In this document: piece after piece, positions 1 through 64,000 of the stretch | How the letters are laid out: each line of letters starts with the position of its first letter | How positions within the stretch are numbered: the first letter of the stretch is position 1 | Source: Prevotella sp. | Lineage (GTDB): Bacteria > Bacteroidota > Bacteroidia > Bacteroidales > Bacteroidaceae | Assembly (NCBI GenBank): GCA_017413085.1 | Contig: JAFPVC010000052.1 | Span: forward strand, 1-64,000 | Length of the DNA stretch: 64,000 nucleotides | Direction of reading: 5' to 3' | Position numbers and translations under genes: made by a program | Notes under the pieces: model-generated | What the model saw: the letters and a program-made list of their open reading frames with translations, nothing else | The model's database searches: none | What the model was told of the DNA's origin: nothing

Positions 1-73
1 GCCCTCCCCTTCAGGGAGGGGGCCGCTGCGCAAAAAGGGAGCCGAATGGTGCCCCCTCCCTGAAGGGGAGGGC
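1..73. repeat. Perfect 23-bp inverted repeat with 27-base spacer
   Basis: Bases 1-23 and 51-73 are exact reverse complements (arms rich in CCCTCCCC/GGGGAGGG), and each arm is itself partly palindromic. It can form a long hairpin just upstream of the small peptide gene. There is no U-run directly after it, so it is not a plain terminator. It could be one copy of a dispersed palindromic element, cut by the window edge. Confidence 0.7.
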
Positions 74-102
74 GGGGGGAGAGGCTTCAAATAGTTTTTG
101 AA

Positions 103-282
103 ATGAAAAAAGAATATAAGTATCCCTCAATAGAGGTATTAGAATTGGGCTGCATGGCGCAGCTGATGGCAGGCAGCATCACCAATGCTGACACTAACGC
201 AGACATCGACCAAGAAGTTGGCGGTGGCCACGAGCAGCCCCGCGCCAAGGAGTTTGGCGGCTGGACAAGCGACTGGGAATGA
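103..282 (+). CDS. Small peptide of unknown function, Prevotella type
   Basis: A 59-residue ORF starting MKKEYKYPSIEVLEL and ending KEFGGWTSDWE. The layout is: a basic start with a K-x-Y-x-x-P-x-x-E-V pattern, a short hydrophobic stretch ending in a small-residue site (LMAGS, about residues 21-25), an acidic glycine-rich middle, and a conserved-looking aromatic/acidic tail. From memory, many Prevotella and Bacteroides genomes carry short ORFs with this layout; their role is not known. The LMAGS site could be a processing site, which would make this a precursor of an exported peptide, but no peptidase or exporter is visible nearby. The start is the only ATG in frame, and a strong terminator follows 30 bases after the stop. 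Confidence 0.6.
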   Translation: MKKEYKYPSIEVLELGCMAQLMAGSITNADTNADIDQEVGGGHEQPRAKEFGGWTSDWE

Positions 283-311
283 TATGCAACAATAATTAGG
301 TTCCCCTAAGT

Positions 312-376
312 AAAACTTGAACCCGGTGGAAATCCATCATAGATGACGTGATTTCCGCCGGGTTCAAGTTTTTTTT
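312..376. terminator. Strong bidirectional terminator
   Basis: Near-perfect 21-bp stem (AACTTGAACCCGG... with a single G/T pair), loop of about 15 bases, followed by a run of eight T on the plus strand and with A-residues on the other side. It ends the small peptide gene and the converging nagB. Confidence 0.9.
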
Positions 377-410
377 GTATTGTAGGAACTGTTAGGCTCC
401 CACTATATGA

Positions 411-1202
411 TTACAGGTTGCCACGCTCTTTGTCGAGGTAGTATTTATATGTGCCTACAGTGAGTTCGTCGCAGGCTGCCTCGTCGCATATCACGATGGC
501 GTGTGGGTGCATCTGGAGTATTGAGGCTGTCCACTTGTGGCTTACCTCACCATCCACGATGTGCTGCAGGGCGCGAGCCTTGTGGTGGCCGTTGCAGACG
601 ATGAGCACCTCCCTGGCAGCCATCACCGTGCCGATGCCAACGGTCAGCGCCTGCTTGGGTACCAGAGAGAGGTCGCCGTCGAAGAAACGGCTGTTGGCTA
701 TGATGGTGTCTGTCGTAAGTGTCTTGATACGTGTCTTTGAAGTCAGCGAACTGCCCGGCTCATTGAATGCCAGGTGACCGTCAGGACCTACACCGCCCAT
801 GAAGAGGTCTATGCCACCGGCATCCTCGATGGCCTTCTCGTAATTCTCGCACTCGGCAACGAGGTCTGGAGCGTTGCCGTTGAGGATGTGTACGTTCTCC
901 TTCTTTATATTAATATGGTTGAAGAAGTTGTTCCACATGAAAGAGTGGTAAGACTCTGGGTGTGCCTCAGGCAGGTTGACATACTCGTCCATGTTGAATG
1001 TCACGACATGTTCGAATGACACCTCACCGGCCTTGTTCATGCGGATGAGTTCCTTGTAGAGTCCCAGTGGCGATGAGCCTGTGGGGCATCCCAACTTAAA
1101 AGGTTTTTCGGCTGTCGGGTTAGCAGCATTGATTCTTCCTGCTACATACTTGGCCGCCCACTTTGAGAGGCGGTCGTAATCGGGTTCGATAATTACTCGC
1201 AT
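411..1202 (-). CDS. nagB: Glucosamine-6-phosphate deaminase
   Basis: 263 residues, against 266 for E. coli NagB. It converts glucosamine-6-phosphate to fructose-6-phosphate plus ammonia in the cytoplasm, the last step of amino-sugar catabolism. The catalytic residues fall at the same numbers as in E. coli: Asp72 in FNMDEY, and Asp141, His143 and Glu148 in [14 protein letters not shown]. The phosphate loop GCPTGSSP is at about 38-45. It lies downstream of ackA on the same strand, separated by a palindromic spacer, so co-transcription is possible but not shown. No -7 box was recognised in front of it. Confidence 0.97.
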
Positions 1203-1230
1203 AGATATATTATTGGAATTAAGTGAGAAA

Positions 1231-1304
1231 AAATGAAGAAGGTAGAAGATAGAATGAAGAAGGTAGCTACATTCTTCATTCTACCTTCTACATTCTTCAT
1301 TCTT
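1231..1304. repeat. Palindrome with reiterated-motif arms between ackA and nagB
   Basis: The left half repeats AATGAAGAAGGTAGAAGAT and the right half is its approximate reverse complement (ATTCTTCATTCTACCTTCTA). It nearly fills the gap between the two minus-strand genes, so it may act as a terminator or RNA-stability hairpin after ackA. It belongs to the window's wider class of inverted repeats with reiterated arms. Confidence 0.75.
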
Positions 1305-1309
1305 AGTTA

Positions 1310-2503
1310 TTATTTTACCAGTGCCGCAGTGTCGTTGGCAATCATCTTCTCCTCGTCGGTAGGTATTACAACCACCTTGACCTTTGAGTCAGGAGCCGAG
1401 ATGATAGCCTCTACACCATGAATCTGTGCATTCTTCTCTGTGTCGAGCTTAATGCCCATCCACTCCATGTCCTTGCAGACCATCTCACGGATGTCAGACT
1501 GGTTCTCGCATACGCCGGCGGTGAAGACAAGCACGTCGCAGCCACCCAGTGCTGCAGCGTAAGAGCCGATGTATTTCTTGATGCGGTAGGTATACATGTC
1601 GATGGCAAGCTGACACTTAGCGTCGCCGTCCACCTTGCCCTGGAACACCTCGCGCATGTCGCTTGACTTGCAAGAGATACCAGCAAGACCAGACTGCTTG
1701 TTGAGCAGGTTAGAGATGCCGTCGGCATCCAGTCCTTCCTTCTTCATGATGAACGATACAGCGCCGCCGTCGATGTCGCCAGAGCGTGTACCCATCATCA
1801 CACCCTCAAGTGGCGTGAGACCCATTGAGGTGTCCTGACACTTGCCGTCCTTAACGGCCGCAAGTGAACCGCCGTTGCCGATGTGTGCGGTGATGACCTT
1901 CGTGCCCTCAGCCTTCATTCCGAGGAACTCCAGTGCGCGGGCAGAAACATAGCGGTGACTGGTGCCGTGGAAGCCGTAGCGGCGCACGCCGTACTTCTCA
2001 TAGAGAGCGTAAGGCACTGCATACATATATGCCTTTGCCGGCATGGTCTGGTGGAAGGCGGTGTCGAAGACCGCCACCTGTGGCAGGTTAGGCAGCAGAG
2101 CCGTAACGGCAGCGATGCCCTTGAGGTTTGCAGGGTTGTGCAGCGGAGCGAGGTCGTTGCATGCCTCTATCTGCTTCAGCACCTCGTCAGTGATGACAAC
2201 AGACTCAGCGAACTTCTCACCTCCGTGTACCACGCGGTGACCTACGGCGTCGAGTTCTTCGAGTGACTTCAGCGCACCATACTCAGCATTGGTGAGTACG
2301 TCGAAGATGAGCTGCACGCCCACAGTGTGCTCAGGGATGTCCTGCTCGATGGTCTTCTTGCCATCAGCCACGTTGAACTTGATGAATGCACCCGGCAGAC
2401 CGATTTTCTCGATGCCGCCCTTGGCGAGGATGTCGCCAGTCTCAGTGTTGAACAACTGATATTTGATGGAACTGCTACCGCAGTTTAAAACTAAAATTTT
2501 CAT
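1310..2503 (-). CDS. ackA: Acetate kinase
   Basis: 397 residues, usual length for the family. It makes ATP and acetate from acetyl phosphate, the last step of acetate fermentation. The ASKHA-fold landmarks are present: N-terminal ILVLNCGSSSIKYQL, VFDTAFH, GFHGTSHRYVS with the conserved His, GNGGS near the middle, and GTRSGDIDGG. Its usual partner pta lies upstream on the same strand, but the pair is split by a four-helix-bundle gene flanked by inverted repeats. The start ATG is followed at once by the conserved N-terminus. Confidence 0.97.
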   Translation of the reverse strand: MKILVLNCGSSSIKYQLFNTETGDILAKGGIEKIGLPGAFIKFNVADGKKTIEQDIPEHTVGVQLIFDVLTNAEYGALKSLEELDAVGHRVVHGGEKFAESVVITDEVLKQIEACNDLAPLHNPANLKGIAAVTALLPNLPQVAVFDTAFHQTMPAKAYMYAVPYALYEKYGVRRYGFHGTSHRYVSARALEFLGMKAEGTKVITAHIGNGGSLAAVKDGKCQDTSMGLTPLEGVMMGTRSGDIDGGAVSFIMKKEGLDADGISNLLNKQSGLAGISCKSSDMREVFQGKVDGDAKCQLAIDMYTYRIKKYIGSYAAALGGCDVLVFTAGVCENQSDIREMVCKDMEWMGIKLDTEKNAQIHGVEAIISAPDSKVKVVVIPTDEEKMIANDTAALVK

Positions 2504-2519
2504 AAAAATTTTATTTTTA

Positions 2520-3048
2520 AAGTGAATAGTGAAGAGTGAAGAGTGAAGAATTTAAGTTACATTTTGACTGTAACATTCATTCACCCGTCAACCAACGCCC
2601 ATCACTTTATTATTATGGATTGGTTTCTTTTTGATGTTTTCACCGATGCAACCAACATAGCTATAATTTCACTACAATCTTTATTCATGCTCTCATACTC
2701 ATTTTGCATAAGATATTCATTGCTATACAAGAAATTAAGCCATCGTTCGGTCTCACTGGCTTCTTTCAGTGCTATGTGAAGTTTAGTGATAAAATCAGCG
2801 TTACTCTGTGCGAACTGTGATTCTCCTATGTTGGCCATAACAGAAGTACCAGAACGCATAATTTGATTAAGCACAGACTTTATATTGGAGTTCCTCAACC
2901 TTTTCTCTTCTATAAACTCTACCATTTTTGATATTCTCACAGAGAAGTTTTGACTTTTCTGCATAAGTGGTGAGTTGTGTCTGTTATAGCTTATCATCAG
3001 TCAAAGTGTAACTTAAATTCTTCACTCTTCGTTCTTCACTCTTCACTT
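2520..3048 (-). mobile_element. Candidate element: four-helix-bundle gene between 48-bp inverted repeats
   Basis: Bases 2520-2567 and 3001-3048 are inverted repeats matching at 44 of 48 positions by eye. The outer part of each arm is made of reiterated AGTGAAGAG units, and the inner part is the unique-looking sequence GAATTTAAGTTACA. The only gene inside is the S23-like gene, which runs from close to one arm to close to the other. The element separates pta from ackA, which are normally adjacent. The boundaries are inferred from the repeat arms; no target-site duplication was recognised. Confidence 0.6.
2602..2997 (-). CDS. Four-helix-bundle protein (S23 / 23S rRNA intervening-sequence type)
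   Basis: 131 residues. The central part matches the four-helix-bundle family first described from proteins encoded within 23S rRNA intervening sequences: IMRSGTSVMANIGES around residues 48-62, KLHIALKEASETERWLNFL around 72-90, and a last helix rich in hydrophobics. The family forms small helical oligomers with a basic surface; its function is unknown. The start chosen is the ATG at 2997, four bases from the inverted repeat; later Met codons are possible, because the family core begins around residue 14. The gene sits in place of the normal pta-ackA junction and is more AT-rich than its neighbours, which suggests acquisition. Confidence 0.85.
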   Translation of the reverse strand: MISYNRHNSPLMQKSQNFSVRISKMVEFIEEKRLRNSNIKSVLNQIMRSGTSVMANIGESQFAQSNADFITKLHIALKEASETERWLNFLYSNEYLMQNEYESMNKDCSEIIAMLVASVKTSKRNQSIIIK

Positions 3049-3064
3049 GAAATAAGGCAGAGCC

Positions 3065-4075
3065 TTATTTCTTTGCATCCATTGCCTGGCATGCAGTGAT
3101 AGCGACGAGGTTTACGATGTCCTCTACTGAACAGCCGCGTGAAAGGTCGTTGACCGGACGTGCGATACCCTGGAGGATTGGACCGAGGGCTGTGGCACCG
3201 GCAAGACGCTGTACGAGTTTGTAACCGATGTTGCCTACTTCGAGGTTAGGGAATACGAGTACGTTTGCCTTACCTGCTATCTCAGAACCCGGAGCCTTCT
3301 TCTGGCCTACGGCAGGAACGAGGGCTGCGTCAGCCTGCAGCTCACCGTCAATCTTCAGGTTCGGATCAAGTTCCTTGGCAATCTTCGTAGCCTCCACTAC
3401 CTTGTCAACAACCTCGTGAGAGGCAGAACCCTTCGTAGAGAAAGAGCACATAGCCACACGTGGGTCAGCGAAACCTGCTACCGAGCGAGCTGTCTGTGCT
3501 GCGCATACTGCAATCTGACCGAGCTGGTTGGCATCAGGCATTGGGGTAACGGCAACGTCGGCGAATACCAGTACGCCGTTCTCGCCATACTCCGGCTTGT
3601 CGGTAATCATCAGCATGGCACCCGATACACAAGAGATGCCAGGAGCAGTCTTGATAATCTGCAGTGCAGGACGCAGTGTGTCGCCCGTTGTAGAGAGAGC
3701 ACCAGAGATCTGACCGTCGGCACCCTCTGTCTTGATGATGAGGCAACCGAGGTAGAGAGGATTCTTCACCAGTTCGCGAGCCTTGTCGATGGTCATGCCC
3801 TTCTTCTCGCGAAGCTTCTGCAGTAGCTGTGCCAGTTCCTCAGAACGCTCGTAGTTCTCTGGGTCGATGAGTGTTGCCTTGCCGATGTTCTTCAGGTTGT
3901 GCTCCTTTGCCAGAGCGTCAACCTTGGCAGGGTTGCCGATAAGGATAAGGTCTGCAATCTCCTGCTCCAGCACCTTGTCGGCTGCAATGAGTGTGCGCTC
4001 CTCTTCTGCTTCGGGGAGCACGATGCGCTGCTTGTTTGCCTTAGCACGCGCTACAATCTGATCAATTAATGACAT
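3065..4075 (-). CDS. pta: Phosphate acetyltransferase
   Basis: 336 residues, the short form made of the PTA/PTB catalytic domain only, without the N-terminal DRTGG/regulatory region of enterobacterial Pta. It converts acetyl-CoA and phosphate to acetyl phosphate, which AckA uses. Recognisable stretches are [12 protein letters not shown] near the N-terminus, the central [19 protein letters not shown], and the C-terminal [18 protein letters not shown]. It forms a unit with ackA, interrupted by the four-helix-bundle element. Confidence 0.96.
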
Positions 4076-4161
4076 AGTTTTACTTTAGATTTTATTTAAC
4101 AATTTGCTATTATCATGTTTTTCTGTCGTTATGTTTTTCATACTTTCACGGGTGGTGTGCT

Positions 4162-4935
4162 TCACAGTTCCTCCGTAAGTATCGCCTCAAGGTTCTCCGC
4201 CGACAGACGCAGGCGGAACTGTCCCTTGATGGCTGCCGATATGCGTCCGGTCTCCTCCGAAACCACAATGGCTATGGCATCCGACGCCTGCGATATGCCC
4301 ATGGCGGCACGGTGGCGCAGTCCCAGTTCGCGCGGAATGTTGAGGTCGTGGCTCACGGGCAGTATGCAACCAGCCGCCTTGATGCGCTGCTTGCTTATAA
4401 CCATCGCTCCGTCGTGCAGCGGTGAGTTCTTGAAGAATATGTTTTCTATCAGTCGCTGGTTGATGTTGGCATCCACGTGGTCGCCGGTTGCCACGATGTC
4501 GTCGAGCGGCGTGGTGCGCTCTATTACTATCAGTGCGCCGCACTTCGAGCGTGCCATGTTGATACATGCCAGCACCACGGGCATGATGGCCTCGCGTCCC
4601 ATGCCGTTGCCGTCAGTTTCGCGTCTGCTTGAGAACCACCGCACCACGCGGTGCAGTTTGTTGTGCTCGCCCAGACTGTAGAGGAACTTCCTTATCTCCT
4701 CCTGGAACAAAACGATTATAGCCAGTGCGCCCACGTTGACGAACTGGTCGAAGATGGCACCTGTGAGGCGCATCTCCAATACGCGCGACACCAGCAGCCA
4801 CACTACGATGAACGCCAGTATGCCAACGAAGACATTCAGCGTTCGTGACTCGCGCATGAAACGGTAGGTGTAGTAAAGCACCAGTGCCACGAGCACTATG
4901 TCAATTGCATCTTTTATTCCGAAGGATAGAAACAT
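4162..4935 (-). CDS. cdaA: Membrane diadenylate cyclase (c-di-AMP synthase)
   Basis: 257 residues. Three N-terminal membrane helices (about residues 10-85) are followed by a DisA_N cyclase domain. The active-site motifs are present: the DGA motif in SPLHDGAMVI and the RHR motif in GLRHRAAMGIS. The enzyme joins two ATP into cyclic di-AMP, which controls osmotic and cell-wall balance. In many Firmicutes it is paired with a CdaR regulator; none is seen here, as is usual in Bacteroidota. A -7 box on the minus strand ends only six bases before the ATG, so the transcript may be nearly leaderless. Confidence 0.95.
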   Translation of the reverse strand: MFLSFGIKDAIDIVLVALVLYYTYRFMRESRTLNVFVGILAFIVVWLLVSRVLEMRLTGAIFDQFVNVGALAIIVLFQEEIRKFLYSLGEHNKLHRVVRWFSSRRETDGNGMGREAIMPVVLACINMARSKCGALIVIERTTPLDDIVATGDHVDANINQRLIENIFFKNSPLHDGAMVISKQRIKAAGCILPVSHDLNIPRELGLRHRAAMGISQASDAIAIVVSEETGRISAAIKGQFRLRLSAENLEAILTEEL

Positions 4936-4941
4936 TATGGC

Positions 4942-4950
4942 GCAAAAGTA
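4942..4950 (-). promoter_or_regulatory. -7 box of cdaA
   Basis: Reads TACTTTTGC on the minus strand and ends six bases before the cdaA start codon. No clear -33 TTTG is seen at the right distance. Confidence 0.55.
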
Positions 4951-5004
4951 ACAAAAAAAACGCAGTTATGCAAGAAAAATTAATGATAATTCGATTTTTA
5001 TTTG

Positions 5005-5013
5005 TAATTTTGC
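5005..5013 (+). promoter_or_regulatory. -7 box of the phosphatidyltransferase-flippase operon
   Basis: TAATTTTGC, 44 bases before the ATG at 5058. The leader in between carries a short CCCCTATGGGG hairpin (around 5023-5034). It is divergent from the cdaA promoter. Confidence 0.6.
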
Positions 5014-5057
5014 ACCGTCATATCCCCTATGGGGGAGTGAAAAATCAATAAATTAGC

Positions 5058-6050
5058 ATGAACGAGAAAATACAAAAGACGCTGAAGTCTTCTGAGACAG
5101 AAGACTGGCTTGACCTGCACGTGGTGCGTCCATTGTGCTATTACCTTGCGGTATTCTTTGCGAAGTTTGACATCCATCCCAACACCGTGACCATCTGGTC
5201 GATGATTATCGGCGCTGCAAGTGCGCTGCTCTTTGCCCAGGGCTGTTTCTACTATGGTGGCACCACGGGTCTTGTATATAACGTCGTCGCAGTGGTTATG
5301 CTGTGCATTGCCGACTTGCTCGACTGCACCGACGGACAGTTGGCGCGCATGACGGGCAAGAAGAGTCCGCTTGGCCGCATACTCGACGGAGCTGCGGGCT
5401 TCGCATGGTTCATTCCCATATACGTGTCGCTGGTATACCGTTTCTACTGTCACCACGAGATAGAGTTTTCATGGTTTGGCATAGCCGACACTGAACAGAA
5501 CACGTGGATAGCCACCGCCGTGGTTTTCGTGCTTGGCGTGATAAGCGGTGTGTGGGGCATAGCCGGTCAGCAGCGCCTTGCCGACTACTACATACAGGTG
5601 CATCTCTTCTTCCTCAAGGGCGAGAAGGGTGCAGAGTTTGACAACTCTGCCGACGTGGAACGCAAGTACAGGGAGATGACGCCTGAAAACTCACACTGGG
5701 CTGAGCGTTATTTCCAGAAGACCTACATAGATTATACGAAGAAGCAGGAGGCGGTTACGCCGGAGTTTCAGCGGCTGATGAAGACGCTGAAGGCGAAATA
5801 CGGCACGTCGGCTGCCGACATACCAGAGGATGTGCGCAAGGAGATTCACGACGCATCGCTGCCTGTTATCTTCTGGAACGGCCTGCTGACGTTCAACTTC
5901 CGTTCGCTGTGGTTCTTCATCTTCTGCCTTGCCGACATCCCTGCCATGAACTTCGTGTGGGAGATTTTCGTCATGGGAGCACTATACTACTACGTTAAGC
6001 ATCGCCACGAGGGATTCTGCAAGAGAATAAATGAAAAACTCAAGGATTGA
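5058..6050 (+). CDS. CDP-alcohol phosphatidyltransferase family protein with an altered active-site motif
   Basis: 330 residues, an integral membrane protein. The family swaps CMP for an alcohol head group on CDP-activated lipids. The signature is visible as Asp89, Asp92-Gly93, Ala96-Arg97, Gly106 and Asp110, but the position that should carry the fourth aspartate is Gly114 (LDGAAG). That fourth Asp is considered the catalytic base in the family. The protein also has a long soluble insertion (about residues 185-275, rich in charged residues) not found in the small 180-200 residue enzymes. It is followed two bases later by a flippase-like gene, so the two probably act on the same lipid. The substrate cannot be told. 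If Gly114 is real, activity may be lost or use another base. Confidence 0.85.
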   Translation: MNEKIQKTLKSSETEDWLDLHVVRPLCYYLAVFFAKFDIHPNTVTIWSMIIGAASALLFAQGCFYYGGTTGLVYNVVAVVMLCIADLLDCTDGQLARMTGKKSPLGRILDGAAGFAWFIPIYVSLVYRFYCHHEIEFSWFGIADTEQNTWIATAVVFVLGVISGVWGIAGQQRLADYYIQVHLFFLKGEKGAEFDNSADVERKYREMTPENSHWAERYFQKTYIDYTKKQEAVTPEFQRLMKTLKAKYGTSAADIPEDVRKEIHDASLPVIFWNGLLTFNFRSLWFFIFCLADIPAMNFVWEIFVMGALYYYVKHRHEGFCKRINEKLKD

Positions 6051-6052
6051 GA

Positions 6053-7126
6053 ATGACAAAGAAGACGCTTAACAACATATTTTTTGTGCTCGGTGTGGTG
6101 TGCGTGGTGGTGATGCTTTTCACCTTCGACATCAGTTTCGCCGAACTGTGGTATCACCTGAAGAAGGCAGGCTACTGGCTCATTCCCGTAGTGGGTATAT
6201 GGATATTCGTCTATGGACTCAATGCCGTGGCGTGGCGCGCCATCATCAAGGGCAACAACGCTCCGCTGCCACATTTCCTGCGCATATACAAACTGACAAT
6301 CTCGGGTTATGCACTGAACTACGCTACACCCGTGGGAGGACTGGGAGGCGAGCCTTACCGTATACTCGAACTGAGCAGGCACATGTCTAAGGAACAGGCC
6401 ACGTCGTCGGTCATACTCTATGCCATGATGCACTTCTTCGCCCACTTCTGGTTCTGGTTCTCGTCAATCTTCATCTATGTGGCACTGGTCATCATTGGCG
6501 ACCTGCCGCTGAATACCACCGTGGCAATAGCACTGGGCGGCATAGCACTCTTCTGCATGACCGCCTTCTGGCTTTTCCAGAAAGGATACAAGGGTGGACT
6601 GGTGGTGAATATCATGAAGTTTCTTGCGAAGATACCCGGCCTGAAAGGGTGGGCTACACGCTTCACGGAACGGCATCGCGAGTCGCTGGAGAATATAGAC
6701 CAGCAGATAGCCGCCCTGCACTCGCAGGACAAACGGGCCTTCTATACCAGTTTCTTCTTTGAATATATGTCGCGCGTGGTGCAGAGCCTTGAGGTGATGT
6801 TCATGCTGCTGATGTTCGACATCGACTGCGGCGGCGGCATCTTTGGCTATACACTCGTGTTCCTCCACTCCATACTCATATTGTCGTTCACCACGCTGTG
6901 TGCCAACCTCATTGGTTTCCTGCCCATGCAGCTCGGCGTGCAGGAGGGCGGATTCATGCTCTCCATTCCTGCTACGATAGGCCACTCAGTGCGTGCAGCA
7001 CTGTCGCCGCAGAAGCTCATTGCCGTGGGCTTCTATGTCAGCCTTATCTGCCGCGTGCGCGAGATACTGTGGATTTTTATCGGCATAGCACTGATGAAGA
7101 TGTGGAACGGCGTTGAAGAAAAGTAA
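6053..7126 (+). CDS. Lysylphosphatidylglycerol synthetase-type transmembrane protein (flippase-like, UPF0104)
   Basis: 357 residues with about eight hydrophobic membrane segments. It matches the transmembrane domain family found at the N-terminus of MprF, without the aminoacyltransferase part. Conserved-looking stretches are NAVAWRAIIKG, GYALNYATPVGGLGGEPYR and LIGFLPMQLGVQEGGF. In this family the domain moves lipids across the inner membrane. The ATG at 6053 is preferred over an in-frame TTG at 6047 because it lies two bases after the upstream stop. It is tightly coupled to the CDP-alcohol phosphatidyltransferase and closed by a terminator. Confidence 0.85.
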   Translation: MTKKTLNNIFFVLGVVCVVVMLFTFDISFAELWYHLKKAGYWLIPVVGIWIFVYGLNAVAWRAIIKGNNAPLPHFLRIYKLTISGYALNYATPVGGLGGEPYRILELSRHMSKEQATSSVILYAMMHFFAHFWFWFSSIFIYVALVIIGDLPLNTTVAIALGGIALFCMTAFWLFQKGYKGGLVVNIMKFLAKIPGLKGWATRFTERHRESLENIDQQIAALHSQDKRAFYTSFFFEYMSRVVQSLEVMFMLLMFDIDCGGGIFGYTLVFLHSILILSFTTLCANLIGFLPMQLGVQEGGFMLSIPATIGHSVRAALSPQKLIAVGFYVSLICRVREILWIFIGIALMKMWNGVEEK

Positions 7127-7147
7127 AATGCCTTGTATGGAAGGTTA

Positions 7148-7190
7148 AAAAAATTAACACACCGCAGAATTACGGTGTGTTAATTTTTTT
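7148..7190. terminator. Bidirectional terminator after the lipid operon
   Basis: TTAACACACCG and CGGTGTGTTAA arms around an eight-base loop, with A7 on the left and T7 on the right. Confidence 0.92.
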
Positions 7191-7300
7191 GTGTTTTTCC
7201 ATCGGCTTTGCCATGCCTTCTGTAGAACCACGAGAGGGTTTTATCCCTGTTTTGCAGAACAAACACTGTTATTTTCCTACCGTTTTCCTGCTTTTTCGGT

Positions 7301-7407
7301 GTAATCGCACCCTGATTGCGTTGTAATCAGTATGCAATTACAGTGCAATCGGGGTGCGATTACCATGTAATCTGCACCTGATTACATGCCAATCAGGACC
7401 TGATTGT
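7301..7407. repeat. Array of GTAATC/GATTAC half-sites, copy 1
   Basis: About ten copies of GTAATC, GCAATC or their reverse complements start near 7301, 7314, 7323, 7334, 7345, 7358, 7367, 7379, 7389 and 7402. The average step is about 11 bases and the orientation mostly alternates. A second such array lies at 39841-39966. This is the main content of the stretch 7191-7700, which otherwise holds no ORF; it also includes a CTGCCACGAAGTGGCA palindrome near 7636. Confidence 0.7.
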
Positions 7408-7714
7408 AGCGTTTGGCGTGGACGCTAAGGTTGCGAACAATGCAACATTCTTCTTATATATCAGAATATCAGTTGGTTGCTGTGATTGAACTAAAAATTT
7501 GATTCCTTGCGTTATTTCCGGTCGTTTTATGGTTTCGTGATTTTCAAACGTTAATTTGGGCTTGCCGAAAGGTTAAATGCCGTTAATTTTTTTGTCGTTA
7601 ATGACATTAGGGTAGTTCTATTTGTTATCGCCTTCTGCCACGAAGTGGCATACCAAAGTTAATTTATAGAACATACCATTAATGATAAAAAATATTTATT
7701 TCGTTGAGTTTACG

Positions 7715-7743
7715 TTTGTTTCGGAAATATTTTGTAACTTTGC
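7715..7743 (+). promoter_or_regulatory. Promoter of the Ca2+ ATPase gene
   Basis: -7 box TAACTTTGC at 7735-7743, with a TTTG at 7715-7718 that is closer than the usual 19-20 bases. The expected start of transcription lies just inside the first 74-bp repeat. Confidence 0.6.
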
Positions 7744-7960
7744 ACTCGCAAACTCGCAAAGGCGACCACGAGCCAGCTGCGCTGACACTCGTTGTTTGCT
7801 TTGTGCGATAGCATTGCACTCGCAAATCAGAGACGTGCGCCATTCTTGCGAATGACACGCACTATTTGCTTCTTGCGATAGCATTGCACTCGCAAACTCG
7901 CCAAGGCGACCACGAGCCAGCTGCGCTGACACTCGTTGTTTGCTTTGCACGATACATTAC
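7742..7960 (+). repeat. 74-bp structured repeat array, 3 units, in the ATPase leader
   Basis: Units start at 7742, 7816 and 7886 (periods 74 and 70). Each has an outer stem (GCAAAC with GTTTGC), a small hairpin (TCGC/GCGA) and a larger hairpin (CGAG...CTCG, with a CAGC/GCTG tip here). The middle unit is very different in sequence but keeps pairing: GCAAAT with ATTTGC, GTGCG with CGCAC, CATTC with GAATG. The same family occurs at 28531 and 38422. The array ends nine bases before the ATPase ATG. Confidence 0.88.
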
Positions 7961-7968
7961 ATTTTAAA

Positions 7969-10968
7969 ATGAGAACAAATAAATATAAAGGACTGACAGA
8001 TGCAGAGGTGACGGAAAGCCGCGCACGGTATGGTGCTAACGTGCTTTCGCCCGCTGAACCTGTCTCTTTCTGGGGGCATCTGAAGAACGTGTGCTGCCAT
8101 CCACTCTCTGTGGCGATGGCGGTGCTGGTGGTGCTGACTACCGCTTTTGCAGCCTTACTGGCCGCCAGTGCCGGTACCATGATATGGGTTATGCCCGCCG
8201 CCTGCGCCACCAGTGCACTGCTGATACTGCTCGTAGGCTTCTTCGGCGGTTATGCCGACCCGCTGTTTAGGATACTCATCATCGCATTCGTGCTGTCGAT
8301 GGGTATTTCTGTATATGAGTTTGAGTGGCACGGTGAGGGCTGGACGGTGTTCTTTGAACCCATAGGCATCATCGTTGCGCTGATACTCGCCACGGGCATT
8401 GCCTATTATCTGGAGAGGAAAAACGAAAAGACATTTCAGAGCCTTAACCAGACCAACGACGATACCCTGGTGAAGACTTACCGCAACGGCCGACTCTGCG
8501 AGGTGATGCGCAAGGACATCGTGACGGGCGACATCGTCAGGCTCGACACTGGTGAGGAGGTACCGGCAGACTGCGTGCTGCTTGAGGCTGCCAGCCTTAC
8601 GGTCGACGAATCATCGCTGACGGGCGAGCCGCTGGCACGCAAGACCACCGTGGAAGATGAGTTTGACGGCGATGCCACCTACCGTTCCAATGAAATAAAG
8701 AAAGGTACTACAGTCATTGAGGGACACTGTGTGGCTCGCGTCACGGAGGTGGGCGATATGACGGAGAGCGGTGCCGTATACCGTTCACTCACCGTTGGTG
8801 GCGAGAACCGCGTGGGCTGGCTGTTGAGGGATGAAGACAACGGCACAGTGATAGGGAAATACAGTACAGAGGGTGAGGCCCGCGAGGCACAGAAGGCATA
8901 CGTAGAGGAGCATGAAGAGGCCGACGTGGTGGTGGAGCAGCCCCTCGTCGACAGGATGCGCGTGCGTCAGGGCAGCGAGACACCGCTGAGCCGCAAGTTG
9001 AATGTGCTTGCTAAATGGATAACACGCGCCAGTTATGCAGTGGCCGCCCTCGTGGTGGTGGGGCGCATAACGTGGTACTGCATTACCGCTGAGGCCGTGT
9101 CGGGTTCGCCTGAGGCATGGATGAACCTTGTGAGCTATGTGCTGAAGACGGTGATGATAGCCGTCACGCTGATAGTGGTGGCAGTGCCAGAGGGACTGCC
9201 CATGTCGGTTACGCTGAGCCTTGCCTTCAGTATGCGCAAACTGATGAAGACCGGCACGCTGCCGCGCACCATGCACGCCTGCGAGACGATGGGTGCTGCC
9301 TCGGTCATCTGCACCGACAAGACCGGTACGCTCACGAAAAACCAGATGGAGGTGGCAGACTGTAGGTTGGCTGACGTGGATGCCGACCTGCTTGCAGAAA
9401 TGATAGCCTTGAACTCCACGGCAGACCTTGATACCACGACCAATGAAACGAAGGTGATAGGCAACCCCACCGAAGGGGCGCTGCTGATGTGGCTGGGAGG
9501 CAAGGGGTATGACTACCTCAGTCTGCGCGAGGCTGCCGACATAACGGACAGTCTGCCGTTTTCCACCGAAAACAAATACATGGCCACGGCGGTAGCATCG
9601 GCGGTGACGGGTAAGCGGATGCTGTATGTGAAAGGTGCACCGGAGATACTGCTCGGTATGTCAGGCATCAGCAAGGCAGAGCGCAGTGCATACGAGGAAA
9701 CACTGGCGGGATATCAGAGCCGTGCCATGCGCACGCTGGCACTGGCGTATGCAGAGTTGGATGAGAACGAAACGGAGAATCCATTTGAGCAAAGACTTGT
9801 GAAGAAGGCGGGGACGCTGACATTCGCTGGCGTGTTTGCCCTGCACGACGACATACGCGAGGGAGTGAGCGAGTCGATTGCCGACTGCATGAGGGCGGGT
9901 ATTGCCGTGAAGATAGTGACTGGCGACACACCCGGTACTGCCGTGGAGATAGGCAGGAAGATAGGACTGTGGACAGATGCCGACACCGATCGCAACATCA
10001 TAACGGGCGACGAGCTTGCCGCACTCAGTGACAGCGAACTTGCCGTGCGAGCCATGGATATAAAGATAATAGCACGCGCACGACCCATGGACAAGAAACG
10101 CCTCGTTGAGGCACTGCGCCACTGCGGACAGGTGGTGGCTGTGACGGGCGACGGCACCAACGATGCTCCGGCACTGAACGCTGCCGACGTGGGACTGGCT
10201 ATGGGCAACGGTACCGCCGTGGCGAAGGATGCGTCGGACATGATAATCCGCGACAACTCGTTCAGCACCATAGCCAATGCGGTGATGTGGGGACGCTCGC
10301 TCTTCAAGAACATACAGCGTTTCCTGCTGTTCCAGCTCACGGTCAACGTGGCTGCCTGCTTCTTGGTGCTCTGCGGCGCATTCATGGGTACGGAGTCGCC
10401 GCTCACAGTGACGCAGATGCTGTGGGTAAACCTTATCATGGACACCTTCGCCGCCATAGCCCTGTCGGCACTGCCGCCGCAACGCAGTGTAATGAATGAG
10501 CCTCCACGCAGTCAGCAGACGTTTATACTTGACCGCGCGATGTTGCGCAACATCTTCGGCGTGGGCGGTTTCTTCTTTGTGCTGACGTTTGCAATGCTGG
10601 TGATATTCCAACATACCGACATTACAGACATCAGACAGCTGGCAGGTGTTTCGCCGGGTGGCCGCAGTGAGGTGACGGTCTATGAGTTGACGTTGCTCTT
10701 CACCGTCTTCGTAATCACCCACATGGGATACATGTTCAATGCGCGCGCCTACAATACCGGTGGTTCAGGATGGAACCTGAAAGGCTGCGACGGATTCCTG
10801 CTCATAGCCACGGTGGTGACGCTGGGGCAGGTGGCCATAGTGCAGTTGCCCGTGCTCAACCAGTTTTTCAATGTCAGTCCGCTTCGCTTGTCAGACTGGG
10901 TAGTCATCCTCATTCTCGGCTTCCTCGTCAGTGCAGTGCGCGAAGTATATTCAAAAATTAAGAATTAA
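7969..10968 (+). CDS. Calcium-translocating P-type ATPase (P2B/PMCA-like)
   Basis: 999 residues. It exports Ca2+ from the cytoplasm using ATP. In order: cation N-domain, membrane helices, actuator domain with DESSLTGEP, PEGLPMSV in helix 4, phosphorylation site CTDKTGTLTKNQM with Asp at about 450, KGAPE nucleotide-binding motif, GDGTNDAPAL hinge, and C-terminal helices with NLIMDTFAA. The ATG at 7969 is preferred to an in-frame TTG at 7936, which would lie inside the repeat array. An insertion between the actuator and helix 3 (around residues 285-330, rich in Glu) is seen in Bacteroidota homologues. It is a single gene with its own promoter and a repeat-array leader. Confidence 0.93.
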   Translation: MRTNKYKGLTDAEVTESRARYGANVLSPAEPVSFWGHLKNVCCHPLSVAMAVLVVLTTAFAALLAASAGTMIWVMPAACATSALLILLVGFFGGYADPLFRILIIAFVLSMGISVYEFEWHGEGWTVFFEPIGIIVALILATGIAYYLERKNEKTFQSLNQTNDDTLVKTYRNGRLCEVMRKDIVTGDIVRLDTGEEVPADCVLLEAASLTVDESSLTGEPLARKTTVEDEFDGDATYRSNEIKKGTTVIEGHCVARVTEVGDMTESGAVYRSLTVGGENRVGWLLRDEDNGTVIGKYSTEGEAREAQKAYVEEHEEADVVVEQPLVDRMRVRQGSETPLSRKLNVLAKWITRASYAVAALVVVGRITWYCITAEAVSGSPEAWMNLVSYVLKTVMIAVTLIVVAVPEGLPMSVTLSLAFSMRKLMKTGTLPRTMHACETMGAASVICTDKTGTLTKNQMEVADCRLADVDADLLAEMIALNSTADLDTTTNETKVIGNPTEGALLMWLGGKGYDYLSLREAADITDSLPFSTENKYMATAVASAVTGKRMLYVKGAPEILLGMSGISKAERSAYEETLAGYQSRAMRTLALAYAELDENETENPFEQRLVKKAGTLTFAGVFALHDDIREGVSESIADCMRAGIAVKIVTGDTPGTAVEIGRKIGLWTDADTDRNIITGDELAALSDSELAVRAMDIKIIARARPMDKKRLVEALRHCGQVVAVTGDGTNDAPALNAADVGLAMGNGTAVAKDASDMIIRDNSFSTIANAVMWGRSLFKNIQRFLLFQLTVNVAACFLVLCGAFMGTESPLTVTQMLWVNLIMDTFAAIALSALPPQRSVMNEPPRSQQTFILDRAMLRNIFGVGGFFFVLTFAMLVIFQHTDITDIRQLAGVSPGGRSEVTVYELTLLFTVFVITHMGYMFNARAYNTGGSGWNLKGCDGFLLIATVVTLGQVAIVQLPVLNQFFNVSPLRLSDWVVILILGFLVSAVREVYSKIKN

Positions 10969-10973
10969 AGGGG

Positions 10974-11170
10974 ACTTCTATTTATTATCGCCTTTGGCGA
11001 GAAGGTTTAGCTCGGCGGCCTGAAGGGGAACCAACGGTCGGCGGCCCGAAGGGGAAAGCCAAAGCCAAATCATTCAAATCTACTCAAATCACTCAAAATA
11101 ATGAAAAATTTGAAAAGATTTGAGAGATTTCTGCCACGAAGTGGCAACCTGGTCAATAGAAAATACCTAA
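10974..11170. repeat. Intergenic palindromic and reiterated sequences
   Basis: The gap between the ATPase and HAD genes opens with TTCTATTTATTATCGCCTT, nearly the same as a stretch at about 7617, and ends with a GCCACGAAGTGGC palindrome, also found at about 7636. In between are CGGCCTGAAGGGGAA/CGGCCCGAAGGGGAA direct copies and AAATC(T/A)-CTCAAATCACTCAAA repeats. No promoter box was recognised. Confidence 0.55.
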
Positions 11171-11182
11171 AGATTATGAATT

Positions 11183-11995
11183 ATGAACTACCTCATCGCC
11201 CTTGACCTTGACGGCACGCTTACCAATGAGCGTAAGGAGATAACGCCGCGCACAAAAGATGTGCTGATGCGCCTGCAACGGCAGGGGGCACGGCTGTGCC
11301 TGGCATCAGGACGTCCACCTTATGGTATGCGTCCGCTGGCAGAACAGCTGCACATGGCAGAGTATGGTGGCATACTGCTGTGTTATAATGGCGGACACGT
11401 GGAGGAGTGCGCCACGGGCAGGGTGCTGACAGAGCATACGCTCGACGAGCGGCTGCTGCCACGGCTTGTAGAGTGGCAGCATGAGTCGGGCATGACGCTG
11501 ATGACATACCACGGCGACACGATATATACGGAGAAACCTAAGGATGAATACGTGGCGCGGTCGTCGCGCAACAACAAGATGCGCGTTGAGGGTGTGGCCG
11601 ACTTCGTTCGCGACACGCCGCGACCGCTCAATAAGTGCCTGATGGTGGGCAACCCGGCTGTGGTGGCAGAGTGGGAGCAGCGAATGGCCGACGAGATGGG
11701 CGACAGAATGCACATACTCCATTCCACACCATATTTCATAGAACTGCTGCCGCCGGGCATAGACAAGGGAGCCGCCATTGAAGCCGTGGTGCACCACTGC
11801 GGATTGACGCGTGACAGCCTGATTGCTTTCGGCGACAGCCATAACGACATTGATATGCTGTGTGTGGCCGCCGTGGGCGTGGCGATGGGAAATGCAGAAG
11901 AAGAGGTGAAACGTGCCGCCACCCACGTCACGCTCAGCAATGAAGAAGACGGCGTGGCGGTGTTTCTTCAATCCTTCAACCCTTCAATTCTATAA
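11183..11995 (+). CDS. HAD-superfamily hydrolase, Cof type
   Basis: 270 residues. Motif I is ALDLDGTLTNE (Asp nucleophile at about residue 8), the cap domain is of the C2 type, and the late motif is IAFGDSHNDIDML with the two acidic Mg2+ ligands. Cof-type phosphatases act on sugar phosphates, pyridoxal phosphate or flavin nucleotides; the substrate here cannot be told. The last residues (LQSFNPSIL) are encoded by a TTCAATCCTTCAA repeat tract that also supplies the stop codon, so the C-terminus looks rewritten by the repeat. An O-methyltransferase gene follows 51 bases later. Confidence 0.9.
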   Translation: MNYLIALDLDGTLTNERKEITPRTKDVLMRLQRQGARLCLASGRPPYGMRPLAEQLHMAEYGGILLCYNGGHVEECATGRVLTEHTLDERLLPRLVEWQHESGMTLMTYHGDTIYTEKPKDEYVARSSRNNKMRVEGVADFVRDTPRPLNKCLMVGNPAVVAEWEQRMADEMGDRMHILHSTPYFIELLPPGIDKGAAIEAVVHHCGLTRDSLIAFGDSHNDIDMLCVAAVGVAMGNAEEEVKRAATHVTLSNEEDGVAVFLQSFNPSIL

Positions 11996-12046
11996 CCCTT
12001 CAATCCTTCAATTTTTTAATTTTTCAACTCTTCAATTCTTCCTATC
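11968..12046. repeat. TTCAATCCTTCAA reiterated tract
   Basis: About nine imperfect copies of a 7-8 base motif (CTTCAAT, CTTCAACC, TTTTCAAC) run from inside the HAD gene's last codons to the start of the methyltransferase gene. It is the same motif as in the tracts at 38581, 39571, 47126 and 52179. Confidence 0.8.
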
Positions 12047-12718
12047 ATGCGCAGCAAGACACAAGACCCAAACCACACAACGTTGCAGGGCGAGCGCGTG
12101 CTCGACGAGTATGTGATAAGTCACAGCGACCCAGAACCAGAATACCTGTATCGCCTGTGGCGTGCCACCAACGTTCACATGCTTCATGGACGCATGGCAT
12201 CAGGACGTCTGCAAGGTCGTCTGCTCAAGATGCTGGTGCAGATGATAAAGCCCGAGAACATAATAGAGGTAGGCACGTTCTCAGGCTATTCCGCCCTGTG
12301 CATGGCAGAGGGTATGGAGAGCGGACGGCTCTATACATTTGAAATCAATGACGAGCAGGAACCATTCACGCGCCGCTGGATAGAAGAGTCGCCGTGGGCA
12401 GAGCGCATCACCTTTATAATAGGCGACGCACAGACAGAGGCGGCGAAACTCGGAGTGCAGTTTGACATGGCTTTCCTCGACGGCGACAAGCGCACATACG
12501 TAGAGACATACGAGGCACTGCTGCCGCTGATGTCGCCGGGAGCGTTCATACTGGCCGACAATACTCTGTGGGACGGTCATGTTACAGACCCAGAATATGA
12601 CCGTGACCGCCAGACGCAGGGCATACGCAGGTTTAACGACCACGTAGCAGCCGACGACAGGGTGGCGCGGGTGATTCTGCCCCTGCGCGACGGACTTACG
12701 ATAATAAGGAAACGCTAA
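12047..12718 (+). CDS. O-methyltransferase, class I SAM-dependent (Methyltransf_3/caffeoyl-CoA type)
   Basis: 223 residues. The SAM-binding motif I is IIEVGTFSGYSALCMAEG (around residues 73-90); the acidic motif II is YTFEIND, and FLDGDK and ADNTLWDG match the metal-binding positions of the catechol/caffeoyl-CoA O-methyltransferase group. The physiological acceptor in Bacteroidota is not known. The first ATG directly follows the reiterated tract; an internal start is possible but the family N-terminus fits. A compact terminator overlaps its stop. Confidence 0.88.
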   Translation: MRSKTQDPNHTTLQGERVLDEYVISHSDPEPEYLYRLWRATNVHMLHGRMASGRLQGRLLKMLVQMIKPENIIEVGTFSGYSALCMAEGMESGRLYTFEINDEQEPFTRRWIEESPWAERITFIIGDAQTEAAKLGVQFDMAFLDGDKRTYVETYEALLPLMSPGAFILADNTLWDGHVTDPEYDRDRQTQGIRRFNDHVAADDRVARVILPLRDGLTIIRKR

Positions 12719-12741
12719 TCCCGATGAAATGGGGATTTTTT
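12717..12741 (+). terminator. Terminator after the O-methyltransferase
   Basis: AATCCC and GGGGATT arms with a short loop and T6. It overlaps the stop codon region. Confidence 0.7.
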
Positions 12742-12798
12742 GAAACAAAACGTGCATTATAGGAAACAAAACGGGTAGCTTAGTTTAGAATTAAAGTG

Positions 12799-12807
12799 TA
12801 AATTTGC
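12799..12807 (+). promoter_or_regulatory. -7 box of the SusC/SusD locus
   Basis: TAAATTTGC, 61 bases before the SusC start. Upstream are two copies of GAAACAAAACG (about 12741 and 12763), which could be a regulator site. There is no HTCS or ECF regulator gene next to this locus. Confidence 0.6.
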
Positions 12808-12868
12808 AAGCGGAAATTTACACTCAGAAACAAATCCTTAAACAACAATCATAACTAAACTAAGCAAC

Positions 12869-15800
12869 ATGGACTTAAAAAATCATCTTTACCGTACAGA
12901 CGGCAAAAGAGGGATTTTGCGTAAATCCCTTTACGCTGGCATGGCAATGACCATGCTGGCTGCTGGTGCGCCATGTGTCCAGTCGTTTGCAGCATCGCCG
13001 GAAGCGTTGGTGCAAGCACAGGACAGTAAGGTTCAGGGAAAGGTCACTGACCAGAACGGTGAACCGCTCATCGGCGTTTCAATTCAAGTAAAAGGTACTC
13101 AGGGCGGAACCGTGACCGACATGGACGGCAACTTCTCGCTCAATGCTGCACCGGGCTCAACGCTCGTCGTCAGCTATGTGGGCTACCAGACACAGACCCT
13201 CAAGGCTTCATCTACGATGAGCATCACCATGCAGGATGATGCACAGTCGCTCGATGAGCTCGTGGTGGTGGGCTACGGCACCATGAAGAAGAAACTCGTC
13301 ACCGGTGCTACAACGCAGGTGAAGGGCGACGACATCATGAAACTGAACACCACGACTGCACTGCAGGCACTGCAGGGACAGACACCTGGCGTTAATATCG
13401 CTGCTACATCAGGACAGCCTGGTGCAGACATGAACGTAACCATCCGAGGCCTTGGCACCATAGGTAATTCACAACCTCTTTATATCATAGATGGTGTGGC
13501 TGGCGACATGACACTGCTTAACCCTGCCGACATTGAGCGCATCGACGTATTGAAGGATGCTGCCTCTGCTGCCATCTATGGTGCACAGGCTGCAAATGGT
13601 GTCATACTCGTTACGACAAAGAGCGGTCAGGAAGGTAAAGGCAGGATTTCTTACGACGGCTATGTAGGCTGGCAGTCAGTGCCACGTAAGTTTGAAATGC
13701 TCAACGCCCAGGAATACATGACAATAATTGATGAGGCACGACTCAATTCTGGTATGTCACCAGTTGACTGGCAAGCAATCAACTTCATCCATGATGCCAA
13801 CGGCAACGTATATGATACAGACTGGATAAACCAGGCATTCGAAGACGGTGCACTCACTACGAGTCACAACCTCTCCGTCACCGGCGGTTCAAAGACTTCC
13901 ACATACGTTGTTTCTGGCGGATACATGGGACAGGATGGTGTCGTAGGTGGCTCTGACGTGTCATATTATAAGAGATACAACTTCCGTGCAAACTCTGAAC
14001 ATAAATTACATGACGGAATGGTAGTTGTTGGTGAGCACGTAGGATTTGCATGGAAAGACTCACGCGGCATGAGCACAGGTAATATATGGAACAACAACCT
14101 GCGCTCTGCATTCGCAGCATCGCCTATTAATCCTGTGTATGATGCTTATGGCAATTATTCTGGCACAAAGTTTAGTGACTGGAACCCCAATGACGGCAAT
14201 CCTTACGGCAACATGACGTCAAACCGTTTCAACCGTAGTCAGGGAGCTACGCTTGATGCCAACGCTTACATGCAGATAGAACCCCTGAAAGGTCTGAAAT
14301 TCAAGACAGTATTCGGTATCAGCTACAACAGCAGCGAGTATCGTTCATATACTCCGCAATATGAATACACTGCCCAAAATGCACACAACATCTCAGAAGT
14401 GTCACAGAGTAATGGTCATGGCAAGGCACTGACATGGACTAACACTCTAAGTTATGATTTCACTCTGAAGGGCGGACATGCCATCAATACCCTTTTCGGA
14501 ACAGAATGGTCACGCTATGACGGAAACTACACAAGCGGCAGCAACAATGCCATAGTAGCCGGCTTTGATGATTGGGAACACGCATACCTTTCAAATACGG
14601 AAGGAACGCAAAGTATAACCCTGAAAGGCGCACCGTATGACGACACCCGTGGCATGTCATTCTTCTGGCGTGCAGGATGGACTTGGAAAGAGCGCTACAT
14701 GATTAACGCAACATTGCGTGCCGACAAGTCTTCAAAGTTTGCAGAAGGACACCGCACTGGTTGGTTCCCATCAGTCAGCGGCGGCTGGACAATATCAGAG
14801 GAGAAGTTCATGGCAAGCACAAAATCATGGATGGACTTCCTGAAACTCCGCGTAAGCTGGGGACAGGTGGGTAATGCTAACGTGCCATGTTTCCGTTTCC
14901 TTGCTCCTGTTACGGCAGAAAACACTCATTACAATTTTGGTACAGATGGCGGACAGACAGGATGGTCAACGGGTGCCTACCCAAGTAGATTGGCTAATCC
15001 CGAACTCAAATGGGAGACATCAGAACAGTTTAATGTAGGTGTTGATGCACGCTTCATCAACAGCAGACTTGCACTGACAACAGATTTCTATATCAAGAAA
15101 ACCATAGACTGGCTTATCAACGCACCTACGTTTGTAACATCGGGTGTACCTGAAAAACTCATAAATGGTGGTGACGTAAAGAATACGGGTGTAGAAGTTA
15201 GTCTGACGTGGAACGACAACATAGGAAAGGATTTCCATTATAACATAGGTGGAAACTTCGCATATAACCACAACAAGGTTATTAACATACCAACACCAGA
15301 CGGAATAAATCACGGTCCGGAAAATCAGGTTTATACTAACGCAGAGGAATACTATCGTGCAGAAAATGGCCATGCTTTGGGTTATTTTTGGGGATTCAAG
15401 ACTGCTGGTATTTTCCAGAACCAGCAGGAAATCAATGACTGGATTGCTGCCGGCAACGGTATTCTTCAGTCTAAGGTACAGCCTGGTGACGTAAAGTATG
15501 TAGACATCAACCACGACGGCACCATTAATGCAGATGATAAGGTTGACCTTGGCAACGGTATGCCTAAGTACACCTTCGGTCTCAACCTTGGTTGTGAATG
15601 GAAGGGATTTGATTTCTCTATGAACTTTATCGGAGCAGCAGGATTCAAGATAGTACAGTCGTATCGTGATCCAAGTTCTTCACAGGGCAACTACAGCCGT
15701 GCAATACTCAACCGCTGGACAGGTGAAGGCACATCTAACACCATGCCACGCGTGACATACGGTGACGTAGGCAACTGGATTTTTTCTGACCTCTACACAC

Positions 15801-16066
15801 AAAAAGGTGACTATATCCGCCTGCAGAACCTGACACTTGGCTATGACTTCAAGCGTCTCATATCTTGTAAGGGAATATCTAAACTGCGCCTCTACGTACA
15901 GGCACAGAATCTCTTTACCCTTACCAAGTATGACGGTATGGACCCTGCTATAGGTTCATATAACGGTAATGACGGCAACAGTGGAGACTCATGGGTGTCT
16001 GCAGTGGATCTGGGATACTATCCACATCCTCGCATATTCATCATCGGTGCGAACATCGCTTTCTGA
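12869..16066 (+). CDS. SusC/RagA-family TonB-dependent outer-membrane transporter
   Basis: 1065 residues. A signal peptide (about residues 15-42) is followed by a carboxypeptidase-regulatory-like domain (VQGKVTDQNGEPLIGVSIQV), a TonB-box-like stretch (LDELVVVGYGT), the plug domain with DAASAAIYGAQAANGVILV, and a 22-strand barrel ending in IFIIGANIAF with a terminal aromatic. It imports oligosaccharides in a complex with the SusD lipoprotein encoded 54 bases downstream. The downstream GH5 enzyme points to a beta-glucan or beta-mannan type substrate, but the transporter sequence alone does not show this. Confidence 0.97.
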   Translation: MDLKNHLYRTDGKRGILRKSLYAGMAMTMLAAGAPCVQSFAASPEALVQAQDSKVQGKVTDQNGEPLIGVSIQVKGTQGGTVTDMDGNFSLNAAPGSTLVVSYVGYQTQTLKASSTMSITMQDDAQSLDELVVVGYGTMKKKLVTGATTQVKGDDIMKLNTTTALQALQGQTPGVNIAATSGQPGADMNVTIRGLGTIGNSQPLYIIDGVAGDMTLLNPADIERIDVLKDAASAAIYGAQAANGVILVTTKSGQEGKGRISYDGYVGWQSVPRKFEMLNAQEYMTIIDEARLNSGMSPVDWQAINFIHDANGNVYDTDWINQAFEDGALTTSHNLSVTGGSKTSTYVVSGGYMGQDGVVGGSDVSYYKRYNFRANSEHKLHDGMVVVGEHVGFAWKDSRGMSTGNIWNNNLRSAFAASPINPVYDAYGNYSGTKFSDWNPNDGNPYGNMTSNRFNRSQGATLDANAYMQIEPLKGLKFKTVFGISYNSSEYRSYTPQYEYTAQNAHNISEVSQSNGHGKALTWTNTLSYDFTLKGGHAINTLFGTEWSRYDGNYTSGSNNAIVAGFDDWEHAYLSNTEGTQSITLKGAPYDDTRGMSFFWRAGWTWKERYMINATLRADKSSKFAEGHRTGWFPSVSGGWTISEEKFMASTKSWMDFLKLRVSWGQVGNANVPCFRFLAPVTAENTHYNFGTDGGQTGWSTGAYPSRLANPELKWETSEQFNVGVDARFINSRLALTTDFYIKKTIDWLINAPTFVTSGVPEKLINGGDVKNTGVEVSLTWNDNIGKDFHYNIGGNFAYNHNKVINIPTPDGINHGPENQVYTNAEEYYRAENGHALGYFWGFKTAGIFQNQQEINDWIAAGNGILQSKVQPGDVKYVDINHDGTINADDKVDLGNGMPKYTFGLNLGCEWKGFDFSMNFIGAAGFKIVQSYRDPSSSQGNYSRAILNRWTGEGTSNTMPRVTYGDVGNWIFSDLYTQKGDYIRLQNLTLGYDFKRLISCKGISKLRLYVQAQNLFTLTKYDGMDPAIGSYNGNDGNSGDSWVSAVDLGYYPHPRIFIIGANIAF

Positions 16067-16120
16067 TGTTGGAATCCCAAACAGTTTCTCCAAATTACAT
16101 CTAAACAATTTAACAACGAA

Positions 16121-17800
16121 ATGACAATGAAAACCAAGAATATAATTAGAAGCGGAGCATTTGTCCTTGGTATGCTCAGTATTGCGTCATGTAGTCTTGA
16201 TACAGAGTCGCTGACAGAGCTCACCAGCCAAACAGCATACCGCAATCAGGAAGCGGTAGAGATAGACCTGGTGGGATGTTACGACGGTTGGCAGGCTACC
16301 ATAAGCAATGAAGGCTTGGGCATGTATCTCATGGCAGAGCTTGCTTCCGACCAGGCGCACGGAGGCCTTGGCTTCTCTGATGCAAAGAACAATAATGCCA
16401 TTGACCAGTTTGACCTGTCAATAGCACCGTCATATAATAACCTCTTCAACACAGATTGGGAGAACTACTACAAGGCTATCTTCCGCTGCAACTCAATCAT
16501 TCAGAATGAGAATGTGACACAGTGGGACTCTGAAGCAGATAAGGGGTTAATTGTAGGTCAGGCTCGTGCACTGCGTGCAATATTGTACTTCGACCTCGCG
16601 CGTTTGTTCGGCGATGTACCTTTGGTACTTGTTCCTACAGAGGATAACGTACCTCGCACTCCTGCTGCAGAGGTGTATAAGGCAATCTTTGAAGATTTGA
16701 AGTATGCTGCAGAGAACATTCCTGCTGACGCATTTCCTATTGACAAGCGTAACAGCAATGACGGTCGCATCAGCAAATATGCTGCAGAGGCTCTGCTCGC
16801 ACGCGTGTACCTTTATTATACAGGTTACTATGGAGCGGAGAATGAAGCCTGCACGAAGCAGGAGGCTATCGATGCCCTTGAGGACGTGATAGAGAACGGC
16901 GGCTATGAGCTTGAGCCTAACTATGCAGACCTCTTCATGCCAGCCTGCACTAAAGACGTCTCTACAGGTACGGGAACGGAGCAGCGTGCATGGGAGACCA
17001 CTTACAAGGGCAAGCACTATAACAACGGTGGTTGGACTGGCGACATCTCTAAGGAGGTTATCCTTAACCTGAAGTTTGCTGCAACAGGAGACTACAACGG
17101 TAATGCTGACGGAAATGCCTTCCAGGTATATCTCGGTCCGCGTAACAAGAATGCTACTAACGTTCTCGTAGCTGCAGGATGGGGAGCATGCTCCGTAACT
17201 AAGGCATTCGTTGACGAGTTCAAGGATGACCCACGTTTCAGCACCTGTTGCTGGAGCTGTGCTGACGCAAGTTTCGACGCTGACGTTAACGATACATACG
17301 AATACACAGGTTACTATACACGCAAGTATGCGCCAATGTGCTTCGCTGACGGCACTCGTCAGGAGGTAGGCTTCGATCTCGGCATCGCCCACATGAACCT
17401 GACATATTATCAGGACTGGACAATAATGCGTTATGCTGACGTGCTGCTCATGCACTCAGAACTTACAGGTACTGCTGACGGCCTTAACAAGGTGCACCGT
17501 CGTGCTAACCCAGGCGAGTCTGTGGCTTACAGCATTGACAACATCCGCAAGGAGCGCGCCATAGAGTTTGCCTTCGAGGGCATTCACTACTGGGACTTGA
17601 TGCGCTATGAGAAGGACGGCGCTTATGCCGGACGCGCAATCAAGGCAGCTCAGGATGGAGCAAAGGTTGTTACCGGTGGACAGGAGACTACCGTGAAGTT
17701 CAATATAGACAACTTCACAGCCAAGAAGGGTTTGATGCAGATACCTAACACGCAGATAACCCTTTCTGGTGGTGTGCTGACACAGAATGCAGGATGGTAA
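16121..17800 (+). CDS. SusD/RagB-family nutrient-binding outer-membrane lipoprotein
   Basis: 559 residues. A lipoprotein signal peptide with the lipidated Cys in LSIASCSLDT (about residue 26) is followed by the SusD alpha-helical repeat fold: AYRNQEAVEIDLVGCYDG, GQARALRAILYFDLARLFGDVP and the C-terminal NIRKERAIEFAFEG.HYWDLMRY signature. It forms the lid on SusC and captures glycan at the cell surface. The ATG at 16127 is an equally possible start. Confidence 0.96.
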   Translation: MTMKTKNIIRSGAFVLGMLSIASCSLDTESLTELTSQTAYRNQEAVEIDLVGCYDGWQATISNEGLGMYLMAELASDQAHGGLGFSDAKNNNAIDQFDLSIAPSYNNLFNTDWENYYKAIFRCNSIIQNENVTQWDSEADKGLIVGQARALRAILYFDLARLFGDVPLVLVPTEDNVPRTPAAEVYKAIFEDLKYAAENIPADAFPIDKRNSNDGRISKYAAEALLARVYLYYTGYYGAENEACTKQEAIDALEDVIENGGYELEPNYADLFMPACTKDVSTGTGTEQRAWETTYKGKHYNNGGWTGDISKEVILNLKFAATGDYNGNADGNAFQVYLGPRNKNATNVLVAAGWGACSVTKAFVDEFKDDPRFSTCCWSCADASFDADVNDTYEYTGYYTRKYAPMCFADGTRQEVGFDLGIAHMNLTYYQDWTIMRYADVLLMHSELTGTADGLNKVHRRANPGESVAYSIDNIRKERAIEFAFEGIHYWDLMRYEKDGAYAGRAIKAAQDGAKVVTGGQETTVKFNIDNFTAKKGLMQIPNTQITLSGGVLTQNAGW

Positions 17801-17943
17801 TCTCGCTTTGCTCGAAGTGAATAGTGAAAAGTGAACAGTGAAAAATACAAATCACATTCACTGCTTCACTGAATATCAAACAGAGAATTATTTATTATGA
17901 ATTATGCTTTATGCATTATGAATTATAATAATATAGAATAACA

Positions 17944-20004
17944 ATGAAAACAAAAAATATAAATATAAGAAAAGCGAACCGGAAGGCATTTTTCACTTTT
18001 CGTTTTTCGTTTTTCACTTCATTATTGCTGCTGGCAGCAATAATGACCGGCTGCTCGCCCGACGACTACAGTATGGGCGGAGCGCAATACACGGCCGACC
18101 AGTTGAAGGCACCTGATGCCTACACCGTGACAATCAACGGCAACAGGGTTACGTTGACGTCAAAGCTCGTTGGATGCACACCGCTGTGGGTAACTCCTAA
18201 CGGACGCTCACAGGAGCAGGAAGTGACACTTGAACTGCCTTTCGCAGGTGAGTATGAGGTGACACTCGGTGCAGAGACACGTGCCGGTGCAGTGTTTGGT
18301 GAACCATACAAGTTTACTATAGCACAGAACGACTTCACCATGCTCGACAACCCACTGTGGTTCTATCTTGCAGACAAGAACTATACGAAGGGTTCTTCAT
18401 TCCCTGACGAGCAGACACTCATCGAGGGCATCAGCAAGAAGTGGTATCCTGGTGACAAAGACTACGGACTTGGCTTTACTGGTCCTGTGATGTATATGAC
18501 ACCGTATGATGTAAAGAACGACGGCAGCGGTACGGATGAGGAAAAGGCAAACGTGACATACAAGCCAGTTCCGTTCGGTCGTGCCAACTGGGCACCAAAC
18601 TTTGACCCTGGCTTCCAGTCATGGCTCGTGGCAGAGGATGACCCATACATGGACTCATACATGGAGTTCTCCATGGATGCCGCCAATGGTTGTGTGGCTA
18701 AGGTTTACCGTGGCGAAAGCGGCTCAAAGGGAAACAGCACTGGTAAGAACCTCGTCGGCAAGTTCAATCTCGGACTGCTTGACAAGGAGCATCCTACAAT
18801 CTCTTTCTCTGACTGCTTCGCACTGCACAACATGGGCTTCGATGAGGTGTGCTCAAACTACACTCAGGACATCATCATTGCTGAGATGACACCTTATTAC
18901 CTCTGCCTTGTTACCAAGCGTACGAACTCAGAGGGCAACTGGTACATCGTTTGGAACTTCGTATCAGAGGAAGTGAAGAATACCGACGGTGCCTGCATAC
19001 CAAAGGAGGAAGTGCAACTGCTTGAGAAGTCTGACCCAGTACTGCCAGAGTTCAGCAACCTTGCAACAGACATGTTTACAGTTGAGAGCAACGGCGTGAC
19101 ATACGTGGGCAATGCCATTACTTACACCGTCAACGCTGACGTTCCATACGACTTACTGCACTGGAATGGTGCTCCACAGGCAAACGCATGGGAGTCTGTG
19201 ACACACGACGGCGAATATAACAACTCATGGGCTCCAATGCCGGGTGATGATGTATGGGACAACGAACTCACCATTACCAAGAACAGCAACGGCACATACA
19301 GCTACACATACGGTGAAAGCGAGGGTACGATGACTATCGGCGAGGGTACCGTGACATTCTCTGATGAAGTGACATTCCTCACTGTATCCAACGATTTCCG
19401 CACCGTAGCAGTGAAGGGCACGACATTCACCATCCTCAAGATGGCAGCAGCAGAGGGCATGACTCTCGGTGTACCTGACCAGAAGGATGCAAAGGGCAAC
19501 GTAACATCTTACCTCGTAGTAAACCTTGACACCAAGCCTATCGGTGGTGGACAGACTGGCCCATTGGTAGTGCCTCTGACTGAAGACTATGCAGAGCATT
19601 CATGGGTAGAAAACAGCTGTTTCCGTCTCGGCTTCCATCACTACGGTGACGGTGGTACAGGTATCTTCAAGGATGCTTCAAGTGTTAAACTGAAGAAGGG
19701 TCAAGCCATTAAGGTTACATTCACCCTTAAGTCTGATGTTACATGGATAAAGGCACCTAAGTGCGCCCTCATCGACAACAACATCAAGACAACATGGGAG
19801 CCAGGATGCTTCGACCTTGAAGATGCAGTATTGGTGAACCTCACAGGTGAAACAACCGTAACACTGGTCAACAACACTGACGCTACACAGAAGTTTACTC
19901 CTACCTGTCTTGATCTGTCAATACAGCTCGATGGCTATTTGGATGGCTTTGACAGTAGTGTGACACCTGACCTCATACAATCAATGAAGTGTGTAATCGA
20001 ATAA
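17944..20004 (+). CDS. Surface glycan-binding lipoprotein, SusE/F position
   Basis: 686 residues. Signal peptide with lipidated Cys at residue 37 (IMTGCSPDD), then a short immunoglobulin/PKD-like module (about 55-130) and a long region without a family I recognise. By position after SusD it is probably a surface glycan-binding protein that holds the substrate. Its first 37 codons are closely similar in DNA to those of the GH5 gene further down (about 18 differences in 111 bases), and the hydrophobic core of the signal peptide is encoded by TTTTTCACTT-type repeats. A 143-base gap before it holds further GTGAATAGTGAAAAG and ATTATGAATTATG repeats but no promoter box. Confidence 0.75.
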   Translation: MKTKNINIRKANRKAFFTFRFSFFTSLLLLAAIMTGCSPDDYSMGGAQYTADQLKAPDAYTVTINGNRVTLTSKLVGCTPLWVTPNGRSQEQEVTLELPFAGEYEVTLGAETRAGAVFGEPYKFTIAQNDFTMLDNPLWFYLADKNYTKGSSFPDEQTLIEGISKKWYPGDKDYGLGFTGPVMYMTPYDVKNDGSGTDEEKANVTYKPVPFGRANWAPNFDPGFQSWLVAEDDPYMDSYMEFSMDAANGCVAKVYRGESGSKGNSTGKNLVGKFNLGLLDKEHPTISFSDCFALHNMGFDEVCSNYTQDIIIAEMTPYYLCLVTKRTNSEGNWYIVWNFVSEEVKNTDGACIPKEEVQLLEKSDPVLPEFSNLATDMFTVESNGVTYVGNAITYTVNADVPYDLLHWNGAPQANAWESVTHDGEYNNSWAPMPGDDVWDNELTITKNSNGTYSYTYGESEGTMTIGEGTVTFSDEVTFLTVSNDFRTVAVKGTTFTILKMAAAEGMTLGVPDQKDAKGNVTSYLVVNLDTKPIGGGQTGPLVVPLTEDYAEHSWVENSCFRLGFHHYGDGGTGIFKDASSVKLKKGQAIKVTFTLKSDVTWIKAPKCALIDNNIKTTWEPGCFDLEDAVLVNLTGETTVTLVNNTDATQKFTPTCLDLSIQLDGYLDGFDSSVTPDLIQSMKCVIE

Positions 20005-20023
20005 GTAAAATAAAGGAACAACA

Positions 20024-22729
20024 ATGAAAAACAAGATATTATACGGCTTCATCTTCGCTCTCATGGCAGTGTTCGCAGTGTCATGTTCCGATGATGAATA
20101 TGCCATCAATACTAATCCGCTGCTTGGTGACAACTCAGTTGTCACCGGCACGGCGGACGTGACCCCTGTGTCAGCCATTGTCAAGGGTTCTGTAAGCGGA
20201 CTTGACGGACAGGCTGCAAGTTCATACGCCACAGGTTTCTACTATGGCACTGCTGCTGACAACCTCACCGAGCGTGTGCAGGCAAACAGTGCTGCAGAGT
20301 TTACCGCTTCTATCTCTGGTGAGCCAGGACAGACCATCTATTATCAGGCCTTCGTGACCCTGCAGGGCAGGCTTACCTACAAGGGTGACGTCAAGAGTCT
20401 CATACTGACTGATGCCACAGCCACGACAGGCGAGGCAAGCAACGTTGAGGCTAACAAGGCTATGCTCGTTGGTAGCGCAGACAAATTCACCGCAGACTCT
20501 AAGATGGGTATCCTCATCTCAAGCAAGGAAGACGCTGAGGCTGTGCGTAACGGCGTGAAGTTTGAAGGCACGACAGCAGACAACTTCGACGTTATCGTAA
20601 GCGGACTTCTGCCTAACACCACCTATTATTATACTGCATACGTTGACCTCGGCGGCGGTGTCGTATATGGCCAGGTGAAGCAGTTCACCACTCCTGCACA
20701 GCAGTTTGACGTGGACAACGACCTCGTTGACCTTGGTCTTTCTACCAAGTGGGCACGCTACAACCTCGGTGCTTCTTCTGAGACAGAGCTCGGCGGTCTG
20801 TTCGGTTTCGGCGATATGACTGGTTTCAACACCAGCGTTGACCCTGCCGACTATGCTTCTGTCGACATCTACAAGACAGCACAGGACGTTGCCAACCAGG
20901 TGTATGGCGGCAAGGTTACCATGCCGACGATTGATGAGTTTGAGGAACTGTTCCGCTGCTGCGAAGTGGAGTGGCAGACCGTAACCACAGCCGACGGTGA
21001 AGTGGGCGGCTATAAGTTCACTGGTCCTAACGGCAACTCTATCTTCATGCCTGCAGCAGGTTCACGCACAGGTCAGAACTTGAGCGGTGTAGGCACTGAG
21101 GGACACTACCTCTCTGGCTCTATCAACCCAAGCGACAACCAGTTTGCAATGAGCTATCTCTTCACCAGCGGTGGCAACGCACGCTCTACCACACCTGTTT
21201 ATCAGGCACTGTCAGTGCGCCCGGTATCTGTTGCCAAGAACATTCCGTTCGACAAGACCCTGCTCTACAAGACATGGGAGATTGACCTCACCACAGAAGG
21301 GGAATACGTGACCTTCCCCGGTCCTTCATACTTCTATGGAACAGACGATAGTTGGGCTACAGTAACTAACAACGAACCGATAGTTTGTGATTCATGGTGT
21401 TGGGATGCAGACTTCGCAGGCAACTCATGGGTAGTAAACGGCAGTGCTGCCAACTGTCAGGGTTCTATCACATTCAAGGAAGATGGAACCGTTGAGGTGA
21501 AGCACGTGTCTGCTGAAGGTGTTGAGACGGTGGAGAACGGCACCTATACTGTTGATGAGGATAAGAAAGAAATAACCCTCGTGGGATGTAAGGTACTCGC
21601 TCCGACAAATTTCACCGGCGATTATGCAAGCAACCTCACTGACAATATACGCATACTGTCGCTTACCGACAAGTCATTGCAACTGGCAGTGCTTCGCACC
21701 GATCCGTCGCAGGGACCTTGCCTGCTCTCTATCAACATGATTCCACAGTTAGAGAAGTATGGATATACAGCCAAACTGATATGCTATGGCCAAGGAGTAA
21801 ACGGTGATCTGACCGATGGTTGGAATACTCCTTCAGTAACCGTGGCAGGCGGACAGACCGGCACATACACCATTACGTTCAACACTACTGAGCCACGCGC
21901 CAACGGTCAGGTATATTGCCTTGACATCGTAGGCTTCCACGAGGCTTATCCTAACGCCTTCGTGAAGATTGATGCCATCAAGGCCGACGGTCAGGAGGTT
22001 AAGTTTGATGCCAACAAGTTCTTCTATGGCGACATAGAGAGCAACGGCAACTTCCGCATTGAGATGGCAAACATCTGGGGCAAGGGCCACAACGACGATT
22101 GGAACGGCCTTGCCGACACTCCATTCCACCCAGAAGGTGGCGAGACCACCAACGAGACTGCTCTCGCATTCAACGAGACATTCGAGGTGACATTTACCGT
22201 CGTATCGCTCGATGCAACGCTGGAGTTCAACGTGAAGCAGACGGCAGTAGGCCTTAACTCTCCTTGGGCTACGCCTGGCAACTGGGGCAAGGAGAATCCT
22301 GCTGCGATAAAGGTGGAGAATGTGGATGGCAAGTACCAGCTCGCCAACACCGATAACATCCCACTGACACTGAATGCTTCTGAATGTGAAAATGGCATTG
22401 CACCAGCCAATGGTGCCGTAAACCTCGTTGACGTAGTTGGCATACGCAGTTTCTTCGATGGATTCAGTGCAGAGTTGCTGTCTGTCAACAACGACGGAAG
22501 CAACGTGCCATTCACAGCCGCCAACCTGAAGACTGGCGACCTTGAGGGCAATGGCAATTTCCGCATCGAGCTTCACAACATTTGGGGCACGGGCACGGCT
22601 GATAACCCAGCATTCAGTGGAGCAACCACTGTAGAAGGCAACAACTGCGTTACCTCTCTGGGCTTCAACAACTCAACTGTTTACACCATAGGCAACTTCT
22701 CTAAGAACCTGTTTGCTTTGCCATGGTAA
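20024..22729 (+). CDS. Multidomain surface lipoprotein with FN3-like, FISUMP-like and paired C-terminal modules
   Basis: 901 residues. Lipidated Cys in VFAVSCSDDEY (about residue 21). In order: two FN3-like modules (about 40-220), a region with DLGLSTKWARYNLGAS and later RPVSVAK that matches the FISUMP/DUF1566 type seen in Bacteroidota surface proteins (about 230-405), then a middle domain, and two related C-terminal modules recognisable by KFFYGDIESNGNFRIE and NLKTGDLEGNGNFRIE followed by NIWG. These look like carbohydrate-binding modules, an inference from position and repetition. It sits 19 bases after the preceding lipoprotein gene, so it is in the same operon. Its role is probably glycan binding at the surface. 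Confidence 0.72.
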   Translation: MKNKILYGFIFALMAVFAVSCSDDEYAINTNPLLGDNSVVTGTADVTPVSAIVKGSVSGLDGQAASSYATGFYYGTAADNLTERVQANSAAEFTASISGEPGQTIYYQAFVTLQGRLTYKGDVKSLILTDATATTGEASNVEANKAMLVGSADKFTADSKMGILISSKEDAEAVRNGVKFEGTTADNFDVIVSGLLPNTTYYYTAYVDLGGGVVYGQVKQFTTPAQQFDVDNDLVDLGLSTKWARYNLGASSETELGGLFGFGDMTGFNTSVDPADYASVDIYKTAQDVANQVYGGKVTMPTIDEFEELFRCCEVEWQTVTTADGEVGGYKFTGPNGNSIFMPAAGSRTGQNLSGVGTEGHYLSGSINPSDNQFAMSYLFTSGGNARSTTPVYQALSVRPVSVAKNIPFDKTLLYKTWEIDLTTEGEYVTFPGPSYFYGTDDSWATVTNNEPIVCDSWCWDADFAGNSWVVNGSAANCQGSITFKEDGTVEVKHVSAEGVETVENGTYTVDEDKKEITLVGCKVLAPTNFTGDYASNLTDNIRILSLTDKSLQLAVLRTDPSQGPCLLSINMIPQLEKYGYTAKLICYGQGVNGDLTDGWNTPSVTVAGGQTGTYTITFNTTEPRANGQVYCLDIVGFHEAYPNAFVKIDAIKADGQEVKFDANKFFYGDIESNGNFRIEMANIWGKGHNDDWNGLADTPFHPEGGETTNETALAFNETFEVTFTVVSLDATLEFNVKQTAVGLNSPWATPGNWGKENPAAIKVENVDGKYQLANTDNIPLTLNASECENGIAPANGAVNLVDVVGIRSFFDGFSAELLSVNNDGSNVPFTAANLKTGDLEGNGNFRIELHNIWGTGTADNPAFSGATTVEGNNCVTSLGFNNSTVYTIGNFSKNLFALPW

Positions 22730-22773
22730 TAGAATGAATATGTTAGTTATTTGTTAGTGATTAGCGCATAGTG

Positions 22774-22815
22774 ATTAGTGTTTCAATACCCTGCGAGGGG
22801 GTAGGGTGTTGAACA
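22774..22815 (+). other. Intercistronic hairpin between the surface lipoprotein and GH5 genes
   Basis: GTGTT.CAA.ACCCT pairs with AGGGT.TTG.ACAC around a G-rich loop. It has no T-run, so it may stabilise the upstream RNA or set relative expression inside the operon, rather than end it. Confidence 0.5.
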
Positions 22816-22862
22816 CTTCTCACTATCCAGAAATCATTATTCATGCAAAAAACATTAATATA

Positions 22863-24476
22863 ATGAGAACAAAAGATATGAATGTAAGAAAAGATAACTG
22901 GAAAGCATTTTTCACTCTTCACTTTTCACTTTTCACTTCATTGTTGCTGCTGGCAGCAACAATGATGGCCTGCACTAAGGACGACCCTAATCCGCTGGCC
23001 GACAGCACCGGCGACCTGCCGGTGTCTGTTACCGACCTGCTATTCCCCATCGAGGGCGGCACGGCAGAGTTCACCGTTCAGGGCGGCACGGCTTTCGTGC
23101 GCTCAAGCGAAGGCTGGGTGACGGTGACACGCAAGAGCGGCAACAACAAGCAGTCTGTATTCACCGTGAACTGTGAGGAAAACACCACCAATGCTGAGCG
23201 CACGGCGACCATCCTCGCCAACCTCAACGGTGCTTTCAAGAACATCACCGTGACACAGGCCGGACCTGCCAAGAAGGAAGAGGGTGAATATACCTTCCGC
23301 ACTGCCGGCGAGGTGGCACAGGATATGTATCCGGGCTGGAACCTTGGCAACACTCTCGAAGCTTGCGACGGCACCAGTCTCTTCAGCAATAACGGCGGTA
23401 CTGCCAGCGAGACTGGCTGGCAGCCTACCATGACCACCAAGGAAGTCATCGATGCTGTGAAGGCAGCCGGCTTCAAGTCGGTACGCATACCATGCTCATG
23501 GATATGCGGACACATCAGCGGCGGCACAGAGGCTGCGCCGAGGATTGATGCCACATGGCTGGCACGCGTGAAGCAAATCGTTGACTACTGCGTGGAGGAC
23601 GGTCTCTATGTAGTCCTCAACGACCACTGGGACGGTGGATGGATAGAGGTGCAGGGATTCACCAGCAACACTTCTTCTTTCCATGCCATGACCGATGCTG
23701 AGGTTGATGCGAAGATTGTAACGCTGAAGAGCCTGTGGACCGACATCGCCAATGCCTTCAAGGGCTACGATGAGCACGTCATCTTTGCAGGCCTAAACGA
23801 GCCTTTCCAGCAGTACGACCTGTTCAGCACACGTCATGAGGCACTCGCTCCTATCCTTATTAAATATAACAAGGCTTTCGTTGAGGCAGTGCGTGCCACT
23901 GGCGGCAACAACCTCAACCGCGTGCTTGTGGTTCAGGGACCAAGCGTGAACATTGCTTCCACCATAAGCTACATGCCAGCCACCACTCTGCCTGAGGCTG
24001 CCGGCAAACTCATGGTCGAGGTTCACTTCTATGACCCGGGACAGTTCTGCGGCACCTTCGATGCATCAGGCGACAAGGCGTTCTATTACTGGGGCAGCGG
24101 CAATAGCGGTGCCGACCATAACGCTACATGGGGCGACGAGGCATACATGCAGGGACAGTTTGGCAACCTGAAGACCGCCTTCACATCTAAGGGCTATCCC
24201 GTCATCATCGGCGAGTATGCCGGACTGCAGCGCACGCTGACTGGCGGCGACCAGGCCAAGCACGATGCCTCTGTAAAGGCTTTCTATAAGTGTGTCAATG
24301 AATATGCCACCAACAACGGCATCGTAGCCTTTGCATGGGACACCAACGACGTGGCAGGCCTTGGCAAAGAGAGCGGGTCATCCACCATCATCGGCCGCTC
24401 AGCAAAGGCAGTGGTAGGTCAGAATGCCATGGACGGAATCCTTGCCGGCGTTGCCGCCGGACAGTGGATGAAGTAA
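22863..24476 (+). CDS. Secreted BACON-GH5 endo-beta-glucanase lipoprotein
   Basis: 537 residues. Lipidated Cys at residue 37 (MMACTKDDP). A BACON domain (about 55-135, with FPIEGGTAEFTV and a closing ITVTQAG) is followed by a GH5 barrel. The barrel has GWNLGNTLEA, the acid/base Glu at about 313 in GLNEPF, VEVHFYDP and the nucleophile Glu at about 451 in IIGEYAG. GWNLGNTLEA is typical of the GH5 groups with endoglucanase or xyloglucanase activity (GH5_4-like). The ATG at 22863 gives the proper lipoprotein signal; the ORF is open 19 codons further up. It ends the SusC/D operon and is followed by a hairpin. Confidence 0.93.
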   Translation: MRTKDMNVRKDNWKAFFTLHFSLFTSLLLLAATMMACTKDDPNPLADSTGDLPVSVTDLLFPIEGGTAEFTVQGGTAFVRSSEGWVTVTRKSGNNKQSVFTVNCEENTTNAERTATILANLNGAFKNITVTQAGPAKKEEGEYTFRTAGEVAQDMYPGWNLGNTLEACDGTSLFSNNGGTASETGWQPTMTTKEVIDAVKAAGFKSVRIPCSWICGHISGGTEAAPRIDATWLARVKQIVDYCVEDGLYVVLNDHWDGGWIEVQGFTSNTSSFHAMTDAEVDAKIVTLKSLWTDIANAFKGYDEHVIFAGLNEPFQQYDLFSTRHEALAPILIKYNKAFVEAVRATGGNNLNRVLVVQGPSVNIASTISYMPATTLPEAAGKLMVEVHFYDPGQFCGTFDASGDKAFYYWGSGNSGADHNATWGDEAYMQGQFGNLKTAFTSKGYPVIIGEYAGLQRTLTGGDQAKHDASVKAFYKCVNEYATNNGIVAFAWDTNDVAGLGKESGSSTIIGRSAKAVVGQNAMDGILAGVAAGQWMK

Positions 24477-24508
24477 ACAACTAATTATTTCTACAAAAAA
24501 CTTATTAA

Positions 24509-24560
24509 GACCGGTTTCGCTGATTGACCTAATTGTCAATCAGCGGGATTGGTCTTAATG
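24509..24560. terminator. Terminator of the GH5/SusCD locus
   Basis: GCTGATTGAC and GTCAATCAGC form a perfect 10-bp stem, flanked by AAGACC/GGTCTT arms that extend it. The T-run is weak. Confidence 0.75.
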
Positions 24561-24594
24561 TGTTTGTATTTATATGATAAAAGCCATCGTAAAA

Positions 24595-24627
24595 TTTGCA
24601 CCACTGCGAAATAATTAGTAACTTTGC
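24595..24627 (+). promoter_or_regulatory. Promoter of the toxin-antitoxin pair
   Basis: TTTG at 24595-24598, a 20-base spacer and TAACTTTGC at 24619-24627: a full match to the Bacteroidota -33/-7 pattern. It rules out the upstream ATG at 24630 as translation start and favours the one at 24654. Confidence 0.8.
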
Positions 24628-24653
24628 AGATGAATAACAAATGTTGTAGGTAT

Positions 24654-24899
24654 ATGCAAACAACAAAACCGACATATCAGCAAGTGTATGGCATGGTGAT
24701 GCAACTGTCACCAGATGACAGGATGCGTCTGCGTGAGTCTCTTTGGAACGACGAAAACAAAGAGCTTAAACCTTACACTGTAGAGGAAATACATGAAATG
24801 GTGAGAGAGGCTGAAACCGATATTGCTGCAGGCAGATGTTGTACTGCAGAGGAAGGTTGGAAAAAACTGGAGGAGGAGTTTCCATGGCTAAAAGATTGA
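24654..24899 (+). CDS. Putative antitoxin of a RelE/ParE-type pair
   Basis: 81 residues: QQVYGMVMQLSPDDRMRLRESL near the N-terminus and a helical acidic C-terminus (GWKKLEEEFPWLKD). The sequence resembles the small helical antitoxins that accompany RelE/ParE toxins in Bacteroidota, where a segment such as LSPDDRxRLRESL is common. It overlaps the toxin gene by 16 bases, which is typical coupling. The start is set by the promoter. Confidence 0.7.
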   Translation: MQTTKPTYQQVYGMVMQLSPDDRMRLRESLWNDENKELKPYTVEEIHEMVREAETDIAAGRCCTAEEGWKKLEEEFPWLKD

Positions 24900-25207
24900 T
24901 TTGGACAAATCAATCTTACAAAGCTCTTAGGTCTCTTGCATTGTGTGTTGGGAGTGTATACTCTAAAGAAACTATAAAACAATTTAAGGAAAATGCAATT
25001 CATAAGTGTGGGTTATTGCAACAAAATCCACTAATGGGTTCTATAGAGTATAGTCTATATGGATTGAAGTATGAATATAGATATATTTTAGTTAAACCAT
25101 ATTTTAAAATTGTATATCGTATAGAAAACGAACATATATACATTATTACGATTTGGGATACACGAAGAGACCCAAGACAAATGTCAATATATTTAACAAC
25201 ACAATAG
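24884..25207 (+). CDS. RelE/ParE-family toxin
   Basis: 107 residues: MAKRLIWTNQSYKAL at the start, a helical segment, QQNPLMGS and YRYILVKPYFKIVYRIE, then IITIWDTRRDPRQM, which is the usual C-terminal beta-strand and basic residue layout of the family. Such toxins cleave mRNA on the ribosome (RelE) or poison gyrase (ParE); the sequence here does not decide which. A GGAGGAG stretch 6-13 bases before ATG 24884 is an unusually good Shine-Dalgarno for this genome. Markedly AT-richer than its neighbours, consistent with recent transfer. Confidence 0.82.
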   Translation: MAKRLIWTNQSYKALRSLALCVGSVYSKETIKQFKENAIHKCGLLQQNPLMGSIEYSLYGLKYEYRYILVKPYFKIVYRIENEHIYIITIWDTRRDPRQMSIYLTTQ

Positions 25208-25213
25208 ATATAG

Positions 25214-26719
25214 ATGGAACAGACATTACTTATATACAATACGCTGACAAGACAGAAGGAAGCGTTTAAGTCTATCAACCCCGGACACGTGGGAATGTAT
25301 GTGTGCGGCCCTACCGTTTACGGCGATGCACATCTGGGACACGCACGCCCGGCAATCACTTTCGACATTCTTTTCCGTTACCTGCAGCACCTGGGCTACA
25401 AGGTGCGCTACGTGCGTAACATCACCGACGTGGGCCACCTGGAGCACGATGCCGACGAGGGCGAGGACAAGATTGCTAAGAAGGCACGACTGGAACAGTT
25501 GGAGCCTATGGAGATAGCGCAGTATTACACACGTCGCTTCAACTCTGCCATGGAGAAGCTCAACGTCTTGCCGCCGTCGATAGAGCCGCACGCCACCGGC
25601 CATATCATAGAGCAGCAGCAGTTGGTGCAGCAGATTTTGGACAACGGCTACGCATACGTCAGCAACGGTTCGGTGTATTTCGACATCGAGAAATACAACA
25701 AGGACTATAAATACGGCATACTCTCAGGCCGCACGCTGGAGAACATCAAGGACGCTTCGCGCGACACCCTCGCCGGTGTGGGCGAGAAGAAGAATCAGGC
25801 CGACTTCGCACTGTGGAAGAAGGCGCAGCCGGAGCATATCATGCGCTGGCCGTGGCTAATGCAGCAGACAGAGGTTGGCGAGGGTTTCCCCGGCTGGCAC
25901 TGCGAGTGCACCGCAATGGGCAGGAAATACCTTGGCGAGGAGTTTGACATACACGGCGGCGGCATGGACCTCGTATTCCCTCATCATGAGTGTGAGATAG
26001 CACAGGCGCAGGCATCGATGGGACACCAGGCCGTGCGCTACTGGATGCACAACAACATGATTACCATCAACGGTCAGAAGATGGGCAAGTCATACAACAA
26101 CTTCATCACGCTCGACCAGTTCTTCACCGGTCAGCATGAGTTGCTGTCAAAAGCGTTCTCGCCCATGACCATACGCTTCTTCATCCTCTCCGCCCACTAT
26201 CGTGGCACCGTTGATTTCTCAAGCGAAGCGCTGGAGGCTGCAGAGAAGGGCTTTGCCCGACTGATGCAGGGACTGAAGGACCTGAAGCGCATACAGACCG
26301 CCAAGGGGTCAAATCCAGAGATAGAGAAATATGTCAAGGAACTCCCGCAGAAACTCTACGATGCCATGAACGACGACCTGCAGACGCCTATCGTCATCAG
26401 CGAACTCTTCGAGGCATGCCACCAGGTGAACCTGCTTGTTGACCGCAAGGCAAAGATCAGTCAGGCAGACCTTGAGAAACTTGCAGAGACCATGCGTGTC
26501 TTCACCGTTGACATACTGGGACTGACCAACCAGACCTCTGCCGGTGCATCGTCAGACAAGGACAAGGCGCTCGACAAGGTTATGCAGATGGTTCTTGACA
26601 TGCGTGCCAAGGCGAAGGAAGAGAAGAACTGGGCCGTCAGTGACCAGATTCGTGACGAACTCTCCGCTGCCGGTGTGATAGTCAAGGACACTCCCGATGG
26701 AGCCGTGTGGGAGGTGTAA
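25214..26719 (+). CDS. cysS: Cysteine--tRNA ligase
   Basis: 501 residues, cytoplasmic class I enzyme. The HIGH-type motif is HLGH in [11 protein letters not shown], zinc ligands include Cys in CGPTVYG and the [10 protein letters not shown] and HHECE region, [13 protein letters not shown] is the typical core, and KMGKS stands for KMSKS. It starts six bases after the toxin stop, so it may be read from the toxin promoter too; no -7 box was seen in the toxin's 3' end. Confidence 0.97.
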
Positions 26720-26782
26720 TCTGACGTATAGGCAACTACACAGTTACCAAGTCAATAAACATTTTGTTATTTCATATATTGT

Positions 26783-26824
26783 AAATGAGGATGTGCAAAT
26801 CAGTTTTGCACATCCTCATTTATT
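26783..26824. terminator. Bidirectional terminator after cysS
   Basis: AAATGAGGATGTGCA and TGCACATCCTCATTT arms with a short loop, followed by T-rich sequence. It serves cysS and the converging small secreted protein gene. Confidence 0.9.
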
Positions 26825-26916
26825 TTAGAGTCTATATGGTAGAAGAATAGAATACTACATAGATAAAAAACAGTGGTTCTGTTTTAATCAGTTTGTAAAA
26901 AAAATCAGGTTTTAGA

Positions 26917-27447
26917 TTATCCTTCTGACTGAACCTTTAGCGATGCGAGAATCTTCTCTACTACATGCTTCATCTTCGCATCGTCCTTCTGCTGATACCA
27001 TATATTGCCAGTCAAGGTCTTACCGTTGCTCACCATGGCGAACGATATGCAGACAGCCTTCAGCTTCACATACGTTCCCTTGGCTTTGTCCCATATCTCT
27101 TTGTCGCCCACAGAACGGATGGTAGTGATATTTTCCTTCGTAACGGCTTCGTCGCTCTTCAACTCCAATGCTGTCATCAACTCCTTCCTCTCTGTCACCC
27201 ATGTCTTCAGGGCAGCAGCATCTAAGGCCTCGTATTTGAGCAGAACCTCGACCTTGCTCACACCGTCCTTTCCCTCGGCTATAAAATCTGCGCTAAAAGC
27301 ATCCTTCGGCTCCCATTCGGCGGGATACTGCAAGGCGAATTCCTCGTCACTATAGCTTGTCATTTTTACTTCCTGCGCGTCTGCCACTATGCTGAATGTG
27401 AACATAGCGACAAGCACCATTACAGAAACTTTCATAAACTTTCTCAT
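26917..27447 (-). CDS. Small secreted protein, PsbP/DUF1795-like
   Basis: 176 residues with a signal peptide (MRKFMKVSVMVLVAMFTF...ADAQ). The mature part begins with FALQYPAEWEPKDAFSADF, a strand pattern found in small PsbP-like periplasmic or surface proteins; the C-terminus is VVEKILASLKVQ. It resembles the protein encoded at 27910-28401, which has VKVPKGWIV and ILKSIQV at the matching places, so the two may be duplicates. The start is the Met before the signal peptide; the ORF is open further upstream, but that part overlaps the leader terminator. The function is unknown. Confidence 0.7.
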   Translation of the reverse strand: MRKFMKVSVMVLVAMFTFSIVADAQEVKMTSYSDEEFALQYPAEWEPKDAFSADFIAEGKDGVSKVEVLLKYEALDAAALKTWVTERKELMTALELKSDEAVTKENITTIRSVGDKEIWDKAKGTYVKLKAVCISFAMVSNGKTLTGNIWYQQKDDAKMKHVVEKILASLKVQSEG

Positions 27448-27490
27448 ATTTTTTTGTTTTATTTGGTTTATCATAAAAAGGGTTCTAAAC

Positions 27491-27517
27491 ATAATAAAAA
27501 ACCGCCCGAAGGCGGCC
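27491..27517 (-). terminator. Terminator hairpin inside the 5' leader
   Basis: On the minus strand CCGCC-TTCG-GGCGG is followed by T6. It lies between the promoter at 27610-27642 and the start at 27447, so transcripts from that promoter would either stop here (about 105 bases) or read through into the gene. Confidence 0.75.
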
Positions 27518-27604
27518 CGCCCATAAGAGAGCCCTACGAGAGCAGCCCCCTTAACGCCCAATAGGTGCGAGTTTACCGTAGCGACAATTCCATCGCTGAA
27601 ACTG
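27491..27604 (-). ncRNA. Candidate leader RNA or small RNA with its own promoter and terminator
   Basis: A perfect -33/-7 promoter followed about 105 bases later by a strong terminator defines a short G-rich transcript. It has no ORF of note (an open frame continues into the secreted protein gene but lacks a good start). It could be an attenuator that controls the secreted protein, or an independent small RNA. I do not recognise it as a known family. Confidence 0.5.
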
Positions 27605-27609
27605 CATCG

Positions 27610-27642
27610 GCAAAGTTACAAACAAAAATTCAAACCACCAAA
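27610..27642 (-). promoter_or_regulatory. Promoter of the leader RNA / small secreted protein
   Basis: Minus-strand TTTG at 27639-27642, 20-base spacer, TAACTTTGC at 27610-27618: a complete match to the consensus. Confidence 0.8.
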
Positions 27643-27909
27643 TAAAAACGAAAAAAAATTCGTTTATTTCAAGTATGTAGACGACTGATTATTTATTTTC
27701 TTGAACACGGATCAAACCGATTGGACGGATTGGCTGTGCAGTGGGATTTGGTAGATGAATATAAGACAACACAGACAACAAGGACAACTTCTGTATGTCA
27801 GAAATGATATGTGAGAAAAGTTGTCCCCGTTGTCCTAAGTTGTCTTCAAATTTTCGCAAGTTCAAACACTTATGACAAAAATTGTACATTGTGCATTATA
27901 CATTGTTCA

Positions 27910-28401
27910 TTATTTCTTCACCTGAATGCTCTTGAGGATGTTCTTCACGTTCTTGTCGGTAAGCGGATAGCTCCTCACGTCGATGCTGATGGCACCCACA
28001 TCTTTCAGAGGCAAGGCAAGAGTCTGCGACGTGCCGAAGCCCTCGTCGAAGAAAGTACGCTGGAAAGTGTTCGAACCAAACGTGATGTCCTCTTTCTTCT
28101 CTGCGGCGTTTTCACCGTATCTCTTCAACGCCTCGTCGATAATCTTCTCTGCGGTGTAGGTGCGGCTGACAAACGACCAGATGTCGATGCCGTAGCCGAA
28201 GTTTGTCGATTCCTTGGGCTTGACCTCAGGAACCAGCGACACGGAGCTGATGCTCCCCGATTTCTGTTCCTTCACAATCCAGCCCTTAGGCACCTTGACG
28301 GAGAAGTTTTCCGTCTCTATCACTGCAGGACCCTTCTGCTGAGCCGCTGCCCCAAGCCATGCCATGACAGCCATGACGGCAATAAGAAAAATCTTTTTCA
28401 T
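27910..28401 (-). CDS. Small secreted protein, PsbP/DUF1795-like
   Basis: 163 residues with signal peptide (MKKIFLIAVMAVMAWLGAAAQ). The mature start IETENFSVKVPKGWIVKEQ, the middle GIDIWSF and the end VKNILKSIQVKK give the same general plan as the protein at 26917-27447. The location is probably periplasmic. The function is unknown. The gap of 462 bases between the two genes contains the leader RNA and reiterated GACAAC/TTGTCC and ACATTGTGCATTATACATTG sequences, but no further gene. Confidence 0.68.
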   Translation of the reverse strand: MKKIFLIAVMAVMAWLGAAAQQKGPAVIETENFSVKVPKGWIVKEQKSGSISSVSLVPEVKPKESTNFGYGIDIWSFVSRTYTAEKIIDEALKRYGENAAEKKEDITFGSNTFQRTFFDEGFGTSQTLALPLKDVGAISIDVRSYPLTDKNVKNILKSIQVKK

Positions 28402-28478
28402 TTTCAGTTTTTATTTTATTATTTTCTCATCCTTCTTTTTTTTTCTGCAACTTCAATTTTAGTTCTCTTGCTTTCTGC

Positions 28479-28532
28479 GATAAATCCCCATTTTAAGGTA
28501 TTGCACAGAATTTGGAAAAGCATTAACTTTGC
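28479..28532 (+). promoter_or_regulatory. Conserved promoter block before the 5-unit array
   Basis: -7 box TAACTTTGC at 28524-28532. The 45 bases before it (GATAAATCCCCATTTTAAGG, then TATTGCA and GAAT) are closely similar to the block at 38369-38423 before the third array. Promoter and repeats thus look like one duplicated module. Confidence 0.7.
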
Positions 28533-28910
28533 ACTCGCAAACTCGCTAAGGCGACCACGAGCCTGCTGCGCAGACACTCGTTGTTTGCTTCATGCGATAA
28601 CATTGCACTCGCAAACTCGCTAAGGCGACCACGAGCCTGCTGCGCAGACACTCGTTGTTTGCTTCATGCGATAACATTGCACTCGCAAACTCGCTAAGGC
28701 GACCACGAGCCTGCTGCGCAGACACTCGCTGTTTGCTTCATACGATAACATTGCACTCGCAAACTCGCTAAGGCGACCACGAGCCTGCTGCGCAGACACT
28801 CGCTGTTTGCTTCGTGCGATAACATTGCACTCGCAAACTCGCTAAGGCGACCACGAGCCTGCTGCGCAGACACTCGCTGTTTGCTTCGTGCGATAACATT
28901 GCACTCGCAA
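28531..28910 (+). repeat. 74-bp structured repeat array, 5 units, in the TonB/HMA cluster leader
   Basis: Units start at 28531, 28605, 28679, 28753 and 28827, exactly 74 bases apart, with a partial sixth at 28901. The units differ at only a few positions (for example TCGTTG or TCGCTG, TTCATGCG or TTCGTGCG). Each can fold as outer stem GCAAAC/GTTTGC enclosing TCGC/GCGA and CGAG-CTGC...GCAG-CTCG. Each unit ends in GATAACATTGC, one base from a -7 box. There are no spacers, so this is not a CRISPR. Confidence 0.92.
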
Positions 28911-28913
28911 AAA

Positions 28914-28970
28914 GGGATACCACAAGACTAAAGCGTGGAAATCTTAACGCAAAGGCCTGTATGGCATCCC
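28914..28970 (+). promoter_or_regulatory. Candidate structured leader element with a possible pseudoknot
   Basis: GGGAT-a-CCA (28914-28922) pairs with TGG-c-ATCCC (28962-28970). Inside, AAGA (28924-28927) can pair with TCTT (28942-28945), and GCGT (28933-28936) with ACGC (28947-28950), in an interleaved H-type pattern. It lies 27 bases before the TonB receptor start. It resembles no riboswitch class I can name; chance pairing is possible. Confidence 0.4.
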
Positions 28971-28997
28971 AAACAAAATTAGACGTTGCAAAGGTAT

Positions 28998-31058
28998 ATG
29001 TTTTTTTTCAATATAGCAAAATATTTCGGACGTAAAGCATTTTTTTGCGTTTTTTTAACCTTGCCTGTTTCTTTTACAGCAGCGCAGGACAGTACTTCCA
29101 TGGGACAAAAGGACGTGGAACTCAGCGACGTGGTCGTGGAGGGTGGCACTGTGAGGAAATTCCAAGGCACGGTGAATGCTGAGATGATTTCCACCACCGA
29201 ACTCTTTCGCGCTGCCTGCTGTAACCTCGGCGAGAGTTTCTCCACCAATCCTTCGGTGGATGTGAGTTATTCTGATGCTGCCACTGGTGCGCAGCAGATA
29301 AAGTTGCTCGGACTTTCTGGCACTTACGTGCAGATGCTGACGGAGAACATTCCCAACTATCGCGGCGCGGCTATGCCTTATGCCTTGAGTTATGTGCCTG
29401 GCACATGGATGCAGAGCATACAGGTGTCGAAGGGGGCCTCGTCGGTAAAGAATGGTTATGAAAGCATAACGGGACAGATAAACGTGGAGTTTAAGAAACC
29501 ACAGGCGACGCAGTTTGTTGAGGCTAATGCCTTCCTCAACACTATGGGGAAATGGGAGGCGAACTTCCAGGGCAACCTGCACCTTGGAAAGAAATGGCGC
29601 ACGGCGCTGCTGCTGCATTACGAAGACATGAACTCTGCCCACGACAGCAACAAGGACGGGTTCGTAGATATGCCTAAGGTGCGCCAATACAGTGCCATGA
29701 GCCGCTGGTTCTATAAAAGCACGCACCACATGTCGCAGTGGAGCATAAAGGGAATGAAGGAGAAACGTCGCGGCGGACAGATAGGGCATGACAACAACCA
29801 TGCGTGCGACCCTTATCTTATAAATATTGACAATGACCGCTATGAGGCTTTTGCAAAGAATGCGCTTCTGTTTAACGACTCGCACAATACCAACATTGCG
29901 CTGATACTCTCTGGTTCACTGCATCTGCAGGATGCCGCCTACGGCAACAGACAGTATGAGGTGAACGAGAAGAACTTCTATGCCTCGCTGATGTATGAGG
30001 CAGAATACGGCGAGCACCACAGCCTGTCGGCAGGGGTGAGCCTGAACCATGACTATTTTAGTGAAGAGTTAAGAGTGAAGAGTGAAGAAGGTTCATCACA
30101 TTTTTCACTTTTCACTTCTCACTTTTCACTCCTTCCCAAAGAAACCGTCCCCGGTGCATACGTGCAGTACACATATAAAATGGGAGAGACGCTGACAGCC
30201 ATGGCGGGACTGCGCATAGACCACAGCAATGTGTATGGCACATTCTGGACACCACGCGCACATGTGAAGTGGGCGCCGGGCAGCATTGTGTCGCTGCGTG
30301 CATCGGTGGGCAAGGGCTACCGCACGCCACATGTGCTGGCAGAGAACAACAACCTGCTGGCAAGCAGCCGCAGTCTGCTGGTAAGTGAACGGATAAGCCA
30401 GGAGGAGGCATGGAACTACGGCATCAGCATGCAGTGGAACATACCCGTAGCCGGCAAGACGCTGAACCTCAATGCAGAGTATTATTATACGAACTTCTTG
30501 CACCAGATGGTCATCGACATGGACACTGACCCACACGCTGTGATGTTTCGCAATCTTGACGGCGACTCATATTCGCATACATGGCAGGTGGACGCTACAT
30601 ATCCGTTCTTTAGAGGTTTTACGGCAACAGCCGCATACCGCCGCACAAACGTGAAGTGCACCTATGGCGGACTGCTGATGGAGAAACCGCTGACAAACCG
30701 CTACAAGGGACTGCTCACCATGTCGTATAAGCCCGGACTGGAGAAATGGCAGTTTGACCTCACGCTTCAACTGAACGGCGGCGGACGTATGCCTGCTGCC
30801 TATCAGAACGCTGACGGCACACAGTCGTGGGGCACGGAGTTTAGGGCATACGAACAGCTCAATGCGCAGGTGACGCGCTACTTCCGTCACTTCTCCATAT
30901 ATGCGGGTGGCGAGAACATCACGGGCTTCAAGCAGAAGAACCCCATCGTCGGTGCTGACAATCCGTGGGGCGACATGTTCGACTCCACAGTGGTATGGGG
31001 ACCTATGCGCGGAGCAATGTATTACATTGGCATACGCTTCAACTGGAAAAAGATATAA
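28998..31058 (+). CDS. TonB-dependent outer-membrane receptor (first of the metal-type cluster)
   Basis: 686 residues. A signal peptide (about 1-32) leads directly into the plug domain: VELSDVVVEGGT, then GESFSTNPSVDVSYSDAATG, IQVSKGASSVKNGYESITG. The barrel ends in YIGIRFNWKKI. There is no N-terminal carboxypeptidase-like domain and no SusD partner, so it is a small-ligand receptor rather than a glycan one. The neighbouring HMA protein suggests a metal or metal complex. Residues about 355-380 (SEELRVKSEEGSSHFSLF...) are encoded by an inserted palindromic repeat. The ATG at 28998 is preferred over an upstream TTG. Confidence 0.9.
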   Translation: MFFFNIAKYFGRKAFFCVFLTLPVSFTAAQDSTSMGQKDVELSDVVVEGGTVRKFQGTVNAEMISTTELFRAACCNLGESFSTNPSVDVSYSDAATGAQQIKLLGLSGTYVQMLTENIPNYRGAAMPYALSYVPGTWMQSIQVSKGASSVKNGYESITGQINVEFKKPQATQFVEANAFLNTMGKWEANFQGNLHLGKKWRTALLLHYEDMNSAHDSNKDGFVDMPKVRQYSAMSRWFYKSTHHMSQWSIKGMKEKRRGGQIGHDNNHACDPYLINIDNDRYEAFAKNALLFNDSHNTNIALILSGSLHLQDAAYGNRQYEVNEKNFYASLMYEAEYGEHHSLSAGVSLNHDYFSEELRVKSEEGSSHFSLFTSHFSLLPKETVPGAYVQYTYKMGETLTAMAGLRIDHSNVYGTFWTPRAHVKWAPGSIVSLRASVGKGYRTPHVLAENNNLLASSRSLLVSERISQEEAWNYGISMQWNIPVAGKTLNLNAEYYYTNFLHQMVIDMDTDPHAVMFRNLDGDSYSHTWQVDATYPFFRGFTATAAYRRTNVKCTYGGLLMEKPLTNRYKGLLTMSYKPGLEKWQFDLTLQLNGGGRMPAAYQNADGTQSWGTEFRAYEQLNAQVTRYFRHFSIYAGGENITGFKQKNPIVGADNPWGDMFDSTVVWGPMRGAMYYIGIRFNWKKI
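30058..30134. repeat. Reiterated-arm palindrome inserted in frame in the TonB receptor
   Basis: The left arm GTGAAGAGTTAAGAGTGAAG... and the right arm ...TTTTCACTTTTCACTTCTCA are approximate reverse complements made of reiterated units. About 26 low-complexity residues result, in a region between barrel strands where an extra outer loop would be tolerated. Confidence 0.7.
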
Positions 31059-31116
31059 GCCTCTAACTCCCCCCCAAAAAAATAAGTACACCATTATTAA
31101 TAAAAAACAAAGCAAA

Positions 31117-31539
31117 ATGAAGAAAATTGGAATGTTTATGGCTGCCATGATGATTGCGGCCACAGGTTTTGCAAAAGACATCAAGACCGTAGTATTCAAC
31201 ACCGCACCTGAGATGCACTGCCAGAACTGCGAGAACCGCATCAAGGAGGGACTGAAGTTTGAGAAGGGCGTGAAGGACATCAAGACAGACCTTGACTCAA
31301 AGACTGTCACCATCGAGTATGATGCCGACAAGACCAGCACCGACAAACTCGTGGAGGCTTTTGCCAAGATTAACTACACCGCAACAGAGGCTAAGGCTGG
31401 TGGTTGCAAGTGCAAGCATGCTGAAGGTCAGGGCTGTTGCAAGAAAAAAGCAGAAGGTGAAGGCCATAAATGTAAGCACGCCGAAGGCGAAGGCCATCAG
31501 TGCAAGAAGCATGCCCAGACAGCAGAAGAAACAAAGTAA
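31117..31539 (+). CDS. Periplasmic HMA-domain protein with Cys/His-rich tail
   Basis: 140 residues. Signal peptide (MKKIGMFMAAMMIAATGFA), then a heavy-metal-associated fold (about 20-92) with the metal site MHCQNC at about residues 34-39, then a tail of about 45 residues built from repeats of CKHAEG and GEGHKC/GEGHQC. HMA domains bind Cu(I), Zn(II) or similar through CxxC. The tail adds many Cys and His ligands, like a small metallothionein. It lies 58 bases after the TonB receptor, across a C7A7 homopolymer run, and is probably co-transcribed. Probably it buffers or carries metal in the periplasm. Confidence 0.9.
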   Translation: MKKIGMFMAAMMIAATGFAKDIKTVVFNTAPEMHCQNCENRIKEGLKFEKGVKDIKTDLDSKTVTIEYDADKTSTDKLVEAFAKINYTATEAKAGGCKCKHAEGQGCCKKKAEGEGHKCKHAEGEGHQCKKHAQTAEETK

Positions 31540-31611
31540 TCCATTGACGTTAACGTAAGAAAAACTATTTTTCCCAAACAAAATTAGACAAACAAAAACA
31601 AAATTAGACAA

Positions 31612-32889
31612 ATGAAAAAGATTTTCAGGAAACTCGCCGTGCTGGCACTTGCGTGCCCGCTGGTACTTGCTGCGTGCAGCAGCGACGATGACGCACAGCG
31701 TCTTATCAATGTAGTGTTTAACGCAGCCCCTGCCGTTGACGGCACACTCGAACTCAGTGCCCTGGAGGGTACAGAGGTGATGTTCACCGACGTGCGCAAC
31801 CAGGATGCCAAGTCGTTTACGCTCGATGCTGAGGGTAAGGCAAACGTTGCAATCGCCCCAGGTACTTACAACATCTCCATCAGCAAGACTGTGAAGAACG
31901 AGCAGGGTGAGGACGTGAAGATGGCTATGGTTATGGAGAACGTGGCACTGACACAAGACCTGCAGGTGGTTGACGGCAAGGTTACGTCGCTGCCGATGAG
32001 TGCGCTGGGCCAGGACTTCATCTTCTCTGAGGTGTTCTTCAACGGTGAGACAAACTCTGGTCGCATGATGCACCCCGATCAGTACATCGTGCTTTTCAAC
32101 CCAACAAACGAAACTCTCTATGCAGACGGTATCTGCATTGCCGTGACGCAGCACATCTCATGGTGGGACAAGAAGCCTTGGTATGACTCATACTATCCAA
32201 ACCGTGTGCCTATCGGTGGATTCATCACCATCCCTGGCAACGGCACCGACGTGGCAGTGGCTCCAGGCGAGAAACTTGTCATTGCCTTCACAGCAGTGAA
32301 CCATGCTGAGGTAGTTACGACAGTAAACGACGTAGAGATTGCTTATGACCATGCCGTTGACCTCTCTGGTGCTGACTACGAGATATACTACGGTCCTGAT
32401 GCAAGCGACGTGGACAATCCTGATGTGCCAAACGTGCTGATTTCAGAGAACGGCGACTCTTATGGTTTCTTCTTCCAGCCACGCGGCTATGTAAGTCCAC
32501 TCATCTTCCGCCTTGCTGACGGCAAGCAGGAGACCATCGATGCCTTCATTGCTGCAAACGCAAGCAGGTTCACACAGACCACAGAAGAAGGCGACGTGGA
32601 GAGCGTAATCTGGTCGGTTGAGACAAGCAAGATTCTTGACGGCATACAGACCAGCGACGTGCCGCAGGACGTGAAGACACGCTGCATCCCAGTGGTGGTT
32701 GACGAGGGTAAGTTCCTTGTAAACGGCTGTCACCGTCAGGAACTCTGCATCCGCAAGGAGATAAAGGTTGGCGACAAGATTTTCTATCAGGATACCAACA
32801 ACAGTTCTGAGGACATGGAGGACGTGAACGAGCGCAAGGCCGCCGGCAAGTATCAGACAGCATTCCCTCTTGGTTGGAGAAAGAAGTGA
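31612..32889 (+). CDS. DUF4876-type lipoprotein
   Basis: 425 residues. Lipidated Cys in LVLAACSSDDD (about residue 22). An N-terminal Ig-like part (about 30-115, carrying GTYNISISKTV) is followed by a domain with EVFFNGETNSG, DQYIVLFNPTNETLYADG and the C-terminal KKEIKVGDKIFYQDTNNSSEDM-like pattern. It matches what I recall as DUF4876 proteins, which occur next to TonB receptors in Bacteroidota; their function is unknown. By place it could be a surface-exposed binding lipoprotein for the second receptor, which starts 14 bases later. Confidence 0.78.
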   Translation: MKKIFRKLAVLALACPLVLAACSSDDDAQRLINVVFNAAPAVDGTLELSALEGTEVMFTDVRNQDAKSFTLDAEGKANVAIAPGTYNISISKTVKNEQGEDVKMAMVMENVALTQDLQVVDGKVTSLPMSALGQDFIFSEVFFNGETNSGRMMHPDQYIVLFNPTNETLYADGICIAVTQHISWWDKKPWYDSYYPNRVPIGGFITIPGNGTDVAVAPGEKLVIAFTAVNHAEVVTTVNDVEIAYDHAVDLSGADYEIYYGPDASDVDNPDVPNVLISENGDSYGFFFQPRGYVSPLIFRLADGKQETIDAFIAANASRFTQTTEEGDVESVIWSVETSKILDGIQTSDVPQDVKTRCIPVVVDEGKFLVNGCHRQELCIRKEIKVGDKIFYQDTNNSSEDMEDVNERKAAGKYQTAFPLGWRKK

Positions 32890-32903
32890 AAAGTGAATAG
32901 TAA

Positions 32904-35666
32904 ATGATAACCCGACTATTACTCTCTCTCTTCCTAGCCATCATCACGCTTTCGGCTGCTGCCCAGACGTGCACGGTGAGAGGAAGGGTATATACAGAAC
33001 ACGATGGCGAGGCGGCAAGCTTCGCCATCGTGAGTATTAATTCGCAGGAACTCAAGACCGTCTGCGACATCAACGGACGTTTCGAACTGCACGGCGTGCC
33101 AGTGGGCAAGCAGGTGATAGAGGCGGAATGCCTCGGATATGCAACCACGAAGCATACCTTCACGGCATCGCAGGGCATGGCTGACATCCGTCTGACCCTG
33201 AAGAACAACAGCTTCGCACTGCCTGAACTGCAGGTGATGGCAAAGAAAAGCCGCATGGGCAAGGTACTTGTTGACGAGACGGCGCTGGAGTACATACAGC
33301 CCACGTCGCTGGCCGACGTGATGCTCTTGTTGCCCGGCTCGGTGTATAAGGAGAACAACCTGACACAGTTTTCGCAGATATCGTCGCGACAGGTGGGCTC
33401 TGATGCCAACACGTCGCTCGGCGTGGGCGTGGTGACCGACGGCGCACCGATGACCAACGACGGCGTGCGCACGCAACTCGTGGGCGTGACCTCCAACTCG
33501 TCGGGCAGCAGCGACGGCGAGATAAAGAGTCGCACGGGCATGAACCAAGGTGCCGACATGCGCATGATTTCCACCGACCACATACAGAGCGTGGAGTTTA
33601 CGCGCGGCATATCGTCGGCACGCTACGGCAACCTATCAAGCGGCATGATAAGCATACAGTCGAAGCACGGCGTAACACCCCTGCGCATCCGACTGAAAAG
33701 CGACCTGAAGAACACCCTGGCATACATAGGCAAGGGATTCCGCCTTGGCGAAAAGGCAGGCACACTGCATGCCGGACTGGATTTCCTGCACTCTATCGAC
33801 GACATACGCGAGGAGATGGACAAGTTTTCACGACTGACGGGACAGCTGTATTACAATAACCAGCTGATGCTGGGCGCATACAGGCTCAACCTTGATGCGC
33901 GCCTGAGCCAGACGCTGACCGTCAGCAAGATGAAGAAAGACGAACTGACATACGAGTATGATGAGCTATACAAGGCCGACTATTCGCGCACGGCGCTGAT
34001 GCTGAAGGGTGGGCTGACGCTGGGCAAACCGTGGATGGACCACCTGGAGATGGTATTGCAGGCAGACTATACCCGCGACCGCATTACGCGCCACCGCATG
34101 GTGCTATCGGGCACAGGACCGCTCAACGTGCCGTTGGCCCACGAGGAGGGCGAGCACGAGGGCATCTACCTGCCGCGCAAGTATTACAGCGACTTCTACA
34201 TCGACAACAAGCCACTCAACATCTATGCGCAGCTGAATGCCGTGTCGCGCCTTGCGCTCATGAGGCACACGATGCTCAACATGCAGTATGGCCTGGAATA
34301 CACCAACGTGAAGAACCACGGACAGGGGGCTGTCATAGAAGACGAGACGCGACCGCCGTTTCCCTACGACAACTCATACATGCGCCCGCGCCCCAACTGG
34401 GCCATACCGTCGCTGGGCACGGGGGCAGCCTACATGCAGGCCGACTTCATATATGATGACAGGCAGCGCAACGTCGTCACGCTGTCACTGGGCGGACGAC
34501 TGACCGAGATGATGAACCTGCCTTCAGACTACTACCTGCACCGCCGTGTGCTGGCAGACCCGCGCATGAATGTGTCATACACCTATGGTGCGCAGTGGAA
34601 GCACACCCTGCGCATGGGCTATGGCACGGAGAGCAAACTGCCCACGCTCGACTATCTCTATCCGGAGAAGCTCTACAAGGACTTCTACATGCTCAATGCC
34701 TACACCAATGACCCGCAATACCGCCACCTGATAACATATACAAACATCTTTGACGTGACCAACACGCAGCTCAAGGCCAACAAGAACCATAAGTTTGAGG
34801 TGGGATATGACCTGGACTACAGGGGCTTCAGCCTGTCGCTGACGGGATTCTATGAGAAGTCAGACCAGGGCTTCGAGTATTTCAGGCAATACATGCCGCT
34901 GACCTATGACCTGTATCAGACACTGCGCGAAGGCGTGGACATCAGCGGCCGCACTCCGCAGAAGGAGGATTACGAGCATGAGCGATACACCGTCTTTACC
35001 ACGGCGAGCCGTGTGCAGAACTCAAGCAAGGTGACGAAGCGCGGACTGGAGTACCGCATCATCTTCCCACGCATAAAGAGCCTGCTGACAACGGTGGAGG
35101 TAAACGGTGCATACTACAAGACGGAGTATGCCTCGTCGTTGCCTGAGTATTACTATCCCGACGTCAGAATAGGCGGCAAGGAATATCCTTACGTCTGCAT
35201 ATACGACCGCGATGCGCGCACGGTGTATTCAAGGTTAAACTCAAACGTATGGTTCAACACCCACATACCGAAGTTCAAACTCTTCATAACAAACTTCTTC
35301 CAGATAGTGTGGTATAACTCTTCGCAGTACAAGGACACTCACGACATGGTGCCGGTGAAATACATTGATTCCGACGGACTGGTGCATGACATGGATGATG
35401 CCATGCGCACCCTCATAGCTGCCGACCACCCCGTGGTGCGCTATTTCAAGCAGACGCTCGACCCTGCCAAATATGCATTGACGAAGAAACCTGTTTCGCT
35501 GCTGTGGAACATCAAGGCCACAAAGGAATTCAAGCGCGGCACGAAACTGTCGTTCTTCGTCAACGGACTGCTCGACGTGAGTCCGGCATACGTAAGCGGC
35601 ACGAGCATTACGAAACGCGAATGGCACGACCCCTACTTCGGACTGGAACTGTATGTTAATTTATAG
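32904..35666 (+). CDS. TonB-dependent receptor with N-terminal carboxypeptidase-like domain
   Basis: 920 residues. Signal peptide (about 1-21), carboxypeptidase-regulatory-like domain (TVRGRVYTEHDGEAASFAIV), then a plug with LPELQVMAKKS and VEFTRGISSARYGNLSSG, and a barrel ending FGLELYVNL. It directly follows the DUF4876 lipoprotein and precedes a DUF6850 barrel protein, a triad that I recall as recurring in Bacteroidota. No SusD partner. Ligand unknown; the HMA gene upstream points to a metal species. The stop codon is followed at once by a G7 run. Confidence 0.9.
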   Translation: MITRLLLSLFLAIITLSAAAQTCTVRGRVYTEHDGEAASFAIVSINSQELKTVCDINGRFELHGVPVGKQVIEAECLGYATTKHTFTASQGMADIRLTLKNNSFALPELQVMAKKSRMGKVLVDETALEYIQPTSLADVMLLLPGSVYKENNLTQFSQISSRQVGSDANTSLGVGVVTDGAPMTNDGVRTQLVGVTSNSSGSSDGEIKSRTGMNQGADMRMISTDHIQSVEFTRGISSARYGNLSSGMISIQSKHGVTPLRIRLKSDLKNTLAYIGKGFRLGEKAGTLHAGLDFLHSIDDIREEMDKFSRLTGQLYYNNQLMLGAYRLNLDARLSQTLTVSKMKKDELTYEYDELYKADYSRTALMLKGGLTLGKPWMDHLEMVLQADYTRDRITRHRMVLSGTGPLNVPLAHEEGEHEGIYLPRKYYSDFYIDNKPLNIYAQLNAVSRLALMRHTMLNMQYGLEYTNVKNHGQGAVIEDETRPPFPYDNSYMRPRPNWAIPSLGTGAAYMQADFIYDDRQRNVVTLSLGGRLTEMMNLPSDYYLHRRVLADPRMNVSYTYGAQWKHTLRMGYGTESKLPTLDYLYPEKLYKDFYMLNAYTNDPQYRHLITYTNIFDVTNTQLKANKNHKFEVGYDLDYRGFSLSLTGFYEKSDQGFEYFRQYMPLTYDLYQTLREGVDISGRTPQKEDYEHERYTVFTTASRVQNSSKVTKRGLEYRIIFPRIKSLLTTVEVNGAYYKTEYASSLPEYYYPDVRIGGKEYPYVCIYDRDARTVYSRLNSNVWFNTHIPKFKLFITNFFQIVWYNSSQYKDTHDMVPVKYIDSDGLVHDMDDAMRTLIAADHPVVRYFKQTLDPAKYALTKKPVSLLWNIKATKEFKRGTKLSFFVNGLLDVSPAYVSGTSITKREWHDPYFGLELYVNL

Positions 35667-35669
35667 GGG

Positions 35670-35872
35670 GGGTAGAGTAGTTAAGGGGAGTTAGGGGAGT
35701 TAAGGGGAGATAGAGTAGTTAAGGGGAGTTAAGGGACAATAGTATCAGACTGTGTGGATAGAAATAGTATCAGACTGTGTGGATAGACAAACGTAATGTC
35801 CTTTAACTCCTTAACGGAGCGCAGCGGAGTGATAACTCCCTTTAACTCCCCTTAACTCCTTAAACAAACAAA
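35670..35872. repeat. Inverted GTTAAGGGGAG tracts and tandem 25-base repeat
   Basis: The left part reiterates GTTAAGGGGAGTTAG; the right part (about 35830-35868) reiterates its complement AACTCCCCTTAACTCC. Between them AATAGTATCAGACTGTGTGG occurs twice in tandem (about 35740 and 35765). The whole gap between the second TonB receptor and the DUF6850 gene is thus one large imperfect hairpin element, without a promoter box. Confidence 0.75.
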
Positions 35873-35887
35873 AACATCGAATAACGA

Positions 35888-37537
35888 ATGAAACGTATAA
35901 TATATATAATGATTTGCGTGGTTGCAGCAGCGTATGCAGCAGCACAGGAGCCTGTCAGCCTGTCGCTCTCTCCTGCAGAGGAACGCTTTGCGTTCTTCAC
36001 TGCCACTGCCGACCGCAGCAGCAGCCGTGCACTGACGGATAACCCTGCATGGCTTGCCACAAAGCAGTTTGTGGGCGACACCACGGCGCTGCAAGGACTG
36101 GTATATGCCGGTGTGGCGGGCTCTGACGCCGACGGCGACTTCATGCACTATGAGGGCACAGGCGCTACCGACTGGCGCATAGGAGCCAGTGGCACCTACG
36201 TCACGCCGCACAGCGGAACCCTTTCGGGCAGCATACAGTATGCGCGCGGCAAGCACCGCAACATCGGGTGGAGCGCCATGCGCATGCCCGAACTATACTT
36301 GCCCTACATCTCTACAGATTCATGCGGCGGCGACTTTAAGTTTGACAGCTACTATGCCGAGGGCGCATACTCCTTCAGCATCAACACATGGACGCTGGGG
36401 GCGCGTATGTCGTTCTACGGCGAACAGTCGTGGCGACTTACTGATCCTCGTGCGCTGAACAACACCACATGGCTGCGCTTTACCGCCGGAGCAACCAAGC
36501 AACTGGGGCAGCACCTCGTGATGCTCAGTGCCGGCTACGGGCGCAACAAACAGCATGAGCAACTGCGCTATTGGCGTCCGGGACAGCAGGACCGCTTCTT
36601 CGTGTGCTATGGCTTCGGACTCTACGATACACGCCAGAGTGCAGTGTCGTTTGGCAAGGCTCGTATGTTCTACATAGACGAGTTCACCGCACGTCTGCAA
36701 TATCTCTCACCTGCATCAAAAGCCCTGCGGCTGCATGCCTCGTTAGGATATACCCACCACAGCATGGCGACGGAGGAGAGCGATATATACAACCTTTATG
36801 AGAGCCGAACCGGCATCATCGAGCCACAGATGGTGCTTGCGTGGCAGCCGGATGAGAGATGGACGGTCACGCTGGGTGCCAGTGCAAGCATTGAGGCTCG
36901 CAAAGGCTATGAGAACATAATAGAGGAATATCTTGCCAATGCCGACTACAACAGTTATGACTTCCGCACCATCGACTCGCAGCAGAACTATGTGAGGGAT
37001 GTGAACACGGCAGATGTCTCGCTGAGTGTTTCAAGACTGTTCGGCAGGCTTTCACTCACTGTCCTTGGCGGGATGTCAGCCAACGGCTATGAAGAGAAAT
37101 ACCTCGGCGGCGTGTATAGCATAAAGGTGAATACCTCCATGCCTTACGTCGGACTTGAAACCGGCTGGCAGGCAGGTCGCCGCGACCGCCTGGGCGCATC
37201 CCTCCGCTATGGCAAGAGCACCATAGGTTCGCACCATTACGACGTTTTGATGCAGAACACCAAGGTGAAGCACCTCGACTTTCAGCAGGCTTTCGCACCC
37301 TACGCCTATCGTGCGGCAGACCTGACGAAGTTCGCTCTTTCCCTCTCATGGGAACACAGTCTCGCCCACCTCGCCGTAGGATTGTCGGCAAGCTATTATT
37401 CAGCCAGCGGCAACCGTCTGGCGGATGCCGTATATACCGGCACCATAGGCTATGCCTCCACCGCCCCTATGATTTCCGCCCAGCCCGATGTTCACAGAGA
37501 GCGCAGGGGTAGCCTCGCAGCATACGTGAAGTTCTGA
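35888..37537 (+). CDS. DUF6850-type outer-membrane beta-barrel protein
   Basis: 549 residues. Signal peptide (MKRIIYIMICVVAAAYAAAQ), then many alternating aromatic strands typical of an outer-membrane barrel (for example DWRIGASGTYVTPHSG, FTAGATKQLGQHL) and a C-terminal strand GSLAAYVKF ending in Phe, as expected for Bam insertion. It matches the barrel proteins I recall as found next to DUF4876 and TonB receptors. The function is unknown; possibly it works with the receptor in uptake or surface display. Confidence 0.75.
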   Translation: MKRIIYIMICVVAAAYAAAQEPVSLSLSPAEERFAFFTATADRSSSRALTDNPAWLATKQFVGDTTALQGLVYAGVAGSDADGDFMHYEGTGATDWRIGASGTYVTPHSGTLSGSIQYARGKHRNIGWSAMRMPELYLPYISTDSCGGDFKFDSYYAEGAYSFSINTWTLGARMSFYGEQSWRLTDPRALNNTTWLRFTAGATKQLGQHLVMLSAGYGRNKQHEQLRYWRPGQQDRFFVCYGFGLYDTRQSAVSFGKARMFYIDEFTARLQYLSPASKALRLHASLGYTHHSMATEESDIYNLYESRTGIIEPQMVLAWQPDERWTVTLGASASIEARKGYENIIEEYLANADYNSYDFRTIDSQQNYVRDVNTADVSLSVSRLFGRLSLTVLGGMSANGYEEKYLGGVYSIKVNTSMPYVGLETGWQAGRRDRLGASLRYGKSTIGSHHYDVLMQNTKVKHLDFQQAFAPYAYRAADLTKFALSLSWEHSLAHLAVGLSASYYSASGNRLADAVYTGTIGYASTAPMISAQPDVHRERRGSLAAYVKF

Positions 37538-37814
37538 GTGGTTCACAGCCTGCTGTGCTCAGCAATGTCAGTATTGGTACCTTTGTTGTGTTTTTTTACA
37601 TATAATTAGGCATGTAATTATCCATATAATTATCATTAATAATCTATTCTGCAGATATCATTTGACCTTATCTCTGATGTCATTAATGAATAATTATATG
37701 GGTATTCATGGACATTATATGTTGAAATTGTATTGACAAAGATGATAGCTTTTACAATCAGATTTGCTTTGAGGCTCTTTTTTGTTGATTCGTAGGCATG
37801 TACTGATACATTTT

Positions 37815-38090
37815 TTATACCAATTTCCCTTCTGATGAGAGAACTGTCTCAAAGATGAGGCTTTGGCGGTTACGGAGACATTCCTCACGTTGTGCCTCAC
37901 AATACTGTGCGGCTTTGAGGACTGCCTCAGAAGAATTCCAGTCGCCGAAACGATTCTGCGCCACTTGGTCGGGGTTGACGTACACAGCATCTTCCATCCA
38001 CTCGTGGCGCAAAATCTTTGAGGTGATGGTGGTCTTTCCAGAACCGTTCGGGCCGGCAATTACAATGAGGACAGGTTTGTGTGTTTTCAT
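37815..38090 (-). pseudogene. Truncated zeta-type toxin (P-loop kinase)
   Basis: 91 residues carrying only the N-terminal half of the zeta toxin family: Walker A IAGPNGSGKTT, YVNPDQVAQ and RQSLIFETVLSSEGK. Full-length proteins of this kind have about 190-200 residues, with the conserved RVxxGGH region; that part is absent here. Downstream frames do not restore it, so the 3' half seems lost. The start ATG overlaps the stop of the partner gene by one base (TAATG). Zeta toxins phosphorylate UDP-GlcNAc-type substrates; this form is probably inactive. Confidence 0.8.
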
Positions 38091-38269
38091 TATTGTGCTG
38101 TGGCTATTTTTTCGGCATCATGCTTTAGTCGAGAAAAGAAAAGAACAGTTGCTTCTTCTCTCCTCTGCTTTGCTTCAACGGCAGCCTCGTGCATCAGTTG
38201 GGCGAGAACCTCGTCTGTGGGTTCCTCCATGCTTGTCAGCTTGTATGTGTCTATCGTTTGTTGTGCCAT
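38090..38269 (-). CDS. Small partner (antitoxin-like) gene of the zeta toxin
   Basis: 59 residues from MAQQTIDTYKL, helical and charged: LAQLMHEAAVEAKQRREEA then FFSRLKHDAEKIATAQ. It precedes the zeta gene with a one-base overlap, as small companion genes of zeta-type toxins in Bacteroidota do. An earlier ATG at 38290 lies only four bases after the -7 box, so either the gene starts at 38269 with a 20-base leader or is leaderless from 38290 (66 residues). An antitoxin role is inferred from position. Confidence 0.6.
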   Translation of the reverse strand: MAQQTIDTYKLTSMEEPTDEVLAQLMHEAAVEAKQRREEATVLFFSRLKHDAEKIATAQ

Positions 38270-38294
38270 ACATCTTGTTTGTTTGTTCATCGTT

Positions 38295-38327
38295 GCAAAA
38301 TTACGAAAAAAAGCTTGTTCTGCCAAA
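38295..38327 (-). promoter_or_regulatory. Promoter of the zeta module
   Basis: Minus-strand TTTG at 38324-38327, 20-base spacer and TAATTTTGC at 38295-38303. Confidence 0.75.
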
Positions 38328-38368
38328 TAAAATACCTAAATTGTTGTTTTGTACATCGCAAACAGCAT

Positions 38369-38423
38369 GATAAAAACCTCATTTTTAGGTATTGCAGGGA
38401 ATGGAGAAAAGGTGTAACTTTGC
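38369..38423 (+). promoter_or_regulatory. Conserved promoter block before the 2-unit array
   Basis: GATAAAAACCTCATTTTTAGG, TATTGCA, GAAT and the -7 box TAACTTTGC at 38415-38423 align with 28479-28532. Outside this block and the array the two regions are unrelated. Confidence 0.7.
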
Positions 38424-38570
38424 ACTCGCAAACTCGCTAAGGCGACCACGAGCCTGCTGCGCAGACACTCGTTGTTTGCTTCGTGCGATAGCATTGTCAC
38501 TCGCAAACTCGCTAAGGCGACCACGAGCCTGCTGCGCAGACACTCGTTGTTTGCTTCGTGCGATAATATT
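38422..38570 (+). repeat. 74-bp structured repeat array, 2 units, in the flavodoxin leader
   Basis: Units start at 38422 and 38496 (the second has one inserted T: GTCACTCGC). Sequence is nearly the same as the units at 28531-28910, ending in CGATAATATTGC. Followed by a second hairpin element and then the flavodoxin gene. Confidence 0.9.
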
Positions 38571-38580
38571 GCAGTCGGAA

Positions 38581-38647
38581 GATTGAAAGATTAAAGAATT
38601 GAAAAATTGAAGTTGCCATGCGGTAAAACTTCAACTCTTCATTTTTT
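38581..38647. repeat. TTGAAGAATTGAAG hairpin element with core, copy 1
   Basis: Left arm GATTGAAAGATTAAAGAATT..., core GTTGCCATGCGGTAAAAC (38612-38629), right arm TTCAACTCTTCATTTTTT. It lies in the flavodoxin leader. The same core is found at 47158 in the same orientation and at 39616 inverted. Confidence 0.8.
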
Positions 38648-38685
38648 AATACAAAGTCAAAACTCTAAATAATAAAAAGAAAGAA

Positions 38686-39180
38686 ATGAAAAAGACTATT
38701 GTAGTATTTGGCAGTTCTACGGGAACTTGCGAAGGAATTGCTGGCGACATCGCTGCAAAACTCGGTACTGAGGCAATCAGCGTCAGCGATCTCACGGCTG
38801 ACGTGATAGCAGAGAACGAAAACCTCATTCTCGGAACATCCACATGGGGTGCCGGCGAGGTGCAGGACGACTGGTATGACGGACTGAAAGTGCTGAGTGG
38901 CGCTGACCTCAGCGGCAAGACCGTGGCTCTCTTCGGCTGCGGCGACTCGGCATCATATTCCGACACCTTCTGCGGCGGCATGGCAGAGATTTACAATGCG
39001 GCAAAGGCTGCCGGCGCAAACATCATCGGCGCCGTTGATGCTGCAGAATACAGCTTCGATGACTCGGAGGCCGTCGTTGACGGCAAGTTCGTAGGTCTGG
39101 CACTCGACAACGACAACGAAGAAGGCAAGACCGCCGGCCGCATCGATGCATGGGTGGCGGCAATCGGTCAGTCATTGTGA
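38686..39180 (+). CDS. fldA: Flavodoxin
   Basis: 164 residues, a long-chain flavodoxin. The phosphate loop for FMN is GSSTGTCEGIA (about 9-19), the flavin-stacking loops are GTSTWGAGEVQDDWYD (about 50-65) and GCGDSASYSDTFCGG (about 84-98). It carries low-potential electrons in the cytoplasm and often replaces ferredoxin when iron is short. Its leader contains a two-unit 74-bp array and a TTGAAG hairpin. A DUF2023 gene follows 19 bases later, the usual partner in Bacteroidota. Confidence 0.96.
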   Translation: MKKTIVVFGSSTGTCEGIAGDIAAKLGTEAISVSDLTADVIAENENLILGTSTWGAGEVQDDWYDGLKVLSGADLSGKTVALFGCGDSASYSDTFCGGMAEIYNAAKAAGANIIGAVDAAEYSFDDSEAVVDGKFVGLALDNDNEEGKTAGRIDAWVAAIGQSL

Positions 39181-39199
39181 ATTTTTAAAAGCTAAAGTA

Positions 39200-39589
39200 A
39201 TGAATCCATACAGCGACAACAAAACAGAGTCTCCCATCGGCTCAGACGCTCCGATGCGCGTATTGATGAACCACATATACGAATATCAGAAGGGTGTGCG
39301 CCGCATGGTGCTATATACCTTCAACAAGAAGTATATGCAATATGCCGTGGAACGGCTGGAGCGCCAGGGCATAGACTATGTGGTGTCACCGTTGCAGGGC
39401 GACAACGTCAACCTGTTCTTCGGCCGCAGGGAGTGCCTTGATGCCATCCGCATGATAGTGGTGCGCCCGCTCAACCAGTTGTCGCCGGAGGAGGACTTCA
39501 TCCTTGGTGCCCTGCTGGGCTATGACATCTGCATGCAGTGTGAGCGCTACTGCGACCGCAAGCAGAAGTGTGAAAGATTAAAGAGTTGA
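39200..39589 (+). CDS. DUF2023 family protein, flavodoxin companion
   Basis: 129 residues. Core: MRVLMNHIYEYQKGVRRMVLYT, RQGIDYVVSPLQGDNVNLFFG, LSPEEDFILGALLGYDICMQCERY. The C-terminus has CxxCxxYC (CMQCERYC) and further Cys, which could bind metal. The family is known only by its link to flavodoxin. The last codons and stop (RLKS) fall in the start of a TTGAAG repeat element, so the C-terminus may have been altered by it. Confidence 0.88.
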   Translation: MNPYSDNKTESPIGSDAPMRVLMNHIYEYQKGVRRMVLYTFNKKYMQYAVERLERQGIDYVVSPLQGDNVNLFFGRRECLDAIRMIVVRPLNQLSPEEDFILGALLGYDICMQCERYCDRKQKCERLKS

Positions 39590-39667
39590 AGAATTGAAGG
39601 ATTGAAGAATTGAAGGTTTTACCGCATGGCAACTTCAATTCTTCAACCTTTCAATTTTTCAATTTTC
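39571..39667. repeat. TTGAAGAATTGAAG hairpin element with core, copy 2 (inverted)
   Basis: Left arm reiterates ATTGAAGAATTGAAGG, core GTTTTACCGCATGGCAAC (39616-39633, reverse of copy 1), right arm reiterates TTCAATTCTTCAACC. With copy 1 it brackets the flavodoxin-DUF2023 operon in opposite orientation. The long stem followed by TTTTTC may also serve as terminator. Confidence 0.8.
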
Positions 39668-39708
39668 TTTTTGTTCTATTTCTCCACAATCAAGAAAACT
39701 CATTTTAA

Positions 39709-39754
39709 GACCCGTTGACGAGAGTGGGTGGACTATGAGTCCGGAATGAGGGTC
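39709..39754 (+). other. Small possible RNA fold in the 39.6-40.1 kb gap
   Basis: GACCC (39709-39713) can pair with GGGTC (39750-39754) around a GGACT-atg-AGTCC hairpin (39730-39742). No promoter was recognised, so it is only a weak candidate. The rest of the 39590-40100 gap holds repeats and an operator-like palindrome, but no gene. Confidence 0.3.
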
Positions 39755-39840
39755 GAACGCAGTGGAGGTACTTTAAAACGACAAATACGAGGTTAGTGAT
39801 TATTGGTTTTTGATATAAATGCAAAAAAAGGTGCAAAATA

Positions 39841-39966
39841 CGACTGTTACGGTTGTAATTTGCACCTTATTACGTTGTAATTGCATCGCTTTTGTATGGT
39901 AATCAGGCCCTGATTACCATACAATCAGGGCCTGATTACACTGTAATTTGGGCCTAATTACAGTGC
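39841..39966. repeat. Array of GTAATC/GATTAC half-sites, copy 2
   Basis: Like 7301-7407, with GTAAT(C/T) and ATTAC in both orientations. It contains two clean palindromes: ATGGTAATCAGG with CCTGATTACCAT (about 39896-39920), and CACTGTAATT with AATTACAGTG (about 39939-39965). Confidence 0.7.
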
Positions 39967-39989
39967 GTTAAGAAAACTTTACATTTTTA

Positions 39990-40005
39990 ACATTTACGTA
40001 AATGT
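39990..40005. promoter_or_regulatory. 16-bp perfect palindrome, operator-like
   Basis: ACATTTACGTAAATGT, about 95 bases before the acetyltransferase operon. A perfect dyad of this size suits a dimeric regulator; the protein is unknown. Confidence 0.5.
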
Positions 40006-40084
40006 CGGAAATCCGTTTGTTTCGGATAGAGCAGGATTAACCAACTTTAACTTCCAAGGAAGGCTGAAATCAATTTTTTTTTGT

Positions 40085-40092
40085 TAATTTTG
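40085..40092 (+). promoter_or_regulatory. -7 box of the O-acetylation operon
   Basis: TAATTTTG (followed by T rather than C), ending eight bases before the ATG at 40101; no good -33 TTTG. Confidence 0.45.
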
Positions 40093-40100
40093 TAATTCCT

Positions 40101-41393
40101 ATGAAGTGGATTGTAAAGATGGTGAAACATGATGTGGTGAAGTTGGCAGTGCCTCTTGTGGTGTTGGCGACGCTCTTTGTCATGGGACTGAGTGCAGTAA
40201 CCAACCATGAGAGGGTGGATTTCTGTCAGCTGGAGAATCGCTTCGGCAATGAATATCCAGAATGGGAGGATTCGCTGTGGCTGTCGGGCGAGTGGCAACG
40301 GCAGGCCACTGATGCCGTGAGCGACAGGCTTCCTTTTGTGAAGGGTGTGAAAAGCTCGTTCTTCTGGCTGAGAAACGGGCTGCTGTTTGCCATGCAGAAG
40401 CGTATGTATAGTTTCACAGACTATTATGTTAATTTCCGTCGTGACGTATTCTTCTATGGAGATAAGGAAGATTTTAGTCTGCTCTATTGCGCCAAGCCTC
40501 TCTCTGATAAGCGCCAATCCATCATGCAGACGATGGCAGGGAAGATAAACAGTGAGGCGTCGGGAAATCCCGGCGTCGGTTTCTATCTGTATTATGTAAC
40601 AAAAGACGATGACATGCGCTTTGACAATGGCAGGGTGTATGACTATTTCGGGCAGTTGTGTTCACTGACGAACCTTCCTGAGACGCATGTGGACAGACTG
40701 AAGGTGGGAGATTTCTGCACGTTCAGGCGTTTTTTCTATCGCACTGACCACCACTGGCAGTGCTTCGGTTCATATCAGGGATATAAGGACATATTCCGTT
40801 TGCTTGGTCTTGATGAGCAGGGAGAGCGGTTGAATGAACCCGTGGCAGACCCCGACAGTACGCTTGGAGTGCCTGACGATTCACCGCCTGTGTTGGCAAA
40901 TGGCGAACCGCGGCCCGTTCTGGTGTCGCGCATGTATCATGGCAGCAAATGCAATGTGACGGGTACTGCGGGAAAATTCCAGTGTAAGATGTATGCCTAC
41001 CAGTTTAATTACTCGCCCATGAAGATAACTGTGGATGGGAAACCAAGCAAGTATGGCAATGAGGATTTCTATCTGCACAACAAAAATGTGTCGGAAGAGT
41101 TTGAAATCAGTTATGGCAAAATGTATGGCGATGACATAGGAGAGTTGGTATTCTCTACCGGGCGCAGTGACAGACCGAACATACTCGTTATTGGCAACTC
41201 GTATGACAACCCATTGCTGAAGTTGATAGCCGGACACTACAACACACTGTATTCCATAGATTTGCGTTGGTATGAGAAACAGAAAGGCAACCCTTTCTGC
41301 ATGGACGACTACATACGCCGGCATAACATAACAACGGTTCTGTTCGTTGGGAGCGGAACAATGTATTATTCTTCGGATTTCCTGAATTTCTAA
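40101..41393 (+). CDS. DHHW/AlgX-type O-acetyltransferase partner
   Basis: 430 residues with an N-terminal membrane anchor (about 12-35) and an extracytoplasmic SGNH-like domain. The DHHW motif is at about residues 216-219 (RTDHHW), and the GNSYD block with the likely nucleophile Ser is at about 367. Proteins of this type transfer acetyl groups onto an exported polysaccharide, receiving them from a membrane MBOAT protein, which is encoded 18 bases downstream. If the -7 box is used the ATG is nearly leaderless; the ATG at 40119 is an alternative. No polysaccharide biosynthesis genes are adjacent, so the acceptor is unknown. Confidence 0.87.
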   Translation: MKWIVKMVKHDVVKLAVPLVVLATLFVMGLSAVTNHERVDFCQLENRFGNEYPEWEDSLWLSGEWQRQATDAVSDRLPFVKGVKSSFFWLRNGLLFAMQKRMYSFTDYYVNFRRDVFFYGDKEDFSLLYCAKPLSDKRQSIMQTMAGKINSEASGNPGVGFYLYYVTKDDDMRFDNGRVYDYFGQLCSLTNLPETHVDRLKVGDFCTFRRFFYRTDHHWQCFGSYQGYKDIFRLLGLDEQGERLNEPVADPDSTLGVPDDSPPVLANGEPRPVLVSRMYHGSKCNVTGTAGKFQCKMYAYQFNYSPMKITVDGKPSKYGNEDFYLHNKNVSEEFEISYGKMYGDDIGELVFSTGRSDRPNILVIGNSYDNPLLKLIAGHYNTLYSIDLRWYEKQKGNPFCMDDYIRRHNITTVLFVGSGTMYYSSDFLNF

Positions 41394-41411
41394 CATAGTA
41401 AACACAAAGAG

Positions 41412-42899
41412 ATGTCTTTCGATACTACATCATTCCTCTTCCTCTTTCTGCCCGCGGTGCTTACACTGTATTTTGCCGTGGAGATTGCAGGACGCCTGAT
41501 GGCAAGGAACAGTGCTCATGGCGTTGCTGCCGTGGTCAACCCATTGCTGCCAGTGCAGAATGTGGTGTTGCTCACAGCATCGCTGTTCTTCTATGCGTGG
41601 GGTGAGCCTGTCCATGTGCTGCTGCTTCTTGCGGCCTCAATGGTGGCCTGGGGTGGCGGAATGTTGATGTCGCGCTGGCGCGGCACGAGGGCAGGCAAGA
41701 CGGTGATGGCGGTCACGGTGGCATTGCTTCTGCTGTCGCTTGCTGTGTTCAAGTACCTTGGTTTCCTTACCGACACGCTTAACAGTGTACCCTGCATAGA
41801 CATTCCCGTGGTGGAGATGCGCTTGCCCATAGGTATCAGCTTCTATACGTTCCAGATATTGTCATACGTGATTGACCTGCAGCGCGGTCAGGTCGGTGTG
41901 CAGCGCAATCCCCTGCGCCTGTTGCTCTATGTCAGTCTGTTCCCCCAGCTTATAGCCGGTCCTATCGTGCGCTATCAGACAGTGGAGCGCGAACTGACCC
42001 GGCGCAGTTTCTCCGTTGATGATGTGTATAACGGCACATTGCGTTTCATCCGTGGACTTGCGAAGAAAGTCATCATAGCCGACAATGTGGCTCGCTTTTC
42101 GGACGGTGTGTATGACATCTATGCGCAGAGCATGGCGGGAGCCGATGTGTATGACAGCGTGGGTACCACAGCCCTGTGGCTTGCTTCGCTGGCTTACACG
42201 ATGCAGATATATTTTGATTTCTCAGGTTACAGTGACATGGCTATCGGACTGGGGCGCATATTGGGGTTCCATTTCCTTGAAAACTTCAATTTCCCATACG
42301 TATCACATTCCATAACCGAGTTCTGGCGCCGTTGGCACATATCGTTGTCTGGATGGTTCCGCGATTATGTATACATACCACTCGGGGGTAACCGTCGTGG
42401 GCTGCGCCGCCAGCTCGTCAATATAATGACGGTATGGGCATTGACAGGCTTGTGGCACGGTGCCTCGTGGAATTTCGTGTTGTGGGGCATGTATTATGGG
42501 GTCTTGCTGATAGTGGAGAAGTCGTTGAAACTTGGAGAAAGAAAAAGCGCGGGATTCAGTCTGCACAGGTGGTTCCTTACATTCGTCATCGTTGATTTGG
42601 GCTGGGTGCTGTTTCATATTACTGACTTCAATGATTTGGGGCTTGTGCTCCAGCGTATGTTCTGGTGGCATCCCACGGACTGGTTGCGCATGATGGCTGA
42701 AAATTCAGACACGCTGCTTACGCTTCCCTACATACCGCTTGCGCTGGTGTTCTGCTTCCCGCTCTTTGCACCAATAGTGACAAGTCGCCGCCCAGTAGTC
42801 AGGTTCCTGCGTCCGGCACTGGCCTTGGCAGCCCTGGCTTTGTGCTATGTGTATATAATCAGTTCTTCATTCCATCCGTTTATCTACTTCCGGTTCTGA
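41412..42899 (+). CDS. MBOAT-family membrane O-acyltransferase (AlgI-like)
   Basis: 495 residues with about 11 membrane segments. The family signature is clear: WRRWHISLSGWFRDYVYIPL with the first conserved His, and LTGLWHGASWNFVLWG with the catalytic His. It moves acetyl groups from a cytoplasmic donor across the membrane for the DHHW partner. Together they O-acetylate a cell-surface or secreted glycan. Confidence 0.94.
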   Translation: MSFDTTSFLFLFLPAVLTLYFAVEIAGRLMARNSAHGVAAVVNPLLPVQNVVLLTASLFFYAWGEPVHVLLLLAASMVAWGGGMLMSRWRGTRAGKTVMAVTVALLLLSLAVFKYLGFLTDTLNSVPCIDIPVVEMRLPIGISFYTFQILSYVIDLQRGQVGVQRNPLRLLLYVSLFPQLIAGPIVRYQTVERELTRRSFSVDDVYNGTLRFIRGLAKKVIIADNVARFSDGVYDIYAQSMAGADVYDSVGTTALWLASLAYTMQIYFDFSGYSDMAIGLGRILGFHFLENFNFPYVSHSITEFWRRWHISLSGWFRDYVYIPLGGNRRGLRRQLVNIMTVWALTGLWHGASWNFVLWGMYYGVLLIVEKSLKLGERKSAGFSLHRWFLTFVIVDLGWVLFHITDFNDLGLVLQRMFWWHPTDWLRMMAENSDTLLTLPYIPLALVFCFPLFAPIVTSRRPVVRFLRPALALAALALCYVYIISSSFHPFIYFRF

Positions 42900-43024
42900 C
42901 GCGCAGCAGGGATTGCAGTCGTGACAGTCGATTACGTCCCCCTTTCTTAGGGGCATGGTATGCAAAAGTTTCGATTGTGTTACTGTTTTGTTGCCTGGAT
43001 ATGCTTTTTTCGGCAGATTTTTAT

Positions 43025-43033
43025 TAATTTTGC
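43025..43033 (+). promoter_or_regulatory. -7 box of the hybrid two-component regulator gene
   Basis: TAATTTTGC, ending eight bases before ATG 43042, so the leader is very short. This decides the start against the open frame upstream. Confidence 0.6.
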
Positions 43034-43041
43034 ATATCAAG

Positions 43042-46000
43042 ATGAAGAAAGCACTATACATATTTGCACTGCTGGCGCTGCCCGTGCTCAGTGCGGCGGC
43101 AGCAGACTACCGCTTCCACTCCATAGACGTGAGGCAGGGACTGTCGAGCAGCACCGTCAACACCATGCTCGTGGACAGCCGCGGCATGCTGTGGATAGGC
43201 ACCTCGATGGGACTGAACCGCTACGACGGCTACGAGGTGCGCCCCTTCCGCTATTTCGATGCGGAGCGCAAGCACCCGGCGATAAGCGTGGACCGCCTGA
43301 TGGAAGACGGCGGCGGCAATATCTGGATAGCATATAACGGCCAGACTGCTCGCTATGACATGGCGCGGCAGAGCTTCGCGCTTGACGGCAGGGAGTATTT
43401 CACGAAACTGGGCATCATGCTGCCCGCAAAGTATCAGTTTGCCGTCAGCGACAAGGGAAACCTGTGGTTCGTGGCCGACGGGCAAATCATTCACTACGAC
43501 TATGCCTCGCACCGTCGGCAGCAGTGGAAGACGCGCCTCGCACTAGCGGGCAAGACATGGAACTTTGCCGACTGTGCCGAAGGACTGTATCTGTGCGACG
43601 AGCATGAGGTGTGGCGCTTCATAGCCAAGACCGGCAGCGTGCAGCGCATACCGCTGCCGCAGGATATGCTTGCGCCGGGCAACAGGCTGCGCGTGTATGT
43701 GGATTCGGAAAACACGCTGTGGGTATACTCCACCGTGAACGAGGGCATCTGGCACTACGGCGGTGCACAGCCCATGATAGCCAGGCACGGAGGCTCAAAC
43801 GCCATCCGTGGCATATACGACGACGGCAAGGGCAATGTATGGGTGGCTACCGACCACAACGGCGTGTTCGTATGCAGCAAGGCCGACGGCTCGAGCATCC
43901 ACATGCGGAATGTGCGCGGCGACCTGTCGTCGATAGCGTCAGACAATGTCACCTGCATCACAGCCGATGCCAGCGGCGCAATATTCCTCGGCCACTTCAA
44001 GAACGGAGTGTCAGTAAGCAACAGCCACAGCACGCTGTTTCAGAACTGCGGACAGTCATTGGGCGACATCAGCACGATGCTCTTCAGCCGGGGCGGCGAC
44101 CTGTGGCTCGGCACCGACGGCCACGGCGTGTTTGTGAAGCCCAAGGGCGGAACGGAGCAGAAACTGCCATTTCCCGACATCACCATATCGTCGTTCGTGG
44201 AGAGTAGCGACGGCACGGTATGGGTGGGCACTTACAGCGGCGGCATATACAAGATGCGCGGCACAACGGTTGACAAGGTCTTCACGCATGAGAACGGCTC
44301 GCTGCCGGGCAACTCGGCATGGCAGATGGCAGAGGACAACCACCACAACCTGTGGGTGGTGTCTGGTTTTCTGCCGCCCTATAAACTCAGCATGGAAAGC
44401 GGCCGCACCGCCACTGTCAAGGCCGGCGGCAAGACTGTGGCAGGGCTGTCGCTCGCCTTCGACGGGCGGCACACCATGTATGTAGGCACATACAACGGCA
44501 TCTGGGCGTTTGACACCAATACGGGAAAGTCGCAGTTTCTGCTGGGCAACCGCAAGGGTACGCAGCAACTGCTCAATTCGGCTGTGGTCTCCTTGTGCTA
44601 CGACCGCCGGCGCGATGCCCTGTGGATGGCTCACACCACTGGAGTCAGCATGTTTGACATAAAGCGCGACGAACTGTATTACTTCAACGAGCAGAACGGT
44701 CTCTTCGACAGTTATGTGAAAACCATAGTGCAGGACAAGCAGGGCAACATGTGGCTGTCTACAAGCCACGGCATATCCTGCATACAGGCACAGAAGGACG
44801 GAGGCTATGTGGTACACAACTTCTCTGACCGCGTGGGGGTGCAGAACAGTTATTTCAACACGTTTGCGGCGGCCTGCTCGCCTGACGGCGACATACTCTT
44901 CGGAGGTGCCGAGGGCTACACGCTCATATCGCCGTCGGCAATGTATGCAAACAAGCAGAGGCCGCAGCTGAGGCTGGTTGAGGTGACGAGAAGCGGCGAG
45001 GCGTCGTCAATGGCAGTTAACGTTCATGTGGAAATGGACGACGAGGGGGGAGTGGAGCCTGTGCAACTGTCATACGACGACCGTCAGATTACGCTGCGCT
45101 TCTTCACCGGCGACCTGTCGAGCGACGGTCGCGTGCTCTACGCCTACAGGGTAAGGGGACTGAGCAACGACTGGACATACACCACAAAGAACAAGATAGA
45201 GTTTTTCTCTCTGCCACACGGCACATATACGCTTGAGGTGAAAGCCGCCGACGAGAGCGGCGAGTGGGGTGAGGTGCTGTGTGTGAAACTGCGCGTGGCA
45301 CCGCCGTTCTATCTGGCCTGGTGGATGCAGATACTGTATTTCCTGCTCGCTGCCGTGGCTGTCTATGCGGGATACAGAATGGTGCACCGCCGCCATCGCC
45401 GCCGCATAGAGGAGCAGCGCCGCAAGATGGAACAGGCGCAGCAAGTGCAGCTGTCGGAGATGAAACTGCGCTTCTTCACCAACATTAGCCATGACCTGCG
45501 CACGCCGCTGACGCTCATAATCAGCCCGCTGCAGAGCATCCTGGAGGAGTTGAAGGGAAAAGACGCCAAGGCTGGCGACAATGGCGTCGTGGCATCGTTG
45601 AGGAGCCGCCTTGAAATGATTTACCGCAACGCCCGCCTGCTTTACAACCAGGTGAACATGCTGCTGGATTTCCGGCGCCTCGACGTGGGGGCGGAGTCGC
45701 TGAAACTACAGTCAATCGACGTGGCGCAGTATGTAGGCAACATCTGCCAGTCGTTCCACGACTATGCCAGTGAGCGCAATATAAGTTTCGCTTATGAGCC
45801 GTCTGCCGAGCATGTGTTCTTCACCGTAGATGCGGCAAAGCTCAACAAGATAATGTATAACCTGCTGAGCAACGCCTTCAAGTTTACGCCCGATGGGGAG
45901 AATATTACCGTGTCGCTCAAGAATGCTCAGCCGTCGGCCTCAGATTCTCGTCTTGTGATATCTGTTGCCGATACCGGCTGCGGCATCAGCGATGACGACA

Positions 46001-47049
46001 AGGAGCGCATCTTCCAGAGGTTCTATCAAGTGCGCACGGATGACCCCAAGGCCGGCAGCGGCATAGGTCTGCATATAGTCAATGAATATGCCCGCATGCA
46101 CGGTGGCGCGGTGGCTGTAACCGACAATCAGCCGCAAGGGTCAGTGTTTACCGTAACCCTGCCACAATCGGAAGCCACGGCAGTGTCGGAGGAAACAGCG
46201 GCCGTGAGCAAGGAAGACAGCGTAGCGGCTCCACCCCATACAGACATGACGGGGGATGAGGCCACTTCTGCCACCACGATTCTCGTGGTTGACGACAACC
46301 GCGACCTGCGCACATACATTGCCGATAGTCTGCGGCAGGCCTACAAAGGCAAGGGCTACAGCATCATCACCGCTGCCGATGGACAGGAGGCTCTGGAGCA
46401 ACTGGGCAGTAACGACGTGACTCTCGTCGTTACAGACATAATGATGCCGCGCATCGACGGCATGGAACTGACGCGCCGCATAAAGACAAACATCAGGTGG
46501 TCGCACATACCCGTCATAATGCTCACCGCCAAGCAGACCGACCACGACATTATCGGCGGACTGAAGCTCGGTGCCGACGACTACATAACCAAACCCTTCA
46601 ACATAGAGCATCTGCAGCTGCGCATCGACAAGTTTATGGAATGGACGCGGCAGAGCCATGAGGCTTTCCACCGTAAGATAGAGGTGAACCCAAGCGAGAT
46701 TACCATAACGTCGCTCGACGAAGAGTTTGTGGAGCGCGCAGTAAAACTGGTGGAGAGCCACATGGCCGACAGCGACTACTCAGTGGAGAACTTCAGCAGC
46801 GACCTCAATATGTCGCGTGCCAACCTGTATAAGAAGATGATGAGCATCGTGGGCATGGGGCCGCACGACTTCATGCGCTCCATACGCCTAAAACGTGCCC
46901 ACCAGCTGCTCGAACGCTCGCAAAAGCAGGTGTCGGAAATTGCATACGCCGTAGGCTACAGTTCGCCCAAACGCTTCTCAGAGAACTTCAAGGCCGAATA
47001 TGGCATGACGCCCACAGAATTTGTGAAACAATGCAAATCGGCGGTGTGA
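43042..47049 (+). CDS. Hybrid two-component system sensor-regulator (HTCS)
   Basis: 1335 residues. Signal peptide, periplasmic two-bladed-propeller repeats (Reg_prop, many LWIGT/VWVGT motifs such as GMLWIGTSMGLNRYDG, about 25-690), Y_Y_Y domain (about 690-765), membrane helix (about 770-790), HisKA with phospho-accepting His about 817 (FTNISHDLRTPLT), HATPase (NLLSNAFKFTPDG, GSGIGLHIV), receiver with Asp about 1132 (VVTDIMMPRIDG), and AraC-type HTH at the end (SEIAYAVGYSSPKRFSENF). Such one-protein systems sense an oligosaccharide in the periplasm and switch on a nearby polysaccharide locus. The following GH31-GH94-GPH-GH3 genes are the natural targets. Confidence 0.97.
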   Translation: MKKALYIFALLALPVLSAAAADYRFHSIDVRQGLSSSTVNTMLVDSRGMLWIGTSMGLNRYDGYEVRPFRYFDAERKHPAISVDRLMEDGGGNIWIAYNGQTARYDMARQSFALDGREYFTKLGIMLPAKYQFAVSDKGNLWFVADGQIIHYDYASHRRQQWKTRLALAGKTWNFADCAEGLYLCDEHEVWRFIAKTGSVQRIPLPQDMLAPGNRLRVYVDSENTLWVYSTVNEGIWHYGGAQPMIARHGGSNAIRGIYDDGKGNVWVATDHNGVFVCSKADGSSIHMRNVRGDLSSIASDNVTCITADASGAIFLGHFKNGVSVSNSHSTLFQNCGQSLGDISTMLFSRGGDLWLGTDGHGVFVKPKGGTEQKLPFPDITISSFVESSDGTVWVGTYSGGIYKMRGTTVDKVFTHENGSLPGNSAWQMAEDNHHNLWVVSGFLPPYKLSMESGRTATVKAGGKTVAGLSLAFDGRHTMYVGTYNGIWAFDTNTGKSQFLLGNRKGTQQLLNSAVVSLCYDRRRDALWMAHTTGVSMFDIKRDELYYFNEQNGLFDSYVKTIVQDKQGNMWLSTSHGISCIQAQKDGGYVVHNFSDRVGVQNSYFNTFAAACSPDGDILFGGAEGYTLISPSAMYANKQRPQLRLVEVTRSGEASSMAVNVHVEMDDEGGVEPVQLSYDDRQITLRFFTGDLSSDGRVLYAYRVRGLSNDWTYTTKNKIEFFSLPHGTYTLEVKAADESGEWGEVLCVKLRVAPPFYLAWWMQILYFLLAAVAVYAGYRMVHRRHRRRIEEQRRKMEQAQQVQLSEMKLRFFTNISHDLRTPLTLIISPLQSILEELKGKDAKAGDNGVVASLRSRLEMIYRNARLLYNQVNMLLDFRRLDVGAESLKLQSIDVAQYVGNICQSFHDYASERNISFAYEPSAEHVFFTVDAAKLNKIMYNLLSNAFKFTPDGENITVSLKNAQPSASDSRLVISVADTGCGISDDDKERIFQRFYQVRTDDPKAGSGIGLHIVNEYARMHGGAVAVTDNQPQGSVFTVTLPQSEATAVSEETAAVSKEDSVAAPPHTDMTGDEATSATTILVVDDNRDLRTYIADSLRQAYKGKGYSIITAADGQEALEQLGSNDVTLVVTDIMMPRIDGMELTRRIKTNIRWSHIPVIMLTAKQTDHDIIGGLKLGADDYITKPFNIEHLQLRIDKFMEWTRQSHEAFHRKIEVNPSEITITSLDEEFVERAVKLVESHMADSDYSVENFSSDLNMSRANLYKKMMSIVGMGPHDFMRSIRLKRAHQLLERSQKQVSEIAYAVGYSSPKRFSENFKAEYGMTPTEFVKQCKSAV

Positions 47050-47108
47050 TAATACAAAACAGACTGTAGATTGAAACATTTCTGGTAGCAAGTCTGCGAG
47101 ATAATAGT

Positions 47109-47117
47109 TAACTTTGC
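47109..47117 (+). promoter_or_regulatory. -7 box of the GH31 gene
   Basis: TAACTTTGC, 120 bases before the start; the leader contains the TTGAAG hairpin element. Confidence 0.65.
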
Positions 47118-47125
47118 ACTCAGAT

Positions 47126-47210
47126 AATTGAAGGATTGAAAAATTGAAAAATTAAAGTTGCCATGCGGTAAAAACTTCAATTCTTCAATTCTTCAATCCT
47201 TCAATCCTTG
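47126..47210. repeat. TTGAAGAATTGAAG hairpin element with core, copy 3
   Basis: Left arm ATTGAAGGATTGAAAAATTG..., core GTTGCCATGCGGTAAAAAC (47158-47176), right arm TTCAATTCTTCAATTCTTCA... It lies between the GH31 promoter and the coding start, like copy 1 in the flavodoxin leader. Confidence 0.8.
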
Positions 47211-47237
47211 AGATTAAATTACTAAACAATAAACGAT

Positions 47238-50200
47238 ATGAAAAACTATTATTTCGTTTTGGCACTGGCTGCCGGCATGATTGGCGTGCCGGCGTTGGCC
47301 GCAGACTATACGCAGACAGACAAGGGAGTGACAGTGAATGTTTCGGCAGAGACGACTTCACTGACTGGCTTTACTACGGCACCGCGACTGGTGCGCATAC
47401 AGCCCGTGGGCGATGGCATAATGCATGTGTCGGCCACGGCAGAGAAAACATTCCGCGACGCTCCGAGCCTGATAATAGTTCCGCAGAAAAGCCATGAGGG
47501 CTACACCGTGACGGAAAACGGCGGTGTGGTGACGGTCAGTACGCCGAAGATGAAGGCAAACGTGCAGACCAGCACCGGCGAGGTGTGGTTTACCGATGCC
47601 GCCGGCAACATGATACTTCGCGAGCTGCATGGCGGCGGCAAGGGCTTCCGCCCGTATACCTGCACTCAGATACATGCCGACGGCACACCTGAGACATACC
47701 ACGGTTGGAGCACCCGCACGGTGTTTGAGAACATACATCCCAATGAGGCCATATACGGCCTTGGTCAGCATCAGGCCGACGAATGGAACTACAAGGGAAG
47801 GAACGAGGAACTGTTTCAGTATAACACGAAGGTGAGCATACCTTTCTTTGTGAGTTCGGAAGGCTATGGCGTGCTGTTCGACAACTATTCGCTGTCACGC
47901 TTCGGCAATCCGTTGGACTACAGTCAGCTGAACCATGTATTTACCCTGCACGACAAAGACGGGGCGGTGGGCGCACTGACAGGCACTTACACCGCACCTG
48001 GTCAGGAAACACTCATACGGCGTGAGGACAGCATATATTTTGAAAACCTCAAGTCGGCAAAGAACCTTCCGAAATTCAATCTTGCAAATGCCACGGTGAT
48101 ATACGAAGGAACGATAACGCCGCGCATGACGGGCGAATACCGCTTCTCGCATTACTACAGCGGTTATCAGAAGATTTATATTGACGGAAAGTCTGTATAT
48201 ACAGAGGATTTGACAAATAAGGGTTCAAACGAACAGGAGATATGGCGCACGGCGTGGAATCCGAACGCACGCAAGTTTGCCATTAATCTTGAGGCCGGCA
48301 AGACATACACCATACGCATAGAATGGAAGCCCGACGGCGGCGAGGCATACTGCGGACTACGCGCGCTTGAACCAGTCAGCGACGAGGAGCAGCAACGCAT
48401 TTCCATGTTCAGCGAGATGGCGCAGCAACTGGATTATTATGTTATCAGCGGAAAGCGCACCGATGACATAATATCAGGCTATCGCAAACTGACGGGCAAG
48501 GCACAGATTATGCCTGACTGGCTGTTAGGATATTGGCAGAGCCGTGAGCGTTACAAGACGCAGGATGAAATACTTGATGCCCTGAAGGGCTTCCGTAAGC
48601 GCCACCTGCCAATCGACAACATAGTGATGGACTGGAACTACTGGACGCCAGACTCATGGGGAGCGTTTACCTTCGACCCCTCGCGATTCTCCAATCCGAA
48701 GGCAATGATTGACAGCATCCACGGCATGAATGCCAAGATAATGATTTCATGCTGGCCGAAATATTATCTGACGGTAGATAACTTCAGGGAACTCAACGAC
48801 CGCGGCATGATATACCAGCAGAGCGTGAAAGACAGTCTGTATGACTGGCTGGGATATAAATACGCTTTCTACGACGCATACGACAAGGATGCCCGAAAGA
48901 TATTCTGGCGTCAGCTCTATGAGAAACTCGGCACCATAGGCATGGACGCATGGTGGATGGATGCCTCGGAGCCAAACGTGCGCGACTGCACCGACATGGA
49001 GTATCGCAAACTGTTGTGCGGGCCTACGGCATACGGTTCGAGTGACGAGTATTTCAATGCTTACTCTATCGTGAATGCAGAGGCTATCTATGACGGGCAG
49101 CGTGCATACGAAACGGCAGTAGAGCGTCAAGGCATAAAGGCCGACGACAGCCGCACATTGCAGAACTCCACGTCATGGAATGAATGTGGTTATGACAATC
49201 AGTTCTCGCCAGATAATAAGCGTGTGTTCCTGCTTACGCGCAACGGCTTTGCATCAGAGCAGCGATACAGCACAGCCACATGGTCGGGCGACATCGGCAC
49301 ACGCTGGGAGGATATGAAGGCGCAGATAACAGCCGGACTGAACTTCTCCATCTCCGGCGTGCCTTACTGGAGTCAGGATATTGGCGGTTTCTCAGTAGAG
49401 AACCGTTATGCCAAGGCGGCGGGCGAGTTTGAAAAGACCGGCGTGGAGAATGCCGACATGAAGGAGTGGCGCGAGCTCAACGTGCGTTGGCATCAGGTAG
49501 GCATGTTTGCACCGATGTATCGTGTGCACGGGCAGTATCCATTCCGTGAGCCTTGGAACATAGCTCCAGAGGGACATCCGGCATACGCTGCGATATGCGA
49601 ATGTCTCGACATGCGCTATCGCCTCATGCCTTACATCTACTCGCTTGCAGCCGATGTGCATTTCAACGACTATACCATCATGCGCCCGCTTGTGATGGAC
49701 TTTAATGATGACCCGAAGGCCTTGAATGTTGCTTATCAGTTTATGTTCGGTCCTGCCATCATGGTAAATCCTATATATAAATATGGTGAGCGCAGTCGCG
49801 AGGTGTATATGCCGAAGGGCTCTGTATGGTATGACCTTTATACCGGCAAGGTGGTGAGCAATGGCGGCGAGACAAAGACACTCGATGCTCCTTACGAGCG
49901 CATACCGCTGCTTGTGCGTGGCGGCAGCATCGTGCCAGTAGGTCCTGCGTTGGAATATACGCAGCAGCGCAAGGCTGAGAACATCCGTCTGTATGTATAT
50001 GAGGGAGCCGATGGCGAGTTCAACCTGTATGAGGATGAGGGAACAAACTACGGTTATGAGGCCGGACGCTATGCCAACATCCAGATATGCTATGACGATG
50101 CAAAGAAGCAACTTACCATTGGCGACCGTCATGGTGAGTTCCAGGGAATGCTGAAGCAGCGCACCTTCACTGTGGTGTTCTGTGGTAAGCAATCGCCCAA

Positions 50201-50279
50201 GGGGTATGCCCCAGAGGCCCAAGGCATCGTGGTGAAGTATGACGGAAAGAAGAAAACCATACGGCTACGCACGAAGTAA
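47238..50279 (+). CDS. GH31 alpha-glycosidase with PA14 insertion, probably alpha-xylosidase
   Basis: 1013 residues with a signal peptide (about 1-21). An N-terminal beta-sandwich contains an inserted PA14 domain (about 285-380; TPRMTGEYRFSHYYSGYQKIY). The GH31 barrel follows, with nucleophile Asp about 575 in AWWMDASEP and acid Asp about 685 in TWSGDIG. A PA14 insertion and WWMDA(S/T)EP are features of alpha-xylosidases that remove xylose from xyloglucan oligosaccharides; alpha-glucosidase activity cannot be excluded. The signal peptide places it in the periplasm or at the surface. It follows the HTCS gene and precedes the GH94 operon. Confidence 0.9.
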   Translation: MKNYYFVLALAAGMIGVPALAADYTQTDKGVTVNVSAETTSLTGFTTAPRLVRIQPVGDGIMHVSATAEKTFRDAPSLIIVPQKSHEGYTVTENGGVVTVSTPKMKANVQTSTGEVWFTDAAGNMILRELHGGGKGFRPYTCTQIHADGTPETYHGWSTRTVFENIHPNEAIYGLGQHQADEWNYKGRNEELFQYNTKVSIPFFVSSEGYGVLFDNYSLSRFGNPLDYSQLNHVFTLHDKDGAVGALTGTYTAPGQETLIRREDSIYFENLKSAKNLPKFNLANATVIYEGTITPRMTGEYRFSHYYSGYQKIYIDGKSVYTEDLTNKGSNEQEIWRTAWNPNARKFAINLEAGKTYTIRIEWKPDGGEAYCGLRALEPVSDEEQQRISMFSEMAQQLDYYVISGKRTDDIISGYRKLTGKAQIMPDWLLGYWQSRERYKTQDEILDALKGFRKRHLPIDNIVMDWNYWTPDSWGAFTFDPSRFSNPKAMIDSIHGMNAKIMISCWPKYYLTVDNFRELNDRGMIYQQSVKDSLYDWLGYKYAFYDAYDKDARKIFWRQLYEKLGTIGMDAWWMDASEPNVRDCTDMEYRKLLCGPTAYGSSDEYFNAYSIVNAEAIYDGQRAYETAVERQGIKADDSRTLQNSTSWNECGYDNQFSPDNKRVFLLTRNGFASEQRYSTATWSGDIGTRWEDMKAQITAGLNFSISGVPYWSQDIGGFSVENRYAKAAGEFEKTGVENADMKEWRELNVRWHQVGMFAPMYRVHGQYPFREPWNIAPEGHPAYAAICECLDMRYRLMPYIYSLAADVHFNDYTIMRPLVMDFNDDPKALNVAYQFMFGPAIMVNPIYKYGERSREVYMPKGSVWYDLYTGKVVSNGGETKTLDAPYERIPLLVRGGSIVPVGPALEYTQQRKAENIRLYVYEGADGEFNLYEDEGTNYGYEAGRYANIQICYDDAKKQLTIGDRHGEFQGMLKQRTFTVVFCGKQSPKGYAPEAQGIVVKYDGKKKTIRLRTK

Positions 50280-50410
50280 TTCATTATGCATTAGACGAAT
50301 TGTGCATTATGACGATAATGTCGTTTGACGGTTTTTTAGAAAAATATGTGAGTGTTTTCAATAGAAAACAGACAGTTTTTCGTTTATAAATAAAAAAACG
50401 GGACATAAAA

Positions 50411-50443
50411 TTTGTGTCTGCAAAATAAATTAATTATCTTTGC
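50411..50443 (+). promoter_or_regulatory. Promoter of the GH94-GPH-GH3 operon
   Basis: TTTG at 50411-50414, 20-base spacer, TATCTTTGC at 50435-50443: full consensus. The transcript would start about 25 bases before the GH94 ATG. Confidence 0.85.
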
Positions 50444-50472
50444 AGGTGCTTTATATACATAACTAAGAAATT

Positions 50473-53064
50473 ATGACACCGAAACAATATGGACATTTCG
50501 ATGACGCTCAGCGTGAGTACGTCATTACTAATCCTGCTACCCCGTTCCCATGGATAAACTATCTGGGCAACGAGGATTTCTTTTCACTTATCAGTAATAC
50601 CGCCGGCGGTTATTCTTTTTACAAGGATGCCAAGTTCCGCCGCATCACACGCTACCGCTACAACGGCGTGCCGATGGATAACGGCGGCAGGTATTTTTAT
50701 ATAATGAGCAACGGCTCTCTCCCTAACGTGGAGGATGGGGAGAGAATCTTCTGGTCTCCATCATGGAAACCCTGCAAGACTCCGCTCGACCGCTATGAGT
50801 GCCGCCACGGTATGGGATACACGCGTATTACTGGTGAGCGCGACGGTATAGAAGCCAGCATGCTGTTCTTCGTGCCGCTCAAGACTCATGCCGAGGTGCA
50901 GCGCGTGACGCTGCGCAACACGTCAGGCGAGGTGAAGCGCCTGCGTCTGTTCTCTTTCACGGAGTGGTGCTTGTGGAATGCCGTGACCGATATGGAAAAT
51001 TTCCAGCGCAACTGGTCAACGGGTGAAGTGGAGATAGAGCAGGGCGATTACTGTGCCATATATCACAAGACGGAATACAAGGAGCGTCGCAACCACTATG
51101 CCTTCTACTCGGTAAATACAAAAGTAAGTGGTTTTGATACTGACCGTGAGTCATTCATAGGACTGTATAACGGTTTCGAGGCACCGCAGTGCGTCATTGA
51201 GGGACAGTCGCGTAACTCCATAGCCCACGGTTGGAGTCCTGTTGCATCGCACTCTATCGACGTTGAGCTGCAGCCCGGTGAGCAGCGTGACCTTATCTTC
51301 CTGCTGGGCTATGTGGAGAACGAGCAGGACGATAAATTCTCTGCTGAAGACATAGAGCGCAAGCGCAAGGGCGAGTTGCTGTCGTCGCAGGATTCTGACG
51401 TTACACTTGTCAATAAGCGCAAGGCTCATGCATTGATAGAGCGTTTCAGTAGGGTAGAGGCTGTGGATGAGGCATTCCGCGAACTTCGTGCATATTGGGA
51501 TGAACTTCTGGGTAAGTTTACGTTGAAGAGTTCTGACGAACGCCTGAACCGCATGGTGAACATCTGGAACCAGTATCAGTGTATGATAACGTTCAACTTC
51601 TCACGCTCTGCAAGTTTCTTTGAGAGTGGAGTAGGGCGTGGCATGGGCTTCCGCGACTCAAATCAGGATCTCGTGGGCTTCGTGCATCAGGTGCCGGAGC
51701 GTGCCCGCCAGCGTATCATTGACATAGCATCCACGCAGTTCCCTGATGGAGGCTGCTATCACCAGTATCAGCCTCTGACAAAACACGGCAACAACGACAT
51801 TGGCGGTGGCTTCAACGATGACCCTATGTGGCTTATCTTCGGTACTGTGGCATATATAAAGGAGACAGGCGACTTCTCCATACTCAGCGAGATGGTGCCG
51901 TGGGACAACGAACCGGGTACAGAGGTGACACTGCTAGAACATCTGCGTATCTCATTTAATCATGTTGTAGAGAACCTCGGTCCGCATGGCCTGCCGCTCA
52001 TCGGTCGTGCCGATTGGAACGACTGTCTGAACCTGAACTGCTTCTCATGGAACCCCGACGAGTCTTTCCAAACCACAGAGAACAAGACAGAAGGCTCTAA
52101 GGCCGAATCGCTTATGATAGCCGGCCTGTTTGTGTATTGCGGAAAGCAGTTTGTGGAACTCTTGGAGCAGTTAAGTGATTCTTCAACTCTTCAATCCTTC
52201 AATCCTTCAACTCTTCAATCCTTTAACTCTTCAATTCTTCAATCCTTCAATTCTTCAATCCTTCAGATGGAGCAAGCTGTCAAGCAGTATGGTTGGGATG
52301 GTGACTGGTATCTGCGTGCCTATGACTACTATGGCAATAAGATAGGCTCGAAGGAGAATGACGAAGGCAAACTGTTTATCGAGAGTCAGGGTTTCTGCAC
52401 CATGGCAGGCATTGGCCGTGAAGAGGGCATGGTGGATAAGTCACTCGACTCATGCAAACGTTATCTCGACACAGAGCACGGCATGGTGCTCAACTGGCCT
52501 GCCTACACCACGTATCATGTGGAGATGGGTGAGATAAGCTCTTATCCTGCAGGATATAAGGAAAACGCCGGCATCTTCTGTCACAACAATCCTTGGGTGA
52601 TAATAGGTGAAGCACTTGCTGGTCGTGGAAACGATGCTTGGGAGCATTACACCAAGATATGTCCGGCATGGATTCAAGACCAAGACCTGCACAAAGTAGA
52701 ACCATACGTCTATTGTCAGATGGTGGCCGGTCGTGATGCCGCACGCCCTGGCGAGGGTAAGAACTCATGGCTCACGGGTACGGCAGCTTGGAACTGGTTT
52801 ACCATTACGCAGTATATTCTGGGCATACAGCCTGCCTATGATGGTATTGTCATATCACCATGCTTGCCAGAGAGTATCAATGAGTATACTGTTCACCGTC
52901 GTTTCCGCGATGCTGACTACGACATAACGGTACAGAACCCACACAACCTGCAGCGTGGTCGCATTGCACTCACTATCGACGGTCAGCCTGTTTCCGGCAA
53001 TAAAATACCATACACCGCAGGCCACCACACCGTGGTAGCGGTTATAACTACTTCAGAAAACTGA
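50473..53064 (+). CDS. GH94 cellobiose phosphorylase-like enzyme carrying an in-frame repeat insertion
   Basis: 863 residues, no signal peptide, so cytoplasmic. The N-terminus ([33 protein letters not shown]) and the catalytic [11 protein letters not shown] (general acid Asp about 514) are typical of cellobiose phosphorylase, which splits cellobiose with phosphate into glucose-1-phosphate and glucose. Residues about 569-598 are [14 protein letters not shown]-type repeats encoded by a TTCAATCC tract. Without them the length is about the usual 810-830. The tract is a multiple of three and keeps the frame. First gene of an operon with the GPH transporter and GH3. Confidence 0.92.
52179..52266. 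repeat. TTCAATCCTTCAA tract inside the GH94 gene
   Basis: About ten copies of CTTCAATC/CTTCAACT in a row, in frame within the coding sequence. Same motif as the intergenic tracts at 11968, 39571 and 47126, but without the GTTGCC core. Confidence 0.88.
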
Positions 53065-53081
53065 ATAATTAACCTAAAACA

Positions 53082-54425
53082 ATGGCAACACTGAAAGAGA
53101 AAATAGCCTATGCCTTAGGCGATGCTGCTTCTGGCGGCATAACGTGGAAGATAATGTCGATTGCCTTCCCTCTGTTCTTTACAAATGTCTTCGGACTATC
53201 ATTTGCAGATGCTGCGGCCCTGATGCTTGCGGCCCGCCTGTTTGATGTGGTCACCGACCCGCTTATGGGTAGTCTGGCAGACCGCACCCGCTCACGCTGG
53301 GGTACATACCGCCCGTGGCTGATATTCGGTGCAGTGCCCTTTGGCGTGATATTCGCACTGCTGCTTTATACTCCAGACTTCGGTCCTGTGGGCAAGCGCA
53401 TATATGCCTATACGCTCTACTTGTTGATGATGGCTGTATATACCATGGTCAATGTGCCATACGGTTCGCTGCTCGGAGTGATGACGGAAGATGACAATGA
53501 GAAGAATCAGTTCTCTGCTTACCGTATGGTGGGGGCTTATTTCATGGGGTTCATTACACTGCTGTCGTTCCCTTACCTGCAACGCATGGTAGGAGGTACT
53601 GAGGCTCACCAGTATGCTGTGGTAGGAGCAATATTCGGTTTTATCGCCACAGTCATGACGCTGGCATGCGGACTGCTTACCAAGGAACGCCTGAAGCCCG
53701 TTATGGCCGAGAGGTATTCCATGAAGCAGTTTGCCGACCTTTTCCGTAACAAACCGTGGATATATCTCACGCTCATAGGCATCTGCACAAACTTCTTCAA
53801 TGGTTTCCGCTATGCTGTGGCAGGCTACCTACTGTCATACTGCCTTGGCGGTGACATAACGGTCGGTGCGCTCATTATCAATTACACCGTGTTTATGGCC
53901 TTTGGCGAAGTTACCTGCATGATATTCGGAGCATTGTCGCCTCGCTTTACTAAGATGGTTGGCTCAAAGCACATGGCCTTCGTATGGTCGTCAGTCATCT
54001 GTTTGGTTTTCTCGGTGCTGTTCTTCTTTATACCAATGGATAAGTCGTATATCTGGCTGATGATACTTGTTGTGATACTTACCTCTGCAGGTGTAGGCCT
54101 TTACTCGCCGCTGTTGTGGTCGATGTATGCCGATGTGGCCGACTATGCCACAGAGAAAAACGGAACATCGTCAACCGGACTGATATTCTCGTCGGGTACC
54201 ATGGCACAGAAGTTTGGTGGAGCCGTCAGTGGCTCGCTCATCGCATTGCTGCTTGGTATAGCTGGTGCCAATATGATAAGCGATGACTTTGGCAATACAG
54301 TCATCGATCCTGCGAGCATCACTCCTTCGGTTCTCACCATGGTGTGGAGCTTGTTCTCATTGTTCCCGGCTGTCATAGCCCTTGTCATGACTGCCTTGGC
54401 GTATCTCTTTCCATTGAAAAAATAA
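53082..54425 (+). CDS. GPH-family (MelB-like) sugar:cation symporter
   Basis: 447 residues with 12 membrane helices. The family signature DPLMGSLADRTRSRWGTYRPWL lies at about residues 58-80, and the N-terminus KIAYALGDAASG is typical of the group. It imports a disaccharide or oligosaccharide with a cation across the inner membrane. Placed 17 bases after GH94 and 21 before GH3, it most likely brings in cellobiose or a cellodextrin for phosphorolysis. Confidence 0.95.
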   Translation: MATLKEKIAYALGDAASGGITWKIMSIAFPLFFTNVFGLSFADAAALMLAARLFDVVTDPLMGSLADRTRSRWGTYRPWLIFGAVPFGVIFALLLYTPDFGPVGKRIYAYTLYLLMMAVYTMVNVPYGSLLGVMTEDDNEKNQFSAYRMVGAYFMGFITLLSFPYLQRMVGGTEAHQYAVVGAIFGFIATVMTLACGLLTKERLKPVMAERYSMKQFADLFRNKPWIYLTLIGICTNFFNGFRYAVAGYLLSYCLGGDITVGALIINYTVFMAFGEVTCMIFGALSPRFTKMVGSKHMAFVWSSVICLVFSVLFFFIPMDKSYIWLMILVVILTSAGVGLYSPLLWSMYADVADYATEKNGTSSTGLIFSSGTMAQKFGGAVSGSLIALLLGIAGANMISDDFGNTVIDPASITPSVLTMVWSLFSLFPAVIALVMTALAYLFPLKK

Positions 54426-54446
54426 CTAACATAAAATTCCAATAAG

Positions 54447-56822
54447 ATGAAGCTGAAAAGCCGTTTTACCGTATCTGTGGCTTCTTGCCTTACTGCTATT
54501 GCAGCCATACTGCCACAGCAAGTGTGTTCACAGGGCTTGTTGCCGTATCAGGATGAGTCGCTGCCTGTGGAGACACGAGTTAAGGATGCTCTTGGACGAA
54601 TGACGCTGAGAGAAAAGTGCCGCCTGTCATATGCACAGAGCAAGTTTTCTTCACCGGGTTGTCCACGTCTGGGCATCCCCGAATTGTGGACGAGCGACGG
54701 TCCGCACGGAGTGCGTGTGGAGATAAACTGGAATAACTGGGCTTGGGCAAATTGGACTAATGACTCCGTGACCGCCTTCCCTGCACTGACGGCTCTCGCT
54801 GCCACTTGGAACCCTGAGCTTGCCGCCCTTTACGGCAAGTCTGTGGGCGAGGAGGCACGCTACCGTGAGAAAGACGTGCTGCTCGGTCCTGGCGTGAATA
54901 TATACCGCACGCCGCTCAATGGCCGTAACTTCGAGTATATGGGCGAAGATCCCTACCTGTCGTCAGTGATGGCGGTGCCTTACATACAGGAATTGCAGAA
55001 GAACGGAGTGTCATGCTGCGTGAAGCACTTTATACTCAATGACCAGGAGGAGTTCCGTGGACATGTTGACGTGCGTGTGTCTGACCGTGCCTTGCACGAG
55101 ATTTACCTGCCGCCGTTCAAGGCTGCCGTGCAGAAAGCCAACGCATGGAGCCTGATGGGCAGCTACAATCAGTATTATGACCAGCACTGCTGCCATAATG
55201 AGCGCACGCTCAATAAACTGCTGAAGGAAGAACTTGGATTCAAGGGCGCAGTGATAAGCGACTGGGGCGGAGCACATAATACCCGCGAGGCTGCACTTTA
55301 CGGCCTTGACCTTGAGATGGGTTCATATACCAATGGACTGACCACGGAGGCAACGGGCTTTACATACGACGACTACTATCTCGGCAATGCTTACTATAAC
55401 ATGGCGGCAAAGGGCGAGATACCAATGAAGGTTGTTGACGACAAGGCTGGACGTATGCTCACTCTGCTCTTCCGCACGGCTATGAACACAAAGAAACCAT
55501 ACGGTTCGCTGAATTCACCTGAGCATATTGCTGCAGCTCGCAAGATAGCTCAGGAAGCCGTGGTGCTGCTGAAGAATGATAAGAAATTGCTGCCGCTTGA
55601 CATAAAGAAGTATAAGAAAATACTTGTGGTGGGCGAAAATGCCACCCGCGAACTGTGCCCAGGCGGCGGTTCTTCAGAACTGAAGGCAAAAGACGAGGTG
55701 TCGCCACTGCGTGGACTGCAGGAGCGCTACGGCAAGGACGTGGAGATAATCTACAAGCCGGGGTATAAATCAGGCAAATGCAGTTATGGCGGCATTGATG
55801 TCATCCCTGACAGCGAACAGGCTCCGATGCGTGCTGAGGCAGTGGAGGCGGCTAAGGACGTAGACCTTATTATATATATAGGCGGACTCAACAAGAACCA
55901 CTTTGAGGATTGCGAGGGCGGTGACCGTCGTTCCTTCAATATGTCATACGGACAGGACGAACTCATCAGTCAGCTTGCGCAGACAGGCAAGCCCATGGTA
56001 ACAATAATTGTATCGGGCAACGCATACGCCATGCCGTGGCTCGGCAAGGTGTCGACACTCGTGCAGTCGTGGTATCTTGGCAGTGAGGCAGGCCATGCCC
56101 TCGTCGATGTGCTCAGCGGCGACGTATGCCCCAGTGGCAAGACCGTCTTCAGCTATGCCAAGAAACTGGAGGACTATCCTGCACACAAGTTCGGCCTTGC
56201 GGCTTATCCGGGCATGGAACCCAAGGACATGCCTGACGACATGAAGTATGAAGGTGACAGACAACCCAAGTCGGAAGCACTGCTGAAGACTCTGCTTGCC
56301 AAGAAGAGCGCAGAGGCTCCGAAACTGAATACTTCGGCTGACCCAAGCACACATTACGGCAAGGGCAACGAGGTGCAGGTGTATGCCGAGGACATACTGG
56401 TGGGCTACCGTTACTTTGACACCGCCAACCGTGGTGCAGACCTGCTCTTCCCATTCGGCTATGGATTGTCGTATACTTCATTTAAGTATTCCGATGCATC
56501 AATCAGCGGTGCAAACGGTAACTATACCGTATCGGTTAAGGTGAAGAATACGGGAACGTGCAAGGGCAAGGAGACCGTTCAGCTCTATATCGGCGACGAC
56601 AAGGCAAGCGTTATCCGTCCGCAGAAGGAACTGAAGCACTTCAAGAAGATAGAACTCCAGCCGGGCGAGGAGCAGACGGTGACGTTTGCTGTTACCGAAG
56701 AAGACCTGAAGTTCTATGACGAGGAGCAGCACCAGTGGCGCTCTGAGGCAGGCACGTTCAAGGCATACGTTGGCAGCAGCAGCCGTGACATACAGGCCAA
56801 GCTGAGTTTTGAAAAGAAATAA
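54447..56822 (+). CDS. GH3 beta-glucosidase-like enzyme
   Basis: 791 residues with signal peptide (about 1-34), so periplasmic. GH3 N-domain with nucleophile Asp about 272 in VISDWGGAHN, the KHFILNDQE substrate-binding block (about 190-198), the alpha/beta sandwich domain (about 370-610) and a C-terminal fibronectin III-like domain (about 690-790; NTGTCKGKETVQLYIGD). It removes terminal beta-linked glucose (or xylose) from oligosaccharides. It ends the operon with GH94 and GPH; two hairpins follow. Confidence 0.94.
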   Translation: MKLKSRFTVSVASCLTAIAAILPQQVCSQGLLPYQDESLPVETRVKDALGRMTLREKCRLSYAQSKFSSPGCPRLGIPELWTSDGPHGVRVEINWNNWAWANWTNDSVTAFPALTALAATWNPELAALYGKSVGEEARYREKDVLLGPGVNIYRTPLNGRNFEYMGEDPYLSSVMAVPYIQELQKNGVSCCVKHFILNDQEEFRGHVDVRVSDRALHEIYLPPFKAAVQKANAWSLMGSYNQYYDQHCCHNERTLNKLLKEELGFKGAVISDWGGAHNTREAALYGLDLEMGSYTNGLTTEATGFTYDDYYLGNAYYNMAAKGEIPMKVVDDKAGRMLTLLFRTAMNTKKPYGSLNSPEHIAAARKIAQEAVVLLKNDKKLLPLDIKKYKKILVVGENATRELCPGGGSSELKAKDEVSPLRGLQERYGKDVEIIYKPGYKSGKCSYGGIDVIPDSEQAPMRAEAVEAAKDVDLIIYIGGLNKNHFEDCEGGDRRSFNMSYGQDELISQLAQTGKPMVTIIVSGNAYAMPWLGKVSTLVQSWYLGSEAGHALVDVLSGDVCPSGKTVFSYAKKLEDYPAHKFGLAAYPGMEPKDMPDDMKYEGDRQPKSEALLKTLLAKKSAEAPKLNTSADPSTHYGKGNEVQVYAEDILVGYRYFDTANRGADLLFPFGYGLSYTSFKYSDASISGANGNYTVSVKVKNTGTCKGKETVQLYIGDDKASVIRPQKELKHFKKIELQPGEEQTVTFAVTEEDLKFYDEEQHQWRSEAGTFKAYVGSSSRDIQAKLSFEKK

Positions 56823-56916
56823 CTGCAGGGCATACTGGTGGGGATTATTAGGCCCCGCCTGCAGTATAGAATAGATATCGGGGGCGCATCGAGACATCTG
56901 GTCTTGGTGCGCCCCC
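56823..56916 (+). terminator. Two hairpins closing the GH94-GPH-GH3 operon
   Basis: First, CTGCAGG...GGGG with GGCCCCGCCTGCAG-type pairing (56823-56864). Second, GGGGGCGCA (56880-56888) with TGCGCCCCC (56908-56916). The second is a strong stem but lacks a direct T-run; T-rich sequence follows at about 56939. Confidence 0.65.
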
Positions 56917-56988
56917 TTGCATGTTGTCGGCATGGTGGTTTTTTTGTGTTAAAATGGTGGTAATATTATGTCGCAGGTGTAATAACGC

Positions 56989-57020
56989 TTTGGTATTTGT
57001 AGGTATTTTCGTAATTTTGC
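56989..57020 (+). promoter_or_regulatory. Promoter of the pectinesterase gene
   Basis: TTTG at 56989-56992, 19-base spacer, TAATTTTGC at 57012-57020. Confidence 0.75.
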
Positions 57021-57044
57021 GTCGATTTTAAGATAACAAATACA

Positions 57045-60000
57045 ATGATTATACTAACTAAATTTAATTTTTTCAATCAAATGAACAAAAGCAATTTCAG
57101 ACTATTCGTCTGGTCGTTCCTTGTCATGATACTCGGAATGACACAAACGGCACTTGCTGACGTGGATGCGGCGTTCACGGATATCAAGGCCGACTTTAGA
57201 AACGGTGCGTTCCTGACTTCGGGTGAAGGACAGGTGACTGCCGGACTGAAGATGAACGGTGATGGCAGTTATTCACGCGTGGCTGCCGATGATGCCGACG
57301 CAAATGCTGTAATCACAGCGATGTATCACTCTAATGACCACGGCTTGTCTAACTTCACCGCCACGGTCACTGTAAACGGTCCGGTAAAGATAACCTTCGG
57401 AACGTGTGCATGGGGCGGCGACGTATCGGTGAAGAATTCCGATAGCGAGGTAGTGGCAAGCCTTAACACCAATAATGGTGCTTGCTATCATAATAACATT
57501 GAAAATAACATCATATCTACATATTACAAAGGTGGCGCCACCACACTGGTAATATCAGGTGGCAGCTATGTTCCTTATTTTGCTGTCGAGGCTGCCGACC
57601 CTGCCGACCTGAAGTCAGAGGCTACGGTAAGCTTCGCAGCAGGTGAGGCAACAGGAGCGCTGGTGCCCGCAGCCATAAAGGGAGATGTTGGAGCAAAGAT
57701 AACTCTGCCAAAGAACTTCACCATGTATGTTGAGGGCAAGACACTCACCGCATGGAGCGACGGAACCAGTGAGTATGCACCGGGGGCTGAATACACCGTG
57801 CCTGAAGCAAACATCACTCTGCAGCCTGTCTTCACAGAGAATACCGTAAGCCTTGCTGACCGCACGGAGCCTGTGACGCTGAACTTCGACTTCCAGCGCA
57901 TGAATGGTGCTCCTGCCGTTGCTTATCAGAACGCAACAGGTTTCTGGGTTACACAGGCAACTATCGGTAATGCTACAATCGATGTCAAGGCAGACTTCGA
58001 CACCAACAACGGAGGCAAGTTTGCCAACGGCAGCTGGAACGACTGGGCGCAGCTCAACAACGGCACCAAGTTTACCATACCTAACTGTAAGGGTGCTAAA
58101 GTGAGCATAGAGGCTTACTCTGCTCCAACAACAACAACCATTGACGGACAGACAGACTATACCGCTCAGGGAAATGTCATTTCCTATGAGGTAGCCAACG
58201 CCAGCGAGACAATAGACATCGTAATCGGTGATGGCTCTTACTACCGCTATATCAAGACCGTACTGCCTGTAGTGCAGAGCGCAGGTGGTAAGACCTACAC
58301 AGACGAGGCTGTTACAGTAGAGTGGCCATTTGCAGAAACCTCAAAATTGGCAGAGTTCACAACTACTGTTGATGGTGTAATATCTGTTGCTTCTTCTAGT
58401 TATACCCCAGAAGATGCAGCTGTTGCTACAGGTGCGAGAAGTGCAGATCCAAATAATGGCCTGCAATTTATCACATTCACTGGTAAGAATGTTCAGTTAC
58501 ATTGGTATGTAAAGCCAGTTGCAGGCCTGACATTCACTCCTACGCAGATTAAAATGTACGTTCAGCGCTTCGGCACGAACACAAAGGATGGTGTTGTTGT
58601 TTCCGCTAAGGTTGGTGAAGAAGGAACAGTGTCAACCCTTGGTACTTTCACGGCACGCCGTGCTAACTGGACAACAGATAAAGAATTAACTCAGTTTGGT
58701 TGGTCGGAAGTACCAGCAACGCTTGTAAATGAAGTTGTTATAGACCTTACGGCTGCACAGCAAAAAGCCCTTGAGTCTGGTGAAGGTTTCCACCTGTATG
58801 CGACCACAGGATTGGCAGGTGATAAAGCAGGTGGATTCTCTGATATCCGCATTTCAGGCCTTGTGAACGGTACATCTGCAGATGTTGAAAAATATACTCT
58901 TACAACTACACCAAATATTGCAGAGGCTGGTAGTGTAAGCGCATATCCTGCAAGTGATTCTTACGAGGCAGGTACAGATGTAACTCTAACAGCTTCGGAA
59001 AACTTCGGTTACGACTTTGTTAACTGGACTAATGCCGCAGGCGACGTTGTAAGTACCGAGGCAAAGTTCAAATACACCATGGATGCTGACGCAGAGCTGA
59101 CAGCAAACTTTGAGAAGGTTAACACATACGAACTTAACCTCGTGGTTGATGGAACAAACGACTATATGGTTAAGATTTCACCAAAGCCAACACTCGTTGA
59201 TGGTAAGAAAATGTATGAGGAGGGTACTGCGGTGCAGCTCACTGCAGATCAGTATGATGGACTCGTTACATTCATCAACTGGAGCGACAGCGAGACCAAC
59301 TCTTCAAAGATTGTCTCAATGACTGGCAATGTTGACATCACAGCATATTATGTAGAGAATGATATTATTGCAGGTTGGGACTTCTACAAGGCAGGAGGAA
59401 ATGGCCGTAAGGCAGATTTCGCTGCACAAGACAATGATGCAGACGCACTGAATCTTGTGAAGACTGAAACTGGCGAGACCAGTGGTTGGCTTGACAAGAG
59501 CACTCTGGCTGCTGGAGGCTACGAGAGTTTCACAGGTGCTGCAGTAAACTGGCGTACAGGTGCAAGCAATGGTGATGTAGGTTACTGGCACTGGCAGACC
59601 AAGGTAAATGCAGAAGCATTCAAGGATATAAAGGTTCAGTTCCAAATGCTCTACAATTATAATGCTTACCAGACATACAACGCTGAGTATTCTCTCGATG
59701 GCACTACATGGACTAAGTTCGGCAGCGTAACGATGGGCGGCGCAAGAGCCGTAGGTACTTTCAACGAGACACTGCCAGAAGCAGCCAACAATCAGAGAGA
59801 ACTCTATATTCGTATGATTGCAGATAAGACATCATCTGTTGACGGTTCTGCATCAGCTAACGACGGCAATACGCTTGGCATGTTCTTCATCACTGGTACA
59901 CCTGAGATTGTAAATGACGGCGTTGCTCCAGCACTTGTGTCAAACATTCCTGTAAATGACGCTATAGGTACATCAGCGGCAGGCAAGATTGTGCTGACAT

Positions 60001-61673
60001 TCGACGAGCGTGTTAAGGTGGACAACACTGTTGCTGCAGACCTTAATGGTCAAAGCCTTACCCCAGTAGTTAGTGGTAAGACAGTGACATTCAGTTACAA
60101 GGGTCTGGAATACTCAAAGGACTATACATTCACACTGCCAGCAGGTAGCGTTAGTGACCTTACGGACAATTACATTACAGAGCCAATAACCATCAATTTC
60201 ACTACGATGGTGCGTCCTGCAGTCGCTAAGCAGTTGTATGACGCAGTTGTAAGTAATGTTGACGAACTGCTCGGTGCCATCAGTAGTGCACAAGCACGTA
60301 GTGATAAGAATGTACGTTACCGCATATTCATTAAGAATGGAACATACACCATTCCTCTGAAAGACCAGACTAAGAGTGGCGCAGAGATTCCAGGCGGTAG
60401 TGGTGCAAGATATGTTATTCCAGAGTGTATCACGTTCATAAATACACAGAATGTATCATTCATCGGTGAAAGTCGTGACGGCGTCATCATCACCAACGGT
60501 ATTCCAGCAGATGCGACATTCTCAGGTACCTATGGTGTGACAAGCAAATATGACGGCATAGGAAACAGTGATGTATTCCAGCTCAGCGGAAGCGACTACT
60601 ACTTCCAGGATTTGACTATCGAGAGTGGTATGCAGGATGCAACAGGTCGCGGCTTGGCTGTTCATGACATAGCTACACGCACCATCTACAAGAATATGGC
60701 TCTGCGTGGTTTCCAGGATACATGGACCTCAAACAACGACAAAGGTCTCTACTACTTCGAGGATGGATATCTGCGTGGACGCACTGACTATATGTGCGGT
60801 AAAGGCGATGCCTTCTTTAATGGCGTAGAACTGCGCCAGATAGCAGGTGGCTATGCAGCCGTACCTTCAAAGCCAAAGGCCCTTGGATGGGTTTACAAAG
60901 ATTGCGTCATCAATGGCGAGACAGCAGTGGTAAAAGCTTCTACTCAGGAAGTAGCTACTGCTGAACAGGCAGACGGAAACTACACTCTTGGACGTCCTTG
61001 GGGCAGCGGCACACCTACTGCGCTCTTTATTGACACCAAGATGAACGTTGTGCCTTCAGCAATTGGCTGGAATGAAATGTCTAACGGTTGGCCTGCACGC
61101 TTCGCAGAGTTTAACTCAATGACTTCTACTGGTAGTGTCATTGACCTCAGCGGTCGTAAGACAACCTTCGGTGAAGGCCACGAAAACAATCCTGTACTGA
61201 CAGCAGAAGAAGCTCTGTATTATGGCGACCTCCACAATATGTTCGGCGACTGGGATCCTACGCTTGCAACAGAGCAGGCTCCGCTGGTACAGAACGTGGT
61301 GCTTGACGGCAACACACTCTCATGGGACGACAGCCAGTATGCACTGCTCTATGCTATAGTGAAGAATGACGAAGTTGTAGCATTTACAACTGAAAATACA
61401 TTCGACATCAGTACCGTTGAAGAGTCTCTTGGCGCCAAGGCTGCAAGTGCTTCTGCCGATGTAGCTGTTGATGTATGGTCAGTACGTGCAGCCAACGAGA
61501 TGGGTGGCCTGAACGAGGCTGTTGAAGCAACCAAGGCAGATGCCATTGAAGATGTTAAGGCTAAAGAAATAGTAGGCATTCGCAATGGCAAACTGTATAA
61601 CGTGGCAGGCCAGCGTGTTGATGCTTCGTTCAAGGGCATTAAGATTATGAACGGAAAGAAATATGCTGAGTAA
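57045..61673 (+). CDS. Very large secreted pectinesterase (CE8) with repeat modules
   Basis: 1542 residues from ATG 57045 (1530 from ATG 57081, which suits the signal peptide better). Order: signal peptide; an N-terminal beta-rich region of unknown family; InlB/Flg_new-like repeats (about 620-770, with FVNWTNAAGD and TANFEK); a further beta-module; a Big_5-like Ig domain (about 960-1060, GKIVLTFDERV); the CE8 right-handed helix from about 1060, with Asp about 1225 in GFQDTW, Asp about 1248 in GRTDYMCG, and LGRPWGSG; and a C-terminal tail YNVAGQRVDASFKGI...NGKK. The enzyme removes methyl groups from pectin. The tail is of the Prevotella type, which may be a secretion/anchor signal. No other pectin gene lies next to it. 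Confidence 0.9.
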   Translation: MIILTKFNFFNQMNKSNFRLFVWSFLVMILGMTQTALADVDAAFTDIKADFRNGAFLTSGEGQVTAGLKMNGDGSYSRVAADDADANAVITAMYHSNDHGLSNFTATVTVNGPVKITFGTCAWGGDVSVKNSDSEVVASLNTNNGACYHNNIENNIISTYYKGGATTLVISGGSYVPYFAVEAADPADLKSEATVSFAAGEATGALVPAAIKGDVGAKITLPKNFTMYVEGKTLTAWSDGTSEYAPGAEYTVPEANITLQPVFTENTVSLADRTEPVTLNFDFQRMNGAPAVAYQNATGFWVTQATIGNATIDVKADFDTNNGGKFANGSWNDWAQLNNGTKFTIPNCKGAKVSIEAYSAPTTTTIDGQTDYTAQGNVISYEVANASETIDIVIGDGSYYRYIKTVLPVVQSAGGKTYTDEAVTVEWPFAETSKLAEFTTTVDGVISVASSSYTPEDAAVATGARSADPNNGLQFITFTGKNVQLHWYVKPVAGLTFTPTQIKMYVQRFGTNTKDGVVVSAKVGEEGTVSTLGTFTARRANWTTDKELTQFGWSEVPATLVNEVVIDLTAAQQKALESGEGFHLYATTGLAGDKAGGFSDIRISGLVNGTSADVEKYTLTTTPNIAEAGSVSAYPASDSYEAGTDVTLTASENFGYDFVNWTNAAGDVVSTEAKFKYTMDADAELTANFEKVNTYELNLVVDGTNDYMVKISPKPTLVDGKKMYEEGTAVQLTADQYDGLVTFINWSDSETNSSKIVSMTGNVDITAYYVENDIIAGWDFYKAGGNGRKADFAAQDNDADALNLVKTETGETSGWLDKSTLAAGGYESFTGAAVNWRTGASNGDVGYWHWQTKVNAEAFKDIKVQFQMLYNYNAYQTYNAEYSLDGTTWTKFGSVTMGGARAVGTFNETLPEAANNQRELYIRMIADKTSSVDGSASANDGNTLGMFFITGTPEIVNDGVAPALVSNIPVNDAIGTSAAGKIVLTFDERVKVDNTVAADLNGQSLTPVVSGKTVTFSYKGLEYSKDYTFTLPAGSVSDLTDNYITEPITINFTTMVRPAVAKQLYDAVVSNVDELLGAISSAQARSDKNVRYRIFIKNGTYTIPLKDQTKSGAEIPGGSGARYVIPECITFINTQNVSFIGESRDGVIITNGIPADATFSGTYGVTSKYDGIGNSDVFQLSGSDYYFQDLTIESGMQDATGRGLAVHDIATRTIYKNMALRGFQDTWTSNNDKGLYYFEDGYLRGRTDYMCGKGDAFFNGVELRQIAGGYAAVPSKPKALGWVYKDCVINGETAVVKASTQEVATAEQADGNYTLGRPWGSGTPTALFIDTKMNVVPSAIGWNEMSNGWPARFAEFNSMTSTGSVIDLSGRKTTFGEGHENNPVLTAEEALYYGDLHNMFGDWDPTLATEQAPLVQNVVLDGNTLSWDDSQYALLYAIVKNDEVVAFTTENTFDISTVEESLGAKAASASADVAVDVWSVRAANEMGGLNEAVEATKADAIEDVKAKEIVGIRNGKLYNVAGQRVDASFKGIKIMNGKKYAE

Positions 61674-61758
61674 ATCCTTTTTCGTGTTTGGTGAAGATAA
61701 AGACGAAAACGGAAATGAAAGCAGAAAATGAAATGAATAATTGACAATTGAATATTAC

Positions 61759-61797
61759 AAAATCGGGCATATCTCTCGTGGGTATGCCCGATTTTTC
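61759..61797 (+). terminator. Terminator after the pectinesterase gene
   Basis: AAATCGGGCATA and TATGCCCGATTT arms, loop of nine bases, followed by TTT. Confidence 0.92.
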
Positions 61798-61843
61798 GTT
61801 TTATTGTTTTTTTCGTTTCGTTTTCGTTTTCGTTTTATTTTAT

Positions 61844-61852
61844 TACCTTTGC
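61844..61852 (+). promoter_or_regulatory. -7 box of the DASS transporter gene
   Basis: TACCTTTGC, preceded by a reiterated TTTTCG tract (about 61795-61836). Confidence 0.6.
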
Positions 61853-61929
61853 AACCTCAAAGTCGAATTTTATGTACTGATAACCATTTGCAGAAATAAA
61901 TATTAAAAGTGAATTATAACCCAAAAACA

Positions 61930-63435
61930 ATGTTCAAGAATTTCAACGGAATTCATCTGGTCGATGCATATCATAAGATGCGCCAGGAGAAGAAGTCGCG
62001 CCCATCAAGGGTTGCAAAGAAAATCATCGAGGCCATCATCGTGGCCATCGTGACACTTATCGTATGGAACCTGCCGCAGAGCTGCTTTGGCATCGACGGC
62101 TTAACCGTAGTGCAGCAGCGCATTATTGCTATCTTCGTGTTCGCTACGCTGATGTGGATCATGGAGGTGGTACCGTCGTGGGCCACGTCGGTAGCCATTA
62201 TAGGTGGAATGTTGCTGTTCTGCAGTGACTCGGGTGTGAAATGGATGTGTGATGAGGAGCAGGTTGGCACGCTGTTGTCATACAAGGGTGTTATGGCGTG
62301 TTTTGCCGACCCTGTGATTATGCTTTTCATCGGTGGATTCATCCTTGCCATCGCAGCTACGAAAACAGGACTTGATGCTCAGTTGGCCAAAAGCCTACTG
62401 AAACCTTTCGGTAAAAAAAGTGAAAACGTGCTGCTTGGCTTCCTCGTAATCACTGGCTTGTTCTCAATGTTTGTCAGCAACACTGCAACGGCAGCCATGA
62501 TGCTGACCTTCCTTACGCCGGTGTTCAAACAACTGCCTACTAACGGTAAGGGACGCGTCGCACTGGCACTGTCTATTCCTATTGCTGCCAACCTCGGTGG
62601 CATGGGCACACCGATAGGCACACCGCCTAACACCATAGCATTGAAATACCTGAATGACCCAGAGGGACTTAATCTCGGCATCGGCTTCGGACAGTGGATG
62701 CTCTTCATGGTGCCGCTGGTGTTCTTGTTGCTGTTCCTCAGCTGGATACTGCTGAGAAAGATGTTCCCGTTCTCACAGAAGACCATAGAACTTCATATCG
62801 AGGGCAGCATGAAGCAGGGCATACATTCCAAGGTAGTAATTGTTACGTTCTTTATAACGGTTCTGCTTTGGTTGCTCGACACTGTTACGGGCATCAACTC
62901 ATATACCGTGGCGCTCATACCGTTTGTGATATTCGCCTTGACAGGTGTGATTACACGTAAAGACCTTGAAGAAGTAAACTGGTCAGTCATCTGGATGGTT
63001 GCAGGCGGCTTTGCGCTTGGCTATGGCCTGAATGCCTCAGAACTGGCAAAGCAGGCAGTGGCAAGCATACCGTTCGGCGAATTCTCTCCGATGTTTATCC
63101 TTGTTATCTCGGGTATTATATGCTACGCACTCAGTAACTTCATTTCCAACTCTGCTACGGCGGCTCTGCTCATGCCTATATTGGCAGTGGTATGCACCGC
63201 TATGGGCGACAAGCTCGGTTCTATCGGTGGCACCTCTACAGTGCTTATCGGTGTGGCTATCGCAGCATCAAGTGCAATGGTATTGCCGATTTCTACACCG
63301 CCTAACGCATTGGCATACGCTACGAATCTCGTTGAGCAGAAGGATATGGCGCGTATAGGTCTTATCATGGGCATCATTTCAATGGTGCTGGGCTATACGG
63401 TTCTGTATTTCATAGGTCAGGCAGGAGTGCTCTGA
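61930..63435 (+). CDS. DASS/SLC13-family anion (dicarboxylate) transporter
   Basis: 501 residues from ATG 61930; an in-frame GTG at 61909 would add seven. About 11-12 membrane helices. The two substrate/Na+ sites are visible: FVSNTATAAMM (first SNT motif) with GTPIGTPPNTIAL, and NFISNSATAALL with ISTPPNALAYATNL. It imports succinate-, citrate- or similar di/tricarboxylates with Na+, or exports succinate. It is a single gene with its own promoter and a strong terminator. The substrate cannot be told from the sequence. Confidence 0.94.
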   Translation: MFKNFNGIHLVDAYHKMRQEKKSRPSRVAKKIIEAIIVAIVTLIVWNLPQSCFGIDGLTVVQQRIIAIFVFATLMWIMEVVPSWATSVAIIGGMLLFCSDSGVKWMCDEEQVGTLLSYKGVMACFADPVIMLFIGGFILAIAATKTGLDAQLAKSLLKPFGKKSENVLLGFLVITGLFSMFVSNTATAAMMLTFLTPVFKQLPTNGKGRVALALSIPIAANLGGMGTPIGTPPNTIALKYLNDPEGLNLGIGFGQWMLFMVPLVFLLLFLSWILLRKMFPFSQKTIELHIEGSMKQGIHSKVVIVTFFITVLLWLLDTVTGINSYTVALIPFVIFALTGVITRKDLEEVNWSVIWMVAGGFALGYGLNASELAKQAVASIPFGEFSPMFILVISGIICYALSNFISNSATAALLMPILAVVCTAMGDKLGSIGGTSTVLIGVAIAASSAMVLPISTPPNALAYATNLVEQKDMARIGLIMGIISMVLGYTVLYFIGQAGVL

Positions 63436-63470
63436 TTGCGCTCTGAAGCGACATCACTATAAAAAAATAA

Positions 63471-63514
63471 ATGAAAACGAAGGCGAAAAACTCTATTTTC
63501 GCCTTCGTTTTCAT
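63471..63514 (+). terminator. Terminator after the DASS gene
   Basis: ATGAAAACGAAGGCGAAAA and TTTTCGCCTTCGTTTTCAT form a perfect 19-bp stem with a six-base loop, followed by a weak T-stretch. Confidence 0.9.
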
Positions 63515-63564
63515 TTGTCTGTACAATTATGGAGTTTAATGATGCAATAATACGGATTTTGCCA

Positions 63565-63579
63565 CTGTGTACGCACACA
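63565..63579. promoter_or_regulatory. Operator-like site, distal copy
   Basis: CTGTGTACGCACACA, a one-step degenerate version of the perfect palindrome at 63631; centre-to-centre distance about 66 bases. Confidence 0.6.
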
Positions 63580-63630
63580 ACCGTTGATAATTGTCAATTA
63601 TGTGATAAAAATGAAAAGATTTTTAGAAAA

Positions 63631-63646
63631 CTGTGTGCGCACACAG
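63631..63646. promoter_or_regulatory. Operator-like perfect palindrome overlapping the -33 region
   Basis: CTGTGTGCGCACACAG, 16 bases, perfect dyad, 11 bases before the -7 box. Shape and GC centre suit a LacI-type repressor; the regulator is not in the window. Confidence 0.65.
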
Positions 63647-63657
63647 AAAAAAAGTAG

Positions 63658-63666
63658 TAACTTTGC
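63658..63666 (+). promoter_or_regulatory. -7 box downstream of the operators
   Basis: TAACTTTGC. The -33 region is occupied by the palindrome. Confidence 0.7.
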
Positions 63667-63671
63667 ATTGT

Positions 63672-63973
63672 CAAAAAGAAAAAGGCAAAGATAATAGAGC
63701 ATAAGACGAAAGCTTAAAATTGTTTTGATTCGAATCGTCGAGAGACAGATTGTTGTTATCAAAAGATTGATTTAGTAAGGATAACGAAAACTGACATCAG
63801 TCCAATGGAGGGAAAGGTAATGGCAAAGGCAACGGCCAGCCGGTACCACCCCCACAAGGACGGTCAAAAAAAGCACATACAAAGAACACACTTTTCATAA
63901 CGGATATTGTTTAGGTTAGTAGATATATTTTTTGTTCACCCTGCCGGTCGTGAGATTAGCAGGGTGTTTTTTT
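63672..63973 (+). other. Short transcript of unclear nature (ncRNA or leader)
   Basis: Bounded by the operator-controlled promoter and the terminator at 63937-63973, about 300 bases. The only ATG-started frame of note is 63805-63900 (31 codons, MEGKVMAKATASRYHPHK...), with no known family. A different frame across the same bases reads GKGNGKGNGQPVPPPQG to TAG at about 63919 and looks more protein-like, but has no start codon after an upstream TGA. It could be a small RNA, a leader for the next gene outside the window, or a small gene. Confidence 0.4.
63937..63973 (+). terminator. Terminator near the window end
   Basis: CACCCTGC and GCAGGGTG arms with a 14-base loop and T7. Confidence 0.9.
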
Positions 63974-64000
63974 GTGTCCCAAACAAGTCCAAATCCGACA

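Follow-up and report, generated by a model that had tools for sequence, protein, structure and literature searches.

Dozens of small folded DNA repeats in Prevotella-type gut bacteria look like an undescribed kind of mobile element. The reading that we favour from the sequences, to which we give a probability of about one half, is that of a small non-autonomous mobile hairpin that would target transcription starts, in part through pairing with the site, and would thereby become a 5' leader.

Folded repeats at promoter starts

In the 64-kb window, by which we mean the whole stretch of DNA analysed, three arrays with ten units in all lie on the plus strand, in the sense of the gene downstream, and the first unit of each starts at the G of a -7 box, TAACTTTG. 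This confirms the first-pass annotation, which had described leader arrays of 3, 5 and 2 units running from a -7 box in gene sense. The 74-bp period that it gave holds in part, but the spacing is 74 and then 70 in array 1 and 75 in array 3.

7735..7742, plus strand: -7 box TAACTTTG, with the apparent insertion point directly 3'
7742..7808, plus strand: array 1 unit 1, type A (outer stem GCAC/GTGC, P1 GCAAAC/GTTTGC, small hairpin H1, P2 ACGAG/CTCGT, P3 CAGC/GCTG)
7816..7878, plus strand: array 1 unit 2, type B (P1 GCAAAT/ATTTGC, without H1, P2 GTGCG/CGCAC, P3 CATTC/GAATG), its core unlike both neighbours
7886..7952, plus strand: array 1 unit 3, type A
7969..10968, plus strand: P-type cation ATPase gene (in-frame ATG at 7969; ORF listed from TTG at 7936)
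28524..28531, plus strand: -7 box TAACTTTG
28531..28597, plus strand: array 2 unit 1 of 5, type A
28605..28671, plus strand: array 2 unit 2 of 5
28679..28745, plus strand: array 2 unit 3 of 5
28753..28819, plus strand: array 2 unit 4 of 5
28827..28893, plus strand: array 2 unit 5 of 5
28894..28911, plus strand: linker TAACATT and terminal partial repeat GCACTCGCAAA (at 28901; second copy of the start sequence)
28986..31058, plus strand: gene with a TonB-dependent receptor beta-barrel (ORF listed from TTG at 28986; in-frame ATG at 28998)
38415..38422, plus strand: -7 box TAACTTTG
38422..38488, plus strand: array 3 unit 1 of 2, type A (two type-B units instead at the orthologous promoter in G198)
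38497..38563, plus strand: array 3 unit 2 of 2, type A
38564..38582, plus strand: linker TAATATT and diverged terminal repeat GCAGTCGGAAGA (at 38571)
38686..39180, plus strand: flavodoxin gene

The five units of array 2 (28531) are nearly identical to one another, and a search at E up to 0.01 found no copy in the window beyond the ten units and none on the minus strand. Since arrays 2 and 3 extend past their last unit into a linker and a partial repeat, the true unit consists of start sequence, hairpin and linker.

The constant part of a unit is its core, formed by stems P2 and P3, in which a conserved unpaired C faces AC(A) on the opposite side. The compensatory changes named at first pass are exact: CTGC/GCAG becomes CAGC/GCTG, the unit at 7816 has GCAAAT/ATTTGC, GTGCG/CGCAC and CATTC/GAATG, and the unpaired C and ACA are kept. 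Across 17 distinct units, 93.7% of 395 cells are paired and 67 cells are changed on both sides, as against 19.7 in shuffles (0 of 500 reach 67), and pairing falls to 25-46% when the 3' partner is slid by 1-3 columns. Alignments of 76 and 117 distinct units, both fitted to the model, are 95.7% and 94.2% paired, with 210 and 454 two-sided cells, counts again reached by 0 of 500 shuffles each. The stems are not a product of chance, and the covariation is real. Ordinary tandem duplication of leader DNA, with accidental stems, would suit the local expansion of arrays seen at 28531, but the same fold recurs in different sequences at many loci, in several genera and at the same promoter position, and the covariation is far above that of shuffles; this explanation is thereby already refuted and seems to us barely credible.

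Despite its covariation, the pairing does not resemble that of RNA. Among 3020 stem cells of the units, G.T mismatches number 50 and A.C mismatches 47, whereas the tRNAs of the same genomes, taken as a control, have 28 G.T and 0 A.C in 488 cells. G.T is thus tolerated no better than A.C, unlike in tRNA, which makes the pairing look like DNA. Comparison of orthologs (32 unit pairs, which are not independent) gave 13 two-sided Watson-Crick changes, and the single changes were 9 G.T, 17 A.C and 15 other. Of the two marks of a cis-regulatory RNA, covarying helices and their acceptance of G.U, only the covariation is therefore present. The first-pass annotation had proposed selection for a fold of RNA or single-stranded DNA; the fold, its covariation, its sense and its position in leaders stand, RNA as the selected molecule is not supported, and the alternative, single-stranded DNA, fits better. 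A functional fold of the bottom strand alone was first suggested by 17 units, in which mismatches of the outer stem and P2 were mostly bottom-strand G.T, but with 191 units this holds for the outer stem only (A.C 45, G.T 5), P1-P3 having 47 A.C and 50 G.T; we attribute the outer-stem excess to the GCAC, which is fixed at the start site.

The source genome contains 43 matches and the genome G256 (81% complete) 67; within the genus 14 of 299 genomes are positive, and copies occur in at least four other genera. The first-pass statement that no described family has this unit agrees with our searches: Rfam 15 gave 0 matches in the window at the gathering score and, at E up to 5, nothing but one tRNA in six further element loci, and the literature within reach, which excluded most subscription papers, held no description of this repeat family. 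Phages and plasmids gave no match to two array-2 units, and none of 53 pattern matches in IMG/VR scored with R1. A pattern scan of genome_contigs returned at least 119 stretches, and among the 80 searched with R1 (L274-L312 were left out) those that scored came from Prevotellaceae/Bacteroidales assemblies only. A match in G506 (L391) is without a promoter, reads like coding DNA and is taken as chance.

TAnnTTTG lies directly upstream of 145 of 151 arrays (one G240 array being counted twice, and L082 and L139, near-copies of kept arrays, being left out), so the pattern that had been named as counter-evidence, copies on both strands and outside leaders, is not what is found. The six arrays without it comprise two cut by contig ends (L134, L142), two orthologs that read TTACTTTG (L157, L183), a partial match with the box further upstream (L085) and a tmRNA leader (L074). 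Of 146 arrays, 71 have a TTG at -33 spacing, and an A/T-rich tract lies near -46, which indicates that these are real promoters; the base after the box is C in 141 of the 146, and the base before it is G in 86. Downstream lie housekeeping genes, tRNAs and one tmRNA, and the genes identified have no common function. The longer downstream ORF shares the sense of the array in 37 of the 44 cases where 900 nt or more of downstream sequence is available and in 79 of the 107 with less. If the -7 box occupies -12 to -5, its mapped position in Flavobacterium psychrophilum (available part of PMC9723704), the first nucleotide of the RNA would fall near the base of P1.

Filled and empty sites and the target-matching arm

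GCAYTCG follows the -7 box at 8-23 sites per genome in 16 hairpin-free genomes (reversed control, 0-2) and is a native start motif. Orthologous promoters occur both filled and empty, and the insertion begins precisely on the 3' side of TTTG. At the aldolase start, TAACTTTG-CATTCGCAAAA, G181 and G134 lack the element, as does G094, where the site reads CATTCCAAAAG, and in G256 and G233 the element lies between two copies of CATTCGCAAAA; precise insertion, target duplication and an empty site in relatives, as expected of a MITE-like element, thus coincide when G256 and G233 are set against G181 and G134. A second ftsZ gene has an element at its promoter in G233 but none in G181, G094 and G134. 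At ftsZ, pyruvate kinase and TrpRS the MITE-like pattern is less exact, the repeats being similar rather than identical, and the native start sequence is clearly and exactly duplicated at one locus (GCATTCGCAAAA). Inverted arms are present, one of which tracks the target, and a search confined to Y1 genes revealed no parent element.

It could be argued that an empty site is the scar of a deletion between repeats, a view weakened for the aldolase sites by the native GCAYTCG starts in hairpin-free genomes. It also speaks against mobility that elements persist at orthologous promoters in close species, which fits a useful leader too. Judged from the orthologous sequences, the units are insertions at existing promoters, which the first-pass annotation had no means of seeing. 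Mixed arrays, recognised by eye (A-B-A at 7742; L024, L029, L030, L031, L063), and unit numbers that differ at orthologous promoters (L155/L182, L158/L185) indicate repeated insertion and loss. Cores have also been exchanged between species: at the same flavodoxin promoter the core differs between orthologs.

Each unit has an outer 3' arm that is complementary to the start sequence it occupies, whatever that sequence is, a relation likewise beyond the view of the first-pass annotation. An ATGC arm is present in 7 of 8 units at the rare GCAT targets but in 22 of 171 at GCAC targets (Fisher 1e-5), and a GCTTTT target (L090) has an AAAAGC arm. One identical core, the commonest, occurs in 14 units with four different P1 sequences, fully paired in 12 and with one unpaired P1 position in each of the other two. 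By a loose criterion the start sequence recurs just downstream in 88 of 137 arrays, some of the 88 being weak anchors inside the linker, and no second repeat was recognised in 49. At the six variable bases of the downstream repeat, 4.6 of 6 match the own locus, compared with 3.3 of 6 for other loci of the same genome. One might take the arm for a simple copy of its target, but a constant TTC stands between the two target-matching pieces.

A proposed mobile hairpin and its alternatives

According to the favoured reading, a unit of about 65-90 bp would insert exactly 3' of the -7 box (TAnnTTTG^CA...) in gene sense, leaving the promoter intact, and about 11 bp of native start sequence (typically GCACTCGnAAA) are duplicated on both sides, at least at the best locus. 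The 3' arm (nTTTnC-TTC-GTGC) is complementary to the start sequence of the site and in a single strand closes P1 and the outer stem, and we infer that it may act as a target-pairing guide on a single-stranded DNA intermediate, for example the non-template strand of an open promoter complex, the guide being used at insertion or excision by a putative enzyme acting in trans. Arrays would grow and shrink by re-insertion at the same site and by recombination between direct repeats. With transcription starting near the base of P1, the unit would become a folded 5' leader, tolerated or used by the host. A tentative and somewhat doubtful extension is that such gene-less hairpins of <100 bp are self-addressing: the guide arm would pair with the exposed non-template strand, insertion would duplicate the start, and a promoter-parasitic, possibly SINE-like element would thereby rewrite where housekeeping and tRNA transcripts begin, dozens of them, at their 5' ends.

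The main rival, which we consider unlikely, is a cis-regulatory RNA whose 5' end would fold from P1 to P3, with tandem units acting as dose, and which would control stability, elongation or translation for many genes; in a variant the leader could be bistable, its arm alternating between the start and the downstream repeats. Sense orientation, leader position, the prevalence of same-sense ORFs, strong covariation, retention at orthologous promoters and a transcript start predicted near the P1 base from the Flavobacterium spacing all suit such an RNA, but G.U is not preferred over A.C, and the outer stem tracks rare target changes though its 5' half would precede the start. Some tRNAs and a tmRNA, whose leaders are removed, have copies ahead of them too, the identified genes lack a common function, and neither the insertions nor the target matching need a regulatory RNA. 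Riboswitches and the HK022 put RNA are folded sequences at the very 5' end of transcripts, where the units would fold as well; the units differ in being insertions with target duplication, in their non-RNA-like pairing and in the unrelated genes and tRNAs downstream.

Other alternatives concern the enzyme. For a tyrosine recombinase, which we regard as quite unlikely, the start sequence would serve as the core of an attachment site (TTT-GCACTCG-nAAA, with inverted arms around 7 bp) and the units as gene-less, attC-like cassettes moved by a CTnDOT-type or integron-like integrase. The attB core of CTnDOT (IntDOT) is GTANNTTTGC, which resembles the -7 box plus GC where the units start and on which a literature search gave nothing; the units, unlike CTnDOT, are <100 bp and gene-less. 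The same start sequence flanks insertions on both sides, and repeated insertion at one site in one orientation would give head-to-tail arrays like those of cassettes. In the available part of PMC2727003, integron attC is a folded single strand whose two short stems are accompanied by an unpaired spacer, extrahelical bases and a tip of variable sequence; its recognition depends on its shape and not on its sequence, and it has AAC and GTT in its R boxes. The integrase IntI recombines attC as a folded bottom strand. The units have a similar stem-spacer-stem fold and sequence freedom (outer stem, TC/TTC loop, P1, then P2/P3 with C opposite an ACA loop), a resemblance only, but their P1 ends are AAAT/ATTT, AAAA/TTTT, AAAC/GTTT and others, so that some units fit AAC/GTT and most do not. 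Moreover, attC supplies both of its arms, in contrast to the units, in which one follows the receptor, the receptors are dozens of promoters per genome, no integrase is known for the units, and the G before the box is not clearly special. 

We think it very improbable that the units are REP- or IS200-type palindromes moved by a Y1 transposase (RAYT or IS200/IS605) and inserted 3' of TTTG by short guide pairing. IS200/IS605 elements insert 3' of a fixed short motif and have a hairpin with conserved bulges and guide-target pairing, to which the insertion motif, the bulged hairpin and the putative guide arm found here compare, and the units, like REP/REPIN, are short, multi-copy, extragenic imperfect hairpins with bulges and no gene of their own. 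A RAYT-like 326-aa ORF is present in G000, and Y1 matches lie in 327-aa open frames in G198 and G307. Unlike REP/REPIN, however, the units sit at promoter starts in sense and have a target repeat and a 10-nt arm matching each target, and we found no link to Y1 genes: PF01797 occurs in 7 of the 13 genomes with the element and in 8 of the 16 without it (incomplete genomes), hence does not track the element, and was not seen in G256 (81% complete) despite its 67 matches, and no element lies beside the 20 Y1 loci tested. A Y1 mover was rejected on these counts; REPs of RAYT transposases go with a RAYT/Y1 gene in the same genome, as a rule one bordered by the repeats, and no such association is seen here. 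The scores of the three RAYT-like proteins tested, 34.8-43.3 bits, do not reach the curated cut-off of 80, and IS200/IS605 is not known to duplicate its target. MITEs are likewise non-autonomous, can carry tandem repeats and occur in Bacteroidales, a minisatellite-bearing one being known in P. gingivalis (available part of PMC4596501); here no terminal inverted repeats of a parent transposon were seen, and targeting to promoter starts is strict.

On the mobile-hairpin reading, covariation within a leader does not by itself establish a functional RNA, and the joint change of both arms is here better explained by target pairing in DNA. The filled and empty promoter pairs and the parity of A.C and G.T make the question directly testable, and the repeats can serve as markers in the search for the enzyme. 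If this reading is true, a bacterial mobile element would have transcription start sites as its defined target and would select them in part through base pairing, and an entire set of leaders in Prevotella of the rumen and gut would have a mobile origin.

Hairpin units inserted at promoter starts

The promoter-start hairpins are most likely mobile and paired to their target in DNA. The three arrays of the first-pass annotation are confirmed in the window, each beginning, as it had described, at the G of TAACTTTG and running in the same sense as the next gene.

Repeat arrays in the window
Array 1: units at 7742, 7816 and 7886, sense to a P-type ATPase gene
Array 2: units every 74 bp from 28531 to 28827, sense to a TonB-dependent receptor gene
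Array 3: units at 38422 and 38497, sense to a flavodoxin gene
Arrays of 7-8 bp motifs: 2521, 11964-12041, 17815, 22909, 30060, 39577, 47175, 52178-52265

The short-motif arrays (ATTGAAGA/TCTTCAAT, AGTGAAG/TTTTCAC) are scattered across the window, and similar runs lie near some hairpin leaders on other contigs. The 74-bp period proposed for the hairpin arrays is present, together with periods of 70 and 75. The unit folds into an outer stem (GCAC/GTGC), a TC/TTC loop, stem P1 (nnAAAn/nTTTnn), an optional small hairpin (H1), and stems P2/P3 with a single C facing ACA.

The 208 matches fetched, a subset of all matches, form 151 arrays, 43 of them multi-unit, with one array of genome G240 entered twice (L073/L084) and loci L082 and L139 dropped as near-copies. 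The -7 box TAnnTTTG abuts exactly in 145 of the 151; since its two middle bases vary among arrays, the unit itself probably does not carry it. In the aligned upstream DNA a TTG lies 22-23 bp before the box in 71 of 146 arrays, with an A/T-rich stretch further upstream, a layout that matches the usual Bacteroidota promoter in sequence. Since the same box is mapped at -12 to -5 in Flavobacterium psychrophilum (PMC9723704), the insertion junction would fall at about -5/-4 and the predicted RNA start about at the base of P1.

The genes led by hairpins are unrelated to each other; 18 of 20 downstream proteins scanned had a Pfam match, and the products include aspartokinase, RidA, prephenate dehydratase, asparagine synthase, fructose-bisphosphate aldolase, pyruvate kinase, RtcB and FtsZ. 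Hairpins also lead tRNA genes (L025, L032, L057, L064, L077, L101, L102), and in G307 a family hairpin directly precedes tmRNA with no recognisable abutting -7 box (L074:1501-1560). At L081, L092 and the second array of L024, the longer frame in the fetched DNA is not evidently a sense ORF, and the transcripts that these arrays lead may be non-coding or belong to distant genes.

Filled and empty promoters

The start motif, TAnnTTTGCA(C/T)TCG, is native: TANNTTTGCAYTCG has 8-23 sites, versus 0-2 for a reversed control, in each of 16 hairpin-negative genomes of the genus, which gave no DNA-search match and are not among the 14 genomes positive for R1, a covariance model built without the -7 box. 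By eye, the family hairpin is absent from the loci shown for hairpin-free genomes (e.g. L463, L464, L466, L480, L482, L489, L491), and native starts there often precede tRNA genes.

Mobility and promoter position of the units are well supported. Among five close species sharing one leader, the aldolase promoter is filled in G256 and G233 and empty in G181, G094 and G134; the empty start in G181 and G134 reads TAACTTTG-CATTCGCAAAA, and the same sequence flanks the unit on both sides when filled. The promoter of a second ftsZ gene is filled in G233 and empty in G181, G094 and G134, with poor alignment right of the insertion. The TrpRS promoter is filled in G000 and G181, empty in G198 and G256, and holds an apparent decayed remnant in G233. 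The pyruvate kinase promoter is filled in all five close species, which differ there in core, arm and number of units (G134 and G256 are alike), and it looks empty in G000, G198, G240, G204, G157 and G023. The flavodoxin promoter carries two type-A units in the window versus two type-B in G198. Unit number differs by one in L155/L182 and L158/L185 among the orthologous pairs listed, and more than one core type is recognised by eye in each of six arrays. In L117, L138 and L170 an extra hairpin (around GTCCGATrTTGAT...ATCGGAGTATG) is inserted in the GTGCGA...TCGCAC linker hairpin.

At filled sites the start sequence repeats just downstream in 88 of 137 arrays by a loose criterion, 38 identically (the 137 being the 151 minus 11 cut, duplicated or misaligned and 3 without another locus for comparison). 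Of its 6 variable bases, the repeat shares 4.6 with its own locus and 3.3 with other loci in that genome.

Probable pairing of the 3' arm with its target

Two-sided changes occur in 12 of 24 pairs among 17 distinct units, with a cell count above every shuffle; in model-fitted alignments of 76 and 117 distinct units, 95.7% and 94.2% of cells are paired and covariation scores are 0.331 (0.120 shuffled) and 0.428 (0.150 shuffled). The 3' arm follows the start sequence, which accounts for the compensatory changes that the first-pass annotation read from the window. An ATGC arm is found in 7 of 8 units at GCAT targets versus 22 of 171 at GCAC targets; a GTCC target (L083) has the arm GGAC or GGGC, and a GCTTTT target (L090) has AAAAGC. 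One identical core recurs in 14 units with P1 as GTCAAA, GAAAAT, GGAAAA or AGAAAA, 12 of them fully paired, and in L067/L069 start copy, arm and downstream copy change in concert. TTC within the arm stays constant, which disfavours a simple copy of the target and favours a need for guide-like pairing. We infer a guide role for the arm and a single-stranded intermediate.

The hairpins may have an additional function as RNA leaders. Their P1-P3 cells (191 distinct units, n=3020) comprise 2823 Watson-Crick, 50 G.T, 47 A.C and 100 other, versus 460 Watson-Crick, 28 G.T and no A.C in 23 tRNAs of the same genomes, a somewhat flattering control, as ARAGORN prefers good pairs. Orthologous units, whose pairs share loci, show 13 two-sided Watson-Crick changes versus 41 one-sided (9 to G.T, 17 to A.C). 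Two-sided change is well above chance at such rates, yet lacks the G.U route expected of RNA.

Candidate movers and extent of the family

An enzyme presumably moves the hairpins. No mover was found through the Y1 transposase family PF01797, which does not track them (7 of 13 positive and 8 of 16 negative genomes). RAYT-like Y1 proteins of 326-340 aa, under the NCBIfam cut-off, occur at L379:1030-2007 (G000, C2) and L376 (G008), with further Y1 matches in L380 and L378; the G000 protein is a weak candidate. Flanking repeats, repeated one-way insertion and fold shape liken the units to tyrosine recombinase systems and to the CTnDOT sequence GTANNTTTGC. The same features also resemble those of integron attC sites (PMC2727003).

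R1 gave 43 matches in the window's own genome (E up to 0.1). Of 299 genomes in the genus it matched 14, own genome counted, the other 13 having 59, 34, 56, 25, 61, 67, 4, 5, 3, 1, 1, 3 and 2 (E up to 0.01). A second model, R2, matched 7 of 399 family genomes, the own genome and one each in six other genera; TAnnTTTG lies directly upstream in four of these six (L386, L388, L389, L390), at L387 the contig end has cut the array and the match is one of its later units, and L391 looks like chance. In a phylum sample of 395 genomes the own genome was the sole match. Searches over 40 genomes used stricter filters, so the genus, family and phylum counts are lower bounds. Named assemblies that R1 matched, among those listed, are Prevotellaceae/Bacteroidales metagenome assemblies. 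The hairpins at L119 (G094) and L386 (G431, another genus) are closely related and the DNA just 3' is very similar by eye, a likeness that suggests recent horizontal transfer. No description of these hairpins was found in the literature and databases searched; the promoter-start insertions are a widespread family.
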